The notes under the pieces were generated by a model. The model had not been told where the DNA came from. It saw only the letters and a list, made by a program, of their open reading frames with translations, and did no database searches. From the NCBI RefSeq assembly GCF_020171315.1, contig NZ_JAIUZP010000006.1, positions 124,001-188,000 on the forward strand: 64,000 bases of DNA, given 5' to 3'. Positions within the stretch are counted from its first letter, which is position 1. Every line of letters starts with the position of its first letter. This document shows positions 1 through 64,000 of the stretch, in pieces. The translations under genes were made by a program, and so were the position numbers. This stretch comes from Pseudooceanicola nanhaiensis. Its GTDB lineage: Bacteria; Pseudomonadota; Alphaproteobacteria; Rhodobacterales; Rhodobacteraceae.

Positions 1-1051
<1,051 letters not shown>

Positions 1052-1406
1052 GAGCGCCAGCTAATCGCGCCCAAGGGCGGCGTCAAGCAGTGGCAGCACG
1101 GGGACGTCGCGCAGGCCCCCCTGTGCTGCACGCACAGGCGCCCCTATCCCTGCGCCGCGCGCGGCGGCCCGGCGGGCAGCGGCCCGGCCTGCGTCAGTGC
1201 GGCCGTGTGCCGGAGGACGGAACCGCCAAGGAAATCGCTTGGGAAACGCCTCGGGAAACGCCCTGAAATGCGCCTTTAAGATCGCGGGGAAAATCGCGGG
1301 CGCGCATTCGCGGGCACCCGGGCCCCGATCCGACTTTCCCCTGCCAGCACCCCGCGTTATCCCTGTCGCGCCGGGGCTGTCCCGGTCTGCGGCGAGGGAG
1401 AGGCCA
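1052..1406. other. Divergent intergenic region with 12-bp-spaced direct repeats
   Basis: This 355-base spacer separates the ABC-F gene (minus) from the anion permease (plus), so it should hold both promoters, but I cannot assign hexamers. Two short direct repeats show the same 12-base period: GGGAAACGCC at 1241 and 1253, and ATCGCGGG at 1281 and 1293. I see no convincing small gene; open frames here merely extend the permease frame upstream. Confidence 0.4.
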
Positions 1407-2780
1407 ATGGCCTACGGCAAGCATATCCTGTTCGGTCTGATCGCGCTTCTGGCGGCTTTCGTGGCGGTGACGGCACCGGGCGGGCTGACGCCGGATCAGG
1501 CGCAGATCCTCGCCATCGTGCTGATGACGCTGGGACTGTGGGCCACGGGGCTGCTGCCGGCCTACCTGACCTCGCTGATGTTCTTCACCGCGCTGCTGCT
1601 CTTCGGGCTGGTGGACAAGTCAGTGGTCTTCTCGGGCTTCACCTCCACCGCCATGTGGCTGGTGGTCTCGGGCTTCGTCATCGGGGCGGCGATCGGGCAA
1701 TCTGGGCTCGGCCAGAAGATCGGCGCCCATGTCGCGCCGCATCTGTCGCGCAGCTATCCGATGCTGGTGGCGGGCATGGTCGGGCTTGGCATGGGGCTCA
1801 GCTTCCTGATGCCCTCCTCCATGGGGCGCGCCATGGTGCTGGTGCCCGTGGGCATGGCGCTGGCCGATGTGCTGGGGTTCAAGAAGGGCACCAAGGGCCG
1901 CACCGGCGTGGCGCTTGCCATTGCCATGTCGACCAACGTGCCCGGCTTCGCCATCCTGCCCGCCAACGTGCCCAACATGGTGCTCAGCGGCTCGGCGGAG
2001 AACCTGCTGGATATCCACATCGGCTACACCGACTACCTGCTGCTGCATTTCCCCGTTCTGGGCCTGCTGAAATCGGTGCTGATGGTCGGGGCGATCCTCT
2101 TCCTCTGCCCCGCAAAGGCGCAGAAGAGCGAGGACGCGGCCTTCACCCCGGTCGAGGGCAGCGGCCGCCACGGCTGGTTGCTGACGATCCTGCTGGTGAC
2201 GCTGGCCCTTTGGGCGACGGACTGGCTGCACGGGCTACCGGCCGCATGGGTCGGTCTTGCCGCCGCCGTGCTGCTGCTGATGCCCGGCATCGGCTTCCTG
2301 AACCAGCAGCAGTTCCGGGGCGCCGTCGACTTCGGCACCCTCCTCCTCGTGGCGGGCGTGCTGGCCCTCGGCGTCGTGGTGACGAGCGCGGGGCTTGGCG
2401 ACCGGCTGGCCGCCGTCGTGACCGCCGCCCTGCCGCTGGCACCGGGGCGCGACCTGACGAACTTCTTCTCGCTGGCGGCCCTTGGCACCCTGACCTCGAT
2501 CCTGACCACCATGCCCGGGGTCCCGGCAGTGATGACGCCGCTGACACAGGACCTCGCCCAGGCGACCGGCTTCTCGACCGAAGCCGTGCTGATGAGCCAG
2601 GTGCTCGGCTTCTCCACCGTCGTCTTCCCCTATCAGGCGCCGCCGCTGCTGGTGGCCATGGGGCTGGCGGGTGAACACGTCCGCTCGATGATCCGGCTGA
2701 CCCTGCTGATGACGCTCTTGACCTTCGTGATCCTGATCCCGCTCGACTTCCTGTGGTGGAAACTGCTGGGCGTGATCTGA
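1407..2780 (+). CDS. SLC13/DASS-type anion permease
   Basis: The 457-residue product is almost entirely hydrophobic, with about a dozen membrane spans. It starts at the ATG preceded by a purine-rich GGGAGAGG site; the open frame continues upstream but that part is not membrane-like. Family features include the FLMPSSMGRAMVLVPVG stretch in the first half and a related TTMPGVPAVMTPL stretch in the second, the inverted-repeat halves typical of DASS/ArsB-like carriers of dicarboxylates or sulfate. The 3-hydroxyacyl-CoA dehydrogenase-like gene follows 53 bases later and may be co-transcribed. An organic anion substrate is inferred; the exact one is unknown. Confidence 0.75.
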   Translation: MAYGKHILFGLIALLAAFVAVTAPGGLTPDQAQILAIVLMTLGLWATGLLPAYLTSLMFFTALLLFGLVDKSVVFSGFTSTAMWLVVSGFVIGAAIGQSGLGQKIGAHVAPHLSRSYPMLVAGMVGLGMGLSFLMPSSMGRAMVLVPVGMALADVLGFKKGTKGRTGVALAIAMSTNVPGFAILPANVPNMVLSGSAENLLDIHIGYTDYLLLHFPVLGLLKSVLMVGAILFLCPAKAQKSEDAAFTPVEGSGRHGWLLTILLVTLALWATDWLHGLPAAWVGLAAAVLLLMPGIGFLNQQQFRGAVDFGTLLLVAGVLALGVVVTSAGLGDRLAAVVTAALPLAPGRDLTNFFSLAALGTLTSILTTMPGVPAVMTPLTQDLAQATGFSTEAVLMSQVLGFSTVVFPYQAPPLLVAMGLAGEHVRSMIRLTLLMTLLTFVILIPLDFLWWKLLGVI

Positions 2781-2833
2781 GGCCGATGGACCTGCCCGTC
2801 CGGCCCCGATAGACCCGCCGCAAGGAGACCCTC

Positions 2834-3763
2834 ATGACCCAAGACACCCTTCCCCCGATCCGCACGGTCGCCATCCTCGGCTGCGGCCTGATCGGCGCCA
2901 GCTGGGCCGCGCTCTGCCTTGCGCATGGCCACGACGTCACCGCATGGGACCCGGACGCCGGGGCCCGCGCCGACTTTGCCGCGAAGGTCGCAGGCCCGCT
3001 GGCGCAGCTGCGCGAGATCACGCCCGACCTGCCCGAAGGCGGCGCGCTCACGCTCTGCGACACGCTGGCCGAGGCCGTGGCCAATGCCGACCTTGTGCAG
3101 GAGAACGCGCCGGAGAACGTGCCGCTGAAGCAGGCGCTCTATGCGGAGGTGGTGGCGGCGGCCCCCGCGCAGGCGGTGATCTCCTCCTCTACCTCCTCGC
3201 TGACGTGGTCCGCACTCTCCGAGGGCATGGCAGAGCCCACCCGGCTGATCACGGCGCATCCGTTCAACCCGCCGCACCTGATGCCGCTGGTGGAGCTTTA
3301 CGCCGCCACGCCCGAGATTACCGCGCGCACGCGGGTCTTCTACGAAGGCCTTGGCCGCGCGGTGGTGATCCTGCGCAAGGATGCCGTGGGCCATATCGCC
3401 AACCGGCTGGCCTCGGCGCTCTGGCGCGAGGCGGTGAACATCGTGGCCGAGGGCATCGCCGACGTGGAGGAGGTGGACCGGGCACTGGTGAACGGTCCGG
3501 GCCTGCGGTGGTCGGTGACCGGGGCGCATATGGCCTATCACATGGGCGGCGGGAGCGGCGGCATCCGCCATTACCTCGCCCATCTCGGCCCCAGCCAGCA
3601 GGCCCGCTGGGCCACGCTCGGCGCGCCCGAACTGACGCCCGAGGTCTGCGCCATGCTGGTCGCGGGCGTCGAGGCCGAGGCCGCCGGGCGCACGATCCCC
3701 GAACTGGAGGCAGAACGCGACGCCGCCCTGATCGCGGCGTTGAAGCTGCGTCAGCAGGGCTGA
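2834..3763 (+). CDS. 3-hydroxyacyl-CoA / L-carnitine dehydrogenase-like oxidoreductase
   Basis: This 309-residue soluble enzyme has an N-terminal Rossmann domain with GCGLIG at residues 16-21 and an acidic Asp near 39 that suggests NAD rather than NADP. The ISSSTSSL segment (about 116-123), HPFNPPHLMPLVEL (His142 and Glu154 as the likely catalytic pair) and GHIANRL place it with short single-polypeptide 3-hydroxyacyl-CoA dehydrogenases such as L-carnitine dehydrogenase and lambda-crystallin. A GGAG site precedes the ATG. It sits between an anion permease and a terminator. An L-carnitine or other 3-hydroxyacid substrate is plausible but unproven. Confidence 0.8.
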   Translation: MTQDTLPPIRTVAILGCGLIGASWAALCLAHGHDVTAWDPDAGARADFAAKVAGPLAQLREITPDLPEGGALTLCDTLAEAVANADLVQENAPENVPLKQALYAEVVAAAPAQAVISSSTSSLTWSALSEGMAEPTRLITAHPFNPPHLMPLVELYAATPEITARTRVFYEGLGRAVVILRKDAVGHIANRLASALWREAVNIVAEGIADVEEVDRALVNGPGLRWSVTGAHMAYHMGGGSGGIRHYLAHLGPSQQARWATLGAPELTPEVCAMLVAGVEAEAAGRTIPELEAERDAALIAALKLRQQG

Positions 3764-3809
3764 CGCGCCGCGCAAGGAATGCCACGCAAGGCATTGCGAT
3801 AAAAAGAAT

Positions 3810-3835
3810 AAAGGCCACCCGCACAGGTGGCCTTT
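3810..3835. terminator. Bidirectional hairpin terminator
   Basis: AAGGCCACC (3811-3819) pairs with GGTGGCCTT (3826-3834) around a six-base loop, extended by one A-T pair. A-rich and T-rich flanks on both sides suit the convergent genes ending at 3763 and 3867. Confidence 0.8.
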
Positions 3836-3866
3836 CGTCAATCCGACATCCCTCAAGGGGTGCGTA

Positions 3867-4532
3867 TCACAGCCCCACGAGACCCGGCAGCCCCGAGATA
3901 TCGCGGATCGTCGCCGTGCCATAGCCGGGCGCCTCCGGCTCGAACCCGCGGTTCACGTGGACCCGCGCGCCGAAGTGCAGATCGCGCGCCGGCATCAGGT
4001 CATAGCGGTAGCTGGCAGAGACATGCATGATCTCCTCCGGCGCGCAGTCCAGCATGTCGAGCATGTATTCGAACGGCCGGAACAGCGGCTTGTAGGCCTG
4101 CGCCTGCTCGGCGGTGTAGATGGCGTGGAACGGGGCTTCCAGCTTGTCGACGTTGGCCTGGATCTGGCTGTTCATCGCGTTTGACAGGATCACCAGCGGG
4201 ATCTCCTTGCCGACCTTGGTCAGCGGCGCGGGCACATCGGCCCAGGGGCCCCACGTCGGCACGGTCTCATAGATCGTGCGGGCCTCGGCCGGATCGAAGG
4301 CGATCTTCCATTTCTTGCAGGTCCGCTCCAGCGCGTTGGCCAGAACATCCGCGTAGGGCTGCCACGCGCCCATGACCTCGTCGAGGCGATAGGCCGCGAA
4401 ATCGCGGCGGAAGGCGGCGTGGTCCTCTTCCGGCAGGCGGTCCTTGCTGACCATGTCGCCCATGTCTCCCATGCGGAAGTTGGTCAGCGTGCCATAGCAG
4501 TCGAAGGTGATGTACTTGGGGCGAAAGCTCAT
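3867..4532 (-). CDS. Haloacid dehalogenase, type II
   Basis: The protein is 221 residues, counted from the ATG that opens MSFRPKYITFDCYGTL; the open frame runs 75 codons further upstream but lacks family character. HAD motif I is DCYGT with nucleophile Asp11. Motif II is ILSNAMN (Ser117, Asn118), motif III is Lys148 in AYKPLFRP, and motif IV includes Asp178 in SASYRYDLMPARD. Length and motifs fit L-2-haloacid dehalogenases, which convert 2-haloacids to 2-hydroxyacids with inversion, although many family members act on phosphoesters instead. Transcribed away from the GNAT gene at 5104. Confidence 0.8.
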   Translation of the reverse strand: MSFRPKYITFDCYGTLTNFRMGDMGDMVSKDRLPEEDHAAFRRDFAAYRLDEVMGAWQPYADVLANALERTCKKWKIAFDPAEARTIYETVPTWGPWADVPAPLTKVGKEIPLVILSNAMNSQIQANVDKLEAPFHAIYTAEQAQAYKPLFRPFEYMLDMLDCAPEEIMHVSASYRYDLMPARDLHFGARVHVNRGFEPEAPGYGTATIRDISGLPGLVGL

Positions 4533-5103
4533 GTCTGTCCTCGGGTTGGCGGCGCTCCGGCCGCGCGTGTCAGTCAACGGCACTCCGGCCGTGTCTGCAA
4601 CGGTGCCACGCCGCCTGCCCCGGACCTGCGCGTTTCGGCCCCCCTTGGTCGCATTTCCTGCCGAAGTCCGCGGCCTGACGGGCAGATTCCGCCGTGCCCC
4701 CTTGCCATGATCCCCTGCGCGCCGCGCAGGCAAAGACGGCGCGGCACAATCTGCCACGGCCCCGCACCGAAACCGCAGGAGCCGCGAAAACGATGGCCCC
4801 GAACCGCAGCCCGGGCCTCTCGCACCGCTCTAGACAGGGCGGGACGCGGCCCCTGCCGCCGGCTCTCGCCGTCTTCCCCCTTCGGACGGCAGTCTCCGGG
4901 GAATTTACCTCTTCGTTCCCCCCTCCCGCGGCTCCGGTCGCGGGCTTTTTCATTCGGGCTCCGACAGGCGCGCAGCACCCTCCCGTGGCAGAAACCGCCA
5001 CAGGCCGTCGCCACGCCACAGAAAATGCCACCGCGCCCGGCGTCATTGATCGTATCTCCAGCCGCCTTGGCCTAGGCTCGTGCTGCACTGACTGGAGACC
5101 CCC
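4533..5103. other. Long divergent intergenic region with repeated semi-palindromes and an orphan hairpin
   Basis: 571 bases lie between the dehalogenase and the GNAT protein. Three 13-mers of the form GGCA-N5-YGCC occur at 4681, 4743 and 4987. A separate GTGGC...GCCAC inverted repeat is centred near 4993. A plus-strand terminator-like hairpin at 4925-4950 has no obvious gene ahead of it. Long open frames here look like high-GC artefacts, so this is probably a regulatory region, possibly with a small transcript. Confidence 0.45.
4925..4950 (+). terminator. Orphan intrinsic terminator-like hairpin
   Basis: CCCGCG (4925-4930) pairs with CGCGGG (4939-4944) around an eight-base loop and is followed by CTTTTT. 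It points along the plus strand, but the nearest upstream plus-strand gene ends at 3763. It could end a small RNA, act in the leader of the GNAT gene, or be accidental. Confidence 0.45.
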
Positions 5104-5949
5104 ATGACCCTGACCGCCCCCGCCGTGACGTTCCGCCCCATGACGCCGCAGGACCTCGCCCCGGCCCTCGTGCTGAGCCGCGCGGTGCAATGGCCGCACC
5201 GGGCCGAGGACTGGGCCATGAACCTTGCCCTGAGCGAGGGGTTGGTGGCCGAGGCGGACGGACGGATCGTCGGGACCGGGCTGATGACGCCCCACGGCGA
5301 GACGGCGGCCACCTGCAACATGATCATCGTGGATGAGAGCCTGCGCGGCCGGGGCTATGGCCGCAAGCTGATGGAGGCGCTGCTGGCCCTTGCGGGGGAC
5401 CGCGAATGCCGGCTGACGGCGACCGAGGAGGGCCTGCCGCTCTACGAGAAGCTTGGGTTCCGCAAGACGGGGATGGTGCGCCAGCAGCAGGGTCAGGTGA
5501 CCGGCGGCGCACCCCTGCCCGGTGTGCGCCCCGCCCGGGCGGAGGATATGCCCGCCATCGCGCGGCTGGACGCGGCGGCCACCGGCATGGCGCGCCCGGC
5601 GCTGCTGGCGGCGCTGCTGGAGGCCGGCGCCCTGCGGGTCTTCGAGGCGCCCGAGGGGATCACCGGCTACATGGCGCTGCGCGACTTCGGGCATGGCAAG
5701 GTTCTGGGGCCGGTCGTCGCCGCGGACCAGACGCTGGCGCAGGGTCTGATCGGCGCCGCCGTGGCCGAGGCTTCGGGCGGGTTCCTGCGGATCGACCTGC
5801 CAGACAGCGGCGCGGCCCTTCAGGACATGGTGGAGAGCCTGGGCATGCGCGCCGCGGGCGATGGCACCTCCATGACGCGCCCCGGCGCCCGGCCCCTGCC
5901 GCAGACGGGGCCCACGCTTTATGCCCTGGCCAGCCAGGCGCTGCTCTGA
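5104..5949 (+). CDS. GNAT N-acetyltransferase with two GNAT domains
   Basis: The 281-residue protein has an N-terminal GNAT domain with an acetyl-CoA loop like DESLRGRGYGRKLM (about residues 77-90) and the usual YEKLGFRKTG ending. A second, degenerate acetyltransferase-like half runs from about residue 140. It is clearly paralogous to the minus-strand protein at 13455-14327: both begin with a WPHRAED segment and share the same two-half layout. Family knowledge predicts acetyl transfer from acetyl-CoA to an amine; the acceptor is unknown. A strong GC hairpin follows the stop codon. Confidence 0.8.
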   Translation: MTLTAPAVTFRPMTPQDLAPALVLSRAVQWPHRAEDWAMNLALSEGLVAEADGRIVGTGLMTPHGETAATCNMIIVDESLRGRGYGRKLMEALLALAGDRECRLTATEEGLPLYEKLGFRKTGMVRQQQGQVTGGAPLPGVRPARAEDMPAIARLDAAATGMARPALLAALLEAGALRVFEAPEGITGYMALRDFGHGKVLGPVVAADQTLAQGLIGAAVAEASGGFLRIDLPDSGAALQDMVESLGMRAAGDGTSMTRPGARPLPQTGPTLYALASQALL

Positions 5950-5975
5950 CCGCAGCCCCCGGACACCACAGTAAA

Positions 5976-6004
5976 GGGCCCCGCGCATCGCCTGCGCGGG
6001 GCCC
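5976..6004. terminator. Perfect 12-bp hairpin between convergent genes
   Basis: GGGCCCCGCGCA (5976-5987) pairs with TGCGCGGGGCCC (5993-6004) across a five-base loop. It lies between the stop codons of the GNAT gene (5949) and the convergent peptidase (6036). There is no T-tract on the plus side. On the minus side it is followed by TTTAC. Confidence 0.75.
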
Positions 6005-6035
6005 TCACTCTGTCGGACGCCCGGAGGCGCTGCGC

Positions 6036-7244
6036 TTACTCCGCCAGACCGGCGGCCGCGACGATTGAGACGAGCACGGCGGACATGCCGCGCAGGCTCA
6101 GCTCCGGCTCGGTGTCGATCCATTCGTCGAGCGAATGCGCCCGCCCGCCGCTGCCGCCCGAGCCGATCTTGATCGCGGGGATGCCGCGGCTGATCGGGAT
6201 GTTGGCATCGGTCGAGGACGGCGACCACTTGGGCGCAAAGCCGAAGGCGGCCACGGCGGCGGTGGTTTCCGCCACGATGCGCGCGTCATCGGCGGTCTTG
6301 CCCGCAGGCCGGTTGCCAAGCTGCTTCAGCGAGGTGGAGATCTCGCCGAACTGCGTGCTGTTGCGCGCATTCTCGGCGGCCACGGCCTCGGCCATCAGGG
6401 TCTTCATCTGGGTGTCGAGCTTGTCCAGCTCCACCTGGCTGACCGAGCGCAGGTCGATATCCACAAAGACCTCTTCGGGGATCGCGTTGATCGAGGTGCC
6501 GCCGCCGAGGATCGAGAGGTTGAAGGTGGTCTTGGGCTCTGCCGGAACGGTCAGCTTGGCCATGCCTGCCCCGAACTCTGCAAGCGCATTGGCCGGGTTC
6601 ACGGTGCCGAACTGGCCATAGGAGTGGCCGCCCGGCCCCTTGAAGGTCACGCGGTAGCGGTAGGAGCCCACGGCCTCGCCGGTGAGCTGTTCGCTCTCCA
6701 GCCCGTCAACGGTGACGAAGCTCTCGATCTTGGGGCCATAGGCGTTCTGTTCGAAGAGGTAGCGCACGCCGCGCAGGTCGCCGATGCCTTCCTCGCCCAC
6801 GTTGCCGACAAAGAGGATGTCGGCGCGGGTCTTCACGCCCGCCGCCTTGAGCGCGCGCATGATCGCAAGGTTCACCGCAAGGCCACGGGTGTCATCGCCC
6901 ACGCCCGGGGCGAAGAGCTTGGTCCCCTCGCGGCGCACCGTCACGTCGGTGCCCTCCGGGAAGACGGTATCGAGATGCGCCGCCACCGCGACGAGGTTGC
7001 CGTTGCCGGTGCCGCGATAGATGCCGGTGACATTGCCGATGCCGTCGATCTGGACGTCCTCCAGCCCGGTCTCGGCCATCATCTCCTTGTAGGCCGCGGC
7101 CTTGAGCTCTTCCTTGAAGGGCGGCGCCGGGATTTCGGTCAGGGTGATGATCTCCTCGACCATGCGGTCGTGGTTCGCACGCAGGTGCGCGAGCGCCTCC
7201 TTGATGGCCGGGGTCTCGAGGATCTGGGAAATGGTATCGCTCAT
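6036..7244 (-). CDS. M20-family metallopeptidase (PepT/CPG2-like)
   Basis: This 402-residue cytoplasmic enzyme shows the M20 di-zinc ligands in order: His90 in AHLDTVFP with Asp92, Asp117 in GVGDDTRG, Glu151-Glu152 in VGEEGIGD, and Asp180 in VTVDG. A dimerisation-domain segment GPGGHSYGQFG follows. M20 enzymes cleave dipeptides, tripeptides or N-acyl amino acids. It is divergent from a peptide-type ABC transporter, and the shared spacer carries repeated palindromes, so a role in using imported peptides is a reasonable inference. Confidence 0.88.
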   Translation of the reverse strand: MSDTISQILETPAIKEALAHLRANHDRMVEEIITLTEIPAPPFKEELKAAAYKEMMAETGLEDVQIDGIGNVTGIYRGTGNGNLVAVAAHLDTVFPEGTDVTVRREGTKLFAPGVGDDTRGLAVNLAIMRALKAAGVKTRADILFVGNVGEEGIGDLRGVRYLFEQNAYGPKIESFVTVDGLESEQLTGEAVGSYRYRVTFKGPGGHSYGQFGTVNPANALAEFGAGMAKLTVPAEPKTTFNLSILGGGTSINAIPEEVFVDIDLRSVSQVELDKLDTQMKTLMAEAVAAENARNSTQFGEISTSLKQLGNRPAGKTADDARIVAETTAAVAAFGFAPKWSPSSTDANIPISRGIPAIKIGSGGSGGRAHSLDEWIDTEPELSLRGMSAVLVSIVAAAGLAE

Positions 7245-7347
7245 GGGGTCCTTCCTGTTTGCGCTCGACTATACGCCATAGACCTCTGCCGCGCGGGTTG
7301 GAAGAGGCCGCCCCGTGGCAGCCCCGGGCGAAGTGACCCCGGCTGAC

Positions 7348-7360
7348 GGCAGAATCTGCC
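7348..7360. promoter_or_regulatory. Candidate operator GGCAGAATCTGCC
   Basis: Six-base arms GGCAGA and TCTGCC flank a single central A. It lies in the divergent peptidase/transporter promoter region. The pattern resembles sites of Lrp/AsnC regulators, and an Lrp-family gene ends this operon; the link is an inference. Confidence 0.5.
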
Positions 7361-7537
7361 ATATTGCCGCGGGAGGCGGTGCGCTGCGGCCTGTCGAGCG
7401 CCCACGCCTTGAAAACAAGGCCTGCGCGCGTCGCGAAGCCCGGGAAACGCCCGATCCTGCGAAGGCGCGGCAGGGCCGGCGCCGGGGCATAACGATCATC
7501 TCGACCCCTCAAAACCGCAGATTATACCGCGACACCC

Positions 7538-7550
7538 GGCAAATTCCGCC
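7538..7550. promoter_or_regulatory. Candidate operator GGCAAATTCCGCC
   Basis: Second copy of the GGCA-N5-YGCC pattern, about 90 bases upstream of the transporter start codon. Confidence 0.45.
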
Positions 7551-7640
7551 GGGATGCCGGATCCGCCCTGTCTAGGCTTTGAGCACGAAGAACAAGAACC
7601 CGCGCGGCAACGACCGCTCAGACACCGACAGGAGTTCCCC

Positions 7641-9251
7641 ATGACCGAGATGAAACCCAAGGGCTGGCGTTCCACCGACGACCTGATGGTCGAGAGCGCC
7701 CTGCGCCGTGGCGCCACCCGCCGTGACCTGCTGCGCATGTTCGCCGCCTCCGGGCTGGCGCTCTCTGCCGCCGGATCGCTGGCGGCAAGCGCCAGCCGGG
7801 CCTTTGCCGAAACGCCCCAGACCGGCGGCGCGCTGCGGGTGGCCATCGGCTCCACCTCCACCGGCGACACGCTCGACCCGGCCCGCGCCCGTCAGCAGGC
7901 GGATTACCTGCGCCTGACGACCTTCTACAACAAGCTGGTCTCGCTCGACTTCAACCTCGCCCCCCGCATGGAACTGGCCGAGAGCCTCGAAAGCGACGAT
8001 GCCAAGACCTGGGTGATCAAGGTCCGCGAGGGCGTCACTTTCCATGACGGGAAGGCGCTGACCGCCGACGACGTGGTCTATTCGCTGAACCGCCACATCG
8101 ACCCGGCGGTGGGCTCGCAGGCCAATGCGCTTGCCGCGCAGATGACCTCGATCACCAAGACCGGCCCGATGGAGGTGACGATCGAACTGGAGGCCGGCAA
8201 CGCCGACCTGCCCGCCGTTCTGGCCACCTACCATTTCTGCATCATCGCGGATGGCACCACCGATTTCACCACCGCCAACGGCACCGGCCCCTATATCTGC
8301 GAAGTCTTCGAGCCGGGCATCCGTTCCGTCGCGGTGAAGAACCCGAACTACTGGCGCGAAGGCGGCTACCTCGACTCGATCGAGCTCTTCGGCATCGAGG
8401 ATCGCGGCGCCCGCGCCAATGCGCTGATCTCGGGCGACGTGCAGCTGATCGGCTCGATGGACCAACGTTCCGCCCGGCTGATCGAGGCCGAGGACAGCCT
8501 CAAGCTGATGATCACCCCCGGCGGCTCCTACTCCAACCTGAACATCCGCCTCGACGAAGAGCCCGGCGTGCAGTTCGACTTCGTGCAGGGCATGAAGCAC
8601 CTGATCAACCGCGAGGTCATCAACCGCGCCGTGCTGCGCGGCTATGGCGACCTGCACAACGACCAGCCGGTCCAACGCGCCAACCACTACTTCAACGAAG
8701 AGGTCGTGGCGCCCGAGTTCGATCCCGAGAAGGCGAAGTTCCACTTCGAGAAGGCCGGGATGGCCGGGGCCAAGATCCCCGTCATCGCCTCGGAAGCGGC
8801 AAAATACTCGGTCGACATGTCGACGATCATCCAGCAGGACGCGCAGAAGGCGGGCATCACCCTCGACGTCCAGCGCGTGCCGCGGGACGGCTACTGGTCG
8901 ACCTACTGGCTCAAGGCGCCGATCCACTGGGGCAACATCAACGCCCGTCCCACCGCCGATATCCTGTTCTCGCTGCTCTACACCTCGGATGCGAAGTGGA
9001 ACGAGAGCAAGTTCTACAACGAGAGCTTCGACAAGATGGCCGCCGAGGCCCGGGTCGAACTGGACGAGGCCAAGCGCAAGGAGATCTACGGCTCCATGCA
9101 GCGCATGATCGCCGAGAAGGCCGGCACGATCATCCCCGCCTACCTCTCCTCGGTCGATGCCATGTCGGACAAGGTCATGGGCATCCAGCCGCATCCCCTC
9201 GGGCTGCTGCAGGGCTATGACTTCGCCGAAACGGTCTGGCTGAAAGCCTGA
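7641..9251 (+). CDS. Peptide-type ABC transporter substrate-binding protein (SBP family 5), Tat signal
   Basis: The 536-residue protein starts at the ATG preceded by an AGGAG site; the open frame extends 29 codons upstream without signal-peptide character. Residues 26-34 (TRRDLLRMF) form a twin-arginine motif, followed by a hydrophobic stretch and an AFA cleavage site near 56, so folded export by Tat is predicted. The mature part has SBP5 hallmarks such as the LAESLESDDAKTWVIKVREG region and FHDGKALTADDVVYSLNRH. It binds di- or oligopeptides or related ligands in the periplasm for the two permeases and fused ATPase that follow. Confidence 0.9.
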   Translation: MTEMKPKGWRSTDDLMVESALRRGATRRDLLRMFAASGLALSAAGSLAASASRAFAETPQTGGALRVAIGSTSTGDTLDPARARQQADYLRLTTFYNKLVSLDFNLAPRMELAESLESDDAKTWVIKVREGVTFHDGKALTADDVVYSLNRHIDPAVGSQANALAAQMTSITKTGPMEVTIELEAGNADLPAVLATYHFCIIADGTTDFTTANGTGPYICEVFEPGIRSVAVKNPNYWREGGYLDSIELFGIEDRGARANALISGDVQLIGSMDQRSARLIEAEDSLKLMITPGGSYSNLNIRLDEEPGVQFDFVQGMKHLINREVINRAVLRGYGDLHNDQPVQRANHYFNEEVVAPEFDPEKAKFHFEKAGMAGAKIPVIASEAAKYSVDMSTIIQQDAQKAGITLDVQRVPRDGYWSTYWLKAPIHWGNINARPTADILFSLLYTSDAKWNESKFYNESFDKMAAEARVELDEAKRKEIYGSMQRMIAEKAGTIIPAYLSSVDAMSDKVMGIQPHPLGLLQGYDFAETVWLKA

Positions 9252-9257
9252 TCCGTC

Positions 9258-9284
9258 GCGGGACCGGCCCTGCGCCGGTCCCGC
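9258..9284 (+). terminator. Hairpin between binding-protein and permease genes
   Basis: GCGGGACCGG (9258-9267) pairs perfectly with CCGGTCCCGC (9275-9284) over a seven-base loop, just after the binding-protein stop codon. Such hairpins often stabilise or attenuate the message so that more binding protein than permease is made. Confidence 0.65.
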
Positions 9285-9372
9285 CGCCTGCGGGCTGCGC
9301 CCCTCACCGCGCCCGCATTTCGCGTTCCGTCCCGCGCCGCCCGGCGCATGCCCCATCCCCAGCCGAGGGCCA

Positions 9373-10329
9373 ATGCACAGCCTAGCCGTCAAACTGATCT
9401 TGCAGAGGATCGCGATTTCGCTCCTCACGCTGCTCTTCGTCTCCGTCGCGGTCTTCCTGATCACCGGCCTCCTGCCCTCTGACCTTGCCGAAGACCTCCT
9501 CGGGCAGGCCGTCACCCCCGAGGCGGCCGCCGCCCTGCGCGAGACGCTGGGCCTCGATGGCTCGCCGCTGCAACGCTATGTCTCGTGGATGACCGGTTTC
9601 CTTCAGGGCGACCTCGGCATGTCGCTGGTCTCGCAGCGCCCGATTGCCGACCTGATCCGCGAGAGGCTGCCGAACTCGGTCACCCTCGCCGCGATCACCA
9701 TGGCACTGACGATCCCCTTCGCGCTCTCCCTCGGCATCCTCGCGGCCGTCTATCGCGGGTCGTGGTTCGACCGGGCGGCCTCGGCCATGGCGGTGCTGCT
9801 GATCTCGATCCCCGAATTCGTCATCGCCACCGTCACCGTCATCATCTTCGCGGTCTGGCTCCGCTGGCTGCCCGCGCTCTCCTTCTCGCCCGATGCGGAC
9901 AGCATCTGGGAGGTGCTGCGCGCCTATGCGATGCCGGTCGGCGTCCTCGTCCTGTCGAGCTGTTCGCAGATGATCCGGCTCAGCCGCGCGGCGGTGATCG
10001 ACACGCTCAAGACCTCCTACATCGAGAACGCCACCCTCAAGGGCGCCCGCCGCTGGCGGCTGGTGTTCCGCCATGCGCTGCCCAATGCCGTGGCCCCGAT
10101 CGTGAACTCCATCGCGCTCTCCATGTCGTCGCTGCTGGGGGGCGTGATCATCATCGAGACGATCTTCAACTACCCCGGCCTTGCCAAGCTGATGGTGGAC
10201 GCGGTCACCAGCCGGGACATGCCGCTGATCCAGACCTGCGCCATGCTCTTCACCGGCTTCTACCTGATCCTGATCACCGCGGCGGACATCATCGCCATTC
10301 TCTCCAACCCGAGGCTGACCGACCGATGA
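9373..10329 (+). CDS. ABC transporter permease, DppB type
   Basis: This is a 318-residue inner-membrane permease with about six spans. The N-terminus (ILQRIAISLLTLLFVSVAVF) is typical of the DppB subfamily. The cytoplasmic EAA loop reads KGARRWRLVFRHALPNA and contacts the ATPase. The stop overlaps the next start in an ATGA arrangement, so it is translationally coupled to the second permease. It pairs with the binding protein at 7641 to import peptides or similar compounds. Confidence 0.9.
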   Translation: MHSLAVKLILQRIAISLLTLLFVSVAVFLITGLLPSDLAEDLLGQAVTPEAAAALRETLGLDGSPLQRYVSWMTGFLQGDLGMSLVSQRPIADLIRERLPNSVTLAAITMALTIPFALSLGILAAVYRGSWFDRAASAMAVLLISIPEFVIATVTVIIFAVWLRWLPALSFSPDADSIWEVLRAYAMPVGVLVLSSCSQMIRLSRAAVIDTLKTSYIENATLKGARRWRLVFRHALPNAVAPIVNSIALSMSSLLGGVIIIETIFNYPGLAKLMVDAVTSRDMPLIQTCAMLFTGFYLILITAADIIAILSNPRLTDR

Positions 10330-11168
10330 CCGCCCTTGCCTTCTTCCACCGCCGTGGCTGGATCGTCTCGCCGCTGACCGCCGCCTGTTTCGCCGTGATC
10401 CTGTTCTGGGGGACGGTCGCGCTGCTGGCGCCCTGGCTGATCCGCTATCCCATCGGCGAGATCGTGGATTACGATTACTTCTCGCCGGTCTCATCGCTGA
10501 ACTGGCTGGGCAGCGACTACATGGGCCGCGACATGTATTCCCGCATCCTCATGGGCGCCCGTCTGACCATCGGCATCTCGCTGGCAGGCACGGTGCTGGC
10601 AGGGGTCGTGGGCGTGGCCTTCGGCATGATCGCGGGCACCATCGGCGGGCTCTTCGATCAGGTCCTCTCGCGCTGCATCGACGCCTTCGTGGGCATCCCG
10701 AACCTGCTGCTGGCCCTCGTGATCGTGGCGGCCGGCGGCTCCTCCATCCCGGTGCTGATCCTCTCGGTCGCGGTGATCTTCGCCCCCAGCTGCTACCGCT
10801 TCTCGCGCTCTATGGCGGTGAACGTGGGCGCGATGGACTTCGTCGTCGCGGCCAGGGCACGCGGCGAAGGCATCGTCTACCTCATCCGCTCCGAGGTGCT
10901 GCCCAACATCATCGGGCCGGTACTGGCCGACATGGGGCTGACCTTCGTCAAGATCGTGCTGCTGCTCTCGGGCCTGTCGTTCCTGGGCCTGGGCGTACAG
11001 CCACCCGCCGCCGACTGGGGCGGCCTTGTCCGCGAGAACATGATCGGCCTCAGCTATGGCGCGGCGGCGGTCGTCTTCCCCTGCATCGCCATCGCCAGCC
11101 TGACCCTTGCCATCAACATGCTGATCGACAACCTGCCCCGACGCATCCGCGACAGGAGCCCGCAATGA
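10326..11168 (+). CDS. ABC transporter permease, DppC type
   Basis: The 280-residue protein begins at the ATG within the ATGA overlap; the much longer open frame upstream runs antiphase through dppB and is not real. It has an N-terminal span, the extracytoplasmic segment ending NWLGSDYMGRDMYSRI that is characteristic of DppC/OppC, and an EAA loop near RARGEGIVYLIRSEVLPN. It overlaps the following ATPase gene by four bases (ATGA). Confidence 0.9.
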   Translation: MTALAFFHRRGWIVSPLTAACFAVILFWGTVALLAPWLIRYPIGEIVDYDYFSPVSSLNWLGSDYMGRDMYSRILMGARLTIGISLAGTVLAGVVGVAFGMIAGTIGGLFDQVLSRCIDAFVGIPNLLLALVIVAAGGSSIPVLILSVAVIFAPSCYRFSRSMAVNVGAMDFVVAARARGEGIVYLIRSEVLPNIIGPVLADMGLTFVKIVLLLSGLSFLGLGVQPPAADWGGLVRENMIGLSYGAAAVVFPCIAIASLTLAINMLIDNLPRRIRDRSPQ

Positions 11169-12802
11169 CCGCCCCGCTTGTCCAGATCGACGACCTGCAC
11201 ATCGCCGCCGAAACCGACAGCGGCCGCAGCTTCGGCATCATCAACGGTGTCTCTATCACTGTGGCCCCCGGCGAGATCGAGGCCCTGATCGGTGAAAGCG
11301 GCTCGGGCAAGACGACCATCGCGCTTGGCCTGCTGGGGCACTTCCGCACCGGCTGCCACTTCGTCTCGGGGCGGATGGTGGTCAACGGCAAGGATATGGC
11401 CCGGCTGAGCGAGGCCGAGCGCGCCGCGCTGCGCGGGCGCTCTGTCTCCTACGTGGCGCAGAGCGCGGCGGCGGCCTTCAACCCGTCCCTGAGGATCATC
11501 GACCAAGTCATTGAAATCGCGCTCATCCACCACACGCTCGACCGGGCCGCGGCGCGGGCCCGCGCGGTGGAGCTGTTCCGCGACCTCGGCCTGCCGTCGC
11601 CCGAAACCATCGGCGATCGCTATCCGCATCAGGTCTCCGGCGGGCAGCTTCAGCGCCTTGCCGCGGCCATGGCGGTGATCGGCGACCCGATGCTGGTGAT
11701 CTTCGACGAGCCAACCACCGCGCTCGACGTGACGACGCAGATCGGCGTGCTGCGCGCCTTCAAGCGGCTGATGCGCGACAAGGGCATGACGGGCATCTAC
11801 GTCAGCCACGACCTTGCCGTGGTGGCCCAGATCGCCGACCGGATCACGGTGCTGAAGAACGGCGAGGTGCAGGAACAGGGCACCACCGCCGAGATCCTGA
11901 CCAACGCGCAGCACCCCTATACCCGCGACCTGCTGGCGGCCTTCGCGCCGCGCCCCCGTGCCCGGCCCGCCGCCGTGGCCCCGCAGGAGCAGACCATTGT
12001 TCTGGAGGGGCGCAACATCCTGTCGGGCTATGGCAAGGGCAAGGGGTTCATCCCCGCCGTGCGCGACGTGAGCTTCCGCCTGCCGCGCGGTGCCTCGCTG
12101 GGAGTGATCGGGGAATCCGGTTGCGGCAAGTCCACGCTGGCCCGCACCCTCGCAGGCCTGCTGCCCGCCAGCGACGGGCAGGTGATCCTCTCCGGCGCGC
12201 CCCTCCCGGCCGAGGCGAGGGCCCGGTCGAAGGAGGAGTTGCGGCGGCTCCAGATCGTGTTCCAGCTGGCGGATACGGCGCTGAACCCCGCGACACAGAT
12301 CGGCGACATCCTCGGGCGGCCGCTGACCTTCTTCCACGGGATGCGCGGTCGCAAACGCGCCGACAGGGTGGCGGAGCTCCTGGACATGGTGCGCCTGCCC
12401 CGGGACTTCGCGCAGCGCTATCCGACGGAACTCTCCGGCGGGCAGAAACAGCGGGTGAACTTCGCCCGCGCCCTCGCCGCCGAGCCTGAGGTGATCCTCT
12501 GCGACGAGATCACCTCGGCCCTCGACACGGTGGTGGCGGCGGCCGTTCTGGACCTGCTGGCAGAGCTTCAGCGCGAGCTTGGCCTATCCTACCTCTTCAT
12601 CAGCCACGACATCTCGACCGTGCGGGCCTTCTGCGACGAGGTCATGGTGATGTACGCGGGCGAAGCGGTGGATCGCTTCGCACCGGCCCAGATGGACGCG
12701 CCCGAGCGGCATCCCTACACGCGGCTCCTCGTCTCCTCGCTGCCGCAGCTCGATCCCGGCTGGCTCGACAGCCTGCCCGAGGTGCTGGAGCGCGGGGTGT
12801 GA
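11165..12802 (+). CDS. Fused double ATPase of peptide ABC transporter (DppD-DppF fusion)
   Basis: The 545-residue protein carries two complete ATPase cassettes. The first has Walker A GESGSGKTT (43-51), signature VSGGQLQR (about 157) and Walker B VIFDEPT (about 178). The second has Walker A GESGCGKST (316-324), signature LSGGQKQR and Walker B VILCDEITSALD. The HPYTRDLLAAF segment after the first cassette matches the oligopeptide ATPase C-terminal region. Most Dpp/Opp systems use two separate ATPases, as the second system in this window does, so the fusion is a notable difference. It energises the two upstream permeases. Confidence 0.9.
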   Translation: MTAPLVQIDDLHIAAETDSGRSFGIINGVSITVAPGEIEALIGESGSGKTTIALGLLGHFRTGCHFVSGRMVVNGKDMARLSEAERAALRGRSVSYVAQSAAAAFNPSLRIIDQVIEIALIHHTLDRAAARARAVELFRDLGLPSPETIGDRYPHQVSGGQLQRLAAAMAVIGDPMLVIFDEPTTALDVTTQIGVLRAFKRLMRDKGMTGIYVSHDLAVVAQIADRITVLKNGEVQEQGTTAEILTNAQHPYTRDLLAAFAPRPRARPAAVAPQEQTIVLEGRNILSGYGKGKGFIPAVRDVSFRLPRGASLGVIGESGCGKSTLARTLAGLLPASDGQVILSGAPLPAEARARSKEELRRLQIVFQLADTALNPATQIGDILGRPLTFFHGMRGRKRADRVAELLDMVRLPRDFAQRYPTELSGGQKQRVNFARALAAEPEVILCDEITSALDTVVAAAVLDLLAELQRELGLSYLFISHDISTVRAFCDEVMVMYAGEAVDRFAPAQMDAPERHPYTRLLVSSLPQLDPGWLDSLPEVLERGV

Positions 12803-12828
12803 CCGGGGCCCGCGCCGCCCTGCGACAC

Positions 12829-12864
12829 TGCGAGATCGCAACGGCGCCGCGCCATGCGATTGCA
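12829..12864. promoter_or_regulatory. Candidate Lrp autoregulatory sites
   Basis: TGCGAGATCGCA (12829-12840) is a palindrome with five-base arms and a GA centre. The related ATGCGATTGCA lies at 12854-12864. Both sit just upstream of the Lrp gene start at 12911, where autoregulatory sites of this family usually occur. Confidence 0.35.
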
Positions 12865-12910
12865 CCGGCCCGCCGCGCGGTCTAGGACAGTCGAAGACAA
12901 AGGACATCCG

Positions 12911-13405
12911 ATGCCCTCTCCCAGGCTCGATCGCATTGACATGAACATCCTCGCCGAATTGCAGCGCAACGGCCGGATGACCAATGCCCAGCTGGCCGAT
13001 GCGGTGGGCCTCTCGCCCTCACCCTGCCTGCTGCGGGTCAAGCGCCTCCAGAGCAGCGGCATCATCACCGGCTACGGCGCCCAGATCGACCTGCGCAAGC
13101 TGGGTCCCTCGATCACGATCTTCCTCGAAGTGACCCTGACCCAGCACCGCAGCGCGAATTTCCAGCGCTTCGAGGCCGGGCTGCGGCGGCGCCCCGAGGT
13201 GGTGGAATGCCACCTGATCAGCGGCGGCTTCGACTACCTCGTGAAACTGGTGGTGCGAGAGCTGTCGCACTATCAGGACATGATGGAGACGCTGCAGGAA
13301 GAGAACATCGGGATCGCCAAGTACTTCAGCTATGTGGTGGTGAAATCGCCCATCGAACATGGCGAGGTGCCGCTGAAGCTGCTGTTCGAGGACGAGGGCG
13401 AGTAG
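12911..13405 (+). CDS. Lrp/AsnC-family transcriptional regulator
   Basis: The 164-residue protein starts at MPSPRLDRIDMNILAELQRN; an in-frame extension of 19 codons upstream lacks family similarity. The N-terminal winged helix-turn-helix spans about residues 5-55 (TNAQLADAVGLSPSPCLLRVKRL). The C-terminal half has the RAM effector-binding fold, with EVVECHLISGGFDYLVKLVV. Lrp proteins respond to amino acids and form octamers. It is the last gene of the first peptide transporter operon, about 108 bases after the ATPase, and is the best candidate to control that operon. Confidence 0.88.
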   Translation: MPSPRLDRIDMNILAELQRNGRMTNAQLADAVGLSPSPCLLRVKRLQSSGIITGYGAQIDLRKLGPSITIFLEVTLTQHRSANFQRFEAGLRRRPEVVECHLISGGFDYLVKLVVRELSHYQDMMETLQEENIGIAKYFSYVVVKSPIEHGEVPLKLLFEDEGE

Positions 13406-13454
13406 CCCCGTTCCCTTTGCCGGATCACCCGGCCTCGTTCGGACGCCCCGAGGG

Positions 13455-14327
13455 TCATCCCAGCGGCTGGTTCACGAGGCCCCAGTGCTGCACCGCCCCG
13501 GACCGCGGCACCACCGGCCCCAGCGTCATATGCGTGACCGTGTCGAAGGGTGCGAGGCCACTGCCTTCCAGCAGGTCGATGAAACGGGCGCCGGTCCGCA
13601 TCGTGTCCAGCCGGGCAAACCGCCCCTCCAGCGCGGCAAGATGCGGCGCGGTCAGCGCCATGGCAGCATCCTCGTCCGGTGCGATGACGGGGCCGATGAC
13701 CTGCCCGCGCCCGGCCCGGCGGCGGAAGGCCGCGCCAATCACCTCGCCTGCCGTCTCCAGCACCAGCGCGGGACCAAGCTCCATGAGACGTGCCATCAGC
13801 TCTGCCCGCGGCGCACCGTTCGCGGCCGTATCCAGCGCGATGATGGCGGCGAGGTCCTCCGCCCCCGCAGGGCGCACCTGCCCCTGCACGGGTGCGACGG
13901 CGGGCGGCGCGGTGACGATGCCCTGCCGCTGGTGCACGGTCGCCACCGGTTCGAAGCCCATCGAGATATAAAGCCTGTAGGCCGCCCGGGTGGCATTCAG
14001 CCGGTAGCTTTCCAGCCCGCAGGCGGCAATCGCCTGTTCCACCAGCCATTGGCCGGTACCGCGGGCCTGCAGCTTGGGCGAGGTGATCACCATGCCGATG
14101 TTCGCGAAAGTCCCCATGGGGAACCACATGGCCGAACCGACGATGCGCCCGATGGGATCGCAGGCGATCAGCCCCTCGCCCATCTCCATCAGCAGGCGCA
14201 GGTCCTCGGCCCGGTGCGGCCACCGCACCCCGACCGACAGTTCGTGCAGCAGCGGCAGGTCGGCGTCCTCAAGCCGCTTCGGCGTCAGCTCGAAGGTCTC
14301 GATCAGCTTGGTGGCCTCTGCGCACAT
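13455..14327 (-). CDS. GNAT N-acetyltransferase with two GNAT domains (paralogue of 5104-5949)
   Basis: The 290-residue protein starts at MCAEATKLIETFEL; the upstream in-frame 100 codons are arginine-rich junk. The N-terminal GNAT domain includes SPKLQARGTGQWLVEQA for acetyl-CoA binding and LYISMGFEPVATVHQRQG. A second GNAT-like half begins near residue 155. The shared VRWPHRAED segment and overall layout make it a paralogue of the protein at 5104. It faces away from the FAD oxidoreductase at 14533. The acceptor substrate is unknown. Confidence 0.8.
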   Translation of the reverse strand: MCAEATKLIETFELTPKRLEDADLPLLHELSVGVRWPHRAEDLRLLMEMGEGLIACDPIGRIVGSAMWFPMGTFANIGMVITSPKLQARGTGQWLVEQAIAACGLESYRLNATRAAYRLYISMGFEPVATVHQRQGIVTAPPAVAPVQGQVRPAGAEDLAAIIALDTAANGAPRAELMARLMELGPALVLETAGEVIGAAFRRRAGRGQVIGPVIAPDEDAAMALTAPHLAALEGRFARLDTMRTGARFIDLLEGSGLAPFDTVTHMTLGPVVPRSGAVQHWGLVNQPLG

Positions 14328-14532
14328 GGTCTGTCCTCTTGTCGCGCCGGGGTCTTGCTTGGCCTCATGGCTGCCCGGGCTCTGCCACCATAGCCGCAGC
14401 CGGCTGGTACGGAACAGCACTGGCCGATGGCAATACGGCAGATAATAGCAAAAACCCCCTCTGCGCCGCATCCTCGCCCTGTGCGGATCGTGGCAAAAGG
14501 GCGTCGATTGCCGTGCAAGACAGGACCCGACC

Positions 14533-15858
14533 ATGCCCGCCCCCCTGACCCGGATCGACACTTCGCCCGACCTGCCCGCCCGTTCCGATGTGGTGGTGAT
14601 CGGCGGCGGCATCGTCGGCATCTGCACCGCCTATTACCTCGCGCAGCGCGGCGTTTCGGTAACCCTGCTGGAAAAGGGCCTCGTCGGCGCCGAACAGTCG
14701 AGCCGCAACTGGGGCTGGTGCCGTCAGCAGAACCGCGACGCGCGCGAACTGCCCATGGCGACCAAGAGCCTCGAGCTCTGGGATGCCATGAAGCAGGAGA
14801 CCGGGATCGACACCGGCTTCCGCCGCTGCGGGCTGACCTACCTTTCCGACAGCGAGAGCGAGATCGAGGGATGGGCCAACTGGTGCGACTTCGCCAAGAC
14901 CCGCGGCGTGCGCTCCCACGCCTTCGGCGCGGAGGAAGCCGCCCGGCGCGGCGAGGCCACCGGCCGGGGCTGGAAGGGCGGCGTCTATTCCCCCGACGAC
15001 GGGATCGCCGATCCCTCGCTTGCCGTGCCGGCCATCGCGCAGGGCGTGCTGCACTATGGCGGCCATGTGGTGCAGGGCTGCGCCGCCCGCGGGATCGAGA
15101 CGGCCGCCGGACGCGTCAGCGGCGTGATCACCGAAAAGGGCACCATCGCCTGTGACCGGGTGGTCATGGCGGGCGGGGCCTGGGCCTCGTCCTTCTGCCG
15201 CACGCTCGGCATCAGCTTCCCGCAGGCCGCCACCCGCAGCTCGATCCTCTCGGTCACCGCGGGCGCCGAGGGGCTGCCACCGGCGCTGCACACCTCGCAG
15301 GTGTCGGTCACGCAGCGCAGCAGCGGCGGCTACACGCTGGCGATCAGCGGCAAGGCCCAGCTTGACCCCACCCTGCAGCAGCTGCGCCATGCCCGGCATT
15401 ACCTGCCGATGTTCTGGCGGCGCCGGCGCAACCTCTCCCCGGGCGGGATGCAGGCCTTCCGCGCCGGGCACGAGCGGCTGACCGGGTGGGCGCTCGACCG
15501 GCCCACGCCGATGGAACGCACCCGCATCCTCGACCCGAAACCGAACCGCGCCGTCATCGAGGAAACTCTGCGCCGCGCGCAGGTGCTGTTGCCGGAGCTC
15601 TCCAAGACCCGCATCGAGGCCAGCTGGGCCGGCTATATCGACAGCACGCCCGACGGCGTCCCTGTCATCGGCGAGATCCCCCGGCTGCCCGGGTTCTTCC
15701 TCGCCGCGGGCTTCAGCGGCCACGGGTTCGGCATCGGCCCCGGCGCGGGACTGCTGATCGCGGATATGGTCACGGGTGCTGCCTCCTACGAGGATCCAGC
15801 GCATTACGCGCTGTCCCGCTTTGCAGGGTTCGGCTGGCAGAAAGTCGCGGAGTTCTGA
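14533..15858 (+). CDS. FAD-dependent amine/D-amino-acid oxidoreductase (DadA/GlyOx-like)
   Basis: The 441-residue protein has an N-terminal FAD-binding dinucleotide fold with VVIGGGIVGICTAYYLAQRG (GxGxxG at 24-29) and the ribose-binding LLEKG. A RNWGWCRQQNRD stretch at 58-69 follows. The C-terminal GYIDSTPDGVPVIGEIP and GFSGHGFGIGPGAG segments are typical of DadA/SoxB-type oxidoreductases that oxidise the C-N bond of amino acids or secondary amines. It is one of three such enzymes within 6 kb. The specific amine is not deducible. Confidence 0.85.
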   Translation: MPAPLTRIDTSPDLPARSDVVVIGGGIVGICTAYYLAQRGVSVTLLEKGLVGAEQSSRNWGWCRQQNRDARELPMATKSLELWDAMKQETGIDTGFRRCGLTYLSDSESEIEGWANWCDFAKTRGVRSHAFGAEEAARRGEATGRGWKGGVYSPDDGIADPSLAVPAIAQGVLHYGGHVVQGCAARGIETAAGRVSGVITEKGTIACDRVVMAGGAWASSFCRTLGISFPQAATRSSILSVTAGAEGLPPALHTSQVSVTQRSSGGYTLAISGKAQLDPTLQQLRHARHYLPMFWRRRRNLSPGGMQAFRAGHERLTGWALDRPTPMERTRILDPKPNRAVIEETLRRAQVLLPELSKTRIEASWAGYIDSTPDGVPVIGEIPRLPGFFLAAGFSGHGFGIGPGAGLLIADMVTGAASYEDPAHYALSRFAGFGWQKVAEF

Positions 15859-16154
15859 GCGGATGGGAGGCCCCGGGGCGCCGGGGACCGAACCCCTGGG
15901 GCCGTTGGGCCGCCGGACCGGGAAAGGGTGAAGGCACAGCCCGAACATACCTGCATAACCATTTGATTTACCACACCTGCAGGCGACCCACCCTGGCCGG
16001 ATCGTCCCACATCGGCACCGGGATCGGCGGCCCCATCAGCCACGCCGAAGCCCCCGGTCAGGCGCATGCAAAAAAGATGCTATCAACATCTAATTGACAT
16101 TTACCCGGATCGCACAATAGTCATCCGTGATCCCTCACAGCCGAAAGCGCCCGC
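15859..16154. other. Intergenic region upstream of the MFS gene
   Basis: This stretch is less GC-rich than its surroundings. It holds a CCTGCAGG palindrome (15976-15983), an inverted repeat at 16075-16091 and a promoter-like pair at 16094-16121. No small gene is convincing. Confidence 0.45.
16075..16121 (+). promoter_or_regulatory. Putative sigma70-type promoter with adjacent operator
   Basis: TTGACA (16094-16099) is a perfect -35 hexamer. AATAGT (16116-16121) is a passable -10 at 16-base spacing. Immediately upstream, AGATG (16075-16079) and CATCT (16087-16091) form an inverted repeat, a candidate operator for the MFS gene. Confidence 0.5.
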
Positions 16155-17549
16155 GTGACGCGCCACCAGATCTCCATCGCCCTCATCGTCTCCTGCGCCA
16201 TGTTCATCAACGCGCTGTCGCAGACGACGCTTGGCACGGCGCTGCCGTCCATCGCGCAGGATTTCGGGATTGCACCACTCCGCCTCTCCATCGCGGTCAC
16301 GGCAGAATACCTCACCCTCGCCGTCTTCATGCCGATGAGCGGCTGGCTCGCCGACCGCTTCGGCGCGCGGCCGGTCTTCTTTGCCGCCCTCGTGGTCTAC
16401 ATGCTGGCCACCGTCGGCTGCGCCCTTTCGGTCAACCTCGAGATGCTGGTCAGCTTCCGCGCGTTGCAGGGTGTGGGCGGGGCGATGCTGATCCCGGTCT
16501 CGCGGCTGGTGCTGCTGAAGGTCACCTCGCGCGAGCAGCTGGTGCAGGCGATGACATGGGTCACGATCCCCGCGCTGACCGGCACCGTCATGGGCCCGCC
16601 GGTGGCCGGGCTGCTCGTCACCTACGCCAGCTGGCCCGCGATCTTCTGGGCCTATATCCCGGTCTGCCTCGCACTGCTTGCCCTTGCCGCGTGGAAACTG
16701 CCGGACTTCCGCGAAGAGAGCGCGCCGCCCTTCGACTGGACGGGCTTTGCCTATTCCGGCCTCGGCATTGCGGCGCTGCTCCTCGGGCTTGACCGGCTGG
16801 CCCATGCGGCACGCGAGGTCTGGCCGCCGCTCGTTTACCTCGGCGCCGCTGCGGTGCTGCTGACGCTCTACACCCGCCACGCCCGCCGGGCCGAGGCCCC
16901 GATCATCGACCTGCGCCTGCTGGAGGTCCCGGCCTACCGGATCGCGCTGATCGGCGGGCTGATCTTCCGCTCGGCGCAGGCGACGATGCCCTTCCTGCTG
17001 CCGATCCTGTTCCAATCCGTCTTTGGCTGGTCGGCGCTGACCTCGGGCGGGCTGACCTTCGCCTCGGCCATCGGCGCCCTCAGCGTCAAGTTCGCGGCCC
17101 CCATGGTGCTGCGCATCGCGGGCTTCCGGGGCGTGCTGCTGGTGAACGGCGTGCTGGCCGCGGCCAGCATCATCGGCTGCGCCTTCTTCGACCCGCAGAC
17201 GCCCCATATCGTCATCATGACGGTGCTCTTCCTAGGCGGCTGGTTCCGCTCGCTGCAATACACCGCGCTCAACGTGCTGACCTTCGCCGACCTCGGCCAG
17301 CGTGACATCAGCCGCGCCACCGGCGTCAGCTCGATGCTGCAGCGCCTCGGGCAGGCCTTCGGCGTAGGGCTTGCGGCGCTGGTGACGCTGATCCTCTCGG
17401 GCGGCAGCGGCCAGACGCCGGACGCCGCGCATTTCCTCTGGGCCTTCGTCTTCTTCGGGCTCTGGACGCTGCTGGCGCAGATCATCTTCGTGCAACTCGA
17501 CCCGATGGACGGGGCGAGCGCACGGCCGCGCCGCGCCCTGCGCAGCTGA
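16155..17549 (+). CDS. MFS transporter, DHA2 (EmrB/QacA-like) family
   Basis: The 464-residue protein starts with GTG. It is strongly hydrophobic with roughly 12-14 spans. Motif A, the GWLADRFGARPVFF loop between spans 2 and 3, and the GVGGAMLIPVSRLVLLK segment are characteristic of drug:H+ antiporters, and the central region WTGFAYSGLGIAALLLGLDRL resembles the extra central spans of DHA2 pumps. It is likely a proton-driven exporter of a small organic compound. A good promoter precedes it. The next gene is convergent with only four bases between stop codons. Confidence 0.82.
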   Translation: MTRHQISIALIVSCAMFINALSQTTLGTALPSIAQDFGIAPLRLSIAVTAEYLTLAVFMPMSGWLADRFGARPVFFAALVVYMLATVGCALSVNLEMLVSFRALQGVGGAMLIPVSRLVLLKVTSREQLVQAMTWVTIPALTGTVMGPPVAGLLVTYASWPAIFWAYIPVCLALLALAAWKLPDFREESAPPFDWTGFAYSGLGIAALLLGLDRLAHAAREVWPPLVYLGAAAVLLTLYTRHARRAEAPIIDLRLLEVPAYRIALIGGLIFRSAQATMPFLLPILFQSVFGWSALTSGGLTFASAIGALSVKFAAPMVLRIAGFRGVLLVNGVLAAASIIGCAFFDPQTPHIVIMTVLFLGGWFRSLQYTALNVLTFADLGQRDISRATGVSSMLQRLGQAFGVGLAALVTLILSGGSGQTPDAAHFLWAFVFFGLWTLLAQIIFVQLDPMDGASARPRRALRS

Positions 17550-17553
17550 GGCC

Positions 17554-18834
17554 TCAGGCAGCGAAGCGGTCCTTCACGGTGTAATAGGCCCCGACCAGCG
17601 GCAGGAACCACGGCGGGCCGAAATGCCCCGGGATCGCGGGCCAGTCCATCGCGGCAAAGGGGTTCGCCGCGCTGTCGCCCTCCAGCATCCGGGCCAGCAC
17701 ACCGCCCATATGGGTCGCCATCTGTACCCCGTGGCCCGAGAACCCCATCGCGTAGTAGAGGCCACGATGCTGCCCGGCGCGCGGGTGGCGGTCGCGCGTG
17801 GCGTCGATCACACCGCCCCAGCAGTAGTCGATCCGCGTGTCGGCCAGATAGGGGAAGTACTCCAGCATCTGCCGGTGCAGCACGGCACCGCTCTTGCGGT
17901 CCTGCGTCGGGTTCGAGATCGCGAACCGCGCCCGCCCGCCAAAGATCAGCCGGTTGTCGGGCGAGAAGCGGAAGTAGTTGCCGATGGTCCGCGCCACGGT
18001 GGTGCTGCGGCGCTGCGGCAGAATGCGGGCGCAGAGCGCCTCCGACAGCGGCTCCGTCGCGAGGACGAAACTGCCGATGGGAACGATCCGGCGGCGGAAG
18101 TGGAAGAGCGGCCCCTGCTGCGAGGTGCCGGTGGCCAGCACCACCTGCCCCGCCTCAACGCTGCCGCGCGGCGTCGTCACGCGGTAGCGGTCGCCCTCCA
18201 GCCGCGTCAGGCCCGTGACGGGTGCATCCTCGCGGATATCGGCCCCGTGGCGCACCGCCGCCTCGGCCAGCCCCACCGCCAGACGCCCGACATGGACCTG
18301 CGCGCTCTTGGGATAGACCAGCCCGCCGTGGAACACGTCCGAGCCGATCTCGGACCCAAGATCGGCCTTCTCGACAAGGAAGCACTCCGGGTCGGCCTCG
18401 CACTGCAAGAGCTCCGCAGAGGCGCGGAACTTCTCGAAGGCCGCGGCGGAACCTGCCAGCTTCAGCTTGCCGCGCCGCTCGAAGGCGCAGTCGATGGCCT
18501 CCTCGCGCACGATCCGCTCCACCGTGTCCACCGCATCGTCATAGGCGCGGTAGAGCGCCTCGGCCCGGGCGGCGCCGATCTCGGCCCGGACGCTGCCGTA
18601 GTCATGGGCGAAACCGTTGTTGCACTGCCCGCCGTTGCGGCCCGATGCGGCCTCGCCCACGGCGCCCGCTTCCAGCAGGAGGACCGAGCCGCCGCGCTTC
18701 GCCACCGCAAGCGCGGTGGACAGCCCGCAAAAGCCGCCGCCCACCACCACAACGTCCGCCTTTTCCGGCAGATCGCCGGGGGTCGCGCCGCGGAAGGCAG
18801 GCCGCGAGTCGAGCCAGTAGGGATGCATTTTCAT
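17554..18834 (-). CDS. FAD-dependent oxidoreductase, PuuB/OrdL-like
   Basis: The 426-residue protein starts at MKMHPYWLDSRPAFRG; an 87-codon upstream extension is not family-like. The FAD fold has VVVVGGGFCGLSTALAVAKRG (GxGxxG at 32-37), then LLLEAG. The SGRNGGQCNNG motif at 64-74 is diagnostic of the gamma-glutamylputrescine oxidase (PuuB/OrdL) branch of the DAO superfamily. The C-terminus has GFSGHGVQMATHMGG. It probably oxidises a secondary or gamma-glutamylated amine, releasing an aldehyde. It is divergent from another FAD oxidase at 19144. Confidence 0.85.
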   Translation of the reverse strand: MKMHPYWLDSRPAFRGATPGDLPEKADVVVVGGGFCGLSTALAVAKRGGSVLLLEAGAVGEAASGRNGGQCNNGFAHDYGSVRAEIGAARAEALYRAYDDAVDTVERIVREEAIDCAFERRGKLKLAGSAAAFEKFRASAELLQCEADPECFLVEKADLGSEIGSDVFHGGLVYPKSAQVHVGRLAVGLAEAAVRHGADIREDAPVTGLTRLEGDRYRVTTPRGSVEAGQVVLATGTSQQGPLFHFRRRIVPIGSFVLATEPLSEALCARILPQRRSTTVARTIGNYFRFSPDNRLIFGGRARFAISNPTQDRKSGAVLHRQMLEYFPYLADTRIDYCWGGVIDATRDRHPRAGQHRGLYYAMGFSGHGVQMATHMGGVLARMLEGDSAANPFAAMDWPAIPGHFGPPWFLPLVGAYYTVKDRFAA

Positions 18835-19143
18835 CGTGTCACTCCTGTCGCGCCCAAGGCGCCCTGGCGGCCAGTCTACGCCCGGTCCTGCGCAGCAGAT
18901 TGCGTGCAAGATCACTGGCCGCAACGACTTATGCCGTTTGTCGCGTCCTCCATGACAGAAGGTGCCGCAGCAAGGGGCACTCCCCCGGGCGCGGCTTTGG
19001 AAAACGGCGCGAAATCCGGCAGTTGAGCGGGTCCGTTGCCGCCCGCGAACACAGGTGGCACAGATCCCCGCATCCTGGGGCCTTCGCTCTGGCACTGCGT
19101 GGCGGGGCGGTGTCTAATCTTCAATGAACACAGGAGGATACCC
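18835..19143. other. Divergent intergenic region between two FAD oxidoreductase genes
   Basis: 309 bases contain the ribosome-binding site AGGAGG of the plus-strand gene. I see no strong palindrome, terminator or small gene here. Confidence 0.4.
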
Positions 19144-20247
19144 ATGAAATGCATCGTCATCGGCGGCGGGATGTTGGGCGCGGCCACGACCTATTCGCTG
19201 GCCCTTGCAGGGGCCGATGTGACGGTGATCGACGCCGCCCATCCGGGCAAGGCGACGCTGGCCGGTGCGGGCATCATCTGCCCCTGGGCCACGGTGCGCG
19301 ACCAGCCGGAATTCTACCGGCTCTATGCCGCGGGCGGGGCCTACTATCGCCGCCTGATCGCCGAGCTTGAGGCCGCGGGCTGCAGCGACACGGGCTATCG
19401 TCAGGTGGGGGCGCTGATCATGGGCCGCGACGCCGACGCGCTGGAGAGCGCCCGCGCGCGCCTGGCCCTCCGACTGCCGGATGCGCCCGAGGCCGGGGTC
19501 CTGAGCGAAAAGACCGCCGCCGAGGCGCAGGCGCTGTTCCCCGCCCTCGGGCCGGACCGGCCCGCGCTGCATCTGAGCGGCGGCGGGCGGGTCGAGGCGG
19601 CAACGCTCTGCGCGGCGCTGCTGGCCCGCGCGGCGGACCTCGGCGCGCGGCGCGTGACCGGGACCGCCGGGCTGACGCTGGACGATGCGGGCCGTCCTCA
19701 GGTGACGCTGGAGGGCGCGACGTTGCCGGCCGACCGGGTGATCGTTGCGGGCGGGGCCTGGGCGAACGAGATGCTGGCCCCGCTGGGTCTGGCGCAGCAG
19801 GTCCGCCCGCAGAAGGGCCAGATCGTGCACCTGCGGCTGGCGCAGGACGTGACCGACTGGCCGGTGATCCTGCCGGGCACGGGCTATTACATGCTGACCT
19901 TCGCGGACCGCCGCGTGGTGATCGGGGCCACGCGCGAAGACGACGCGGGCTTTGACCAGCGGGTCACGGCGGCGGGCAACCTTGAGGTGCTGCAGGCCGG
20001 GCTGGAGTTTGCCCCCGGCCTCGCCGGGGCCGAGCACATCCGCACCAAGGTCGGCACCCGGCCCTTCACCGATGGCATGGTGCCCATGCTGGGTGCGGTG
20101 CCGGGGTCACAGGGCCTGCTGATCGGCAACGGTCTGGGGGCATGGGGGCTGACGGCCGGGCCGCTCGGCGGGCGGCTGCTGGCGCAGGCGGCGCTTGGTA
20201 TGGCGACGGACCTCGACCTTGCAGCCTATGCCCCGACCGGGCTCTGA
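19144..20247 (+). CDS. FAD-dependent amino-acid oxidoreductase (DadA-like)
   Basis: The 367-residue protein starts at MKCIVIGGGMLGAATTYSLA, after an AGGAGG site; 36 upstream in-frame codons are not conserved-looking. GxGxxG is at residues 7-12, followed by VTVIDAA. The GAGIICPWATVRDQPEFYRLYAAGG region and the C-terminal GTRPFTDGMVPMLGAVPG with GNGLGAWGLTAGP place it in the DAO family. It is shorter than DadA (about 430). Substrate unknown. It is convergent with the ABC ATPase at 20288. Confidence 0.82.
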   Translation: MKCIVIGGGMLGAATTYSLALAGADVTVIDAAHPGKATLAGAGIICPWATVRDQPEFYRLYAAGGAYYRRLIAELEAAGCSDTGYRQVGALIMGRDADALESARARLALRLPDAPEAGVLSEKTAAEAQALFPALGPDRPALHLSGGGRVEAATLCAALLARAADLGARRVTGTAGLTLDDAGRPQVTLEGATLPADRVIVAGGAWANEMLAPLGLAQQVRPQKGQIVHLRLAQDVTDWPVILPGTGYYMLTFADRRVVIGATREDDAGFDQRVTAAGNLEVLQAGLEFAPGLAGAEHIRTKVGTRPFTDGMVPMLGAVPGSQGLLIGNGLGAWGLTAGPLGGRLLAQAALGMATDLDLAAYAPTGL

Positions 20248-20287
20248 CGACGCTTAGGCGGCCCAAGGCCCCCGATCAGGCCCCAAT

Positions 20288-21286
20288 TCAGACGCCGTCG
20301 TTCAGATGACAGGCCGACAGCCGGTCGGGCGCGACCGCGCGCAGCACCGGCACCTCGCTGCGGCAGCGCTCGGTCGCGAAGGGACAGCGCGGGTGGAAAT
20401 GGCAGCCCGCGGGCGGGTTCACCGGCGAGGGGATCTCACCCTTGATGGCCGAGAAGCGGCGTTTGGCGGTGCCGATCCGCGGGATCTCGGCCACCATGGC
20501 CTGGGTGTAGGGATGGTTCGGCCGCGCGATCAGATCCTGCGCCGTCCCCAGTTCCACGATCCGGCCAAGGTACATCACCGCGATCCGGTCCGAGATATGT
20601 TCCACCACGCCAAGGTCATGGCTGATGAACAGGTACGTCAGATCAAGGTCTTCGCGCAACTGCATGAAAAGGTTCAGCACCTGCGCCTGGATGGAGACAT
20701 CGAGCGCGGCCACGGATTCATCGCAGACGATCAGCTCGGGCTTGAGCGCAAGCGCCCGCGCAATGCCGACCCGCGCCCGCTGGCCGCCGGAAAACTGGTG
20801 CGGGTAGCGTTTCGCCACCGCTGGGTCGAGGCCCACCTGCGCCAGCAATTCCGCCACGTAGCCATGGGCGTCAGTGCGCCCGACGAGGCCATGCACCACC
20901 GGCGCCTCGCCCACGAGGTCCTGCACCTGCAGGCGCGGGTTGAGCGAGGACATGGGATCCTGAAAGATCATCTGGATCTTCAGCGCCTCGTCCCGGCTGC
21001 GATAGCCGCCACCCCGCGTGGCGAGCGCCTGCCCGCGATAGCGGATCGCGCCTTCGGTCGGGCGGATCAGCCCGGCCACCATACGCCCCAGCGTGGACTT
21101 GCCGCAGCCGCTTTCGCCCACCAGCCCCAGCACCTCGCCCGGCGCCAGTTCGAGCGAGACGCGATCCACCGCGTGCACCGTCCGGGGCGCCAGCTTCGCC
21201 CCCAGCAGGCGGGCGATCTTCTCGGCCATGTCCAGCTCGGAGGAGAAGCGTTTCGAGAGGGCGTCGATCTCGATCAGGGCGCTCAT
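20288..21286 (-). CDS. Oligopeptide ABC transporter ATPase, DppF/OppF type
   Basis: This 332-residue ATPase has Walker A GESGCGKST, signature FSGGQRARVGIARAL, Walker B LIVCDESVAALD and the H-loop SHDLG. The C-terminal NPPAGCHFHPRCPFATERCR is the oligo/dipeptide ABC C-terminal extension (cysteine-containing). It overlaps the upstream dppD gene by four bases and is the last gene of the operon running 27454 to 20288 on the minus strand. Confidence 0.92.
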   Translation of the reverse strand: MSALIEIDALSKRFSSELDMAEKIARLLGAKLAPRTVHAVDRVSLELAPGEVLGLVGESGCGKSTLGRMVAGLIRPTEGAIRYRGQALATRGGGYRSRDEALKIQMIFQDPMSSLNPRLQVQDLVGEAPVVHGLVGRTDAHGYVAELLAQVGLDPAVAKRYPHQFSGGQRARVGIARALALKPELIVCDESVAALDVSIQAQVLNLFMQLREDLDLTYLFISHDLGVVEHISDRIAVMYLGRIVELGTAQDLIARPNHPYTQAMVAEIPRIGTAKRRFSAIKGEIPSPVNPPAGCHFHPRCPFATERCRSEVPVLRAVAPDRLSACHLNDGV

Positions 21287-22257
21287 GGGGTGGTCTCTTC
21301 GTCGGTCAGGGGGTGGTGGCAGCGCACGGCGCGCGGGCCAGCGGTCGCGAGGTCCGGCATCACCCGGCAGGCGGCATCGGCCCGGGGACAGCGCGGATGG
21401 AAGGCGCAGCCCGCCGGCAGGTTCAGCAGCGAGGGCGTCATGCCGTCGATCTGGCGCAGCCGCGCGCCATGCAGCTTGCCCTGCGGGACGCTCTCGATCA
21501 GGCCGCGGGTATAGGGATGGCGCGGGGCGCCCAGGACCTCGGCCGTGGGCCCTGTCTCGACGATGCGGCCCGCGTACATCACCGCCAGCCGGTCCGCGAG
21601 GCCCGACACCACGGCGAGGTCATGGGTGATCCAGATCATCGCCACGCCGGTTTCCTCGCACAGGCGCTGCACCTCGGCCAGGATCTGCGCCTGGATGGTG
21701 ACGTCGAGCGCGGTGGTCGGCTCGTCCGCGATGATCACGTCAGGCTCATGCAGCAGGGCAATGGCGATGGCGACCCGCTGGCGCATCCCGCCGGAAAACT
21801 CGTGCGGGTAGTTCTTCAGCCGGGTCTCGGGCGACGGGATGCCGACCTTTTCCAGCGCCAGCCGCGCGCGTTCCAGCGCCTCGGCGTGGGATACGGTGTC
21901 ATGGGCGCGCACGGCCTCCACCATCTGGGTGTCGATCCGCAGCACCGGGTTCAGGGTCATCATCGGGTCCTGAAAGATCATCGCGATCCGCTTGCCCCGC
22001 AGCGCCCGCAACGGCCCCTCGCCCATGCCGACCAGATCGGTGCCGTCAAAGACGACCCGCCCGCCCGCGACGCGGCCCGGTTCGTCCACCAGCCCGAGGA
22101 TGGAGAAGCCGGTGACCGACTTGCCCGATCCGCTCTCGCCCACGAGGCCGAGGATCTCGCCCCGCGCCAGCGTGAAGGAGACGCCGTCCACGGCCTTGGC
22201 CACGCCCTCGCGGGTGAAGAAATGGGTCTGGAGGTTCTCGACCGATAGCAGGGTCAT
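21283..22257 (-). CDS. Oligopeptide ABC transporter ATPase, DppD/OppD type
   Basis: This 324-residue ATPase has Walker [10 protein letters not shown], signature [16 protein letters not shown], Walker [13 protein letters not shown] and H-loop THDLAVV. The C-terminal [20 protein letters not shown] is the oligopeptide C-terminal domain. Four-base overlaps with both neighbours show tight coupling. Together with DppF at 20288 it powers the permeases at 22254 and 23156. Confidence 0.92.
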
Positions 22258-23159
22258 TTCTGCAGCCTCGGGTTCAGGACGTCGCGCAGCCGGTCACCGA
22301 CGAGGTTGATGGCCACGATGGTGATGAGCAGCGCCACGCCGGGGAAAATCGCAATCCAGTAGCGCCCGGACAGCAGGAAGTCGTAGCCGTTGGCGATCAG
22401 CAGCCCCAGCGAGGGCTGGGTGATCGGCACGCCCGCACCGAGGAAGGAGAGCGTCGCCTCCAGCGAGATGGCAGAGGCGATCTTGACCGTGGCCAGCACG
22501 ATCAGCGGCGGCAGCGAGTTGGGCAGCAGGTGGCGGAACATGGTCCGCTGGCGCGACAGGCCGAGGCAATGGGCGGCCTCGATGTATTCCTTGCGCCGCT
22601 CGACGATGGCCGAGGACCGCACCGTGCGCGCGAAATCGGCCCATTGCACGATGACGATGGCAAGGATCACCTTGTCGATCCCGCGCCCGAAAAGCGCCAG
22701 CAGGATCAGCGCGATCAGGATCGAGGGGAAGGACAGCTGGATGTCCACCACCCGCATGATCAGCGTGTCGATCCGCCCACCGAAATAGGCCGCCGCCAGC
22801 CCCGCCGCCACGCCGATGATCAGCGCGAGGATCAGCGAGGTGAAGGAGACCGCCAGCGAGATCCGCAGCCCATAGGCGATGGCCGAGAGCATGTCGCGCC
22901 CCTGCGTGTCGGTGCCCAGCCAGTAGGTCATGCCCGAGAAGCTCTGCGAGCCCGGCGGCAGGCCCCCGTCCATGAAGTCGAGCTGCGCCAGATCATAGGG
23001 GTTCTGCGGCACGATGAAGGGCCCCAGCAGGGTGAAGAGCGCCACGGCCAGGAAGACGGCAAGCGCGGCAACGGCGATCCGGTCTTCGAGGAACTGGCGG
23101 GCCAGACGGCGCAGCGGCGTGTCCTTGCGGCGGGGCGCGGTGGTGGTCAGGTCGCTCAT
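22254..23159 (-). CDS. ABC transporter permease, DppC type
   Basis: The 301-residue inner-membrane protein has the N-terminal OppC-like span after a charged head (APRRKDTPLRRLARQFLEDR), then the WLGTDTQGRDMLSAIAYGLR segment typical of DppC. The EAA loop is HCLGLSRQRTMFRHLLPNS. Overlaps of four bases with dppB and dppD. It is paralogous in role to the permease at 10326 but clearly diverged. Confidence 0.92.
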   Translation of the reverse strand: MSDLTTTAPRRKDTPLRRLARQFLEDRIAVAALAVFLAVALFTLLGPFIVPQNPYDLAQLDFMDGGLPPGSQSFSGMTYWLGTDTQGRDMLSAIAYGLRISLAVSFTSLILALIIGVAAGLAAAYFGGRIDTLIMRVVDIQLSFPSILIALILLALFGRGIDKVILAIVIVQWADFARTVRSSAIVERRKEYIEAAHCLGLSRQRTMFRHLLPNSLPPLIVLATVKIASAISLEATLSFLGAGVPITQPSLGLLIANGYDFLLSGRYWIAIFPGVALLITIVAINLVGDRLRDVLNPRLQK

Positions 23160-24136
23160 GCGCTTGTCCCCGCAAGCCGGACGCGGGGGTCGAGCAGCGT
23201 ATAGATCACGTCCACCACGAGGTTGATGGTCACGATGATCAGCACGGTCATCATCAGGTAGGCGACGATCAGCGGCCGGTCGAGCAGGTTGATCGAGTCG
23301 ATCAGCAGCTTGCCCATGCCGGGCCAGGAGAAGACCGTTTCGGTCACCACGGCAAAGGCGATCATCGAGCCAAGTTCAAGGCCCACGATCGTCACCACCG
23401 GGATCATCATGTTCTTGAGCACGTGGACGAAGGTGATGCGCAGGCGGCTGACGCCCTTGGCCCGGGCGAATTTCACGTAGTCCTGCGGCACCACCTCGCG
23501 CGTCGTGGCGCGGGCGAGCCGGATCACGAGGCTCATCTTGAAGATCGTCAGGTTGATCGCGGGCAGGATCATGTGCACGAGGCCATCCCACGTCAGGAAG
23601 GAGACGCGCAGGCCCCCGAAGATCTCGACCGTGTCGCCACGGCCGCCCGCGGGCAGCCAGCCCAGCATGACCGAGAAGACCATGATCAGCAGCATCCCCT
23701 GCCAGAAGCTCGGCAGCGAGAAGCCGAGGATCGAGCCCGCCATGATCGTCCGCCCCGCGACGCTTTCGGGCCAGAGCCCGGCAACGAGGCCCAGCGACAC
23801 GCCAAGCCCGGTGGAGAGGACGAGCGCCACGAAGGTCAGCTCCAGCGTGGCGGGCATCCGTTCGAGGATGATCTCGAGCGCGGGCCGGCCATAGACGAAG
23901 CTGTCGCCGAGGTCGCCCTGAAGCGCATTGCCCGCGAAGGTCAGGAACTGCTGCCACATGGGCTTGTCGAGGCCCAGCCTCTCGGTCACGCGGGCGATCT
24001 CGGCCGCGCCGGCATCAGGCGCCACGAGGATGTCGACGGGATTGCCGATGGCATAGACGCCGAGGAAGACCAGCGTGGCCATGACGACGACGACCAGCAG
24101 GCTCTGGCCCAATCGGCGGATGAGGTAGACAAGCAT
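23156..24136 (-). CDS. ABC transporter permease, DppB type
   Basis: The 326-residue inner-membrane permease starts MLVYLIRRLGQSLLVVVVMA, a typical DppB N-terminus. A long periplasmic loop contains DKPMWQQFLTFAGNALQGDLG. The EAA loop is RAKGVSRLRITFVHVLKNM. It overlaps dppC by four bases and lies 143 bases after the binding-protein gene, with a hairpin between them. Confidence 0.92.
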   Translation of the reverse strand: MLVYLIRRLGQSLLVVVVMATLVFLGVYAIGNPVDILVAPDAGAAEIARVTERLGLDKPMWQQFLTFAGNALQGDLGDSFVYGRPALEIILERMPATLELTFVALVLSTGLGVSLGLVAGLWPESVAGRTIMAGSILGFSLPSFWQGMLLIMVFSVMLGWLPAGGRGDTVEIFGGLRVSFLTWDGLVHMILPAINLTIFKMSLVIRLARATTREVVPQDYVKFARAKGVSRLRITFVHVLKNMMIPVVTIVGLELGSMIAFAVVTETVFSWPGMGKLLIDSINLLDRPLIVAYLMMTVLIIVTINLVVDVIYTLLDPRVRLAGTSA

Positions 24137-24227
24137 CTTCTTCTTGCTCCGGGGCGGGGACGCGGCGGAAAGGGCCCGGACGTGGTCTGGTCTGGGCCGG
24201 GAGAACAGGGATCACTCGGAAACAAGG

Positions 24228-24256
24228 GGACCGGCCACCGGGGCGGCAGCCGGTCC
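24228..24256 (-). terminator. Hairpin between binding-protein and permease genes
   Basis: GGACCGGC (24228-24235) pairs with GCCGGTCC (24249-24256). On the minus strand it falls between the binding-protein stop codon and dppB, followed by CCCTTGTTT. Partial termination or message stabilisation is the usual role at this position. Confidence 0.55.
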
Positions 24257-24279
24257 GCAGCAGGATCAACGCCCTGTTA

Positions 24280-25875
24280 TTACTCTGCCTTCTCAACGAG
24301 GTAGGCGGCGGTACGCTGATCCGAACGCGGCTCGTAATGAACCTCCGGTGCCATGGCCCAGACCGTCAACTCGTAGTGCAGCGGGAGGATGCCGAATTCG
24401 TCCAGCGCGATGGTCTCTGCCTCCTGAAGCAGCTTTTCGCGTTCCGCGTCATCGACGGTGACAAGCGCCTTGGCGATCTTCTCGTCCACCACCGGGTTGG
24501 AATAGCGGCCGTAGTTCCAGCCGCCCGCGCCGATGTCCTTGTTGGCGGTGGCCACCATGGCATTCAGCGGCGAGGAGGTATCGCCCGAGGAGGAGCCCCA
24601 GCCCGCCATGAACATGCCGAAGTCCAGCTTGTTGCGGCGCGAGAAGAACTGCGAGGCCGTGGTTGCGTCCACGTCCGTGGTGATGCCGACCTGCGTGAGC
24701 ATCTGCGCGATGGCCTGCGCGACGCGCTCGTCGTTGACATAGCGGTCGTTCGGCGCACCCAGCGTCACCTTGAAGCCGTCACCATAGCCTGCCTCGGCCA
24801 GCAGGGCCTTGGCCTTTTCGGGATCGTAGGGATCGACGGCGCGGCCCGTGGTGCCGAACATCGGCGGGGCCAGCAGTTCGCCCGCGGCCTCGGCATAGCC
24901 GCCCATGATCCGGTCCACGATGCCCTGACGGTTGATCGCGTAGGAGATCGCCTGACGGACACGCTGGTCATGCAGCGGGTTGCCCTCGGCCTCCATCATC
25001 GGGGGCGTCTCGGTCATGTCCTGACGCAGTTGCAGGTAGATGACGCGGGCGGATTTGGTCTCGGTGGTCTTGAAGCCCTCGCCCTTGATCCGCTCGATGT
25101 CCTGAATGGGCGGGCTTTCGATCAGCTGCACGTCACCGGCCAGCAGGGCCGCCACGCGGGGCCCGTCGGAAGAGATCGTGCGGATCGTCACGTCGTCATA
25201 GTCGGGCTTGTCGCCCCAGAACCCGTCGTAGGCCTCCAGCCGCAGCGCCTCGCCGCGGTTGAACTCGGTCACCTTGTAGGGCCCGGTGCCCATGGCATAG
25301 CCCAGATCCGAGAAGACGGCGGACTGGGGCACCTCGCCCATGCCGGTGCAGCCCTCGGCGCCGAAGGTCACGGTCTCTTCCGCGCCCATCTTGGCGGCGG
25401 AGATGATGAAGATCTGCGACAGGTCCGACCACATCAGCGGGTTCGGCTCCTTCGTCGTGAAGATCAGCGTGCTGTCGTCGACGATCTCGATGGAGGCCAT
25501 CTTGTTGACGAAGGTCGCGTAGGACGAGGGCGAATTCTCGATCAGCGGCGCGCGGCACCACGAATAGACCACGTCGCGCGGGGTCAGCGGGCTGCCGTCG
25601 TGGAAGGTCACGCCCTGGCGCAGCTTGATTTCCCACCGCAGGTCATCGAGCGCGGTCCAGGAAGTGGCAAGCGCCGGGATCGGCTTCTTCACCGCGTCGG
25701 ATTCCACCAGCGGGTCGTAGATGTTCGACAGCGGCGCGATGTTCACGGCGGAGTAGTTGAAATGCGGGTCGATCGAGTTCGGCTCGGTCTTGAGCGCGAT
25801 GGCGAGGCTTTCGGCCTGCGCCTGCGTCCCGAGGGCGAGCGCAGCCACGGCGGCGGTCAGGTACAAACGGTTCAT
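24280..25875 (-). CDS. Peptide-type ABC transporter substrate-binding protein (SBP family 5)
   Basis: The 531-residue protein has a Sec signal peptide (MNRLYLTAAVAALALGTQAQA, cleavage near residue 21). The mature sequence shows SBP5 features, including LKTEPNSIDPHFNYSAVN, the LRWEIKLRQGVTFHDGSPLTPRDVVYS region and GTGPYKVTEF. It is periplasmic and delivers a peptide or related ligand to the permeases downstream. It is preceded by an amidase gene 142 bases upstream, suggesting that the imported compound carries an amide bond. Confidence 0.9.
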   Translation of the reverse strand: MNRLYLTAAVAALALGTQAQAESLAIALKTEPNSIDPHFNYSAVNIAPLSNIYDPLVESDAVKKPIPALATSWTALDDLRWEIKLRQGVTFHDGSPLTPRDVVYSWCRAPLIENSPSSYATFVNKMASIEIVDDSTLIFTTKEPNPLMWSDLSQIFIISAAKMGAEETVTFGAEGCTGMGEVPQSAVFSDLGYAMGTGPYKVTEFNRGEALRLEAYDGFWGDKPDYDDVTIRTISSDGPRVAALLAGDVQLIESPPIQDIERIKGEGFKTTETKSARVIYLQLRQDMTETPPMMEAEGNPLHDQRVRQAISYAINRQGIVDRIMGGYAEAAGELLAPPMFGTTGRAVDPYDPEKAKALLAEAGYGDGFKVTLGAPNDRYVNDERVAQAIAQMLTQVGITTDVDATTASQFFSRRNKLDFGMFMAGWGSSSGDTSSPLNAMVATANKDIGAGGWNYGRYSNPVVDEKIAKALVTVDDAEREKLLQEAETIALDEFGILPLHYELTVWAMAPEVHYEPRSDQRTAAYLVEKAE

Positions 25876-26017
25876 CTTGGCTCCTGTTGGATGGGGAGAG
25901 GGCCCGTCCCGCGGCCCCTCTGGCGGGGGTCTCTGGAACGGAAGGGAGGGTCGTCAGGTCCGGCCACCCTGCCCGCCTTGCTCGGCGCGCCGGAAGGCCG
26001 GGGGAAGTCAGGGGCGA

Positions 26018-27454
26018 TCAGCGGGCGCCCCGCGGGTCGATGGGCGTGAAGGTGCCGGCGCGCGCCTCGATGGCGGCGGCGGCGCGGAAGAGGAAGAGGT
26101 CCTGCATCCGCTGCCCCACCAGTTGCACCCCGTCGGGCAGACCGTTGGTGACGCCGGTGGGCACGGTCAGCGCAGGCAGCGACAGGAGAGAGATCACCTG
26201 ATGCGCCTTGCGGGAGGTGATGTCGCGATCCACCGCGTCGAGCCCCAGCTGGTCCATCTCCGCCGGTTGCGACTGGGTGTCGATGTTGGGCGTGATCAGC
26301 AGCGGATAGCGGTCGAGGAAGGCCGTCCATTCGCGCAGGATCGAGGACCGCATGGCAATCGCCGCGATATATTCGTCCCGGGTCTCGATCGGCGTCATGT
26401 GGCGCCAGTTCTCGAAGACCTTCATCTTGTTGCGCAGCGCCTGATCGCCGTAGCGTTCGATGTTCTTCAGCGTGGCATTCATCCGTTCCGCCTGCAGAAG
26501 CGCCTTGTGCAGTTCCCAGCTCTCGGCATAGCGCGGCGGTTCGGCCTCCTCCACGGTGCAGCCCGCATCCTCCAGCATGGCGGCGGCGGCGTTCATGGCG
26601 GCGCGCACCTCCGGCTCCAGCTCGCCATCGCCGAAGAAAAGTGCAACACGGCAAGGGAACGGCTGCTCCAGCTCCCTTGGCAGCGGCGGGACCCACCACG
26701 GATCGCGCGGATCGCGGGCCGACATGGCGCGGAAGCCCAGCTCTGCGTCCGCCACCGACCGGGCCAGCGGCCCCTGCGAGGTGGTGGACTGGTGCAGGTA
26801 GGGCCGATCCAGCGCGACCGAGGGGTTGTAGTTCGGGATCATGCAGGGCGTGCATTTCAACCCGACGACACCACAGACATAGGCCGGCTGACGGACCGAC
26901 CCGCCCAGGTCATTGCCATGGGCAATCGCGCCGATGCCCGCAGCCACCGCAGCCGCCGCCCCGCCCGAGGAGCCACCGGCAGTGACGCGCGGGTCCCATG
27001 GGTTCAGCGTCTGGCCGTAGAGTTCATTGGACGTATGCGCCCGCGAGGCAAAGGCCGGGCAGTTGGTCTGCCCCAGCAGGATCGCGCCCGCGCGCAGCAT
27101 GTTGTCGGTGACCGGGCTGCTGCCCTTGGTGGCGACGGTGCCCTGCATCTCGATGATGCCGTTGTTGCGCGGCTTGTCCTGCCAATCCACGTTCATCTTG
27201 ATCGTGCAGGGCACGCCGTGCAGCAGGCCCAGCGTCTCGCCCCGCGTCACCGCCGCATCGGCGGCATCTGCCGCGGCCAGTGCTTCGTCCCGCATCACCT
27301 CGACCACTGCGTTCAGCTGGCCGTTCACCGCGTCGAGCCGGGTGAAGGCGCTTTCGGTTGCCTCGCGGCTGGTGAATTGCTTGCCCGCGATCCCCGCGGC
27401 AAGGTCCACCGCGGAAAGCTGCCAGAGTTCGGTGGGCTGGGTGTCGATCTTCAT
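26018..27454 (-). CDS. Amidase (amidase-signature family)
   Basis: The 478-residue enzyme carries the Ser-cisSer-Lys triad: Lys86 in VPCTIKMNVD, a cis-Ser at 162/163 in TAGGSSGGAAAAVAAG, and nucleophile Ser186 in DLGGSVRQP. No signal peptide is evident, so it is probably cytoplasmic. Amidase-signature enzymes hydrolyse carboxamides, or as GatA subunits amidate tRNA; the lack of gatB/gatC neighbours and the transporter context favour catabolic amide hydrolysis. It is the first gene of the minus-strand peptide ABC operon. A palindrome lies upstream at 27593. Confidence 0.88.
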   Translation of the reverse strand: MKIDTQPTELWQLSAVDLAAGIAGKQFTSREATESAFTRLDAVNGQLNAVVEVMRDEALAAADAADAAVTRGETLGLLHGVPCTIKMNVDWQDKPRNNGIIEMQGTVATKGSSPVTDNMLRAGAILLGQTNCPAFASRAHTSNELYGQTLNPWDPRVTAGGSSGGAAAAVAAGIGAIAHGNDLGGSVRQPAYVCGVVGLKCTPCMIPNYNPSVALDRPYLHQSTTSQGPLARSVADAELGFRAMSARDPRDPWWVPPLPRELEQPFPCRVALFFGDGELEPEVRAAMNAAAAMLEDAGCTVEEAEPPRYAESWELHKALLQAERMNATLKNIERYGDQALRNKMKVFENWRHMTPIETRDEYIAAIAMRSSILREWTAFLDRYPLLITPNIDTQSQPAEMDQLGLDAVDRDITSRKAHQVISLLSLPALTVPTGVTNGLPDGVQLVGQRMQDLFLFRAAAAIEARAGTFTPIDPRGAR

Positions 27455-27592
27455 GGAACGCGGTCCTTTTCGTGAGCGGGACCGGGAAGACCCCGGGCCG
27501 GATGTCCGACGGGGTCAGTGCCCCGCCCCGACACGCCCAAAAGAGGCATCGCCGGTACAGGATCAGCGTAAGAAAGCGACGTAAGGGGAACC

Positions 27593-27608
27593 AATGCCAA
27601 GTGGCATT
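27593..27608. promoter_or_regulatory. Palindrome AATGCCA-AG-TGGCATT upstream of the amidase operon
   Basis: Perfect seven-base arms flank a two-base centre, about 140 bases upstream of the amidase start codon. It is a good operator candidate for the amidase-ABC transporter operon. The cognate regulator is not evident. Confidence 0.5.
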
Positions 27609-27672
27609 GCGTCCATAGCCGGCAGTTATGAAGCCGCCAAAGGCCGGGGAATGCCCCCCGGCCAACTGGGAC

Positions 27673-28518
27673 TCAGCCGTCCCAATCCACCCAGTCGAGC
27701 CCGAACCGGCGCCCGTCGGGGCGGGCCATGGCGCCAAGACGCGCCATGTCGGCCTCGGTCAGCTCGAAATCCATGATGGCGATATTTTGGGCAATCCGCT
27801 CCGGGTTGCGGGAACGCGGGATCGCGACGACCCCCTGTTGCAGATGCCAGCGAAGGACGATCTGCGCGGGCGTGCGCCCCTTTTCGGCGGCGAGGGCAAT
27901 CAGTTCGGGATCGTCCAGCAGACCGCCGCTGCCGATGGGCGCATAGGCGGTAAAGGCGATGCCCTCGCGGCGGCACAGCTCCAGCAGTTCGGTCTGATCG
28001 AGGCGCGGGTGGTATTCGCACTGGTTCGCCGACAGCGGCGCATCGGCCAGCGAGATCGCCTCGCGCAATAGGTGCGGCGGGAAATTCGACACCCCGATAT
28101 GCCGGGTGAACCCCTCCTTCTGCGCTTTGCAGAGCGCGCCGATCACCTCGGCCATGGGGCGGTCGGGGCTGGGCCAGTGCACCAGCAGCAGGTCCGCCGG
28201 GCCCATGCCGATCCGCTCAACCGAAGCCTCGGCATTGCGCAGGAAGGTCTCCTCCGCCAGATCATCGCGCCAGACCTTGGTGGTGATGAACATCTCGTCC
28301 CGCGCCACGCCGGAGGCGCGCAGCGCCGCGCCGAGGTCGGCCTCGTTCTCATAGCGTTTGGCGGTGTCGAAATGACGATAGCCCGCCGCAAGCGCGGCCT
28401 CGACCGCACCGGCCAGAACCTCGCCCTGAAGTTCCCAGGTGCCAAGGCCGATCTGCGGGATAAAGGCGCCGTTGGCCTCGATGACGGGGATGGGCGACGT
28501 GGTGGACGGATTGGACAT
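27673..28518 (-). CDS. Aldo/keto reductase
   Basis: The 281-residue protein starts at MSNPSTTSPIP, chosen over an ATG five codons upstream because GGGAG lies just before it. The AKR tetrad is complete: Asp51 and Tyr56 in GYRHFDTAKRYENE, Lys81 in TTKVW, and His114 in LLVHWPSP. The later GVSNFPPHLL and IPRSRNPERI segments bind NADPH. It is cytoplasmic and reduces aldehydes or ketones, resembling 2,5-diketo-D-gluconate reductases in length. It lies upstream of the amidase operon on the same strand. Confidence 0.88.
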   Translation of the reverse strand: MSNPSTTSPIPVIEANGAFIPQIGLGTWELQGEVLAGAVEAALAAGYRHFDTAKRYENEADLGAALRASGVARDEMFITTKVWRDDLAEETFLRNAEASVERIGMGPADLLLVHWPSPDRPMAEVIGALCKAQKEGFTRHIGVSNFPPHLLREAISLADAPLSANQCEYHPRLDQTELLELCRREGIAFTAYAPIGSGGLLDDPELIALAAEKGRTPAQIVLRWHLQQGVVAIPRSRNPERIAQNIAIMDFELTEADMARLGAMARPDGRRFGLDWVDWDG

Positions 28519-28701
28519 GGGCACTCCCTGCATGGGTCTGTGTTGCGCGATGGCGGGGCCATCGGGGACCGGCGCCGGGCTGCCCCGGCGGGTGGCACGC
28601 TCTCCGATATAAGCCCGGCAGAGCGGATCGGTAGAGGGACCCGGCCCAGGCAGGGCCGCGATCCGCGGACCGCCGCCACCTGCCCCGCGCCGAAACGAAA
28701 C

Positions 28702-28721
28702 CGGGGGCCGTGTGGCCCCCG
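28702..28721 (-). terminator. Intrinsic terminator of the tartrate dehydrogenase gene
   Basis: GGGGGCC (28703-28709) pairs with GGCCCCC (28714-28720), plus one more pair, around a GTGT loop. On the minus strand it is followed by TTTCGTTTCG, fitting termination just after the stop codon at 28733. Confidence 0.8.
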
Positions 28722-28732
28722 ATCCTTCCGTG

Positions 28733-29779
28733 TCAGCCTTTCAGCGCCGCGATCACCGCGGCGGTGATCTCACCGGTGGAATGGCTGCCCGGGCGGGTGC
28801 CGACACCGGTTGCCGTGGCCGCCTCAATGGCGGTCAGGATGGCGCTTGCGGCCTCGGCCTCGCCCAGATGCTCCAGCATCATCGCGCCGGACCAGATCGC
28901 GGCGATCGGGTTCGCCAGCCCCTTGCCCGCGATATCGGGGGCCGAGCCGTGCACCGGCTCGAACATCGAGGGCGCGGTGCGGTCGGGGTTGATGTTGGCG
29001 GAGGCCGCAAAGCCAAGCCCGCCCTGGATGGCCGCGCCGAGGTCGGTCAGGATGTCGCCGAAGAGGTTCGAGGCCACGACCACGTCCAGTTGCTCGGGCG
29101 CCATGACCATCTTGGCCGCCATGGCGTCGATATGCATGTGGCTGACGGTCACCTCGGGGTATTCGGCGGCCAGCTCCTTGGTCACCTCGTCCCAGAACAC
29201 CATCGAGTACTTCTGCGCGTTCGACTTGGTGACCGAGGTCAGGTGCTTACGGCGCTGCATTGCCTGTTCGAAACCGAAGCGCAGGATGCGCTCGACCCCC
29301 GCGCGGGTGAAGATCGAGGTTTCGACCGCCACTTCGTTCGCGGTGCCCTCGTGCACGCGGCCACCGGCGCCGGAATATTCGCCCTCGGTGTTCTCACGAA
29401 TGCACAGGATGTCGAAGCCTTCCGCCTTCAGCGGCCCCTCGACACCTTTCAGCAGGCGGTGCGGGCGGATGTTGGCGTATTGGGTGAAGGCCTTGCGGAT
29501 CGGCAGCAGCAGCCCGTGGAGCGAGACGCTGTCGGGCACGGTCTTGGGCCAGCCCACCGCGCCGAGGTAGACCGCATCGAAGCCGCGCAGGGTCTCGATC
29601 CCGTCGGCGGGCATCATCGCGCCGGTCTCGACGTAGTATTCGCAGGACCAGGGGAAGGTCTCGGTCTTGAGTGCGAAGCCATGGGCCTCGCCCGCGGCCG
29701 TCAGCACCTCCATCGTCGCGTCGGTCACATCGACACCGATGCCGTCACCGGGGATGAGCGCAATGGAATGGGTCTTCAT
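28733..29779 (-). CDS. Tartrate dehydrogenase / D-malate dehydrogenase (isocitrate/isopropylmalate dehydrogenase family)
   Basis: The 348-residue enzyme starts MKTHSIALIPGDGIGVDV, with the family N-terminus. ENTEGEYSG contains the catalytic Tyr, THIDAMAAK-like HMHIDAMAAK the catalytic Lys, and NLFGDILTDLGAAIQGGLG the metal-binding aspartates. EPVHGSAPDIAGKGLANP forms the NAD loop. The WSCEYYVETGAMMP segment in the substrate loop matches the tartrate/D-malate branch (TtuC, DmlA) rather than LeuB or Icd. It would oxidise and decarboxylate D-malate or tartrate with NAD. It is monocistronic with its own terminator. Confidence 0.88.
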   Translation of the reverse strand: MKTHSIALIPGDGIGVDVTDATMEVLTAAGEAHGFALKTETFPWSCEYYVETGAMMPADGIETLRGFDAVYLGAVGWPKTVPDSVSLHGLLLPIRKAFTQYANIRPHRLLKGVEGPLKAEGFDILCIRENTEGEYSGAGGRVHEGTANEVAVETSIFTRAGVERILRFGFEQAMQRRKHLTSVTKSNAQKYSMVFWDEVTKELAAEYPEVTVSHMHIDAMAAKMVMAPEQLDVVVASNLFGDILTDLGAAIQGGLGFAASANINPDRTAPSMFEPVHGSAPDIAGKGLANPIAAIWSGAMMLEHLGEAEAASAILTAIEAATATGVGTRPGSHSTGEITAAVIAALKG

Positions 29780-30146
29780 GGGGGTCTCCTGATGAGCGCG
29801 GGAGGGACCGCGCGGATTGTCGTCAATGTCTCTTTCAGGCCGCGCGGGCGAGGTCAACGCCCCGCGCCGGTCTGTCGTCTCCTGCCCGGCGGTTGCGCCG
29901 GTTCTGCCCTGCCGAGGGCAGAGCCGCCTGCCGCGCCCCGGGGCCATAGGCCCGCGTTATGGGCACAGGCGGCCGGGCTATTTGACGCCCGCCCCCCGTT
30001 GCGCGGAAGATCGCGCCGACAGAAGGAGCAGGACAGATGGGCGCGCAGCGGCGAACCACAGGGCGGATGCCATGAGGCCGCACGCGGACCTACAGGACCG
30101 GCGACCATACGCGCCCGGCGGGCGATATGCGGCCCGCCTGCCCGTC
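29780..30146. other. Intergenic region with a strong palindrome
   Basis: 367 bases between tartrate dehydrogenase and the ArgE-like gene, both on the minus strand. TCTGCCCT (29903-29910) and AGGGCAGA (29915-29922) form an eight-base-arm palindrome with flanking GG/CC pairs, about 125 bases upstream of the tartrate dehydrogenase start. It could be that gene's operator. Small open frames here look spurious. Confidence 0.45.
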
Positions 30147-31250
30147 TCACCCCTCCAGCTTCCGCCCGAGGTCGAGCGCGAGGTGATAGGCCGCGTCCAG
30201 CTCGCCCACGGTGATGTATTCCTCGGGCTTGTGGGCGCGGCTGATGTCGCCGGGGCCGCAGACGATCGAGGGCACGCCCGCCGCCTGGAAGAGCCCTGCC
30301 TCGGTGCCATAGCTGACCGCGGTCAGGGGCGTCTTGCCGCTCAGCCCTTCCAGAAGCGCGGCGAGCGGATGGCTCTCCTCGGTCGAAAGCGCCGGATAGG
30401 CCGAGATCGCCTCGAAGGTCAGCTCGGGCGCGGCCGCCTTCAGGGGCGCGAAGAGATCGAGCGGATCGACACCGGGAATGGCGCGGGCCTCGATCAGCGC
30501 CTCGGCCCGGTCGGGGATGATGTTCACCGCAAGCCCGCCGCCGACGGTGCCCACCTGCATGGTGGAATAGGGCGGCTCGAACTTCTCGTCCTGCGCGGCG
30601 GTCTTGAGGTCCTCGGCCGTCTGGGCGGCGGCGGCAAGCGCGGGCACCAGCATGTGGATCGCGTTCCGGCCCATGTCGGTGCGCGAGGAATGGCCCGGCA
30701 CGCCGCGGGCAGAGACCTTCATGGTCACCTTGCCCTTGTGGCGCAGCACCGGCGTCATGTTGGTGGGCTCGCCCACGATGCATCCCAACGGCGTGGCGCA
30801 GAGATCGGGCAGCTTGGCGATCATGTGCGGAACGCCGCGACAGCCCGCCTCCTCATCGTAGGAGAGCGCGAAATGCACCGGGCGCTTCAGGTCCATCGCG
30901 GCGAGGTCCGGCACGGCGGCAAGGATCGCCGCGACGAAGCCCTTCATGTCGCAGGCCCCGCGCCCGATCAGCTTTTCCCCATTGCGCCGCAGGACAAAGG
31001 GATCGCCCAGCCACTCCGGCTCGCCCGCAGGCACCACGTCGAGGTGGCCCGAGAGGACATAGCCCGGCACGTCCTTCGGCCCCAGCGTGGCGAAGAGGTT
31101 CGACCGGTCGCCCTCGGGCCCCGGGATCACCGTGCAGGTCGCGCCATGCCCTTCGAGGTAGTCCTTCAGCGATGCGACGAGATCGCCGTTTGGCTGGCCC
31201 ACCACGGTCTTGAACGACAGGATATGGGCGAGCATTTCTTCGGGGGACAT
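30147..31250 (-). CDS. argE: Acetylornithine deacetylase-like M20 hydrolase
   Basis: The 367-residue M20 enzyme has di-zinc ligands His69 and Asp71 in SGHLDVVP, Asp101 in GRGACDMKG, and Glu133-Glu134 in YDEEAGCRG. The GVPGHSSRTDMGRNAI dimerisation region is typical of ArgE. Length and motifs match proteobacterial ArgE, which removes acetate from N-acetylornithine. Rhodobacterales often carry several ArgE-like paralogues, and no arginine genes are nearby, so a catabolic N-acyl amino acid substrate is equally possible. Confidence 0.8.
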   Translation of the reverse strand: MSPEEMLAHILSFKTVVGQPNGDLVASLKDYLEGHGATCTVIPGPEGDRSNLFATLGPKDVPGYVLSGHLDVVPAGEPEWLGDPFVLRRNGEKLIGRGACDMKGFVAAILAAVPDLAAMDLKRPVHFALSYDEEAGCRGVPHMIAKLPDLCATPLGCIVGEPTNMTPVLRHKGKVTMKVSARGVPGHSSRTDMGRNAIHMLVPALAAAAQTAEDLKTAAQDEKFEPPYSTMQVGTVGGGLAVNIIPDRAEALIEARAIPGVDPLDLFAPLKAAAPELTFEAISAYPALSTEESHPLAALLEGLSGKTPLTAVSYGTEAGLFQAAGVPSIVCGPGDISRAHKPEEYITVGELDAAYHLALDLGRKLEG

Positions 31251-31489
31251 GGGAACTCCTGTGATCTTGCGGGATATGTGCGGGCCGACACGCGCGGCGG
31301 GCCTGCGGGTCGGAACCGGCCCGGGCAGACCATACGCCGCAGAGGCGGGAGGGAAAGCCCCTTCTGCTTATCCACAGCGCAGAGCCTGCCAGCGGGCCCC
31401 AGCTGCGCCGCATTTTCCACCTGTCCTTCCGTGGCAGGCCCTTTCATGACCCGGCAGACGCCGGGCGACACCGACCCCAGGAGCAGGCC

Positions 31490-31945
31490 ATGACCTTCGA
31501 TCCCCTCACCCTCGCGCCGCAGACATGGCGCCGCCCCGACGGCTACGAGATCTCCACCGACCGCGACCGCCTCGACCGGGGGCGCGTCCTGCGCTACCTC
31601 GCCGAGGAGAGCTACTGGGCGCGCGGCATGACGGCGGAGAAGCTGGACCGCGCGCTTGCCGGGTCGCTGCCCATCGGGGTCTACGCGCCGGACGGCGGGC
31701 TGGCGGGCTTTGCGAGGCTGGTGACGGATTATGCCGTCTTCGCCTATCTGCGCGACGTCTTCGTGCTGCCCGCGCATGAACGGCGCGGGCTGGCCACGTG
31801 GCTATCCAACGTGATCCGCGAACACCCCGAACTGGCCACGGTGAGCAACTGGATGCTGGCCACGCAGGATGCCCACGGGGTCTATGAACGCGCAGGCTTC
31901 AAGGCCGTGCCGCATCCGGAATATTACATGTCCGTGCGGCGCTGA
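31490..31945 (+). CDS. Small GNAT N-acetyltransferase
   Basis: The 151-residue single GNAT domain has DVFVLPAHERRGLATWLSNV for acetyl-CoA binding and ATQDAHGVYERAGFKAV near the end. It is preceded by an AGGAG site and is divergent from the ArgE-like gene. The acceptor is unknown; the length is normal for single-domain GNATs. Confidence 0.82.
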   Translation: MTFDPLTLAPQTWRRPDGYEISTDRDRLDRGRVLRYLAEESYWARGMTAEKLDRALAGSLPIGVYAPDGGLAGFARLVTDYAVFAYLRDVFVLPAHERRGLATWLSNVIREHPELATVSNWMLATQDAHGVYERAGFKAVPHPEYYMSVRR

Positions 31946-32144
31946 GGCCGCCCGGACGACCGGCGCGGCGCATGTGTCACGCAAGCTGTGCCGCGCAAGC
32001 CATTGATTTTACGACCTCCACAGAAACCATACCCGCACGGCACCGCAGCCCATAACCCGAGGTTGTGACCCCCGCGCCTCTCGCTATTGGCGCTCTTCGG
32101 GTGCCCCTGTCACTTCTGGGCCGGCAACGGCAGGAGAGTTTCGC

Positions 32145-34181
32145 ATGGGCTATCGCATTGGTGTCGACGTGGGCGGCTCCTTCACGGATTTCGCGGTCTT
32201 CGACGAGGCCACGGCGACGATCTCCAGTCTCAAGGTCTTCTCGCGCCCTGACGCCCCCGGCGAGGAGATCCTCGCAGGCCTCGACACGCTGGCGCAGCGC
32301 GACGGGATCACCGCCGAGGATGTGAGCTATTTCACCCATGGCACCACGGTCGGCGTGAACACGGTGATCCAGCGCAACGGCGATGACGTGGCGCTCTTCA
32401 CCACGCGGAACTTCGAGGACGTGCTCCAGATGGCGCGGCTGAAGATCCCGCAGATCCACAACCTCTACTCCCGCCGCCCCGATCCGCTGGTGCCGCGCGA
32501 ACGGGTCTTCGGCATCGACGAGCGGACCGAGGCCACCGGCACCGTATTGACCGCCCCGGACCGCGAAGACGTGGAGTCCGCCGTCGCCGCCGCCCGCAAG
32601 GCGGGCTGCACCGGCATCGTGCTGGCCTTCCTCAACGCCTATCGCAACCCCGCCAACGAGGCCGAGGTCGCCCGCATGATCGCCGAGATCGCGCCGGAGA
32701 TGCCCGTCGTCTCCTCGGCCGCCACATGGCCGATCATCCGCGAATACGAACGCACGATCACCGCAGTCATCTCGGGCTATGTGCAGCCGCGCGTGGCCCA
32801 TTACCTCGACCGCTTTGAAACGGTCCTGCGGGAGCGTGGCGTCGCCTGCCCGCTGCATATCACCAAGACCAACGGCGGCGTCATGGGGATCGACCAGGCG
32901 CGCGACGAATGCGTGCAGATGATCCTGTCCGGCACCGCCTCGGGGGTGATCGGTGCGGGCTACCTCGCGCAGCACTGCGGGTTCCCCAAGATCCTGAGCC
33001 TCGACATCGGCGGCACCTCGGCCGATGCGGCGGTGATCCTCGACGGCACGCCGCAGTACGGCGTGGGGGAGCTGATCGGGGATTTCCAGATCCACGTGCC
33101 CTCGGTCTCCGTCTCTTCGGTCGGTCAGGGCGGCGGCTCTATCGCCTGGATCGACCCGCTCGGCGTGCTGCAGGTGGGCCCGGCCTCCGCCGGCTCCACC
33201 CCCGGGCCGGTCTGTTATGGCCGGGGCGGCACCAAGCCCACGATCACCGATGCGGTGGCGGCCTCGAACCTGATCGGGCACACGCCGCTCGGCTATGGCG
33301 CTGTCACGGTGGACCATGCCGCCGCGCGCGCCGCCATCGCGCCGCTGGCCGAACGCCTCGGCATCTCGATCGAGGAGACGGCGGCGAACATCATCGAGAT
33401 CTCGGTCTCGTCCATGTATGCCGAGGTGTCGGGGCTGACCTCGCGCTTTGGCATCGACCCGCGGGAATTCCACCTCTTTGCCTTCGGCGGCGCGGGCGCG
33501 ATGCTGGCCTGTTTCCTGGCGCGCGAGTTGAACATGAAGGGCGTCGTCGTGCCGCTGACGCCCGGTGTCGTCTCGGCGCTTGGCGGGCTGATCGCGGACC
33601 TGAAGAACGACTTCATCCGCACGCTCTACATCGACGTGACCGAGGCAGGCGTCGCCACGCTGGCCGCCCCGGTGGCAGAGCTGCAGGCCACGGCGCTCGA
33701 CTGGCTGAAGGGCAAGCAGGGGTTCAAGGGCGAGGCCCGTCTGAGCCTCTCTGCCGACATGCGCTACCTCGGCCAGTCCTACGAGCTGGAAACGCCGCTC
33801 GACGCCGCCGACCTGTCGGTCGCGGCGATCTCCGAGGCCTTCCATACCGAACACGCGCGGCTTTACGGCCATGCCGACCGGGACGCATTGGTGCAGCTGG
33901 TGAACCTGCGCCTCGTGGTGGCAGGTGCCACGCCGAAACCCCGCATCGCCGAACCCGACCCCGCCACCGGCCCTGCCCGACCCGTGCGCCATGTCACGGC
34001 CCATTTCGACGGCACCGCGCAGGAGACCCCCGTCTATGCCCGCGCCGATCTGGCGCCCGGCCATACCTTCGACGCGCCTGCGATCATCGGGCAGGACGAT
34101 ACCACAACGGTGGTGCCCCCCGGCTTCACCGTCACGGTGGATCGCTTCGGCAACCTCGTCATCACCCGCAAGGAGGGCTGA
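32145..34181 (+). CDS. hyuA: Hydantoinase/oxoprolinase family protein, subunit A (HyuA)
   Basis: The 678-residue protein has the ASKHA-type ATPase start MGYRIGVDVGGSFTDFAVFD, a THGTTVGVNTVI loop, a second phosphate motif SLDIGGTSADAAVI, and FAFGGAGAMLACFLARELN. This is the ATP-hydrolysing subunit that activates a cyclic or amide carbonyl in N-methylhydantoinase, 5-oxoprolinase and acetophenone carboxylase-like complexes. hyuB follows two bases later. The substrate class (hydantoin, lactam or ketone) cannot be fixed from sequence. Confidence 0.9.
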   Translation: MGYRIGVDVGGSFTDFAVFDEATATISSLKVFSRPDAPGEEILAGLDTLAQRDGITAEDVSYFTHGTTVGVNTVIQRNGDDVALFTTRNFEDVLQMARLKIPQIHNLYSRRPDPLVPRERVFGIDERTEATGTVLTAPDREDVESAVAAARKAGCTGIVLAFLNAYRNPANEAEVARMIAEIAPEMPVVSSAATWPIIREYERTITAVISGYVQPRVAHYLDRFETVLRERGVACPLHITKTNGGVMGIDQARDECVQMILSGTASGVIGAGYLAQHCGFPKILSLDIGGTSADAAVILDGTPQYGVGELIGDFQIHVPSVSVSSVGQGGGSIAWIDPLGVLQVGPASAGSTPGPVCYGRGGTKPTITDAVAASNLIGHTPLGYGAVTVDHAAARAAIAPLAERLGISIEETAANIIEISVSSMYAEVSGLTSRFGIDPREFHLFAFGGAGAMLACFLARELNMKGVVVPLTPGVVSALGGLIADLKNDFIRTLYIDVTEAGVATLAAPVAELQATALDWLKGKQGFKGEARLSLSADMRYLGQSYELETPLDAADLSVAAISEAFHTEHARLYGHADRDALVQLVNLRLVVAGATPKPRIAEPDPATGPARPVRHVTAHFDGTAQETPVYARADLAPGHTFDAPAIIGQDDTTTVVPPGFTVTVDRFGNLVITRKEG

Positions 34182-34183
34182 TC

Positions 34184-36142
34184 ATGGCCATCGACCAGCG
34201 CAACCTTTCGGTTCTCGCCAACTTCTGCGCCGCCGCGGCCGATGCGATGGCCTTCACGCTGATGCGCACCGCCCATTCGGCCTTCATCAAGGAGACCGAG
34301 GATTTCTCGTGCCAGATCGTCAGCCGCGAGGGGCTGGCCTTTACCAGCCCGCGCCAGTTCGGCGCACCGTGGTATTCCGGCATCGATTATGCCCCGCTGC
34401 TGCGCCACTTCGACGATTATGAAGAGGGCGACATCTGCATCACCAACGATCCCTACGCCGGGAACGTGGCCACCCATTCGCCCGACATGCACATCTGGAA
34501 GCCCGTCTTCTGGCAGGGCGAGATTGCCTGTTTCGTGGTCGGTCACATTCACAACACCGACGTGGGCGGGGCCGTGCCTGCCTCTCTCTCGCGCACGCTG
34601 ACGGAGATCGAGCAGGAGGGTCTGCGCATCCCGCCAGTCAAGCTGGTGCACCGGGGCGAGATGAACGAGTTCGTCGTGCGGGTGATCCGATCGAACGTGC
34701 GGATGCCCGAGCAGAACTGGGGCGACCTCAACGCGCAGATCGCCTCGGTCAACGTCGGCGAGCGCAAGATCCACGACATCATCGCCCGCTTCGGCTTTGA
34801 GGGCTTCGTCGAGGGTGTCGGGCAGATGCTGGATTATTCCGAGGCGCAGGCCCGGGCGATCCTGACCCGCGTGCCGGACGGCGATTACTTCTTTGCCGAT
34901 TACGCGGACGAGGACAGCCCCGGTGGCCGTCCCTGCCGGGTGGCGCTGACCTTGAGGGTGCGGGGCGACGAGGTGGTGCTGGATTACACCGGCTCCGACC
35001 CGCAGCTGTCCTCGGCGCTGAACATGCCCACGGGCGGGGTGGAACGGCATCCGCTGGTGATGGTGGGGCTGACTTACGTGCTCTTCACCCTCGACAATTC
35101 GGTGATCCTGAACGCGGGCACCCTGCGCGCCGCCCGCGCGATCCTGCCCGAAGGGACGGTGGTGAACTGCCAGCCCTCGGCCGCCGTGGGGATGCGGTCG
35201 CTCACCTGTGCCATGACGCAGATCGTCACCGTGGGCTGTTTCGCGCAGGCCCTGCCCGATCTGATCCCCGCCGCCTCGCCCGGCGGCAACGCGATCATGA
35301 ACGTCAAGACCTCGGCCCGGAACGGCAAGCCGATCATGGCCTCGATCGGCCCGGTGGGCGGCGGCGGCGGCGGCACGCCCTTCTGCGACGGCTCGGACGG
35401 GGCCGGCGGGGCCACCGGCTTCCTGCGCAACACGCCCATCGAGATCTCGGAGGCCGAGGTGCCGATCCGCTTCCGCCGCTACGGGCTGGAACCCGACACC
35501 GGCGCGCCCGGCCAGTTCCGGGGCGGCCTGTCGGCCGTGATGGAATTCGAGGTCTCCAGCCCCGAAACCGTGGTGACGGCGCGCAACCGGAACCGCTCGA
35601 TCATGGGCGGCTGGGGGCTCAAGGGCGCGCATCCCGGCGCGGTCTCGCAATTCGCCCGCAACCCCGGCCCGTCCGAGATCCAGCTGAAGAACACCGACCT
35701 CGTGAAATGCGATCCCGGCGACGTGATCCGCGTGGTGGGCCCCGGTGCGGGCGGCTGGGGCGATCCGATGGCGCGCGATCCCGAACAGGTGGCCCGCGAC
35801 GTGGCGCAGGGCGCGGTTTCGGAGGCCTGCGCCCGGGCCGACTATGGCGTGGTGCTCTGCCACGGTGCGGTGGACAGGGCCGCGACCGAGGCCCTGCGGG
35901 CCGCAGCCCCACGGCGCAAGGCGCTCTTCAGCCACGGGGCCGAGCGGCAGGCCTTCGAGGCGGTCTGGACACCCGCGCGCTATGCTCTGCTGACGGCATT
36001 CCTTGCCTCTGCCCCCGTGGGCTGGCGTTTCTTCCTGAAACATCAGGTCTTTGACGCGGTAGAGACGGCCGGCCCGCTGGAGGATATGCCCGCCCAGATG
36101 GAGGCGCTCTTTGACGCGTTGCGCACGCGCTATGCCCTGTGA
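34184..36142 (+). CDS. hyuB: Hydantoinase B/oxoprolinase family protein (HyuB)
   Basis: The 652-residue protein starts two bases after hyuA stops; the open frame continues upstream antiphase to hyuA and that part is not real. Family features include the AFIKETEDFSCQIVSREG segment, ITNDPYAGNVATHSPD, VGHIHNTDVGGAVPAS, and GGGGGGTPFCDGSDGAGG. The C-terminus extends about 70-80 residues past the usual end (from about AAAPRRKALFSHG), longer than the roughly 520-590 residues I expect. It forms the catalytic partner of HyuA. Confidence 0.88.
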   Translation: MAIDQRNLSVLANFCAAAADAMAFTLMRTAHSAFIKETEDFSCQIVSREGLAFTSPRQFGAPWYSGIDYAPLLRHFDDYEEGDICITNDPYAGNVATHSPDMHIWKPVFWQGEIACFVVGHIHNTDVGGAVPASLSRTLTEIEQEGLRIPPVKLVHRGEMNEFVVRVIRSNVRMPEQNWGDLNAQIASVNVGERKIHDIIARFGFEGFVEGVGQMLDYSEAQARAILTRVPDGDYFFADYADEDSPGGRPCRVALTLRVRGDEVVLDYTGSDPQLSSALNMPTGGVERHPLVMVGLTYVLFTLDNSVILNAGTLRAARAILPEGTVVNCQPSAAVGMRSLTCAMTQIVTVGCFAQALPDLIPAASPGGNAIMNVKTSARNGKPIMASIGPVGGGGGGTPFCDGSDGAGGATGFLRNTPIEISEAEVPIRFRRYGLEPDTGAPGQFRGGLSAVMEFEVSSPETVVTARNRNRSIMGGWGLKGAHPGAVSQFARNPGPSEIQLKNTDLVKCDPGDVIRVVGPGAGGWGDPMARDPEQVARDVAQGAVSEACARADYGVVLCHGAVDRAATEALRAAAPRRKALFSHGAERQAFEAVWTPARYALLTAFLASAPVGWRFFLKHQVFDAVETAGPLEDMPAQMEALFDALRTRYAL

Positions 36143-36270
36143 CCCGGCCTGCGGGACGCCCGGGAAACGGGCAGCCGGGACCGGGCGGCGCCCCGGACCC
36201 CCGGCGCATGGTTGACCCGGCCCCGGGGCTATGGTGCCCTTGGGGCAGACGCCCCTGACGAACGATCCCC

Positions 36271-37152
36271 ATGAACGCCCGACAACTCGAGATCTTCCGC
36301 ACCATCATGCGCGATGGATCCGTGACGGCGGCCGCCAATACGCTGGCCGTCTCGCAACCCTCGGTCTCGAAGGTGCTGCACCACCTCGAAGACCAGCTTG
36401 GCTACAAGCTCTTCGAGCGGATCGCAGGCCGGCTGGTGCCCACGATGGAGGCCCACCTCCTCTACGATGACGCGGACCGCGTGTTCCGCGAGATCGAGGC
36501 GCTCAAGACCCTCGCCCGCACCATCGGCGAACGCAAGATGGGCCTGCTGCGGATCGGGGCCAGCCCGCCCTTCACCCACTCCATCCTCGCGCAGGCGCTG
36601 CATCTCTTCCGCCGCGACTACCCGATGGCCAAGCTGCACCTGCATGCGCTGCCCAAGGCCGACATCTCGGAACAGTTGCTGGTGGGCGACATCGACCTCG
36701 CGCTGACGCTCTCGACGATCCAGGCGCCGACGGTGCGCAGCGAAGTCCTCGCCGGGGTGCCCCTTGTCGTACTGATGCGCGAAGACGATCCGCTGGCCGG
36801 GCTGGAGGCGGTGACGCCCACCGACCTCGCCGGGCAGACGCTGATCTCCTACGGCGGTCATGCGGACGTGGGCCCGGCGCTGGATGCCGCCTTTGCCGCC
36901 GAGGGACAGAGCCGCGAGGTGGCGATCCAGATCTCCTCCTCCATCGGGGCGGTGCCGCTGGTGTCCGGCGGGCTTGGCGTGGCGCTCGTGGACGGGCTGG
37001 TGCAGTGGAGCAGCTTCCCCGGCCTCGTTGTGCGCCCCTTCGCGCCCGCGGTGATGATGCATGTCTCGATCTCGTCGAACTCTGCCCGGCCGGTGTCGCG
37101 CTACTACGCCCCCTTCCGCCGCATGATCGCCGACCTGCTGCAAAACCGCTGA
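36271..37152 (+). CDS. LysR-family transcriptional regulator
   Basis: The 293-residue protein has the N-terminal helix-turn-helix MNARQLEIFRTIMRDGSVTAAANTLAVSQPSVSKVLHHLE, then the periplasmic-binding-protein-like effector domain from about residue 90. The length is typical. It lies 128 bases after hyuB and 101 bases before the SDR gene, both on the same strand, unlike the usual divergent placement. Control of the hyuAB genes or the SDR is plausible. Confidence 0.9.
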   Translation: MNARQLEIFRTIMRDGSVTAAANTLAVSQPSVSKVLHHLEDQLGYKLFERIAGRLVPTMEAHLLYDDADRVFREIEALKTLARTIGERKMGLLRIGASPPFTHSILAQALHLFRRDYPMAKLHLHALPKADISEQLLVGDIDLALTLSTIQAPTVRSEVLAGVPLVVLMREDDPLAGLEAVTPTDLAGQTLISYGGHADVGPALDAAFAAEGQSREVAIQISSSIGAVPLVSGGLGVALVDGLVQWSSFPGLVVRPFAPAVMMHVSISSNSARPVSRYYAPFRRMIADLLQNR

Positions 37153-37222
37153 GCCCTCCTTTCGAAGACGCCGCCCCGGCCCCGCCGTTTCGGGGGCGTT
37201 GCCTTTCTCCACGTCGTATTGC

Positions 37223-37236
37223 ATTAATATATCAAT
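37223..37236. promoter_or_regulatory. Candidate operator containing TAATATATCA upstream of the SDR
   Basis: ATTAATATATCAAT pairs at six of seven positions as a palindrome. Its core TAATATATCA (37225-37234) is identical to cores at 54223 and 58814, upstream of the IlvD-type dehydratase and UxaA genes. It is rare-looking in such GC-rich DNA and suggests a shared GntR-family regulator. Confidence 0.6.
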
Positions 37237-37253
37237 CATCGTGGAGGAGACAG

Positions 37254-38000
37254 ATGGATCAGAAAATCGCGCTCGTGACGGGCGGTGGCAGCGGCGTGGG
37301 CCTTGCAGCGGCAACGGCGCTAGCCGAGATCGGCTTCACCCTCGTCCTGACCGGCCGCCGGGCCGAGGTGGTCGAGGCCGCAGCGGCGGGCCTGCCCGGC
37401 GAAGGACACATCGGGCTGGCGGCGGACGTCGGCGATGCCACGGCGGTGGAGGCGCTCTTTGCCGAGGTCGAACGCCGGTTCGGGCGCCTCGACCTGCTGT
37501 TCAACAACGCGGGCCGCAACGGCCCTGCGGTGGATATCGACGACCTGCCGGTGGAGACATGGAACGACATCGTCGCCACCAACCTCACCGGCTCCTTCCT
37601 CTGCGCCCGCGCGGCGTTCGGGCTGATGAAACGGCAAAGCCCGATGGGCGGGCGGATCATCAACAACGGCTCGATCAGCGCCCATGTCCCGCGTCCGCTC
37701 TCCCTGCCCTATACCGCGACCAAACACGCGATCACCGGCATGACCCGGTCGCTGTCGCTGGACGGGCGGGCCTATGACATCGCCTGCGGCCAGATCGACA
37801 TCGGTAATGCCGCCAGCGAGATGACCGAGCGGATGACGCAGGGCGTGCTGCAACCGGACGGCACCCGCCGCGCCGAACCCCGGATGGACGCCGGCGACGT
37901 GGGCAAGACCGTGGCCTACATGGCCGGGCTGCCGCTCTCGACGAACGTGCAGTTCGTGACGGTGATGGCCACGAAGATGCCGTTCATCGGACGGGGGTGA
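37254..38000 (+). CDS. SDR-family oxidoreductase
   Basis: The 248-residue protein starts after a GGAGGAGA site; 83 upstream in-frame codons overlap the LysR gene and are not used. Rossmann motif TGGGSGVG (9-16), NNAG (84-87), and catalytic Ser140, Tyr153 and Lys157 (YTATK) are all present. It is an NAD(P)-dependent alcohol, sugar or sugar-acid dehydrogenase. The upstream element TAATATATCA links it to the sugar-acid genes at 54-60 kb, making a sugar or sugar-acid dehydrogenase role attractive but unproven. Confidence 0.85.
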   Translation: MDQKIALVTGGGSGVGLAAATALAEIGFTLVLTGRRAEVVEAAAAGLPGEGHIGLAADVGDATAVEALFAEVERRFGRLDLLFNNAGRNGPAVDIDDLPVETWNDIVATNLTGSFLCARAAFGLMKRQSPMGGRIINNGSISAHVPRPLSLPYTATKHAITGMTRSLSLDGRAYDIACGQIDIGNAASEMTERMTQGVLQPDGTRRAEPRMDAGDVGKTVAYMAGLPLSTNVQFVTVMATKMPFIGRG

Positions 38001-38048
38001 CGCACGCTTCCCGGCGCGGACGCCCTGCCGCCCGGACGACCCGCATGA

Positions 38049-38087
38049 AAAAGGCCCCGGCAGAGCGTCACTCTGCCGGGGCCTTTT
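38049..38087. terminator. Strong bidirectional terminator
   Basis: AAGGCCCCGGCAGAG (38051-38065) pairs with CTCTGCCGGGGCCTT (38071-38085) over a five-base loop, with A and T tracts at either end. It separates the convergent SDR (stop 38000) and symporter (stop 38099) genes. Confidence 0.93.
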
Positions 38088-38098
38088 CCTTCAGAGGC

Positions 38099-39445
38099 TC
38101 AATGCGGCCGCGCGGCTTCGGCCAGGTGGCCTTCGGCGACCGGGTCGATGTCGAGCTTGTCGGTGATCACCCCGGCCATGGGGTTCTCGTAGACCGCCAT
38201 GTCAAGCTGGCCTTCGCTCTTGGCCACGATGGTCGTCACCACGGCGTCGCCGGTGATGTTCACCGCGGTGCGGATCATGTCCATCAGGCGGTCGACGCCG
38301 AGGATCAGGGCGATGCCCTCGATCGGCAGGCCCACCTGCCCCAGCACCATGGTCAGCATGACAAGGCCCACGCCCGGCACGCCCGCCGTGCCGATGGAGG
38401 CCAGCACCGCCATGGCGATCACCGTCAGATAGCCGCCCACGCCGAGGTCGATGCCGTAGACATTGGCGAGGAATACCGTCGCCACGCCTTGCATGATCGC
38501 CGTGCCGTCCATGTTGATCGTCGCACCGAAGGGCACCGAGAAGGAGGCGACCGAGTTGGTGGCGCCCATCCGTTCGGTCACGCAACGCAGGGTCACGGGG
38601 ATCGTCGCGTTCGAGGACGCGGTCGAGAAGGCAAAGACCTGTGCCGGGCGGATCTTCTTCATGAAGATGAAGGGATTGAGTCCCGAGAAGACCTTGAGGT
38701 AGAGCATCAGCGTCCCGAAGAGATGCAGCAGCAGCGCGAAGACCAGCACGAGGACATAGGCCAGCACCGGCAGGAAGAGCCCGATGCCCTGTTCGGTGAA
38801 GGTCTTGGTGATCAGGCAGAAGACCCCGATCGGCGCGAAGGCCATAACGATCTGCACCACCTTCATCATCAACTCGTTCATGTATTCGCAGCCCTCGACG
38901 AAGGACTTCGACTTGTCGCCCAGCATCAGCACCGCGATCCCGAGGATGATGGTGTAGAAGATGATCTGCAGCATCTCGCCGCCCGCGAAGGCCGCCACCG
39001 GGTTGCGCGGCACGATGGAGGCGAAGGTCGCCCAGACCGATGGCGCCTCCTTGCCGGTCACGCCGGAGGTGTCCACGCCCTCCATCTGGAAGCCCTGCCC
39101 GGGCCCGACCACGAGGGCGATCAGGATGGCGATGGCGATGGCCGTGGCGGTGGTCAGCAGGTAGAGGCCGAAGGCCTTGCCGCCCACGCGCCCGAGGATG
39201 CGGATGTCACCGATCCCAGCCACGCCGCAGATCAGCGAGAAGAAGACCAACGGCACCACCAGCATGGAGAGCGCGTTGACGAACATCCGCCCCACCATGC
39301 CAAAGAGGCCACCCACGAGATGGGTGTTGATGGCCTCGATCTGAAGCATGTTCAGGATCACGCCGAGCACGAGGCCCGCGCCCATCCCGATCATGACCTG
39401 TGTCGTGAGCGAATAGCGTTTCTTGCCGGGGGAAGCATCACTCAT
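38099..39445 (-). CDS. Dicarboxylate/amino acid:cation symporter (DAACS family)
   Basis: The 448-residue protein starts at MSDASPGKKRYSLTTQ after a GGAGG-like site; the upstream 69 in-frame codons are not membrane-like. About eight spans plus re-entrant loops are expected. TFAFSTASSNATIPVTL is the serine-rich HP1-like loop, and FGATINMDGTAIMQG is the NMDGT cation/substrate motif of the glutamate/C4-dicarboxylate carriers (GltP, DctA). It imports C4-dicarboxylates or acidic amino acids with Na+ or H+. It lies downstream of the 2-hydroxyacid dehydrogenase but after that gene's terminator. Confidence 0.9.
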   Translation of the reverse strand: MSDASPGKKRYSLTTQVMIGMGAGLVLGVILNMLQIEAINTHLVGGLFGMVGRMFVNALSMLVVPLVFFSLICGVAGIGDIRILGRVGGKAFGLYLLTTATAIAIAILIALVVGPGQGFQMEGVDTSGVTGKEAPSVWATFASIVPRNPVAAFAGGEMLQIIFYTIILGIAVLMLGDKSKSFVEGCEYMNELMMKVVQIVMAFAPIGVFCLITKTFTEQGIGLFLPVLAYVLVLVFALLLHLFGTLMLYLKVFSGLNPFIFMKKIRPAQVFAFSTASSNATIPVTLRCVTERMGATNSVASFSVPFGATINMDGTAIMQGVATVFLANVYGIDLGVGGYLTVIAMAVLASIGTAGVPGVGLVMLTMVLGQVGLPIEGIALILGVDRLMDMIRTAVNITGDAVVTTIVAKSEGQLDMAVYENPMAGVITDKLDIDPVAEGHLAEAARPH

Positions 39446-39642
39446 GGGGACCTCCGAAATTGCGTTCTGGAAAGTGCCGCCCTGACGGGCCGCGGATGAA
39501 ATGATGGTGCAAGTATGTGGCGCGGCTGGACTTTTGTCTGCCCCCTTCTCTGCAGACACGCCTTTTCCGGGCGTTTCACACCCCGATTTCGCCTTTGGGC
39601 GGTGCAATCCCGTGCCGATCCGCCCTGCGGCGCACAAGAAAA

Positions 39643-39663
39643 GGCCGGGCACGAGGCCCGGCC
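39643..39663 (-). terminator. Intrinsic terminator of the ThDP enzyme/2-hydroxyacid dehydrogenase operon
   Basis: GGCCGGGC (39643-39650) pairs with GCCCGGCC (39656-39663). On the minus strand the hairpin is followed by TTTTCTTG. It lies about 45 bases past the FAD dehydrogenase stop codon. Confidence 0.85.
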
Positions 39664-39709
39664 AGTTTGGAGAATGCCAGCGACATTTCCGGGAGAAAAC
39701 TGTGAGTGT

Positions 39710-41149
39710 TCAGAGCACCTTACCGGGGTTCATCAACCCCTCCGGGTCCAGCGCCTGCTTGATGGTTTCCATGAGCTTGAGCGCCACCGGGTCCTTGTAA
39801 CGGCGCAATTCCTTGCGTTTCACCATGCCGATGCCGTGTTCGGCCGAGATCGAGCCGTTCATCCCGGCGACGATGTCATGCACGATCCGGTTGAAGGCGG
39901 GATATTCCTCGAGGAAGTCCGCATCGGTCATGTCGAGCGGACGCGACAGGTTGAAATGCAGGTTGCCGTCGCCGAAGTGGCCAAAGGGCACGACCCGCAC
40001 GGAGGGCATATGCGCGCGGCAGGCCGCGGGCGCCACATGCAGGAACTCCGCCACCTTGGAGACCGGCACCGCCACGTCGTGCTTGATCGAGGCGCCTTCG
40101 GGCTTCTGGCTTTCCGAGAGGTGTTCGCGCAGGTTCCACAGCGCGTTGCGCTGCGCCTCGGAGGCCCCGATCACCGCGTCGAAGATCTCTTCCGCCTCGA
40201 AGGCCTCCCCCAGCACCGCTTCCATGCGGGCGTCGAGATCGGCATTCGCATCGGGCGAGGTCAGCTCGACCAGGCAATAGGCCGGGTGGACCTCGGCCAT
40301 GGGATCGGTGCAACCGGGCGCGTGGTCCAGCACCATCTGCAGCGCCATCCGCTCGATATACTCGAAGGTCGAGAGGCTGTCGGCGGCCTGCGCGCGCATC
40401 CGGTCATAGAGCGCGAGCGCCGCATCGGGCCCCTCGCAGGCGACCATGGCGGTGGCGCGGGTGGCGGGCTTGGGGAAGAGCTTCAGCACTGCGGCGGTGA
40501 TGATCCCCAGCGTGCCCTCGGCCCCGATGAAGAGGTTCTTCAGGTCGTAGCCGGTGTTGTTCTTGCGCAGCCCGTTCAGGTCGCTGAGGATCTCGCCATC
40601 GGGCAGGACGACCTCCAGCCCCAGCACCAGCTCACGCGTGTTGCCATAGCGCAGGACGGCCGTGCCGCCCGCGTTGGTGGCAAGGTTGCCACCGATCTGG
40701 CAGGAGCCCTCGGAGGCGAGCGACAGCGGGAAGAGACGCCCCGCCTCCTCTGCCGCCTGCTGCACGGTCAGCAGGATGCAGCCCGCCTCGACCGTCAGGG
40801 TGGAATTCAGCGGATCGACCTCGCGGATGCGGTTCATCCGGTCGGTGGCGAGGATCACCGCGCCCTGCGGCACGCCCCCGCCCACGAGGCCGGTGTTCCC
40901 GCCCTGCGGCACGATAGGCACGCCCGCCGCGCGGCAGGCCTTGACGATGTCCGAGACCTCCTGCGTCGAGCCGGGCCGCACGAGGGCAAGCGCCAGCCCC
41001 TTGTAGAGGCCGCGATCCTCCACGATCCGCAGGGCCATGTCGCCCGCGTCGGAGGTGACGTAGGACGGGCCGACGATCCCTTCGAGGGTGGCATAGAGGC
41101 CCTCCGGGAGGGCCTCCAGCGCCGGTTTCGGCTGGGCTTGCACGTTCAT
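39710..41149 (-). CDS. FAD-linked D-2-hydroxyacid dehydrogenase (GlcD/D-2-hydroxyglutarate dehydrogenase-like)
   Basis: The 479-residue flavoprotein has the PCMH-type FAD domain with PQGGNTGLVGGGVP (81-94), SEGSCQIGGNLATNAGGTAV and FIGAEGTLGIITAAVLKL. The C-terminal oxidase domain has FGHFGDGNLHFN and AEHGIGMVKR, the metal and substrate residues of the D-lactate/D-2-hydroxyglutarate dehydrogenase group. It should oxidise a D-2-hydroxyacid to a 2-oxoacid, passing electrons to the respiratory chain. It begins 10 bases after the ThDP-dependent enzyme stops, so the two are an operon. Confidence 0.88.
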   Translation of the reverse strand: MNVQAQPKPALEALPEGLYATLEGIVGPSYVTSDAGDMALRIVEDRGLYKGLALALVRPGSTQEVSDIVKACRAAGVPIVPQGGNTGLVGGGVPQGAVILATDRMNRIREVDPLNSTLTVEAGCILLTVQQAAEEAGRLFPLSLASEGSCQIGGNLATNAGGTAVLRYGNTRELVLGLEVVLPDGEILSDLNGLRKNNTGYDLKNLFIGAEGTLGIITAAVLKLFPKPATRATAMVACEGPDAALALYDRMRAQAADSLSTFEYIERMALQMVLDHAPGCTDPMAEVHPAYCLVELTSPDANADLDARMEAVLGEAFEAEEIFDAVIGASEAQRNALWNLREHLSESQKPEGASIKHDVAVPVSKVAEFLHVAPAACRAHMPSVRVVPFGHFGDGNLHFNLSRPLDMTDADFLEEYPAFNRIVHDIVAGMNGSISAEHGIGMVKRKELRRYKDPVALKLMETIKQALDPEGLMNPGKVL

Positions 41150-41159
41150 CGCCCTGCCC

Positions 41160-42857
41160 TCACGCCGTCTGCTTGGCGAGGGCCGCCTTGCGCAGCGCGG
41201 TGATCGTCGTGCGCGAGGAGATCTGCTCGGGGTCGGTGACCAGTTCCAGCACCGCCGGACGGCCGCTTTCGCGGGCGCGGGTCAGGGCAGCGGCGAAGTC
41301 CTCGGTCTTCTCGACCCGCTCGGAATAGCAGCCCAGACCCTCGGCCATGCGGACGAAGTCCTGGTTCTTCAGCGTAGTGCCCGAAACGCGCTCGGGGTGG
41401 TCGCGCTCCTGGTGCATGCGGATCGTGCCGTAGACGCCGTTGTTGAAGAGCAGGACAATCGGCTTGGCGCCGTATTGCGCGGCGGTGGCCAGTTCGTTGC
41501 CGCTCATCATGAAGCCGCCGTCGCCCACGAAGGACATCACCAGCCGCTCGGGGTCCATCAGCGAGGCCGCCACGGCGGCGGGCACGGAATAGCCCATGGC
41601 ACCGCAGGTGGAGCCGACGATGCGGCCCGGGCGCCCGAAGCGCAGGAAGCGCTGTGCCCAGCCGGTGTGGTTGCCCGCGTCCAGCGTCACCACGAGGTCA
41701 TCGGGCAGGCTGTCGCGGACCTGCGCAAGCGCCACGCCCATGTCGAGGGTCCAGTCGCCGCCGTTGGGCGCCTCGGTGTCGGCAAGGTAGTCGCCGTGCA
41801 CCGCAGCGCACCAACCGGCCCAGTCATCGGCCTTGCCAAGCTCGGCACCGTCCAGCGCCGCCGCAAGGACGGAGGGCGCGCAGGCCAGCCCGAGGTCGGG
41901 GGTATAGACCCGGCCCACCTCGTCCGCGTCGGGGTAGACATGGACCAGCCGGATGCCGGGGTTCGGCGAGGCCAGCGATTCATAGGTGCGGGTCGTCATC
42001 TCGCCCAGACGGGCGCCGATGACCACCAGCAGGTCGGCCTCTTCGAGGCGCTTGTAGAGCGAGGGTGCGGTCGAGGTGCCGAAGTCGCCACCGTAGACCG
42101 GCGAGAGGTTGTCGACGATGTCCTGACGGCGGAACGAGGTGGTGACGGGGATGTTGTTCGCCTCGGCGAAGCGGGAAATCGCGGCGGCGGCATCATCGTC
42201 CCAGCCCGAGCCGCCAAGCAGCAGCATCGGCTTTTCGGCGCCCGCCAGCTCGGCCTTCAGGGCCTCGACGTCGGCGGGGATGATCCCGGCCTTGGTGGGC
42301 TCGTAGGGGCGCGCATCGGCCACGGCCACGGCATCGGTCAGCATGTCCTCGGGCAGCGCGATGACCACCGGGCCCGGACGGCCCGAGGTGGCGACGCGGA
42401 AGGCGCGGGACATGTATTCGGGAATGCGGCGCGCGTCGTCGATCTGGGTCGCCCATTTGGCGATCGGGCCGAACATGGCGCGGTAGTCGACCTCCTGGAA
42501 GGCCTCGCGGTCCGTGGTGTCGCGGGCGATCTGGCCCACGAGCAGGATCATCGGCGTGCTGTCCTGCTGCGCGATATGGACGCCGATGGCGGCGTGGCAG
42601 GCGCCGGGGCCGCGGGTGACCATGCAGATGCCGGGCTTGCCGGTCATCTTGCCATAGGCCTCGGCCATGTCGGCGGCGCCGGCCTCGTGGCGGGCGTTGA
42701 TCAGGGTGAAGCGGTCCTTCACGTCATGCAGGGCATCCAGCACCTCCAGGTAGCTCTCGCCGGGCACGCAGTAGGCGGTGTCGGCGCCGTGGATCAGCAG
42801 TTGATCGACGAGGATCTGGCCGCCGGTGCGGACCGGGTGGGAGGTGGATTGCAGCAT
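41160..42857 (-). CDS. Thiamine diphosphate-dependent enzyme (acetolactate synthase/decarboxylase-like)
   Basis: The 565-residue protein starts at MLQSTSHPVRTGGQILVDQL, 26 codons inside the longer open frame. Three ThDP-family domains are visible: an N-terminal Pyr domain with catalytic Glu58 in INARHEAGAADMAEAYG, a central FAD/NAD-like domain, and a C-terminal PP domain with GDGGFMMSGNELATAAQ leading to NN for ThDP-Mg binding. It is not paired with a regulatory IlvN subunit, so a decarboxylase or lyase acting on a 2-oxoacid is likelier than biosynthetic acetolactate synthase. It is co-transcribed with the 2-hydroxyacid dehydrogenase downstream. Confidence 0.85.
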   Translation of the reverse strand: MLQSTSHPVRTGGQILVDQLLIHGADTAYCVPGESYLEVLDALHDVKDRFTLINARHEAGAADMAEAYGKMTGKPGICMVTRGPGACHAAIGVHIAQQDSTPMILLVGQIARDTTDREAFQEVDYRAMFGPIAKWATQIDDARRIPEYMSRAFRVATSGRPGPVVIALPEDMLTDAVAVADARPYEPTKAGIIPADVEALKAELAGAEKPMLLLGGSGWDDDAAAAISRFAEANNIPVTTSFRRQDIVDNLSPVYGGDFGTSTAPSLYKRLEEADLLVVIGARLGEMTTRTYESLASPNPGIRLVHVYPDADEVGRVYTPDLGLACAPSVLAAALDGAELGKADDWAGWCAAVHGDYLADTEAPNGGDWTLDMGVALAQVRDSLPDDLVVTLDAGNHTGWAQRFLRFGRPGRIVGSTCGAMGYSVPAAVAASLMDPERLVMSFVGDGGFMMSGNELATAAQYGAKPIVLLFNNGVYGTIRMHQERDHPERVSGTTLKNQDFVRMAEGLGCYSERVEKTEDFAAALTRARESGRPAVLELVTDPEQISSRTTITALRKAALAKQTA

Positions 42858-42948
42858 GGGGGTCTCCGTTTCACGGGGGGTGTTTCTGGGCATGCCGGGT
42901 CCGGGCGGAGACCTTGGGCGGGCTCCGAGGGGCATGGGGGGAGAAAAA

Positions 42949-42974
42949 GCCCCGGCCGGATGGCCGGCCGGGGC
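42949..42974 (-). terminator. Intrinsic terminator of the TRAP operon
   Basis: GCCCCGGCCGG (42949-42959) pairs with CCGGCCGGGGC (42964-42974) over an ATGG loop. On the minus strand it is followed by TTTTTCTC. It lies ten bases beyond the TRAP permease stop codon. Confidence 0.92.
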
Positions 42975-42983
42975 GAAGGGTGC

Positions 42984-44855
42984 TTACTCGCCGACCTGCG
43001 CGACCGGCTGGGCCTGGGTCCGCGTCAGCTGCCGGGCCAGCACGAGGCCGGTGCAGACGAGGCCCGCGACCGTCACCCGCCAGTCGGGGTAGATCATGCA
43101 GAGCGCGCCGACGAAGAGCAGAGCGGCCTGCCAGTGGTCGAGCTTGCCGTAGAAGAACCGTTGCAGCGCGGCGGCCAGCAGGATCACACCCAGCGTGGCG
43201 AAGGTCACGACCACGACGATGTTCAGCCAGTCACCCTGCAGCAGGATCGAGGGCTCGTAGACGAACATGAAGGGAACGATGAAGCCCGTCATGCCCAGCT
43301 TGACCGCGGCGATGGACGCCTCGACGATCTTGGCCTGGCTCAGCGTGTTCGCGGCATAGACCGCCATTGCGACCGGCGGCGTGATGGCCGAGAGGATCGC
43401 GAAGTAGAACACGAAGAGGTGCGCCGCCTCGACTTCCACGCCCAGTTTCACCAGCGCCGGCACCAGCAGGGCAACCTGCACGATGTAGGCGGGGGTGGTG
43501 GGCATGCCCATGCCGAGGATGATGCCCGCGATCATCGAGAGCAGCAGCGCGATGACAAGGGTGTCCTGCGCGGCGGAGATCACGAAGTTCGAGAAGGTCA
43601 GGCCAAGGCCGGTGATGTCGATGACACCGACGACGATACCCGCACAGGCACAGGCCGCGGCGATGGAGAGCACGTTGCGCGCACCGCCTTCGAGGGCTGC
43701 GAGGATGTTGTCGATGGTGACATAGTGACGGGTGGTCTTGCGCAGGGCCGCAACCGGCACCACCGAGATCACGCCGCAGAGTGCTGCGTAGGGGGCGGAG
43801 TAGCCCATCATCAGCACGCCGATGATGACGGCCAGCGGCAGGAAGAGGTGGCCACGTTCACGCAGCACCTGCTTCATCGGCACCTGGTCCTCTTTCGGGA
43901 CCGAACCGATGCCACGGCGCTTGGCCTCGAAGTGGACGGCGGCGAAGAGCGCGACGTAGAACAGGACCGCGGGGACGATGGCGTATTTGGCAACCGTCAG
44001 GTAGCCGACGCCGAGGTATTCCGCCATCACGAAGGCGGCGGCACCCATCACCGGCGGCATGATCTGACCGCCCGTGGAGGCCACGGCCTCAACCGCACCG
44101 GCAAAGGCGGGCTTGAAGCCCATGCGCTTCATCAGCGGGATCGAGAAGGTGCCGGTGGTCATCACGTTGGCCACGGCCGAGCCCGAAACGGAGCCGAACA
44201 TGCCCGAGGTCACGCAGGCCACCTTGGCGGGGCCGCCAGCCTGACGACCGGTGAGTGCCACCGCGAAGTCCATGAAGAGCTGGCCCACGCCCATCCGTTC
44301 GACCAATGCGCCGAAGAGGATGAAGAGCACCATGTAGGTGGCCGACACCGAGATCGGGATACCGAAGATGCCTTCGGGGGTCATGAACAGCTGTTCGAGG
44401 ATCACGCTCGGCAGGGTCGAGGTGAAGAAGAGGCCATAGGCCATGAAGCAGATCGCGGTGATCGGCAGGACCGGCCCCAGCATCCGCCGGGTCGCTTCCA
44501 GCAGCAGCACCACGAGGGTGATGCCCACGGCGATGTCCATCGGCTCCAGCGGGTCCACGTAGAGGAACCGCATGTAGATGTATTCGAGGTTCAGCGAGGG
44601 ATAGAGCGCCGCCAGACAGGCGATGCCGCCCAGCAGGATGTCGTACCAGCGCGGCACCTCCTGCTGACGTCCCTTGTAGTCATGGGTCAGGTAGATGAGC
44701 AGCAGGGCCAGGGCCACGTGCACACCACGCATCACATAGGGGTTGGGCGGGCCGGCAAAGGCCACGTAAAGATGCCACAACGCCATGCCGATCAGGATCA
44801 GACGTACGATCCTCGATAGCAGCGGTATGTGTCTTGAGAACAGACTCAGGCTCAT
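42984..44855 (-). CDS. TRAP transporter fused permease (4TM/12TM), TAXI type
   Basis: The 623-residue membrane protein fuses the small DctQ-like and large DctM-like subunits, as is usual in TAXI-type TRAP systems. The first about 170 residues hold the small-subunit spans. The large part has FGSVSGSAVANVMTTGTFSI and a second IILGMGMPTTPAYIVQVALL motif, the two inverted-repeat signatures of DctM. It works with the TAXI binding protein at 45014 and uses a sodium or proton gradient. A hairpin separates the two genes. Confidence 0.93.
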   Translation of the reverse strand: MSLSLFSRHIPLLSRIVRLILIGMALWHLYVAFAGPPNPYVMRGVHVALALLLIYLTHDYKGRQQEVPRWYDILLGGIACLAALYPSLNLEYIYMRFLYVDPLEPMDIAVGITLVVLLLEATRRMLGPVLPITAICFMAYGLFFTSTLPSVILEQLFMTPEGIFGIPISVSATYMVLFILFGALVERMGVGQLFMDFAVALTGRQAGGPAKVACVTSGMFGSVSGSAVANVMTTGTFSIPLMKRMGFKPAFAGAVEAVASTGGQIMPPVMGAAAFVMAEYLGVGYLTVAKYAIVPAVLFYVALFAAVHFEAKRRGIGSVPKEDQVPMKQVLRERGHLFLPLAVIIGVLMMGYSAPYAALCGVISVVPVAALRKTTRHYVTIDNILAALEGGARNVLSIAAACACAGIVVGVIDITGLGLTFSNFVISAAQDTLVIALLLSMIAGIILGMGMPTTPAYIVQVALLVPALVKLGVEVEAAHLFVFYFAILSAITPPVAMAVYAANTLSQAKIVEASIAAVKLGMTGFIVPFMFVYEPSILLQGDWLNIVVVVTFATLGVILLAAALQRFFYGKLDHWQAALLFVGALCMIYPDWRVTVAGLVCTGLVLARQLTRTQAQPVAQVGE

Positions 44856-44967
44856 GGCGATCCTCCTCTTGGCGCCCGTGGGAACCGCACCGCCCCTTCA
44901 GACGCCGTCCCGGTTCCATTCGCTCTGTATGTACCGCCCTGCCCCTCCTGTGGCGCGGACGGAGAAA

Positions 44968-44992
44968 GGCGGGGCCACGATGCAGCCCCGCC
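44968..44992 (-). terminator. Attenuator-like hairpin between TAXI binding protein and TRAP permease
   Basis: GGCGGGGC (44968-44975) pairs with GCCCCGCC (44985-44992) over a nine-base loop and is followed on the minus strand by TTTCTCC. Partial termination here would give excess binding protein. Confidence 0.65.
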
Positions 44993-45013
44993 CGGTCATC
45001 CCCAGGGGGATGA

Positions 45014-45973
45014 TCAGTTCATGCTGACGCCGCGGGACTCGTAGAATTCCTTGGCGGCGGGGTGGAACGGCACACCGATGTCGGTGGCCATCATGTCCAC
45101 GGTCAGGCCGGCCATCGACTTGGTGATCGCACCAAAGCTGTCGATGTTGTCGGCGATCGCGCCCAGGACAGCCTTAACGATCTCGCCGTCGAAGTCGCAG
45201 GCCGCGACCATGTGGGTGTCATAGGAAATCGCGTGCTTCACTTCGTCGATGCCCGGGTAGGAGCCCGGCTTGACTTCACGCAGCTGGAAGGCGGCGTTCA
45301 TGTCCTTGAAGTGCTTGAAGGTTTCCTCGTCGATGTCGATCATGTTGATGTCGCGCGACGAGGCGAGGTCCATGACCGAGCCGGTGGGCAGCGAGGAGCC
45401 GAGGGTGAAGATGTCGGCATGGCCGTCCTTCATCTGGCTGGCGCTGTCCGAGTAGGACGTATGCGCGACCGACTTCATGTCGTCGAAGGACAGGCCGGCG
45501 GTGCCGAGCAGTTCGCGGGTGAGGTATTCACCGGTGTTGCCGAGCTGCTGGGTGGTCAGGTCGTGGCCCTTCATGTCCGCAACCGAGTTGATGCCGCTGT
45601 CCGCGGTCACGACAACCTGGAAGTACTGCGGATAGAGCACGCCGATGTTGCAGACGTTGGTGGTCGCCTTGCGGAAGGGCTCCTTGCCTTCGAGGCTGTC
45701 CACGGTCGAAATCGAGTTCGCGAAGGCGATCGGGAAACGACCCGCATCGACGCCCACCACGTTGGCCACGCCCGCGCCGGGGGTGACGGTGATCGACAGG
45801 TCGGGGATTTCCTTTTCCACGATGGCCTTGATCGCGCCGCCGACGGGGAACCAGGACCCGCCCTGCTGGCCGGTGGCCATCACGAATTCATTGGCCTGCG
45901 CGGCCACGGCCCCGGATGCAACGATGGCAGCCACGGCAACTGCGCCGCGGGCGGCTTTGAGAACTTGAGACAT
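45014..45973 (-). CDS. TAXI-family TRAP transporter substrate-binding protein
   Basis: The 319-residue protein has a Sec signal peptide (cleavage after about residue 27, AAQA). The mature N-terminus FVMATGQQGGSWFPVGGAIK and the VTPGAGVANVVGVDAGRFPIAFANS region are TAXI hallmarks. TAXI proteins bind organic acids in the periplasm. It is transcribed divergently from the FadR-type regulator and the larE-larB genes, across a 320-base control region rich in palindromes, so its ligand may be the substrate of the Ni-pincer pathway. Confidence 0.93.
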   Translation of the reverse strand: MSQVLKAARGAVAVAAIVASGAVAAQANEFVMATGQQGGSWFPVGGAIKAIVEKEIPDLSITVTPGAGVANVVGVDAGRFPIAFANSISTVDSLEGKEPFRKATTNVCNIGVLYPQYFQVVVTADSGINSVADMKGHDLTTQQLGNTGEYLTRELLGTAGLSFDDMKSVAHTSYSDSASQMKDGHADIFTLGSSLPTGSVMDLASSRDINMIDIDEETFKHFKDMNAAFQLREVKPGSYPGIDEVKHAISYDTHMVAACDFDGEIVKAVLGAIADNIDSFGAITKSMAGLTVDMMATDIGVPFHPAAKEFYESRGVSMN

Positions 45974-46110
45974 GTAACTCCTCCCGAGTTTTGCTGACTG
46001 AGCTCAGGGCCGGCCGCGCGGATCTCCTGTCCGCAAAGCCAATGGTCCTGCCCGTCGCTCCTCCCTGATACGACACGGGCGTGCCGTCTTGGGCAACTTC
46101 CCCCACAAGG

Positions 46111-46138
46111 TGACAACTTGTCAAACGAAAATACAAGT
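46111..46138. promoter_or_regulatory. Candidate FadR-type operator
   Basis: TGACAACTTGTCA (46111-46123) is a perfect 13-base palindrome. Overlapping it, ACTTGT (46116-46121) and ACAAGT (46133-46138) form an interrupted inverted repeat. The GT...AC layout suits FadR-family GntR regulators, one of which is encoded next door. Confidence 0.55.
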
Positions 46139-46252
46139 CAGCAGCGTTCTCTTTGCGCTTGCCAAACAAAATATGGAGATAAACCCTTATTTTGCAGGTG
46201 CAGAAACGATTCTGCTGGCGTCCGAACCTGTAAGGTCCTCATATTGACATCT

Positions 46253-46264
46253 TATAATACAAGT
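46253..46264 (+). promoter_or_regulatory. -10 box overlapping second AATACAAGT element
   Basis: TATAAT (46253-46258) lies 35 bases before the GntR start codon. It overlaps AATACAAGT (46256-46264), which repeats the half-site at 46130-46138. A regulator bound here would block RNA polymerase. No good -35 hexamer is evident at normal spacing. Confidence 0.45.
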
Positions 46265-46293
46265 GTACCGTCGATCCCCGGAGGAGACTGTCA

Positions 46294-47085
46294 ATGAGCG
46301 AGCTTTTCGGGAAATCCGTGTCTCTGACGCGCGGGTCAACGCTGAGCGATCAGGTGACCGAGGCGTTGCGCCAGAACGTGACCAGCGGCGCCTGGCCCGT
46401 GGGCAGCATGTTGCCGTCCGAGGCCATGCTTTGCCAAGAACTTAATGTCTCCCGGACCGTCATTCGCGAGGCCGTCGCGCGGCTGAAGGCCGAGGGTCTT
46501 CTGTCCAGCCAGCAGGGGCGTGGCGCCTTTGTCGCCTCCAACCGCTCGCGGCTGGGGTTCTCCATCGACGCGGGGGACGTGGACAACCGCCGGACGCTTG
46601 GACAGATTCTCGAACTGCGCATGGGGATCGAGATCGAGGCCGCCGCCATCGCCGCCCGCCGCCGGACCGAGGCCGACCTCGACACGATTCGCGAGGCAGT
46701 GGAGGCCTTCGCCGCGCAGCAGCGCCACAGCCCTGAAAACGCCCGCGCGGGCGTGGAGGCCGACCTGCGCTTCCACCGTGCGATCTGCGAGGCGACGCGC
46801 AACAGCTATTACCTCGCCTTCTACGACTATCTCAGCGCCAGCCTGCGCGAGACGATCGAGGCCGGCCGTGAACGCGCCCTGCAACGGGGCGGCGACAGCC
46901 GCGAAGCGGCCGAGGAACACCGCTCCATCGTCGAGGCGATCGCCGAACAGGACATGTTCGCCGCCCGCAAGCGGATGAGAAAGCACCTCGAACTGTCGCG
47001 CGACCGTCTGCTGGGGCAGCTCTGGGACCATCAGGGAGAGCAGAGCGACCTGCATCGCAACGACCGGCCCGAGGCGGCGGAGTGA
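46294..47085 (+). CDS. GntR-family (FadR/FCD) transcriptional regulator
   Basis: The 263-residue protein has an N-terminal winged helix with LPSEAMLCQELNVSRTVIREA (about 40-60) and a C-terminal all-helical FCD domain with LELRMGIEIEAAAIAARR and a metal-binding DLRFHRAIC...EHRSIVEAI pattern. FCD regulators usually sense organic acids. It is the first gene of the operon that continues into larE (GTGA overlap) and larB, and it is divergent from the TAXI-TRAP operon, which it probably controls. Confidence 0.9.
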   Translation: MSELFGKSVSLTRGSTLSDQVTEALRQNVTSGAWPVGSMLPSEAMLCQELNVSRTVIREAVARLKAEGLLSSQQGRGAFVASNRSRLGFSIDAGDVDNRRTLGQILELRMGIEIEAAAIAARRRTEADLDTIREAVEAFAAQQRHSPENARAGVEADLRFHRAICEATRNSYYLAFYDYLSASLRETIEAGRERALQRGGDSREAAEEHRSIVEAIAEQDMFAARKRMRKHLELSRDRLLGQLWDHQGEQSDLHRNDRPEAAE

Positions 47086-47909
47086 CCTGCGCCCGCCCGC
47101 CCCATGGAACCGCCCTGCCCGCCGCGCTTCACGCCGCGTTGCAGGCGCCCGACCGGCTGACCATTGCGCTGAGTGGCGGGATTGATTCGCTGACCCTCTC
47201 CGCTGCCGCAGCCCTCGCCCGCGACGGGCAGGTCTCGCTGGTGCATGCCGTCTCCGCCGCCGTGCCTGCTGCCGCTACCGCGCGGGTGAAACACTTCGCC
47301 GAGGCCCGCGCCCTGCCCCTGCGGCTGGTGGATGCGGGCGAATTCGCCGATCCGCGCTATCGCGCAAACCCGGTGAATCGCTGCTATTTCTGCAAGTCGA
47401 ACCTCTATGGCACCCTGCGCCGTCTAGCGGGCGACGGGGCCATTGCCGCGGGCACCAACCTCGATGACCTCGGGGATTACCGCCCCGGGCTTCAGGCCGC
47501 AGACGAACATGCCATCCTGCATCCCTTCGTGGCGGCAGAGATGCCGAAATCCGAGGTCCGCGCCCTGGCCCGGCGCCTCGGCCTCGGCGATCTGGCAGAG
47601 CTGCCCGCCGCGCCCTGCCTTGCCAGCCGGATCGAGACCGGCCTGCGGGTGGAGCCTGCCGAACTGGCGCTGATCGACGCGGTGGAGAGCGCGCTGCGCG
47701 ACCGGCTGGGCCCTGTCACCCTGCGCTGCCGCCGTCTGCCCGATGCCCTTGCGATCGAGATCGACGCCGCGACCCTTGCCGCCCTCACGGCGGACGCGCA
47801 GGCCGAGCTGACCGCGCAGGCCCGCGCCGTGGCCGCCGCCCACGCTGCCGACCACCTGCCGCTGCGCCTGCGCGCCTACAAGAGAGGGAGCGCCTTCATC
47901 CATGCCTGA
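47082..47909 (+). CDS. larE: LarE: ATP-dependent sulfur transferase for nickel-pincer cofactor synthesis
   Basis: The 275-residue PP-loop protein begins with GTG overlapping the regulator's stop codon. SGGIDS (31-36) is the ATP pyrophosphatase P-loop. NRCYFCKSNLY gives Cys101 and Cys104, GTNLDDLGDYRPG lies at about 124-136, and APCLASRI gives Cys179. LarE adenylates and thiolates the two carboxylates of pyridinium-3,5-biscarboxylic acid mononucleotide. Three cysteines in this arrangement mark the branch thought to use a [4Fe-4S] cluster for sulfur transfer rather than sacrificing one cysteine. larB follows with an eight-base overlap. Confidence 0.93.
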   Translation: MTCARPPHGTALPAALHAALQAPDRLTIALSGGIDSLTLSAAAALARDGQVSLVHAVSAAVPAAATARVKHFAEARALPLRLVDAGEFADPRYRANPVNRCYFCKSNLYGTLRRLAGDGAIAAGTNLDDLGDYRPGLQAADEHAILHPFVAAEMPKSEVRALARRLGLGDLAELPAAPCLASRIETGLRVEPAELALIDAVESALRDRLGPVTLRCRRLPDALAIEIDAATLAALTADAQAELTAQARAVAAAHAADHLPLRLRAYKRGSAFIHA

Positions 47910-48618
47910 GGACCGTTTCGACAGCGACCCGAACGTGACCTTCGACCGCGACCGCCAGCTGCGCATCGGGCTGGAGGAGGCCGTGCTGGCCGAATTCAAG
48001 ACCGTCGATCAGGTCTCGGCCATCCTTGGCGATGCCATCGCAGAGGGCCGCCGCCTGCTGCTGACCCGCCTGACCCATGACCAGCATGCCGCCCTGCCCG
48101 AGGCGCAGCGCGCGGCCATCGACTATTGCCCGATCTCACGGACCGCGATCCTCGGCGACCTGCCGCCGCAGGCGGTGACCCCACGGGTGGCCCTCGTCAG
48201 CGCGGGCACCTCGGACGCGGGCCCGGCGCTGGAGGCGCAGCGGGTGCTGGCCTATTCCGGCCTCTCCGCCACCATGGTGGCCGACGTGGGCGTGGCCGGG
48301 CTATGGCGGCTGCTGCGGCAGGAGGAACTACTGAAGTCCATGCAGGTCGTCATCGTCTTTGCCGGCATGGATGCGGCGCTGCCCTCGGTGGTGGCGGGCC
48401 TCGTGCCGGGCATGGTGATCGCGGTGCCCACCTCGGTCGGCTACGGCGTGGCGGCGGGCGGCCAGACGGCGCTGAACGCCACGCTGGCCAGCTGTGCGCC
48501 CGGCATCCTCGTGACCAATATCGACAACGGCTATGGTGCCGCCTGTGCCGCGCTGCGCTTCGCCCGGGTCACCGCACCGGCCATGGCCCAGGCCACCCCG
48601 CCGCGCGACGCGTTTTGA
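47902..48618 (+). CDS. larB: LarB: nicotinic acid adenine dinucleotide carboxylase/hydrolase
   Basis: The 238-residue protein has a PurE-like core: AGTSD (101-105), VFAGMDAALPSVVAGL, PTSVGYG (176-182), Cys198 in TLASCAPG, and NIDNGYGAA (206-214), all typical of LarB. LarB carboxylates C5 of the pyridinium ring of NaAD and cleaves the phosphoanhydride, giving the substrate for LarE. It overlaps larE and precedes a second GntR gene on the same strand. Confidence 0.93.
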   Translation: MPEDRFDSDPNVTFDRDRQLRIGLEEAVLAEFKTVDQVSAILGDAIAEGRRLLLTRLTHDQHAALPEAQRAAIDYCPISRTAILGDLPPQAVTPRVALVSAGTSDAGPALEAQRVLAYSGLSATMVADVGVAGLWRLLRQEELLKSMQVVIVFAGMDAALPSVVAGLVPGMVIAVPTSVGYGVAAGGQTALNATLASCAPGILVTNIDNGYGAACAALRFARVTAPAMAQATPPRDAF

Positions 48619-48694
48619 CATGTCCGACAGCCTGCGGATAATACCCCCCCATACGGGGCCCGGGATCGGGTCCGTGGCAACGGGTGGCATCGGA

Positions 48695-49411
48695 ATGGAC
48701 AACGGCAAGCTGACGATCCGCAAGCGCAAGACGCTCTCGGACCAGCTCTATGGCCAGATCCTCGAACAGATCGTCTCCGGCACCCTCTCGCAGGGGGAGA
48801 AGCTGCCCTCCGAGAACCAGATCTGCACCGCCTTCGAAGTGTCCCGCCCCGTGGTCCGCGAGGCCCTGCGCAAGTTGCAGGAGGACGGGCTGATCGAGGC
48901 CCGTCGCGGCGTCGGCTCCTTCGTGCGCAAGCGCCCGCCGCAGGGGCTGATCGAATATACCACCGCTGACAGCGTCTCTGGCCTCATGCGCGCCATGGAA
49001 GCCCGGATCGTGCTGGAAAAGGAAACCGCCCGCCTCGCCGCCATGCGCGCGGAACCCCGCGACATCGCCAAGATCGAGGCCGCCATGGAGCGGCTGGAAC
49101 AGGCGATGCAGGCCCGCGAACCGGCGGGCGACGCGGATTTCGACTTCCACCTCGCCGTGGCAGAGGCCAGCGGAAACGAGGTCTTCGTCACCATGCTGAC
49201 CGCCGTGCGCGACGTGGCCGAGCGGACGATCCAGGTGGCGCAGAGCATCACCCGCGCCGGCACGCAGGCCCGCATCGACCGCGTGGCCCGCGAACACCGA
49301 CAGGTGCTGGAGGCGATCAAGGCCCGCGATGGCGAGGCCGCCGGTCTGACCATGGCCTATCACCTGCTGCAGGCGCGCCAACGTGTGACGGACAACGCGC
49401 GGGACGATTGA
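48695..49411 (+). CDS. GntR-family (FadR/FCD) transcriptional regulator
   Basis: I place the start at the ATG of MDNGKLTIRKRKTLSDQLYG, giving 238 residues. An in-frame ATG at 48620, two bases after the larB stop, would add 25 residues of low family character; neither has a strong ribosome-binding site. The winged helix includes LPSENQICTAFEVSRPVVREAL, and the FCD domain has MRAMEARIVLEKETARLAAMR and the DFDFHLAVAEASGN metal motif. It is the last gene of the larE-larB strand before a convergent spacer. It differs from the 52579/58009 pair. Confidence 0.85.
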   Translation: MDNGKLTIRKRKTLSDQLYGQILEQIVSGTLSQGEKLPSENQICTAFEVSRPVVREALRKLQEDGLIEARRGVGSFVRKRPPQGLIEYTTADSVSGLMRAMEARIVLEKETARLAAMRAEPRDIAKIEAAMERLEQAMQAREPAGDADFDFHLAVAEASGNEVFVTMLTAVRDVAERTIQVAQSITRAGTQARIDRVAREHRQVLEAIKARDGEAAGLTMAYHLLQARQRVTDNARDD

Positions 49412-49609
49412 TCCGAGAGGTCACGGGCGGCGACTGAGGCGACGTCACGGGCGGCGTTCAGGGTGAGTGATCCGCCGCGTCACGCAAACGGCCCAAGACC
49501 TGGGCGCCTGCGGGTCATGCAAGATGCTGAGACCGTGATCCCTTGCCCCGGCGGCAGCGCCTGCGATCCCTGATAAAATCGCTGTCCTTTGGGCCGCCCC
49601 CATCAGCAG

Positions 49610-49701
49610 TTTGCAAAGTGGCGAGAGGTGGTTTGCAAAGCAACCCGCCCCCTCCGTCCGGCCAATCCAACTTTGCAAACAGCCCACACGAGATTTGCAA
49701 A
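49610..49701. repeat. Array of four TTTGCAAA palindromes spaced 22-40-22
   Basis: The octamer TTTGCAAA occurs at 49610, 49632, 49672 and 49694. The first two read GTTTGCAAAG; the third and fourth read as its reverse complement at the flanks. Context is shared crosswise: GGTGGTTTGCAAA (49627-49639) is the exact reverse complement of 49694-49706, and site 1 resembles inverted site 3. Confidence 0.85.
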
Positions 49702-49929
49702 CCACCCCTAGAAGGCACCGACGGCAAGCCTGCTGCCCCACTGGCCTCTGGAGCGCCCCCGCTCAGCGACCGCCCGCCAAATGCCACCGGCCCCATACGA
49801 ATGTGCGGGGCCGGTGAGTCTTGCGTAGGATGTGCCGGACTGGTGCGCTCGATCAGATCGGCCCTGCCAATTTGGGCCTGACCAACCTTTTTCAGATCGG
49901 CCGGGCGTTATCAGCAGGCCCCCATCACC

Positions 49930-49958
49930 CTGATCTTATCAGCAGGAATTGATCAATT
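49930..49958. repeat. Adjacent palindromes CTGAT-CTT-ATCAG and AATTGATCAATT
   Basis: CTGATCTTATCAG (49930-49942) has five-base arms. AATTGATCAATT (49947-49958) is a perfect 12-base palindrome. Both lie just beyond the KDGDH stop codon, so they are not in an ordinary promoter position. Confidence 0.6.
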
Positions 49959-49993
49959 CAGCCCGACCCAATCGGGAGCGATCAATTGCCCGC

Positions 49994-50899
49994 CTACGAC
50001 CGCCCGGCGATCAGGTCTTCCATCATGCCGCGCTCTTCCTCGGTCAGGTCAGTGAGCGGGGCGCGCACCGGGCCGGTCTCGAAGCCACGCAGGCTGACGC
50101 CCGCCTTGATCGCCGAGACCGCGTAACCGGCGCAGCGGTCGCGGATCTTGGCGAAGGGATAGTAGAACTCCCGCAGCAGCCGCTCGCAGGTGGCATCGTC
50201 GCCCTTGCTGAAGGCATCGAAGAAGCTCAGCGCCGTTTCGGGCACGAAGTTGAAGACGGCCGAGGAATAGGTCGGCATCCCCGCCCCGCGATAGGCCTGC
50301 GCGAAAAGCTCGTGCGTGGGCATCCCGCCGATGTAGGACAGCCGGTCGCCCATCTGGATCGTCACCCGGCGCACCGTGTCGATGTCACCGGTGCCATCCT
50401 TGAAACCGATCAGGTTGGGGCATTCCTCCGCCAGTTGCTCCAGCGTCTCGGCCGAGACGCGCGAGGCGCCGCGGTTGTAGACGATGACGCCCATGTTGGT
50501 GGATTTGCACACCGCGCGGATGCGGTTCGCAACGCCTTCCTGCGGGCCCTCGGTCAGGTAGTGCGGCAGCAGCAGGATGCCGTCGCCGCCCGCCGCTTCG
50601 ATCGCCTGCGCCATGTCGCAGGCCATACGGGTGCCATAGCCGCAGCCCGCGATCACCGGCGCGTCGCCCGCCACCTGACGGGCGACCTTCACCACCTCGA
50701 CCACCTCGTTCGGGGTGAGGGAGAAGAGCTCCCCCGTGCCGCCGGCCACGATCAGGCCGGCAACGGGATAGGAAGAGAGCCAGTCGAGATGCGCGGCGAA
50801 AGGCTTGGGCGCGAAACGGTCCTGATCGTCGAAGGGCGTCACCGGGAAGGAGAGCAGCCCGGTGCGGATCAACTCCCGCAGGTCGGTCGGTGCAATCAT
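49994..50899 (-). CDS. kdgD: 5-dehydro-4-deoxyglucarate dehydratase
   Basis: The 301-residue DapA-superfamily enzyme has GLLSFPVTPFD (14-24), GTGE (54-57), the Schiff-base Lys167 in LIGFKDGTGD and the proton-relay Tyr141 in VIVYNRG. GILLLPHYLTEG and the GMPTYSSAVFNFVP segment are specific to KDGDH, which dehydrates and decarboxylates 5-keto-4-deoxy-D-glucarate to 2-oxoglutarate semialdehyde. The aldehyde dehydrogenase immediately upstream on the same strand (10 bases) would take the product to 2-oxoglutarate. Confidence 0.9.
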   Translation of the reverse strand: MIAPTDLRELIRTGLLSFPVTPFDDQDRFAPKPFAAHLDWLSSYPVAGLIVAGGTGELFSLTPNEVVEVVKVARQVAGDAPVIAGCGYGTRMACDMAQAIEAAGGDGILLLPHYLTEGPQEGVANRIRAVCKSTNMGVIVYNRGASRVSAETLEQLAEECPNLIGFKDGTGDIDTVRRVTIQMGDRLSYIGGMPTHELFAQAYRGAGMPTYSSAVFNFVPETALSFFDAFSKGDDATCERLLREFYYPFAKIRDRCAGYAVSAIKAGVSLRGFETGPVRAPLTDLTEEERGMMEDLIAGRS

Positions 50900-50909
50900 G
50901 CCTCTGGCC

Positions 50910-52439
50910 TCACTTTATGTCCGCGGGCAGGATCGAAGCCGGCACGTTCTGATAGCTCACCGGGCGCAGGAAGCGGCGGATCGACATCGTGCCGACGCTG
51001 GTCGCGCCGAAGTTGGTGGAGGCCGGGTACGGGCCGCCGTGGACCATGGCGTCGCAGACCTCGACACCGGTGGGGAAGCCGTTGACCAACACGCGGCCCG
51101 CCTTGCGCTCCAGCACGGGCAGCAGGCGGCGGGCATCCTCGGCGTCCTCGTCATCCATGTGGATCGTCGCGGTGAGCTGGCCCTCGAAACCCTTGGCAAG
51201 GCCGACCATCTCGTCGACCGAGTTCACCCGCACCACGAGGCCGAGCGGGCCGAAGACCTCTTCGCCGAGCGCGTGATCCTGCAGATAGGTCTCGGCATCG
51301 GTTTCATAGAGGTTGGGCAGCGCGCCGCGGGGGCCAGCGTCCTTGGCCAGCAGCGGGCGCACGGCGTTGCGACCGTCGAAACGGGCCTTGCCGTCGCGAT
51401 AAGCCTTGGCGATGCCGTCGGTCAGCATGACCTGCTCACCCACCTGATCCAGCGCCACGCGGGCCGCGTTGACGAAGGCGTCACCGGCGGCACCCTTCTC
51501 GACCACGGCGATGCCGGGGTTGGTGCAGAACTGGCCCGCGCCCATGGTCAGCGACCCGGCCCAGCCGGCGCCCATCTGCGCCGCGCGCGTCTTGACGGCC
51601 TCGGGCATCATGAACATCGGGTTGACCGAGCCCAGTTCCCCGAAGAAGGGGATCGGCTCGGGCCGCTGCGCGCAGAGGTCGAAGAGCGCACGGCCCCCGG
51701 CCAGCGAGCCGGTGAAGCCCACGGCCTTGATCAGCGGATGCTGGACGAGCGCGCTGCCGACCTGACGATTGCCGCCCTGGATCAGCGAGAAGACCCCGGG
51801 GTGCAGCTTGCAGCGTTCGATGGCGGCGTGGATCGCCTCGGCCACGATTTCACCGGTGCCGGGATGGGCGGAGTGGCCCTTGACCACCACGGGGCAGCCT
51901 GCGGCTAGGGCGGCTGCGGTGTCGCCCCCGGCGGTGGAGAAGGCGAGCGGGAAGTTCGAGGCGCCGAAGACGGCCACCGGGCCGATCGGGCGCTGCATCA
52001 GCTTGATGTCGGGACGCGGCAGCGGTTCACGGTCCGGCAGTGCCTTGTCATGACGGATGTCGAGGTAGGCGCCGTCGCGGATGTGCTGCGCGAAGAGACG
52101 CAGCTGGCCGGTGGTGCGGCCACGCTCGCCCTGCATCCGCGCCACGGGCAGACCGGATTCGCGGTGCCCGATCTCGGTGATCTGCTCGGCGCGGGCCTCC
52201 ATCTCGTCGGCGATGGTCTCAAGGAAGACCGCACGCTCTTCGCGGGTGGAATAGCCGTAGCTCCAGAAGGCTTCCTCGGCGGCTTCACAGGCGGCCTCGA
52301 CGTGATCCACGGTGCCGACGGAGAAATCGTGCTGCGGACCCTCGAAGGGCTCGTTCTTGAAATGCGACGGGCCTTCGACCCAGTCGCCTGCGATCAGATG
52401 CTTGCCGTGCGGTGTGAAATGAAGTGCGTTTCCGTCCAT
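50910..52439 (-). CDS. 2-oxoglutarate semialdehyde dehydrogenase (NADP+-type aldehyde dehydrogenase)
   Basis: The 509-residue enzyme has the ALDH cofactor segment PVAVFGASNFPLAFSTAGGD, VGFTGSLAGGRAL, the catalytic Glu in FFGELGSVNP and catalytic Cys in GAGQFCTNPG. The GAGQFCTNPG context and N-terminal ADHFxx-type layout match alpha-ketoglutaric semialdehyde dehydrogenases. It should oxidise the semialdehyde formed by KDGDH or by the DapA-family dehydratase at 56051. It is divergent from a GntR gene across a 139-base spacer with a palindrome. Confidence 0.9.
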   Translation of the reverse strand: MDGNALHFTPHGKHLIAGDWVEGPSHFKNEPFEGPQHDFSVGTVDHVEAACEAAEEAFWSYGYSTREERAVFLETIADEMEARAEQITEIGHRESGLPVARMQGERGRTTGQLRLFAQHIRDGAYLDIRHDKALPDREPLPRPDIKLMQRPIGPVAVFGASNFPLAFSTAGGDTAAALAAGCPVVVKGHSAHPGTGEIVAEAIHAAIERCKLHPGVFSLIQGGNRQVGSALVQHPLIKAVGFTGSLAGGRALFDLCAQRPEPIPFFGELGSVNPMFMMPEAVKTRAAQMGAGWAGSLTMGAGQFCTNPGIAVVEKGAAGDAFVNAARVALDQVGEQVMLTDGIAKAYRDGKARFDGRNAVRPLLAKDAGPRGALPNLYETDAETYLQDHALGEEVFGPLGLVVRVNSVDEMVGLAKGFEGQLTATIHMDDEDAEDARRLLPVLERKAGRVLVNGFPTGVEVCDAMVHGGPYPASTNFGATSVGTMSIRRFLRPVSYQNVPASILPADIK

Positions 52440-52474
52440 GGTCCCCTCCCGAGAGATGGTATCTTGCGTTTCAT

Positions 52475-52496
52475 GTGCACTAATATTTTAATTCAC
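52475..52496. promoter_or_regulatory. AT-rich palindromic operator candidate
   Basis: A 22-base element bounded by GTG and CAC matches as a palindrome at 8 of 11 positions, with core TAATATTTTA. It lies in the divergent spacer between the semialdehyde dehydrogenase and the GntR gene at 52579 and resembles the TAATATATCA elements elsewhere. Confidence 0.55.
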
Positions 52497-52578
52497 CCAC
52501 CCCGTCAACCGGCGGGGTCCCGTTGCGCTGCCCTGCAGCAAGGGTTAGCGTGACAGGCGAGTTACAGGGGATAAGGCG

Positions 52579-53274
52579 ATGACAAATCTGGGGTTTCTGA
52601 CACCGGAACGACCTGCGGGCGGCTCTGCCGCGACGCGGGTCTTCGAGGATTTGCGCCGCCGGATCATCGCGCTGGAGCTTCCGCCGGGCACGCCCTTCCT
52701 GCGCGCAGAGCTGGCGCAGCGCTATGACGTGAGCCAGACGCCGATCCGCGAGGCAATGCAGCGGCTGGAGCAGGAAGGCCTTGTGAAAGTCTATCCGCAG
52801 TCCAAGACCGTGGTCACCAAGATCGACGTGCCGCAAATTTACGAGGCGCATTTCCTGCGCACGGCGGTGGAGATCGAAGTGGTGCGCAGGCTTGCCGAAG
52901 AGCCCCCGAAGGAGACGCTGGCCCGCGCCCGCTCGCTTCTGCGGATGCAGGAGGCGGTGAAGGACGACCCGGCGCAGATGGCCGTGTTCCAGGAATTGGA
53001 CGAAGTGTTTCACCAGACGCTTTTCGACGGGATCGGACAGGGCGGCATTCATGCGCTGATCCGCGCGCGCTCTGGCCACCTAAACCGGCTGCGGCGGCTC
53101 GACCCGCCCTCGGGCGAGAAGATCGCCTATATCCTGCGGGGGCATGGCGAGATCCTCGACGGGATCGAGGCCCGAGATCCGGAGGCGGCCACGGTCGCCA
53201 TGCGCGATCACCTCAGCCGCACGGTGGCGCGGGTCGAGGAGCAGCGCGTGGAACATCCGGATTTCTTCAGCTGA
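52579..53274 (+). CDS. GntR-family (FCD) regulator, paralogue of 58009-58785
   Basis: The 231-residue protein has a winged helix with RAELAQRYDVSQTPIREAMQRLEQEGLV and an FCD domain with QELDEVFHQTLFDGIG, ending VEHPDFFS. PQSKTVVTKIDVPQIYEAHFLRTAVEIEVVRRL is closely matched in the regulator at 58009, so the two are paralogues. It is divergent from the KDGDH/semialdehyde dehydrogenase operon and probably controls it in response to a sugar-acid intermediate. Confidence 0.9.
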   Translation: MTNLGFLTPERPAGGSAATRVFEDLRRRIIALELPPGTPFLRAELAQRYDVSQTPIREAMQRLEQEGLVKVYPQSKTVVTKIDVPQIYEAHFLRTAVEIEVVRRLAEEPPKETLARARSLLRMQEAVKDDPAQMAVFQELDEVFHQTLFDGIGQGGIHALIRARSGHLNRLRRLDPPSGEKIAYILRGHGEILDGIEARDPEAATVAMRDHLSRTVARVEEQRVEHPDFFS

Positions 53275-53390
53275 GGTTGAGGCGCGACACCCGGCAGGGG
53301 CAGCGGTCCACTGTCTGAAGCGGGCATATGAAACGGCAGGGCGCAACCGCCCTGCCCTTTGTCGTCTATACGGCCCCTGCGGGACACGAA

Positions 53391-54161
53391 TTACGGCTTC
53401 AGCCGCGACACCAGCCCGTCCATCTCGCGCGCGAGCAGCCAGGCGTCGCCCGCGATGGCCACGAATTCGACCCCCTCGTCGAAGAACTTGCGCGCCACCG
53501 CCTCGCCGTAGCCGAGGATACCGGCCGCCTTGCCGCCTGCATGGATCGCCGCGACCGCCTGCCTGATCAGCGCCTGCACCGGCTCGGCCCCGACCTGCCC
53601 GGCATAGCCCATCGCCGCCGAGAGGTCGCCCGGCCCGATGAAGATCGCATCCACGCCCGGCACGGCGGCGATCTCGGGGATATTGGCGACGGCCTCGGGG
53701 GTTTCGACCTGCACGATCACGCAGATCTCGTCGGCGTAGCGTGTCAGGTAGTCACCCTGCCGCGCATAGTCATTGGCGCGGATCGTGGCCGAGATGCCGC
53801 GCACCCCATGGGGTGGATAGCGCGTCCAGCTGACCGCGCGGGCGGCGTCTTCGGCGGTCTGGATCATCGGGAACATGATGTTGCGCGCCCCGATGTCGAG
53901 CAGCCGCTTGGTCATGGTCTGATCCGACGACGGCGGGCGCACGATGACCTCGGCGGTGGAGGTGCCGGCAGCGCCCCGGGCCGCGCGCAGCTGATCAGTG
54001 ATCTGGCTCAGGTCGTTGGGTGCATGCTCCATGTCCACCAGCAGCCAGTCCACGCCCGAACCGGAGGCGATCTCCGTCACGGTGGGCGAGCAGAGCGACA
54101 GCCAGATCCCGGGCAGACGCGCCCCCGGTTTCAGCACTCCCTTGAGCGGTTGCGACGGCAT
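53391..54161 (-). CDS. HpcH/HpaI-family 2-keto-3-deoxy acid aldolase
   Basis: The 256-residue class II aldolase has DWLLVDMEHAPND with catalytic His46, VRPP (Arg75), the metal ligand Glu in VIVQVETPEAV and Asp in AIFIGPGDLSAAMG. Family members cleave 2-keto-3-deoxy sugar acids to pyruvate and an aldehyde (for example 2-keto-3-deoxy-L-rhamnonate or 5-keto-4-deoxyglucarate aldolase). It is divergent from the dehydratase operon at 54301 across a 139-base spacer with an operator-like palindrome, so it probably offers an aldol exit from the same intermediates. Confidence 0.88.
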   Translation of the reverse strand: MPSQPLKGVLKPGARLPGIWLSLCSPTVTEIASGSGVDWLLVDMEHAPNDLSQITDQLRAARGAAGTSTAEVIVRPPSSDQTMTKRLLDIGARNIMFPMIQTAEDAARAVSWTRYPPHGVRGISATIRANDYARQGDYLTRYADEICVIVQVETPEAVANIPEIAAVPGVDAIFIGPGDLSAAMGYAGQVGAEPVQALIRQAVAAIHAGGKAAGILGYGEAVARKFFDEGVEFVAIAGDAWLLAREMDGLVSRLKP

Positions 54162-54213
54162 GTCCTGTCCTCCTCCAAATCAGATCGGGGCAGATCGCCC
54201 CTCGACAAGTCAC

Positions 54214-54233
54214 CTGATACGGTAATATATCAG
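54214..54233. promoter_or_regulatory. Operator candidate CTGATA-N8-TATCAG
   Basis: CTGATACGGTAATATATCAG has six-base inverted arms and contains TAATATATCA (54223-54232). It is in the divergent promoter region of the aldolase and the IlvD-type operon. A near-identical element occurs at 58804. Confidence 0.7.
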
Positions 54234-54300
54234 TTCGAGCAAGCACCGAGTCGCCGGTCCCGGACCGGCCCCCGCCAGCTGGCGAATGAGGGAGGAATTC

Positions 54301-56040
54301 ATGGGCGATACTCGCAAAACCCCGGCCGATCTGCGCTCTGCGCGATGGTTTGCGCCGGATGATCTGCGCAGCTTCGGACACCGCAGCCGCATGATGCAGA
54401 TGGGCCTCGCGCCCGAGGACTGGGAAGGCAAGCCGATCATCGGCATCCTGAACACATGGTCCGAGATGAACCCCTGCCACCTGCACTTCCGCCAGCGGGC
54501 CGAAGAGGTGAAGAAGGGCGTGGCACAGGCCGGTGGCCTCGCGGTCGAGATCCCGACGATCTCCATCGACGAGAGCTTCACCAAGCCGACCTCGATGCTC
54601 TACCGCAACATGATCGCCATGGAGACGGAAGAGACGATCCGCTCCCACCCGCTGGACGGCGTGGTGCTGATGGGCGGCTGCGACAAGTCCACCCCCGGGC
54701 TGACCATGGGCGCGATCACGGCTGGCGTGCCCTTCATCTACCTGCCCGCAGGTCCGATGCTGCGCGGCAATTACGCGGGCAAGATCCTCGGCTCAGGCTC
54801 GGACGCGTGGAAGTTCTGGGACGAACGCCGCGCGGGCAATATCTCGGATCAGGAATGGCTGGGCGTCGAGGGCGGCATCGCCCGCTCCTACGGCCACTGC
54901 ATGACCATGGGCACGGCCTCCACCATGACCGCCATCGCGGAATCCATGGGCCTCTGCCTGCCCGGCGCCTCCTCGATCCCGGCGGCGGATGCGGGCCACA
55001 AGCGGATGTCGGCGGCCTGCGGGCGGCGCGCGGTCGAGATGGTCTGGGAAGACCTGACGCCCGCCAAGATCGTCACCCCCGAGGCGGTGAAGAACGCCGC
55101 CGTCGTCGCCATGGCGACCGGCTGTTCCACCAACGCCGTCGTCCACCTGCTGGCCATGGCGCGCCGCGCCGGCGTGGCGCTGACGCTCGACGACCTCGAC
55201 GCGCTCGGCCGCTCCACGCCGCTGATCGCCAACATCCGCCCGCTCGGCGATACCTACCTGATGGAAGACTTCTTCTATGCAGGGGGCCTGCGCGCGCTGA
55301 TGAACCAGTTGGGCGACAAGCTCGACCGCACCGCGATCACCGTCACCGGCAAGTCGCTGGACGAGGGCATCAAGGACGCGGTGGTCTACAATGACGACGT
55401 GATCCGCCCGCTCGACAACCCGGTCTACCACGAGGGCTCGCTCGCCGTGCTGCGCGGCAACCTCTGCCCGGACGGCGCGGTAATCAAGCCCGCCGCCTGC
55501 AACCCCAAGTACTACCAGCACGAGGGCCCGGCACTGGTCTTCGACAGCTACCCCGAGATGAAGAAGGCGATCGACGACGAGGACCTCGAGGTCACGCCGG
55601 ATCACGTGCTGGTCCTGCGCAACGCAGGCCCCCAGGGCGGCCCCGGCTTCCCGGAATGGGGCATGCTGCCGATCCCCAAGGCGCTGATCAAGCAGGGCCA
55701 CCGCGACATGCTGCGGATCTCGGACGCGCGGATGTCCGGCACCTCCTACGGGGCCTGCGTCCTGCACGTGGCGCCCGAAAGCTTCATCGGCGGCCCGCTG
55801 GCACTGCTCAAGACCGGCGACATCGTGCGCCTCGACCTCGAGAACCGCTCCCTCGACATGCTGATCAGCGACGAGGAACTGGCCGCGCGCAAGGCGGCCT
55901 GGGTCGCCCCTGCCCCGCGCTATGACCGTGGCTATGGCTACATGTTCCAGCGCCACGTCGGTCAGGCCAACGAGGGCTGCGACTTCGACTACCTGACCCA
56001 CGACTTCGGCGCCAAGGCGCCTGAGCCCGACATCTTCTGA
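54301..56040 (+). CDS. IlvD/Edd-family sugar-acid dehydratase, L-arabinonate dehydratase-like
   Basis: The start at 54301 follows a GGAGG site; an ATG five codons earlier overlaps that site. The 579-residue protein places cluster cysteines at 59 (SEMNPCH), 127 (MGGCDKS) and 200 (YGHC), with Lys129 as the likely carbamylated magnesium ligand and a catalytic Ser near 479 in RMSGTS. These positions and the length match, as I recall, the [2Fe-2S] L-arabinonate dehydratase of Rhizobium leguminosarum. It removes water from an aldonate to give a 2-keto-3-deoxy acid. It leads an operon with a DapA-family enzyme and RraA. Confidence 0.9.
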   Translation: MGDTRKTPADLRSARWFAPDDLRSFGHRSRMMQMGLAPEDWEGKPIIGILNTWSEMNPCHLHFRQRAEEVKKGVAQAGGLAVEIPTISIDESFTKPTSMLYRNMIAMETEETIRSHPLDGVVLMGGCDKSTPGLTMGAITAGVPFIYLPAGPMLRGNYAGKILGSGSDAWKFWDERRAGNISDQEWLGVEGGIARSYGHCMTMGTASTMTAIAESMGLCLPGASSIPAADAGHKRMSAACGRRAVEMVWEDLTPAKIVTPEAVKNAAVVAMATGCSTNAVVHLLAMARRAGVALTLDDLDALGRSTPLIANIRPLGDTYLMEDFFYAGGLRALMNQLGDKLDRTAITVTGKSLDEGIKDAVVYNDDVIRPLDNPVYHEGSLAVLRGNLCPDGAVIKPAACNPKYYQHEGPALVFDSYPEMKKAIDDEDLEVTPDHVLVLRNAGPQGGPGFPEWGMLPIPKALIKQGHRDMLRISDARMSGTSYGACVLHVAPESFIGGPLALLKTGDIVRLDLENRSLDMLISDEELAARKAAWVAPAPRYDRGYGYMFQRHVGQANEGCDFDYLTHDFGAKAPEPDIF

Positions 56041-56050
56041 GGAGCAGATC

Positions 56051-56965
56051 ATGACCCACGACCTGCAAACCGCCCTGCGGGGCATCTCCGGCATCCTCGT
56101 GACGCCCTATGACGACAAGGGCGAGATCGCGCCCGGCAAGCTGGCCCCGATCCTCGACCGCGTGGTCGCGGCCGGTGTCCACCTGCCCGTGGTGAACGGC
56201 AACACCGGCGAGTTCTACGCGCTCACCACCGACGAAGCCTGCACCATGGTGCGTGAGGTGGCCGCCCTTCTCGACAACCGCACGCCGCTGCTGGCGGGCG
56301 TCGGGCGCGGCATCCGCGATGCCTGCCGACTGGCGAAAGAAAGCGCCGAGGCCGGGGCCGCCGCGCTGATGATCCACCAGCCGCCCGATCCCTTCGTCTC
56401 GCCCCGCGGGACCGAGGATTACATCAAGGCCGTGCGCGAGGCCTCCGGCGGGCTGCCGGTGATGCTCTACCTGCGCAACGACGCCATGGGCGCCGCCGGC
56501 ATCGCCCGGCTCTGCGAGATCGAGGGCGTGCAGGGCGTCAAATGGGCCACGCCCAACCCGATGATGCTGGCGCGCTGCATCGACATCTGCCCCGACCACA
56601 TCGTCTGGGTCGGCGGCCTGGCGGAGGTCTGGGCCCCGCCGCTCTACGCGGTCGGCGCACGCGGCTTCACCTCCGGCCTGATCAACGTCTGGCCGGAACG
56701 CTCCATGGCGATCCACGCGGCGCTGGAGGCCAGCGACTATGCGCTCGCCAACCGGCTCATCTCCGAGATGCGGATCTTCGAGGACATCCGCGCGGAAGAG
56801 CTGAACGGCACCAACGTGACGGGCGTGAAGGCCGCTCTGATCGCGCAGGGCCACGACTGCGGCCCGACCCGGCCGCCTTCGGCCTGGCCGCTGACGGAGA
56901 AGCAGCAGACGGCGCTCGACGCCTTCATGAAAGCCAACGGTCTGGCAAAGGGAGAGGCCGCATGA
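56051..56965 (+). CDS. DapA-family lyase/dehydratase, likely 2-keto-3-deoxy-arabonate dehydratase-like
   Basis: The 304-residue TIM barrel has NTGE (51-54), Tyr140 in VMLYLRND and Schiff-base Lys164 in GVKWATPN. It starts ten bases after the dehydratase, and its own GGAG site lies in that gap. In the Azospirillum-type L-arabinose route a DapA-family enzyme follows the arabonate dehydratase and converts 2-keto-3-deoxy-arabonate to 2-oxoglutarate semialdehyde. Context supports that, but aldolase cleavage to pyruvate cannot be excluded. It overlaps the RraA gene by four bases. Confidence 0.82.
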   Translation: MTHDLQTALRGISGILVTPYDDKGEIAPGKLAPILDRVVAAGVHLPVVNGNTGEFYALTTDEACTMVREVAALLDNRTPLLAGVGRGIRDACRLAKESAEAGAAALMIHQPPDPFVSPRGTEDYIKAVREASGGLPVMLYLRNDAMGAAGIARLCEIEGVQGVKWATPNPMMLARCIDICPDHIVWVGGLAEVWAPPLYAVGARGFTSGLINVWPERSMAIHAALEASDYALANRLISEMRIFEDIRAEELNGTNVTGVKAALIAQGHDCGPTRPPSAWPLTEKQQTALDAFMKANGLAKGEAA

Positions 56966-57672
56966 ACCCGCAAACCAAGGAAAAACTGATGCAGGTCTCG
57001 GTGGCGACGCTGGCCACCGCGCTCTACAAGCGCGGGCTGCGCAGCCAGGTGATCCAGGGCGTCCACCCGGTGGGCCCCAAGGGCCGCAACATGGTGGGCC
57101 CCGCTTTCACCCTGCGCTACATGCCCGCCCGGGAGGACCGCAACCAGCTGGTCGAGTTCCGCAACCCCGAGCATCCGCAGCGCGCCGCCATCGAGACCTG
57201 CCCCGAGGGCCATGTCTTCGTGATGGACAGCCGCAAGGACCCGCGGGCGGCCTCGGCGGGCGACATCCTGCTGACCCGGCTGATGATGCGCGGCGGCGCC
57301 GGCGTCGTCACCGACGGCGGGCTGCGCGATGCCGCCACGATCGCCCAGCTGGACATGCCCTGCTACCATCAGCGCCCCTCCAGCCCCACGAACCTGACGC
57401 TGCACGAGGCGATCGAGATCAACGTGCCCATCGGCTGCGGCGACGCCCCGGTCTTCCCCGGCGACATCATCGTGGGCGACGACGATTGCGTCATCGTGAT
57501 CCCCGCGCATCTCGCCGAGGAAGTGGCCGACGAGGCCACCGAGATGACCGCCTACGAGGATTTCGTGGTGGAACAGGTCAAGGAGGGCGCCGCGATCATC
57601 GGCCTCTATCCCGGCACCAAGCAGGAGAACCTCGACAAGTTCGCCGCCTGGCGCAAGGCCAACAACCGCTGA
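56962..57672 (+). CDS. RraA-family protein (4-hydroxy-4-methyl-2-oxoglutarate aldolase-like)
   Basis: The 236-residue protein starts in an ATGA overlap. Family motifs are GPAFTLRY, the GGAGVVTDGGLRDAATIAQLDMPCY block that contains the metal and pyruvate-binding residues, and DIIVGDDDCVIVIP. RraA-fold enzymes are divalent-metal aldolases or oxaloacetate decarboxylases; some inhibit RNase E. Retention of the G-x20-R-D motif (GGLRD) supports catalytic activity. As the third gene of a sugar-acid operon it probably acts on a keto acid intermediate. A terminator hairpin follows at 57718. Confidence 0.82.
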   Translation: MNPQTKEKLMQVSVATLATALYKRGLRSQVIQGVHPVGPKGRNMVGPAFTLRYMPAREDRNQLVEFRNPEHPQRAAIETCPEGHVFVMDSRKDPRAASAGDILLTRLMMRGGAGVVTDGGLRDAATIAQLDMPCYHQRPSSPTNLTLHEAIEINVPIGCGDAPVFPGDIIVGDDDCVIVIPAHLAEEVADEATEMTAYEDFVVEQVKEGAAIIGLYPGTKQENLDKFAAWRKANNR

Positions 57673-57702
57673 TATCCACTGTTCCGAAATATCCTCGGGG
57701 GG

Positions 57703-57976
57703 TGTCGCGCAGCGACAGGGGGGCAGACAGCCCCCCTTCTTCGTTCTGAAACAAGCGCCTCAACTCTCCCCCGGACCGCCAAGAATTTTAAGGAAAATTC
57801 TTGCGAAAAGTCTTGTTTCAAGACTTTTCAGCGCCGCTCTCTACCACACCGCCGTCCGCCCGCGCTGCCCCCCGGAAAATTCGAATTTTCCGGACCGGAT
57901 TTTTCGAAAAATCCGTGGCGCGCCTCCGGCGGAGGCGCGTCGGGGGCTCTGCCCCCGGGCGCCGCGGTGCGGCGCC
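57703..57976. repeat. Cassette of palindromic units
   Basis: Stems in order: GTCGC/GCGAC (57704-57716); GGGGGGC/GCCCCCC (57718-57736); AAGAATTTT/AAAATTCTT (57781-57802); GAAAAGTCTTG/CAAGACTTTTC (57805-57829); a perfect 22-base palindrome at 57872-57893; a perfect 20-base palindrome at 57896-57915; CGCGCCTCC/GGAGGCGCG (57919-57939); CGGGGGC/GCCCCCG (57941-57957); GGCGCCGC/GCGGCGCC (57958-57976). Confidence 0.88.
57718..57741 (+). terminator. Intrinsic terminator of the dehydratase-DapA-RraA operon
   Basis: GGGGGGC pairs with GCCCCCC over AGACA and is followed by TTCTTCGTT, 45 bases after the RraA stop codon. Confidence 0.8.
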
Positions 57977-58008
57977 TCCCCCGGAGGTATTTGGGGAAAG
58001 ATGAAGGA

Positions 58009-58785
58009 TCAGCCGAAGTATTCCGGGTAGGCCGCGCGTTTCTCCGTGATCCGGTCCACCGTGCGCTGCAGGTGGGCGCGCAGCGCCGTGGTGGCGGCGC
58101 TCACATCGCGGGCCGCGATACCGTCGAGGATGTCGGCGTGGCCGCCGAGCACCGCGTCCATGCGCACCGGTCCGGTATCCGTGGGCGTACCGTCATCGGG
58201 CAGGAAGATGCGCCGCAGCCGGTCGAGGTGACCGGCGCGGGAGCGCATGACCCGCTGGCTCTGCTCGTGCCCGGCCGCGGCAAAGAGCGCCTGGTGGAAA
58301 AGCTCGTCGAGTTCCTGGAAGGTGGGCACCGCCGCCGCATCGCCCGCCAGGCTCTCCTGCAGCGCGTGGATAGACCGCAGCCGCGCCAGGTCGGCGTCGG
58401 AGATCCCTTCGGAGGCCAGTTGGCGCACCACTTCCGTCTCCAGCGCCAGCCGCAGGAACTGCGCCTCGCGCACCTGCGGCACGTCGATCGGGGCGACCAG
58501 CGTCTTGGACTGCGGGAAGATCCGCACCAGCCCCTCCTCCGCCAGCTGCTGCAGCGCATCGCGCAGCGGCGTCAGGCTGACCCCAAAGGTCTTGGCCAGC
58601 TCCGCCCGCGGCAGCGAGGTCCCCGGCGGCAGGTCCAGCCGCACGATCCGGGTCCGCAGCACCTCGTAGACAGTGCGTCCCGCGGGCCCGCCCTCGAAGA
58701 GTCCCGCGCCCGTGTCCGAGAGCCCGAAGCTTTCTGCAAGCCCGCTGGTGCCGCGGCTCATCGCTGTTCCGATCAAATCCTGCAT
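58009..58785 (-). CDS. GntR-family (FCD) regulator, paralogue of 52579-53274
   Basis: The 258-residue protein has a winged helix with RAELAKTFGVSLTPLRDALQQLAEEGLV and an FCD domain with QELDELFHQALFAAAGHE, ending AAYPEYFG. It shares IFPQSKTLVAPIDVPQ with its paralogue at 52579. An N-terminal extension of about 25 residues precedes the winged helix; the ATG at 58785 has an AGG site and is kept. It is divergent from the UxaA-type gene, and the TAATATATCA palindrome lies between them. Confidence 0.9.
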   Translation of the reverse strand: MQDLIGTAMSRGTSGLAESFGLSDTGAGLFEGGPAGRTVYEVLRTRIVRLDLPPGTSLPRAELAKTFGVSLTPLRDALQQLAEEGLVRIFPQSKTLVAPIDVPQVREAQFLRLALETEVVRQLASEGISDADLARLRSIHALQESLAGDAAAVPTFQELDELFHQALFAAAGHEQSQRVMRSRAGHLDRLRRIFLPDDGTPTDTGPVRMDAVLGGHADILDGIAARDVSAATTALRAHLQRTVDRITEKRAAYPEYFG

Positions 58786-58803
58786 TGCCGCCTTTCCGCG
58801 TGA

Positions 58804-58824
58804 CTGATAGATCTAATATATCAG
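58804..58824. promoter_or_regulatory. Operator candidate CTGATA-N9-TATCAG
   Basis: The arms CTGATA (58804-58809) and TATCAG (58819-58824) enclose TAATATATCA (58814-58823), as at 54214. It sits in the divergent promoter region of the GntR gene and the UxaA-type dehydratase gene. Confidence 0.7.
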
Positions 58825-58882
58825 ATCGAGGGCCCCTGTCGATTCCCTTGTCGATACCCGGGCCATCCTGAGGGAGGACACC

Positions 58883-60430
58883 ATGACCGAAACGCTGGCC
58901 GAAACCGCGCCCAGATCCCCCGTATTGCGCCTGAGCCCCGGCGACAACATCGTTGTCGCGATCCGCGAGATCCCGGCCGGCACGGCGCTGCCCACGGAGG
59001 GCGTCACCGCCAACCACGACGTGCCTCAGGGCCACAAGGTCGCCACGCGCCCGATCCAGGCCGGCGCGCCGATCCTGAAGTTCGAGACCGTCATTGGCTA
59101 TGCCGCCCATGACATCGCGCCGGGCGACTGGCTGCACAGCCACAACATCAAGTTCGACGCGGTCGAGAAGGACTATGCCTTCGCCCGCGACTACGTCCCG
59201 ACCGAGATCCTGCCCCCCGAGCAGCGCGCCACCTTCCAGGGCATCAAGCGCGCGAACGGCAAGGTCGGCACGCGCAACTACATCGGTCTCTTCGTCACCG
59301 TGAACTGCTCCGCCACCGTGGCGCGCAAGATCGCGAACTACTTCGACGAAGAGCGCATGGAAGACTGGCCCAACGTCGACGGCGTGATCCCCTTCATCCA
59401 CGAAAGCGGCTGCGGGATGGAGCTGACCGGCGAGCCGATGGACCTGCTGCGCCGCACGCTGGCAGGCTATATCCGCCACCCCAACATGGCCGGTGCCGTG
59501 GTCTGTTCGCTGGGCTGCGAGCGCAACAACCTCGTGCAGTTCTTCGAGGAGCAGAGCCTCGCCGAAGGCAAGATGCTGCACACGGTCACTATGCAGAACG
59601 TCGGCGGCACGGCCGAGGCGATCAAGACCGGCAAGGCCGCCGTGCGCGCCATGCTGGACGAGGCCAACAAGATCGAGCGCACCCCCTGCTCGGCCGAACA
59701 TATCACCATCGGGATGCAATGCGGCGGCTCCGACGGGCTGTCGGGGCTGACGGCGAACCCGGCGCTGGGGCGCGCGGCGGACATCCTGATCCAGCACGGC
59801 GGCACCGCGATCCTGTCCGAAACGCCCGAGATCTTCGGCGTGGAACACCTGCTGACCCGGCGCGCGCGTTCCGAGGAAGTGGGCCGCAAGCTGGTCGAGC
59901 GGATGGATTGGTGGCTGGACTACACCAAGGGCAAGGACACCCAGATCAACGGCGTCGTCAGCCCCGGCAACAACGCGGGCGGCCTCGCCAACGTGCTGGA
60001 GAAATCGCTGGGCGGCTCCAAGAAGGGCGGCACCACCGGGCTGATGGAAGTCTATCGCTACGCCGAGCCGGTGGTCGAGAAGGGCTTCATCTTCATGGAC
60101 ACCCCCGGCTTCGATCCGGTCTCGGCCACGGGGCAGATCGCGGGCGGCGCGAACCTGATCTGCTTCACCACCGGGCGCGGCTCCTGCTTTGGCTCCTATC
60201 CCTCGCCCACGATCAAGCTGGCCTCGAACACGCCGATGTTCACCAAGATGGTCGAGGACATGGACATCAACTGCGGCGAAATCGTCGATGGCACCAAGAC
60301 GCTGGACGAGATGGGCGAGGATATCTTCCAGCACATCCTGCGGATCGCCTCCGGCGAGAAGAGCAAGTCCGAAGCGCTCGGCGTGGGGGAAGAGGAATTC
60401 GCCCCCTGGCCCATCGGCGTGACGGGCTGA
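58883..60430 (+). CDS. UxaA/GarD-family sugar-acid dehydratase
   Basis: The 515-residue protein has an N-terminal SAF domain (about residues 15-100, with LSPGDNIVVAIREIPAGTAL and PIQAGAPILKFETVIGYA) joined to the dehydratase body beginning GIKRANGKVGTRNYIGLFV. Cysteines in HESGCGMEL, CSLGCERNN and MQCGGSDG could bind iron. The family contains D-altronate dehydratase (UxaA) and D-galactarate dehydratase (GarD). A GarD-like activity would produce 5-keto-4-deoxyglucarate, the substrate of KDGDH at 49994, so aldarate use is favoured by context. AGGGAGGA precedes the start. Confidence 0.87.
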   Translation: MTETLAETAPRSPVLRLSPGDNIVVAIREIPAGTALPTEGVTANHDVPQGHKVATRPIQAGAPILKFETVIGYAAHDIAPGDWLHSHNIKFDAVEKDYAFARDYVPTEILPPEQRATFQGIKRANGKVGTRNYIGLFVTVNCSATVARKIANYFDEERMEDWPNVDGVIPFIHESGCGMELTGEPMDLLRRTLAGYIRHPNMAGAVVCSLGCERNNLVQFFEEQSLAEGKMLHTVTMQNVGGTAEAIKTGKAAVRAMLDEANKIERTPCSAEHITIGMQCGGSDGLSGLTANPALGRAADILIQHGGTAILSETPEIFGVEHLLTRRARSEEVGRKLVERMDWWLDYTKGKDTQINGVVSPGNNAGGLANVLEKSLGGSKKGGTTGLMEVYRYAEPVVEKGFIFMDTPGFDPVSATGQIAGGANLICFTTGRGSCFGSYPSPTIKLASNTPMFTKMVEDMDINCGEIVDGTKTLDEMGEDIFQHILRIASGEKSKSEALGVGEEEFAPWPIGVTG

Positions 60431-60649
60431 CCGAGACCGTGAGACGTGAGGCTCAGGGTCCACTGGCTCTGGGGCTGACGCTCCGGGTCTGAAGACACAG
60501 GGGCCCGCTGCGGTGGGTTCACGGCGGCCGTTCGGGAGGAGCGGGGTCCATCCGGGCCCGGCACGGACGGCTGGCCGGGCAGACGGGCGGCGGCTTCGGC
60601 CCCGCCCGGCTCTGCGATACGAGGATAGGGGTCTAGGGAGGAACGGACC

Positions 60650-61984
60650 ATGCTGGACGGCGCGAAACCGAATTACGTGAAACTGGTCGAGGATACGGTG
60701 CTGCCGCGCATCGTGCTGTGCAAGCAGACCTTCCCCGCCACTCGGATCGACGATCCGGCAGCCGCCGTGCGCGACGCCATGGCCGGCGCCGACTGCGTGG
60801 GCAAGATCACCCCCGGCATGTCCATCGCCGTCACCGCCGGCAGCCGCGGCATCGCCGTCTTCCCCGAATTGCTGCGCGCGCTGATCGACGAGATCAAGGC
60901 CCGCGGCGCCCATCCCTTCATCGTGCCCGCCATGGGCAGTCACGGCGGCGCCACGGCCGAGGGTCAGGTCAAGGTGCTGGAAAAGCTGGGCGTGACCGAA
61001 GCCTCGATGGACTGCGAGATCCGCTCCTCCATGGAGACGGTCGAGGTTGGCACGCTGGAAAACGGCATGGTCGTGCGGATCGACAAGCACGCCTACGGGG
61101 CCGACGGCATCGTGCTCTTCAACCGGATCAAGCCGCATACCTCCTTCCGCGCCCCGAACGAGAGCGGGCTGGCCAAGATGCTCTCCATCGGGCTCGGCAA
61201 GCAATCAGGCGCGGAAAGCTGCCATTCCCGCGGCATCGACAACGTGCCGATCTACGTGGACATGCAGGCGCGGGTGAAGCTGGCCACCTGTAAGGTGCTC
61301 TTCGGTCTCGGCTCGATCGAGAACGCCTATGACCAGCTGGCCAAGGTCGTCGTGCTGGACAGCGAAGGGCTGATCGAGGCGGAACAGCCCTTCCTGCAGG
61401 AGGCGATGGCCAACATGCCCCGCCTGCCCCTCGGAGATCCCGAGGCACCGGTGGCGGAGGGCGAGCTGGACGTGCTCGTCGTGGACATGATCGGCAAGGA
61501 GTTTTCCGGCACCGGCATGGACCCGAACATCACGCACCGCTTCTCCTCGCAGAAGATGCAGCGGCAGGCGACGATCAACATCAAGCGGCTGGCCGCGCTG
61601 GAGCTGTCGCCGCAGTCGGCCGGCAACGGCAATGGCGCGGCGCGGGCCGACGTGGTGACCGCGCGGCTGGAAGCGGCCTTCGACCGCGAGGCGGTCTATG
61701 CCAACTCGCTCACCTCCACGGTGCTGATGCAGGCCAAGATGCCCATGGTCATGCCCGACGACCGCTCCGCCATCCAGGCGGTGGTGAAGACCTGCGAGGC
61801 TGAGGACCTGCGCATGTGCAAGCTGATCCGCATCCCGAATACGCTGCACCTTGGCTATCTCTACGTCTCCGAGGCGATGCTGGCGGAGCTTGAGGGCCGC
61901 CCCGGCTTCGAGGTGGTTGGCGAGTTGGAGGAGATGCGGTTCGAGAACGGGCGGATCGCGAACCCCTGGCCCAAGGCCCATTGA
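60650..61984 (+). CDS. larA: LarA-family nickel-pincer-dependent racemase/epimerase
   Basis: The 444-residue protein retains the LarA active-site pattern: Arg66 in AGSRGI, His98 in PAMGSHGGAT, His163 in KPHTSF, Lys176 in SGLAKML (equivalent to the lysine that binds the pincer cofactor covalently) and His192 in SCHSRG. Spacing between the lysine and last histidine is 16, as in Lactiplantibacillus LarA. LarA enzymes invert 2-hydroxyacids by hydride transfer to the nickel-pincer nucleotide. Overall sequence is far from lactate racemase, and the neighbours are sugar-acid enzymes, so a C2 aldonate or aldarate epimerase is likelier. An AGGGAGGA site precedes it; larC overlaps its stop codon. Confidence 0.88.
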   Translation: MLDGAKPNYVKLVEDTVLPRIVLCKQTFPATRIDDPAAAVRDAMAGADCVGKITPGMSIAVTAGSRGIAVFPELLRALIDEIKARGAHPFIVPAMGSHGGATAEGQVKVLEKLGVTEASMDCEIRSSMETVEVGTLENGMVVRIDKHAYGADGIVLFNRIKPHTSFRAPNESGLAKMLSIGLGKQSGAESCHSRGIDNVPIYVDMQARVKLATCKVLFGLGSIENAYDQLAKVVVLDSEGLIEAEQPFLQEAMANMPRLPLGDPEAPVAEGELDVLVVDMIGKEFSGTGMDPNITHRFSSQKMQRQATINIKRLAALELSPQSAGNGNGAARADVVTARLEAAFDREAVYANSLTSTVLMQAKMPMVMPDDRSAIQAVVKTCEAEDLRMCKLIRIPNTLHLGYLYVSEAMLAELEGRPGFEVVGELEEMRFENGRIANPWPKAH

Positions 61985-63393
61985 TGCGGGATCTCGGCAT
62001 GGGCGCGCGGCTGCATCTCCATCTCGATCCGCTCGGTGGCGCGGCAGGCGACATGTTCGTGGCCGCGCTGCTGGATGCCTTTCCCCATCTGACCGCCCGC
62101 GTCATGGCCGATTGCGCCGCCGTGCTGCCCGCCGAGGCAGGCCATGCGCGGCTGGCGAAGGGTATGAGCGGCGGCATGGCCGTGAAGCGGTTCGGGCTGG
62201 CGGGCACGGCGGAGGGTGGGGATCACCACCATGGCCATGATCATTCGCATGGTCATTCCCACGGGCATGCTCATGGGCATTCTCATGGTCATTCGCACGG
62301 GCATTCCCATGGCCATTCTCACGGGCACGCGCACTCCCATTCGGAGGCGCAGGCCCACGCGGAAGACCACGGGCATGGGCACAGCCACGCGGCGTCTCAC
62401 GCGCATGACCATGACCACAGCCATTCCCACGATACGACCTACCGCGCCCTGCGCGCCCGGATCGAGGAAGCGCCACTGGCCCCCGGCACCGCGGCAGAGG
62501 CCTGCGCCATCCTGCACCGGATCGCGCTCGCGGAAGCGGCGGCCCATGCCCTCCCCGTCGAGGAGGTGCATTTCCACGAGCTCGCCGACTGGGACAGCCT
62601 GATGGATGTGACGGCCGCGGGCTCGATCGCGGCGGCGCTGGAGGGCGCGACATGGTCCGTGGCACCCCTGCCCCTTGGCGCGGGCCTCGTGAAGACGGCC
62701 CATGGGATGCTGCCGGTCCCGGCCCCGGCGACGGCGAAGATCCTCGCAGGCTACGACTGGATCGACGATGGCGTGGCGGGGGAGCGGGTCACGCCGACAG
62801 GTGCCGCGATCATCGCCCATCTGACCGCGGGCCGCCACGGCACAAGGCCTCCGGGCCGGCTGACCAGCAGCGGCATGGGCGCGGGCACGCGCACCCTGCC
62901 CGACCGGCCCAATGTGCTGCGCGTCACTGCCTTCGAGATCACCGCCGCCCCAATTCCGGGGTTTGAAACCGCCGACCGCCAAGACAGCGACCGCGTGGTG
63001 CAACTGGCCTGCGATCTGGACGACATGACCGGCGAGGAGATCGGCTGGGCGGTGGAGGCCTTGCGTGCCCTGCCCGGCGTGGTGGACCTGACGCTGCTGC
63101 AGGCGCAGGGCAAGAAATCCCGTCCTGTCACCCGGATGGAACTCCTGCTCAGCCCGCAGGCAGAAACCGAGGTGATCCGGGAAATCTTCGACAAAACAAG
63201 CACGTTGGGCTTGCGCCGGACCGAGGTCGCGCGCCTGATCCTGCCGCGGGACAGCGGCACCGCACCGGATGGTGCCCGCCGCAAGACCGCCACCCGCCCC
63301 TCCGGTGTGACCACCAAGGCCGAAAGCGACGACCTCGCCTCGGCCCCGACGCTGGCCGCGCGCCGCGCCCGCGCCCGCACCGCCGAGAGCTGA
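61984..63393 (+). CDS. larC: LarC: nickel insertase for the nickel-pincer cofactor
   Basis: The 469-residue protein starts at the ATG overlapping the larA stop codon (a TTG one codon earlier is possible). LHLDPLGGAAGDMFVAALLD matches the LarC N-terminus. VEEVHFHELADWDSLMDV is the later family motif, followed by VTPTGAAIIAHL and CDLDDMTGEEIGWAVEAL. Residues 81-149 hold about 32 histidines, probably for nickel storage or delivery. LarC is a CTP-dependent cyclometallase that inserts nickel into the pincer ligand. Unlike the split larC1/larC2 of Lactiplantibacillus, it is one continuous frame. Confidence 0.93.
   Translation: MRDLGMGARLHLHLDPLGGAAGDMFVAALLDAFPHLTARVMADCAAVLPAEAGHARLAKGMSGGMAVKRFGLAGTAEGGDHHHGHDHSHGHSHGHAHGHSHGHSHGHSHGHSHGHAHSHSEAQAHAEDHGHGHSHAASHAHDHDHSHSHDTTYRALRARIEEAPLAPGTAAEACAILHRIALAEAAAHALPVEEVHFHELADWDSLMDVTAAGSIAAALEGATWSVAPLPLGAGLVKTAHGMLPVPAPATAKILAGYDWIDDGVAGERVTPTGAAIIAHLTAGRHGTRPPGRLTSSGMGAGTRTLPDRPNVLRVTAFEITAAPIPGFETADRQDSDRVVQLACDLDDMTGEEIGWAVEALRALPGVVDLTLLQAQGKKSRPVTRMELLLSPQAETEVIREIFDKTSTLGLRRTEVARLILPRDSGTAPDGARRKTATRPSGVTTKAESDDLASAPTLAARRARARTAES
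62221..62430 (+). repeat. Low-complexity His-codon tract within larC
   Basis: Repeated CAT/CAC units separated mainly by GGN and TCN codons encode the His-rich insert of LarC. The repetition is imperfect and entirely coding. Confidence 0.9.
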
Positions 63394-63401
63394 CATCCCG
63401 C

Positions 63402-63421
63402 GACGGCCCCGCCGGGCCGTC
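63402..63421 (+). terminator. GC-rich hairpin after larC
   Basis: GACGGCCC (63402-63409) pairs with GGGCCGTC (63414-63421) nine bases after the larC stop codon, followed by CCCCTAA rather than a T-tract. It may be a weak terminator or an RNA-stabilising element. Confidence 0.5.
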
Positions 63422-63538
63422 CCCCTAACCGGACCCGCAGGGGTCCCCCGCAAGGACCGGCCCGCCCGGGCCCGCGGACCGGGCGCGCCATGGCGCGGCC
63501 CGACCGCCCCAGACCGCGCACCACGCAAGGAGACCCTC

Positions 63539-64000
63539 ATGAAACCTCAGGTGCTCATCATCGCCCCGCTGCTCCCCGGCCAGATGGCCCAGTTGGAGGC
63601 CGCCTACGACCTGCACCGCCTCGACAAGGCCGCCGACAAGGCCGCCTTCCTCGCCGAGGTCGGCCCGCAGATCGACGCGGCGGTCACCGTCGGCTCCGTC
63701 GGTTTCACCCGCGCGCAGGCCGAGGCGCTGCCCAAGTGCAAGATCGTCTCCACCTCCTCGGTGGGCTACGACAAGATCGACCTTGCCGCCTGCGCCGCGC
63801 ATGGCATCGCCGTGACCAACACGCCGGACGTGCTGACCGATGACGTGGCCGATACCGCGCTGATGCTGCTGCTGGCCGCCGCACGGCAATTGCCGCAGGG
63901 CGAGGCACATGTGCGCACCGGGGCCTGGGCCAAGAAGGGGCAGATGCCGCTGACCATGGCGCTGAAGGGCAAGACGCTGGGCGTGGTCGGACTGGGCCGC
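63539..64000 (+). CDS. D-isomer-specific 2-hydroxyacid dehydrogenase (truncated by window end)
   Basis: The first 154 residues are visible. The N-terminal catalytic-domain half contains VSTSSVGYDKIDLAACAAHGIAVTNTPDVLTDDVADTAL, typical of glyoxylate/hydroxypyruvate reductase-like enzymes, and the visible sequence ends in the start of the Rossmann motif VVGLGR. The catalytic Arg, Glu and His lie outside. It oxidises or reduces a D-2-hydroxyacid with NAD(P). It follows larC by 145 bases, so it could act on the D isomer made by the LarA-family enzyme. AGGAG precedes the start. Confidence 0.9.
   Translation, partial: MKPQVLIIAPLLPGQMAQLEAAYDLHRLDKAADKAAFLAEVGPQIDAAVTVGSVGFTRAQAEALPKCKIVSTSSVGYDKIDLAACAAHGIAVTNTPDVLTDDVADTALMLLLAAARQLPQGEAHVRTGAWAKKGQMPLTMALKGKTLGVVGLGR

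Follow-up and report, generated by a model that had tools for sequence, protein, structure and literature searches.

The window, a 64,000-nucleotide stretch of the Pseudooceanicola nanhaiensis genome, carries larE, larB, larC and a LarA-family gene, with seven catabolic ORFs between them (ORF list and profile models). Gene order is kept at 58–89% protein identity on pSMR1-2, a plasmid of a diatom-associated bacterium, and in Sulfitobacter dubius, and because of this conservation the island is more than a chance assembly. Plasmids of marine bacteria that associate with algae carry very similar gene sets. The island had been predicted to start at 45014; the conserved block begins further left, at about 39710, where it takes in a TPP-dependent enzyme and a FAD-linked oxidase.

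The leftmost genes lie on the minus strand. These are the oxidase, of the GlcD/D-2-hydroxyacid dehydrogenase family (39710..41149; Pfam PF01565 and PF02913; 73–75% identical in both S. dubius and pSMR1-2, where the order is kept), the TPP enzyme, acetolactate synthase-like and of the PRK08199 subfamily (41160..42935; NF006052, 776.9 bits, cut-off 539; 81–82% in both syntenic islands), a TRAP transporter fused permease (42984..44855; TIGR02123, 632 bits, cut-off 321; 83% in the syntenic islands) and a TAXI-family TRAP solute-binding protein (45014..45973; TIGR02122, 193.7 bits, cut-off 84; 77–79% in the syntenic islands). The two TRAP genes are both divergent, as predicted, from the gene for a GntR/FCD regulator, GntR1 (46294..47085, plus strand; PF00392 and PF07729; 58–60% in the syntenic islands), which heads the larE-larB row. 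All four GntR regulators named in the original prediction were recovered, the other three by profile matches: GntR2, with an uncertain start codon (48620..49411, plus; 66–69% in relatives), GntR3 (52579..53274, plus; 67% in pSMR1-2, with no orthologue of its own in the S. dubius stretches) and GntR4, divergent from the uxaA-type gene (58009..58785, minus; 64–68% in relatives).

The sugar-acid-type catabolic ORFs expected between the lar genes are all present. Three are on the minus strand. A KdgD-like 5-dehydro-4-deoxyglucarate dehydratase (49994..50899; NF002958, 412.6 bits, cut-off 278) scores 367.5 bits against the TIGR03249 equivalog cut-off of 373.95, yet lies above the subfamily cut-off; it has no orthologue in the S. 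dubius or pSMR1-2 syntenic stretches. It is followed by an aldehyde dehydrogenase, ALDH (50910..52439; PF00171; 78–81% in relatives), which reaches no NCBIfam cut-off among the matches listed (25 of 39), the best model there giving 117.6 bits (cut-off 514) and a GucD-type model 97.5 (cut-off 770). Profiles place it at the level of the ALDH family and it is presumed to be a 2-oxoglutarate-semialdehyde dehydrogenase. The third is an HpcH/HpaI-type 2-keto-3-deoxy-acid aldolase (53391..54161; PF03328), with 262 bits to HpaI and no curated cut-off reached among the matches listed.

The remaining four are on the plus strand. An IlvD/Edd dehydratase of the L-arabinonate dehydratase type (54286..56040; NF009559, 1093.4 bits, cut-off 882) heads a row with DapA2, a DHDPS-family protein (56051..56965; PF00701; 81–82% in relatives) presumed to be a 2-keto-3-deoxy-acid dehydratase, and an RraA-like protein of the aldolase/decarboxylase superfamily (56953..57672; NF006093, 352 bits, cut-off 208). 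The UxaA/GarD-family dehydratase (58883..60430; PF04295, PF20629 and SAF) has the GD_AH second and C-terminal domains and the SAF domain that define its superfamily, together with four conserved Cys (142, 177, 212 and 280, aligned to GarD 6u7l), and is the sole GD_AH_C match in a search of the genome. According to the available text of PMC6336799, which also gives the stereochemistry of UxaA/GarD substrates, IlvD/Edd dehydratases act on L-arabinonate and D-xylonate.

LarA and LarC come after UxaA in one row, which is retained in pSMR1-2, p1 and S. dubius; the UxaA/LarA gap is 219 bp, compared with 3 bp in S. dubius. The two rows share an operator-like 11-bp element, TAATATATCAG, which occurs just twice in the 4.82-Mb genome: in the HpaI/IlvD divergent gap ahead of IlvD-DapA2-RraA (54223..54233, plus) and in the GntR4/UxaA divergent gap ahead of UxaA-LarA-LarC (58814..58824, plus). 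It is exact at both sites in S. dubius (L044, position 4114 on the IlvD side and 8362 on the UxaA side) and before UxaA on p1 (L145, 18368) and pSMR1-2 (L146, 18371), with one change before IlvD on pSMR1-2 and p1.

Beside the island is a D-2-hydroxyacid dehydrogenase gene (63539..64000, plus, cut by the window end; PF00389/PF02826), complete in the genome (L125) with 318 aa. The gene is present as predicted, but it is not clearly a member of the conserved block, with only a 30% relative in the pSMR1-2 island, at another place.

The LarA-family enzyme and its cofactor genes

The lar genes are complete, as had been claimed, and all exceed curated cut-offs: LarE (47082..47909, plus; TIGR00268, 231 bits, cut-off 150), LarB (47902..48618, plus; NF033503, 236.8 bits, cut-off 175) and the LarC nickel insertase (61981..63393, plus; LarC1 162.2, cut-off 90; LarC2 86.2, cut-off 50). 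LarE has a CxxC...C set of cysteines (C101, C104 and C179), an arrangement described for [4Fe-4S]-type LarE in the available part of PMC9283937. LarC1 and LarC2 are fused in one frame, with a His-rich insert (32 His within residues 61–165). Genome searches found a single LarC and a single LarB above the family cut-off, both in the island. The genome has larB, larC and larE together, as expected for a host of a LarA-superfamily enzyme. The island is self-contained, with its own genes for a rare nickel cofactor that serves one enzyme.

That enzyme (60650..61984, plus) is the only LarA in the genome by both PF09861 and NF052515; its assignment to the LarA family stands at 478.8 bits (cut-off 400) to NF052515, "NPN isomerase, group 22", a curated model without a named substrate. 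The available portions of the LarA-superfamily literature describe no substrate for group 22. The AF2 model (pLDDT 94.1, pTM 0.91) has the LarA fold: all 16 Foldseek matches in the PDB at E<=1e-3 are LarA-family structures (E 3e-12 to 9eia). Identity is 61–76% within its own clade and 35–49% to the other aligned sequences.

Four catalytic and NPN-site residues, H98, H163, K176 and H192, are invariant across 59 aligned sequences. H98 and H163 line up with conserved His of the LarA protein L133, at a weak profile score. Since the profile alignment to a canonical LarA is weak (hhalign gives a probability of 5.8%, for the N-terminal part alone), assignment of K176 and H192 rests on their invariance and on a 16-residue spacing the same as in canonical LarA. 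T164 and S165 directly follow H163, and the loop from H163 to the Lys is three residues longer than in L133. The signature of the gluconate epimerase GntE includes A,H at the positions of LarA W358 and T359. After the second catalytic His it is E,V in GntE and F,F in lactate racemase (PMC11770544). Because the hhalign alignment has a gap of two residues at this very point, the T,S loop is a weak test of both the lactate racemase and the GntE signature.

Recurrence of LarA with dehydratases

The association recurs, as the original prediction required: of 10 relatives in the family, 6 have IlvD close to LarA, where 0.21 would be expected (P 1.3e-8), and two of four do when clade representatives only are counted (P 0.003). 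Among 100 group-22 loci IlvD is nearby in 22 and UxaA in 20. Both dehydratases are near LarA in 17 of 99 rows (window included), at five separate places in the tree; this label needs seven gains or losses, six of them forced by well-supported branches. Group-22 LarA is found repeatedly beside IlvD/Edd and UxaA/GarD in unrelated lineages. The refuting case, relatives whose lar genes lie apart from such catabolic genes, does not hold overall, although a search within about 10 kb found neither IlvD nor UxaA in 4 of the 11 genomes of the family that carry LarA. None of the context labels is borne by 34 of 98 tree relatives, 12 of these being on loci shorter than 12 kb.

Other branches have other neighbours, namely gluconokinase, Gnd and glucuronate isomerase (UxaC) in a Bacillota branch of group 22, and a PdxA-family gene in a sister clade (Salinicola L050, Xanthobacteraceae L047), accompanied in L050 by a DUF1537-type kinase. 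These too are sugar-acid pathways. One relative (G680, L129) has IlvD-DapA2-UxaA-RraA-KdgD-ALDH without lar genes in that stretch, so the catabolic core can do without a neighbouring putative epimerase; the group-22 LarA of this relative is at another place, with other dehydratases (46–59% identical). The authors of PMC7583248 remark that genomic context is not always helpful.

A proposed sugar-acid pathway and its alternatives

The original reading is partly supported, and right in outline. Judged from sequence, the group-22 LarA of the window is likely to be a sugar-acid epimerase. We favour, as rather probable, the reading that these genes form a module that both catabolises sugar acids and makes its own nickel-pincer nucleotide (NPN), and that within it LarA would act as a C2-epimerase converting erythro to threo acids, towards 2-oxoglutarate. 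LarB, LarE and LarC would build NPN for the single LarA, and this would invert a 2,3-dihydroxy sugar acid at C2 through proton-coupled hydride transfer, with H98 and H163 as the putative acid/base pair, K176 tethering NPN and H192 on the nickel. IlvD/Edd would take threo acids of the 2R,3S type (L-arabinonate, D-xylonate) and UxaA/GarD those of the opposite, 2S,3R type (D-arabinonate, D-altronate, D-idonate, L-galactonate). We know of no dehydration of erythro sugar acids by either dehydratase family; the epimerase would feed these in, as threo forms for both. The 2-keto-3-deoxy products would pass through DHDPS-family enzymes (DapA2, and KdgD in the window genome) and ALDH to 2-oxoglutarate, the HpaI aldolase perhaps providing a side route and the TRAP system a candidate importer.

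Our best guess for the substrates, a tentative one, is a 2R,3R/2S,3R pair such as D-ribonate/D-arabinonate. Bolder, and a shade more doubtful, is the idea of stereochemical closure: with an NPN C2-epimerase and two dehydratases of opposite handedness, one island could send sugar acids of every C2/C3 configuration (four in all) down a single route to 2-oxoglutarate. The window-clade LarA would then work mainly from 2R,3R to 2S,3R (on acids of the D-ribonate, D-erythronate or D-allonate type), and plasmids would have carried it among roseobacters that live with diatoms.

The best-surviving alternative, although rather unlikely, makes LarA an aldarate C2 epimerase (e.g. talarate/galactarate or mannarate/glucarate) in a hexarate pathway through 5-dehydro-4-deoxyglucarate. 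The closest solved chain to KdgD is indeed keto-deoxy-D-galactarate dehydratase (4ur7, 388.7 bits), HpaI resembles GarL (245 bits, below cut-off) and aldarates have been suggested for LarA group 19 (PMC7583248), but KdgD is absent from syntenic islands that retain UxaA-LarA-LarC and the island IlvD is of the L-arabinonate type. Galactarate dehydratase (GarD, TIGR03248) is UxaA's only NCBIfam match, yet at 365.8 bits it stays far below the cut-off of 730.85.

The PdxA genes near sister-clade LarA, with the kinase of L050, recall a D-threonate route, in which LarA would act on four-carbon acids (D-erythronate to D-threonate) while the dehydratases served other substrates. These PdxA proteins, however, reach the general PdxA model and not D-threonate 4-phosphate dehydrogenase (340 and 288 bits; cut-off 583), neither PdxA nor a DUF1537 kinase occurs among the scanned window-island ORFs or in the gene annotation of the pSMR1-2 stretch, and the direct neighbour of the window LarA is UxaA, which leaves this alternative improbable. 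To be placed equally low is the reading of LarA as a plain racemase of 2-hydroxyacids (lactate, malate or 2-hydroxyglutarate) that lies in the island by happenstance. The FAD oxidase and 2-hydroxyacid dehydrogenase in or beside the island would suit it, and T,S instead of F,F counts only weakly against it; against this, the row is conserved with sugar-acid dehydratases and shares their upstream element, labelled related clades are in sugar-acid contexts, and the malate-racemase and LarAH10 models give only 32 and 19 bits. A sulfolactate racemase feeding a sulfo-lyase is very improbable: SuyAB belongs to the UxaA/GarD superfamily, but the four Cys conserved except in the sulfo-lyase, according to the available text of PMC6336799, appear present in our UxaA.

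Comparison with known systems

The island offers LarA group 22 a bounded pathway with its own cofactor genes and, through the named marine plasmids, testable strains. If the favoured pathway is right, a nickel enzyme would be added to marine sugar-acid degradation, and the need for a nickel epimerase would follow a rule, erythro sugar acids being converted to threo forms that the dehydratases accept.

The non-phosphorylative pentonate pathway of Herbaspirillum huttiense, as given in the available text of PMC6336799, likewise uses dehydratases of the UxaA/GarD and IlvD/Edd types, there acting on pentonates, and leads, as is proposed for the island, from 2-keto-3-deoxypentonate through 2-oxoglutarate semialdehyde to 2-oxoglutarate. 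An L-KDP dehydratase of the DHDPS superfamily, to which island DapA2 belongs, is mentioned in that text too, whereas the keto-deoxy dehydratases studied there are FAH-type, unlike those of the island, and it describes no NPN enzyme. Within the LarA superfamily, GntE1 (Corynebacterium glutamicum, group 19), GntE2 (Thermotoga maritima, group 20) and LarAH15 are D-gluconate 2-epimerases. The GntEs share the fold family of the window LarA, carry out NPN-dependent C2 epimerisation of an aldonate and, in groups 19 and 20, also lie in uronate or aldonate gene contexts; the window enzyme differs in belonging to group 22, with its own curated model, in having T,S in place of E,V, where the alignment is uncertain, and in its context of two dehydratases. 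Group 17 (PMC12611868) is similarly an uncharacterised branch in a carbohydrate genome context, but there Asn replaces the second His, which the window LarA retains as H163.

Composition of the island and supply of its cofactor

The window covers 64 kb of a 515-kb contig (C6) in a draft genome of 4.82-Mb. All the elements listed in the original prediction were recovered in their places as ORFs and with profile models, and LarE, LarB and LarC passed curated cut-offs. Amid the lar genes are seven catabolic ORFs. These are KdgD-like, ALDH, HpaI/HpcH, IlvD/Edd (54286-56040, forward strand), a DHDPS-family protein, DapA2 (56051-56965, forward), RraA-like and UxaA/GarD (58883-60430, forward), where RraA, ALDH and HpaI are assigned to family level only. 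Four GntR/FCD regulators, GntR1 to GntR4, are interleaved among them (at 46294, 48620 and 52579 on the forward strand and at 58009-58785 on the reverse). The D-2-hydroxyacid dehydrogenase truncated by the window end is full-length in the genome (318 aa). Three RepC matches occur on contigs C13, C17 and C20 and none on C6, leaving the window contig without support as a plasmid.

LarC is present as a single copy in the genome, as is LarA (both by PF09861 and by NF052515), and both copies lie inside the island. The same is true of the only LarB above cut-off, a second match reaching 34.8 bits and falling below it. As judged from this gene content, the nickel-pincer nucleotide supply of the island is dedicated to its one LarA-family enzyme. 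LarE (47082-47909) is of the three-Cys type (C101, C104 and C179), a CxxC...C arrangement which the available text of PMC9283937 ties to the [4Fe-4S] LarE mechanism. LarC (61981-63393) carries its LarC1 and LarC2 domains in one frame, without a frameshift between them, and includes a His-rich insert (32 His within residues 61-165) which may perhaps act as a nickel store. Urease-like genes, for another nickel enzyme, were recognized by eye in Sulfitobacter dubius (L124:14171-17997), about 4 kb past the end of the island.

Family, fold and conserved residues of LarA

The LarA protein (60650-61984, forward) scores 478.8 bits against NF052515 (nickel pincer cofactor-dependent isomerase, group 22; cut-off 400). 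The next-best models are malate racemase (32 bits, cut-off 500) and LarAH10 (19.1 bits, cut-off 540), and Pfam Lar_N is narrowly exceeded (33.1 vs 23.3). A group-22 alignment profile compared to PDB sequences retrieved no LarA structure, only noise-like matches (E 0.0054 to 9.4). An AlphaFold2 model from a 59-sequence alignment (pLDDT 94.1, pTM 0.91) matched 16 PDB chains at E <= 1e-3 in a fold search, and 16/16 are LarA-family structures (12-18% identity, query TM-score 0.45-0.55). It was this fold comparison that established the kinship of the protein to the LarA superfamily.

Residues H98, H163, K176 and H192 are invariant in 59/59 aligned group-22 sequences. H98 and H163 pair, at low profile probability, with conserved His of L133, a LarA protein with 245.6 bits for Lar_N, in an hhalign comparison which aligns the N-terminal part only and leaves LarA W358/T359 outside. 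H163 is directly followed by T and S, and the alignment to L133 has a gap exactly at the F175/F176 positions. According to the available text of PMC11770544, the second catalytic His is followed by F,F in lactate racemases and by E,V in gluconate epimerases; given the gap, the T,S pair weighs neither for nor against either type. On other grounds we regard a simple 2-hydroxyacid racemase as very unlikely. Group 17 chemistry was set aside in view of the second His, and a sulfolactate reading in view of the four Cys of the UxaA-type protein.

Neither a published substrate for group 22 nor an account of this island was found in the available text of the LarA literature (PMC7583248, PMC11770544, PMC12611868, PMC9283937, PMC8305020) or of PMC6336799. 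A full-text search likewise found neither among the titles and abstract starts listed, and no full-text literature was found pairing lactate racemase with altronate dehydratase or with Sulfitobacter.

Genomic contexts of group-22 LarA and conservation of the island

Group 22 is rare: it occurs in 11/385 genomes of the class and 11/394 of the family (our own genome counted in both). The 100 loci compared comprise 20/21 places in the same class/family and the best 80 of at least 589 relatives, and are not a random sample. Within up to 10 kb each side of LarA (less on short contigs), 22/100 include an IlvD/Edd gene and 20/100 a UxaA gene. The predicted association with these dehydratases holds among family relatives, where both genes are found near LarA above copy-number expectation: IlvD in 6/10 relatives vs 0.21 expected (P 1.3e-8), or 2/4 with one genome per LarA clade (P 0.003), and UxaA in 2/10 (P 0.002), or 1/4 (P 0.03). 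In four LarA-positive genomes of the family, out of 11, neither gene was found within ~10 kb of LarA.

The joint IlvD+UxaA label, carried by 17 rows with the window among them, requires seven changes on a quick tree of 99 rows; these are gains or losses, which are indistinguishable and do not prove independent origins. Six of the seven changes are forced by branches with support >=95, and 0/500 shuffles were as low; with the window counted apart from the group there are six changes, five of them forced. The labelled rows fall in five separate places: the window with Sulfitobacter, L024/L025, L053, a Bacillota branch and L058. Partner IlvD proteins are 63-86% identical to that of the window in some LarA loci and 30-47% in others. 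No context label at all was assigned to 34/98 tree relatives, 12 of which are on loci <12 kb. The available text of PMC7583248, whose Supplementary Table S1 tabulates the group contexts, states that genomic context is not always helpful. In a cluster of 11 loci (L104:11252-13456 and relatives), the gene adjoining LarA encodes a 734-aa IlvD/Edd relative, a form seen in Bacillota, longer than a normal IlvD and below all listed cut-offs. At one locus (L030:9300-11789), LarA (76%) makes up the C-terminal half of an 829-aa ORF; the N-terminal remainder is probably non-coding DNA from upstream that stays in frame.

Two other contexts were observed. Gluconokinase, 6-phosphogluconate dehydrogenase or glucuronate isomerase labels are concentrated (28/29 such rows) in one 36-row branch of Bacillota (e.g. 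L063, L076, L087, L093, L118, L120), and one representative of each exceeds its cut-off (694.5/648.6, 777/427 and 632/387 bits, respectively). A D-mannonate-oxidoreductase-type SDR adjoins LarA there (292/281 bits), the SDR tally across loci being inflated by generic SDRs. This context reads as conversion of mannonate to gluconate, and its gene content suggests that the branch is likely a further family of D-mannonate/D-gluconate epimerases. In the third context, PdxA-family genes lie near LarA (8 loci), accompanied in Salinicola (L050) by a DUF1537-type kinase.

The window, S. dubius (L044, L124) and plasmid pSMR1-2 (L146) from Pseudosulfitobacter pseudonitzschiae SMR1 (source on record: a culture of Skeletonema marinoi) have a gene order in common (58-89% identity): FAD oxidase, TPP enzyme, TRAP permease, TAXI; GntR1, LarE, LarB, GntR2; ALDH, HpaI; IlvD, DapA2, RraA; GntR4; UxaA, LarA, LarC. 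Because this order begins at the FAD oxidase, we place the left edge of the island at ~39.7 kb in the window. The S. dubius and pSMR1-2 stretches include no KdgD orthologue (the best is a 29% match, DapA2). GntR3 is 67% identical on pSMR1-2, and the S. dubius stretches lack a separate orthologue of it; the trailing D-2-hydroxyacid dehydrogenase is matched on pSMR1-2 by a 30% relative only. A smaller plasmid, p1 (L145), retains ALDH, IlvD, DapA2, GntR4, UxaA, LarA and LarC in the stretch covered. In a plasmid collection, UxaA (80-90% band), LarA (60-80%) and LarB (60-80%) each retrieved 60 records, in each case 47 Pseudosulfitobacter and 13 Sulfitobacter, an agreement by tally and not record-by-record.

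A relative, G680, carries the catabolic core (IlvD 73%, DapA2 66%, UxaA 69%, RraA 80%, KdgD 74% and ALDH 78% identical) with no lar genes in the stretch examined, so the core can do without LarA, which is an accessory to it. Its group-22 LarA is at a separate locus adjoining different dehydratases (46-59% identical).

Plasmid pMaD2 of Marinovum algicola (L147:5464-15406) includes a LarA relative (44% to that of the window) with TRAP genes, a 2-keto-3-deoxy-galactonokinase and aldolase, a LarB homologue (55%), a PP-loop ATPase which may be LarE, and transposases nearby; no dehydratase is annotated in this stretch. Haloarchaeal plasmids (hits H101-H125 apart from H119) carry proteins related to LarA by identity (~33-42%), several annotated DUF362, at as many as four places in a single listed record. 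The available text of PMC8305020 mentions possible larBCE homologues in Haloferax volcanii, which may hold a nickel-pincer-cofactor enzyme.

A shared upstream element and the proposed pathway

The 11-mer TAATATATCAG has exactly two copies in the 4.82-Mb genome by exact search, at 54223 (HpaI/IlvD gap) and 58814 (GntR4/UxaA gap), while its reversed control has zero. Exact copies stand at both equivalent gaps in L044 (S. dubius) and L051. The copy ahead of UxaA is also exact on p1 and pSMR1-2, and the one ahead of IlvD has one change on both plasmids. In the gaps of L129, the G680 cluster, it is found twice, before RraA and before TRAP-like genes. A few exact copies in Bacillota loci (L062, L064, L080, L135) have no evident link. 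Since the element is common to their upstream gaps, the IlvD-DapA2-RraA and UxaA-LarA-LarC rows are very probably under one common regulator; TAATATATCAG could overlap a promoter. TAATATATCAA, at 37225-37235 of the window, is one change from TAATATATCAG.

Other palindromes common to the gaps were unconvincing: TGACAACTTGTCA at 46111 is merely similar, not identical, in S. dubius. The palindrome TTTGCAAA is present in four copies in 92 bp at 49610-49701 (0.10 expected in the window), and pairs spaced 22 bp recur elsewhere in the genome. It resembles sites known for short-chain-acyl-CoA regulators, for example Rhodobacter PccR.

Put in R/S terms and generalised to a rule, which is our own step, the acids dehydrated by UxaA/GarD and by IlvD/Edd would both be threo, with opposite handedness. 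Acids of the erythro type (D-ribonate, D-lyxonate, D-mannonate, D-erythronate) would first need inversion at C2, which is LarA chemistry. LarA would convert 2R,3R to 2S,3R acids, the plainest case being D-ribonate to D-arabinonate. We favour this direction because LarA directly follows UxaA and a sister clade lies near PdxA-family genes: both partners would want 2S,3R acids, provided that the PdxA-family genes serve D-threonate. The keto-deoxy acid would then lose water via DapA2 (KdgD for hexarates) to give 2-oxoglutarate semialdehyde, which ALDH would oxidise to 2-oxoglutarate. We infer these final steps, together with the roles of the TAXI-TRAP, the TPP enzyme, the FAD oxidase and RraA. Among known enzymes, according to the available text of PMC6336799, UxaA/GarD enzymes take acids configured like D-arabinonate at both C2 and C3, Herbaspirillum IlvD/Edd enzymes act on L-arabinonate and D-xylonate, and L-KDP dehydratase is placed in the DHDPS superfamily, the family of DapA2.
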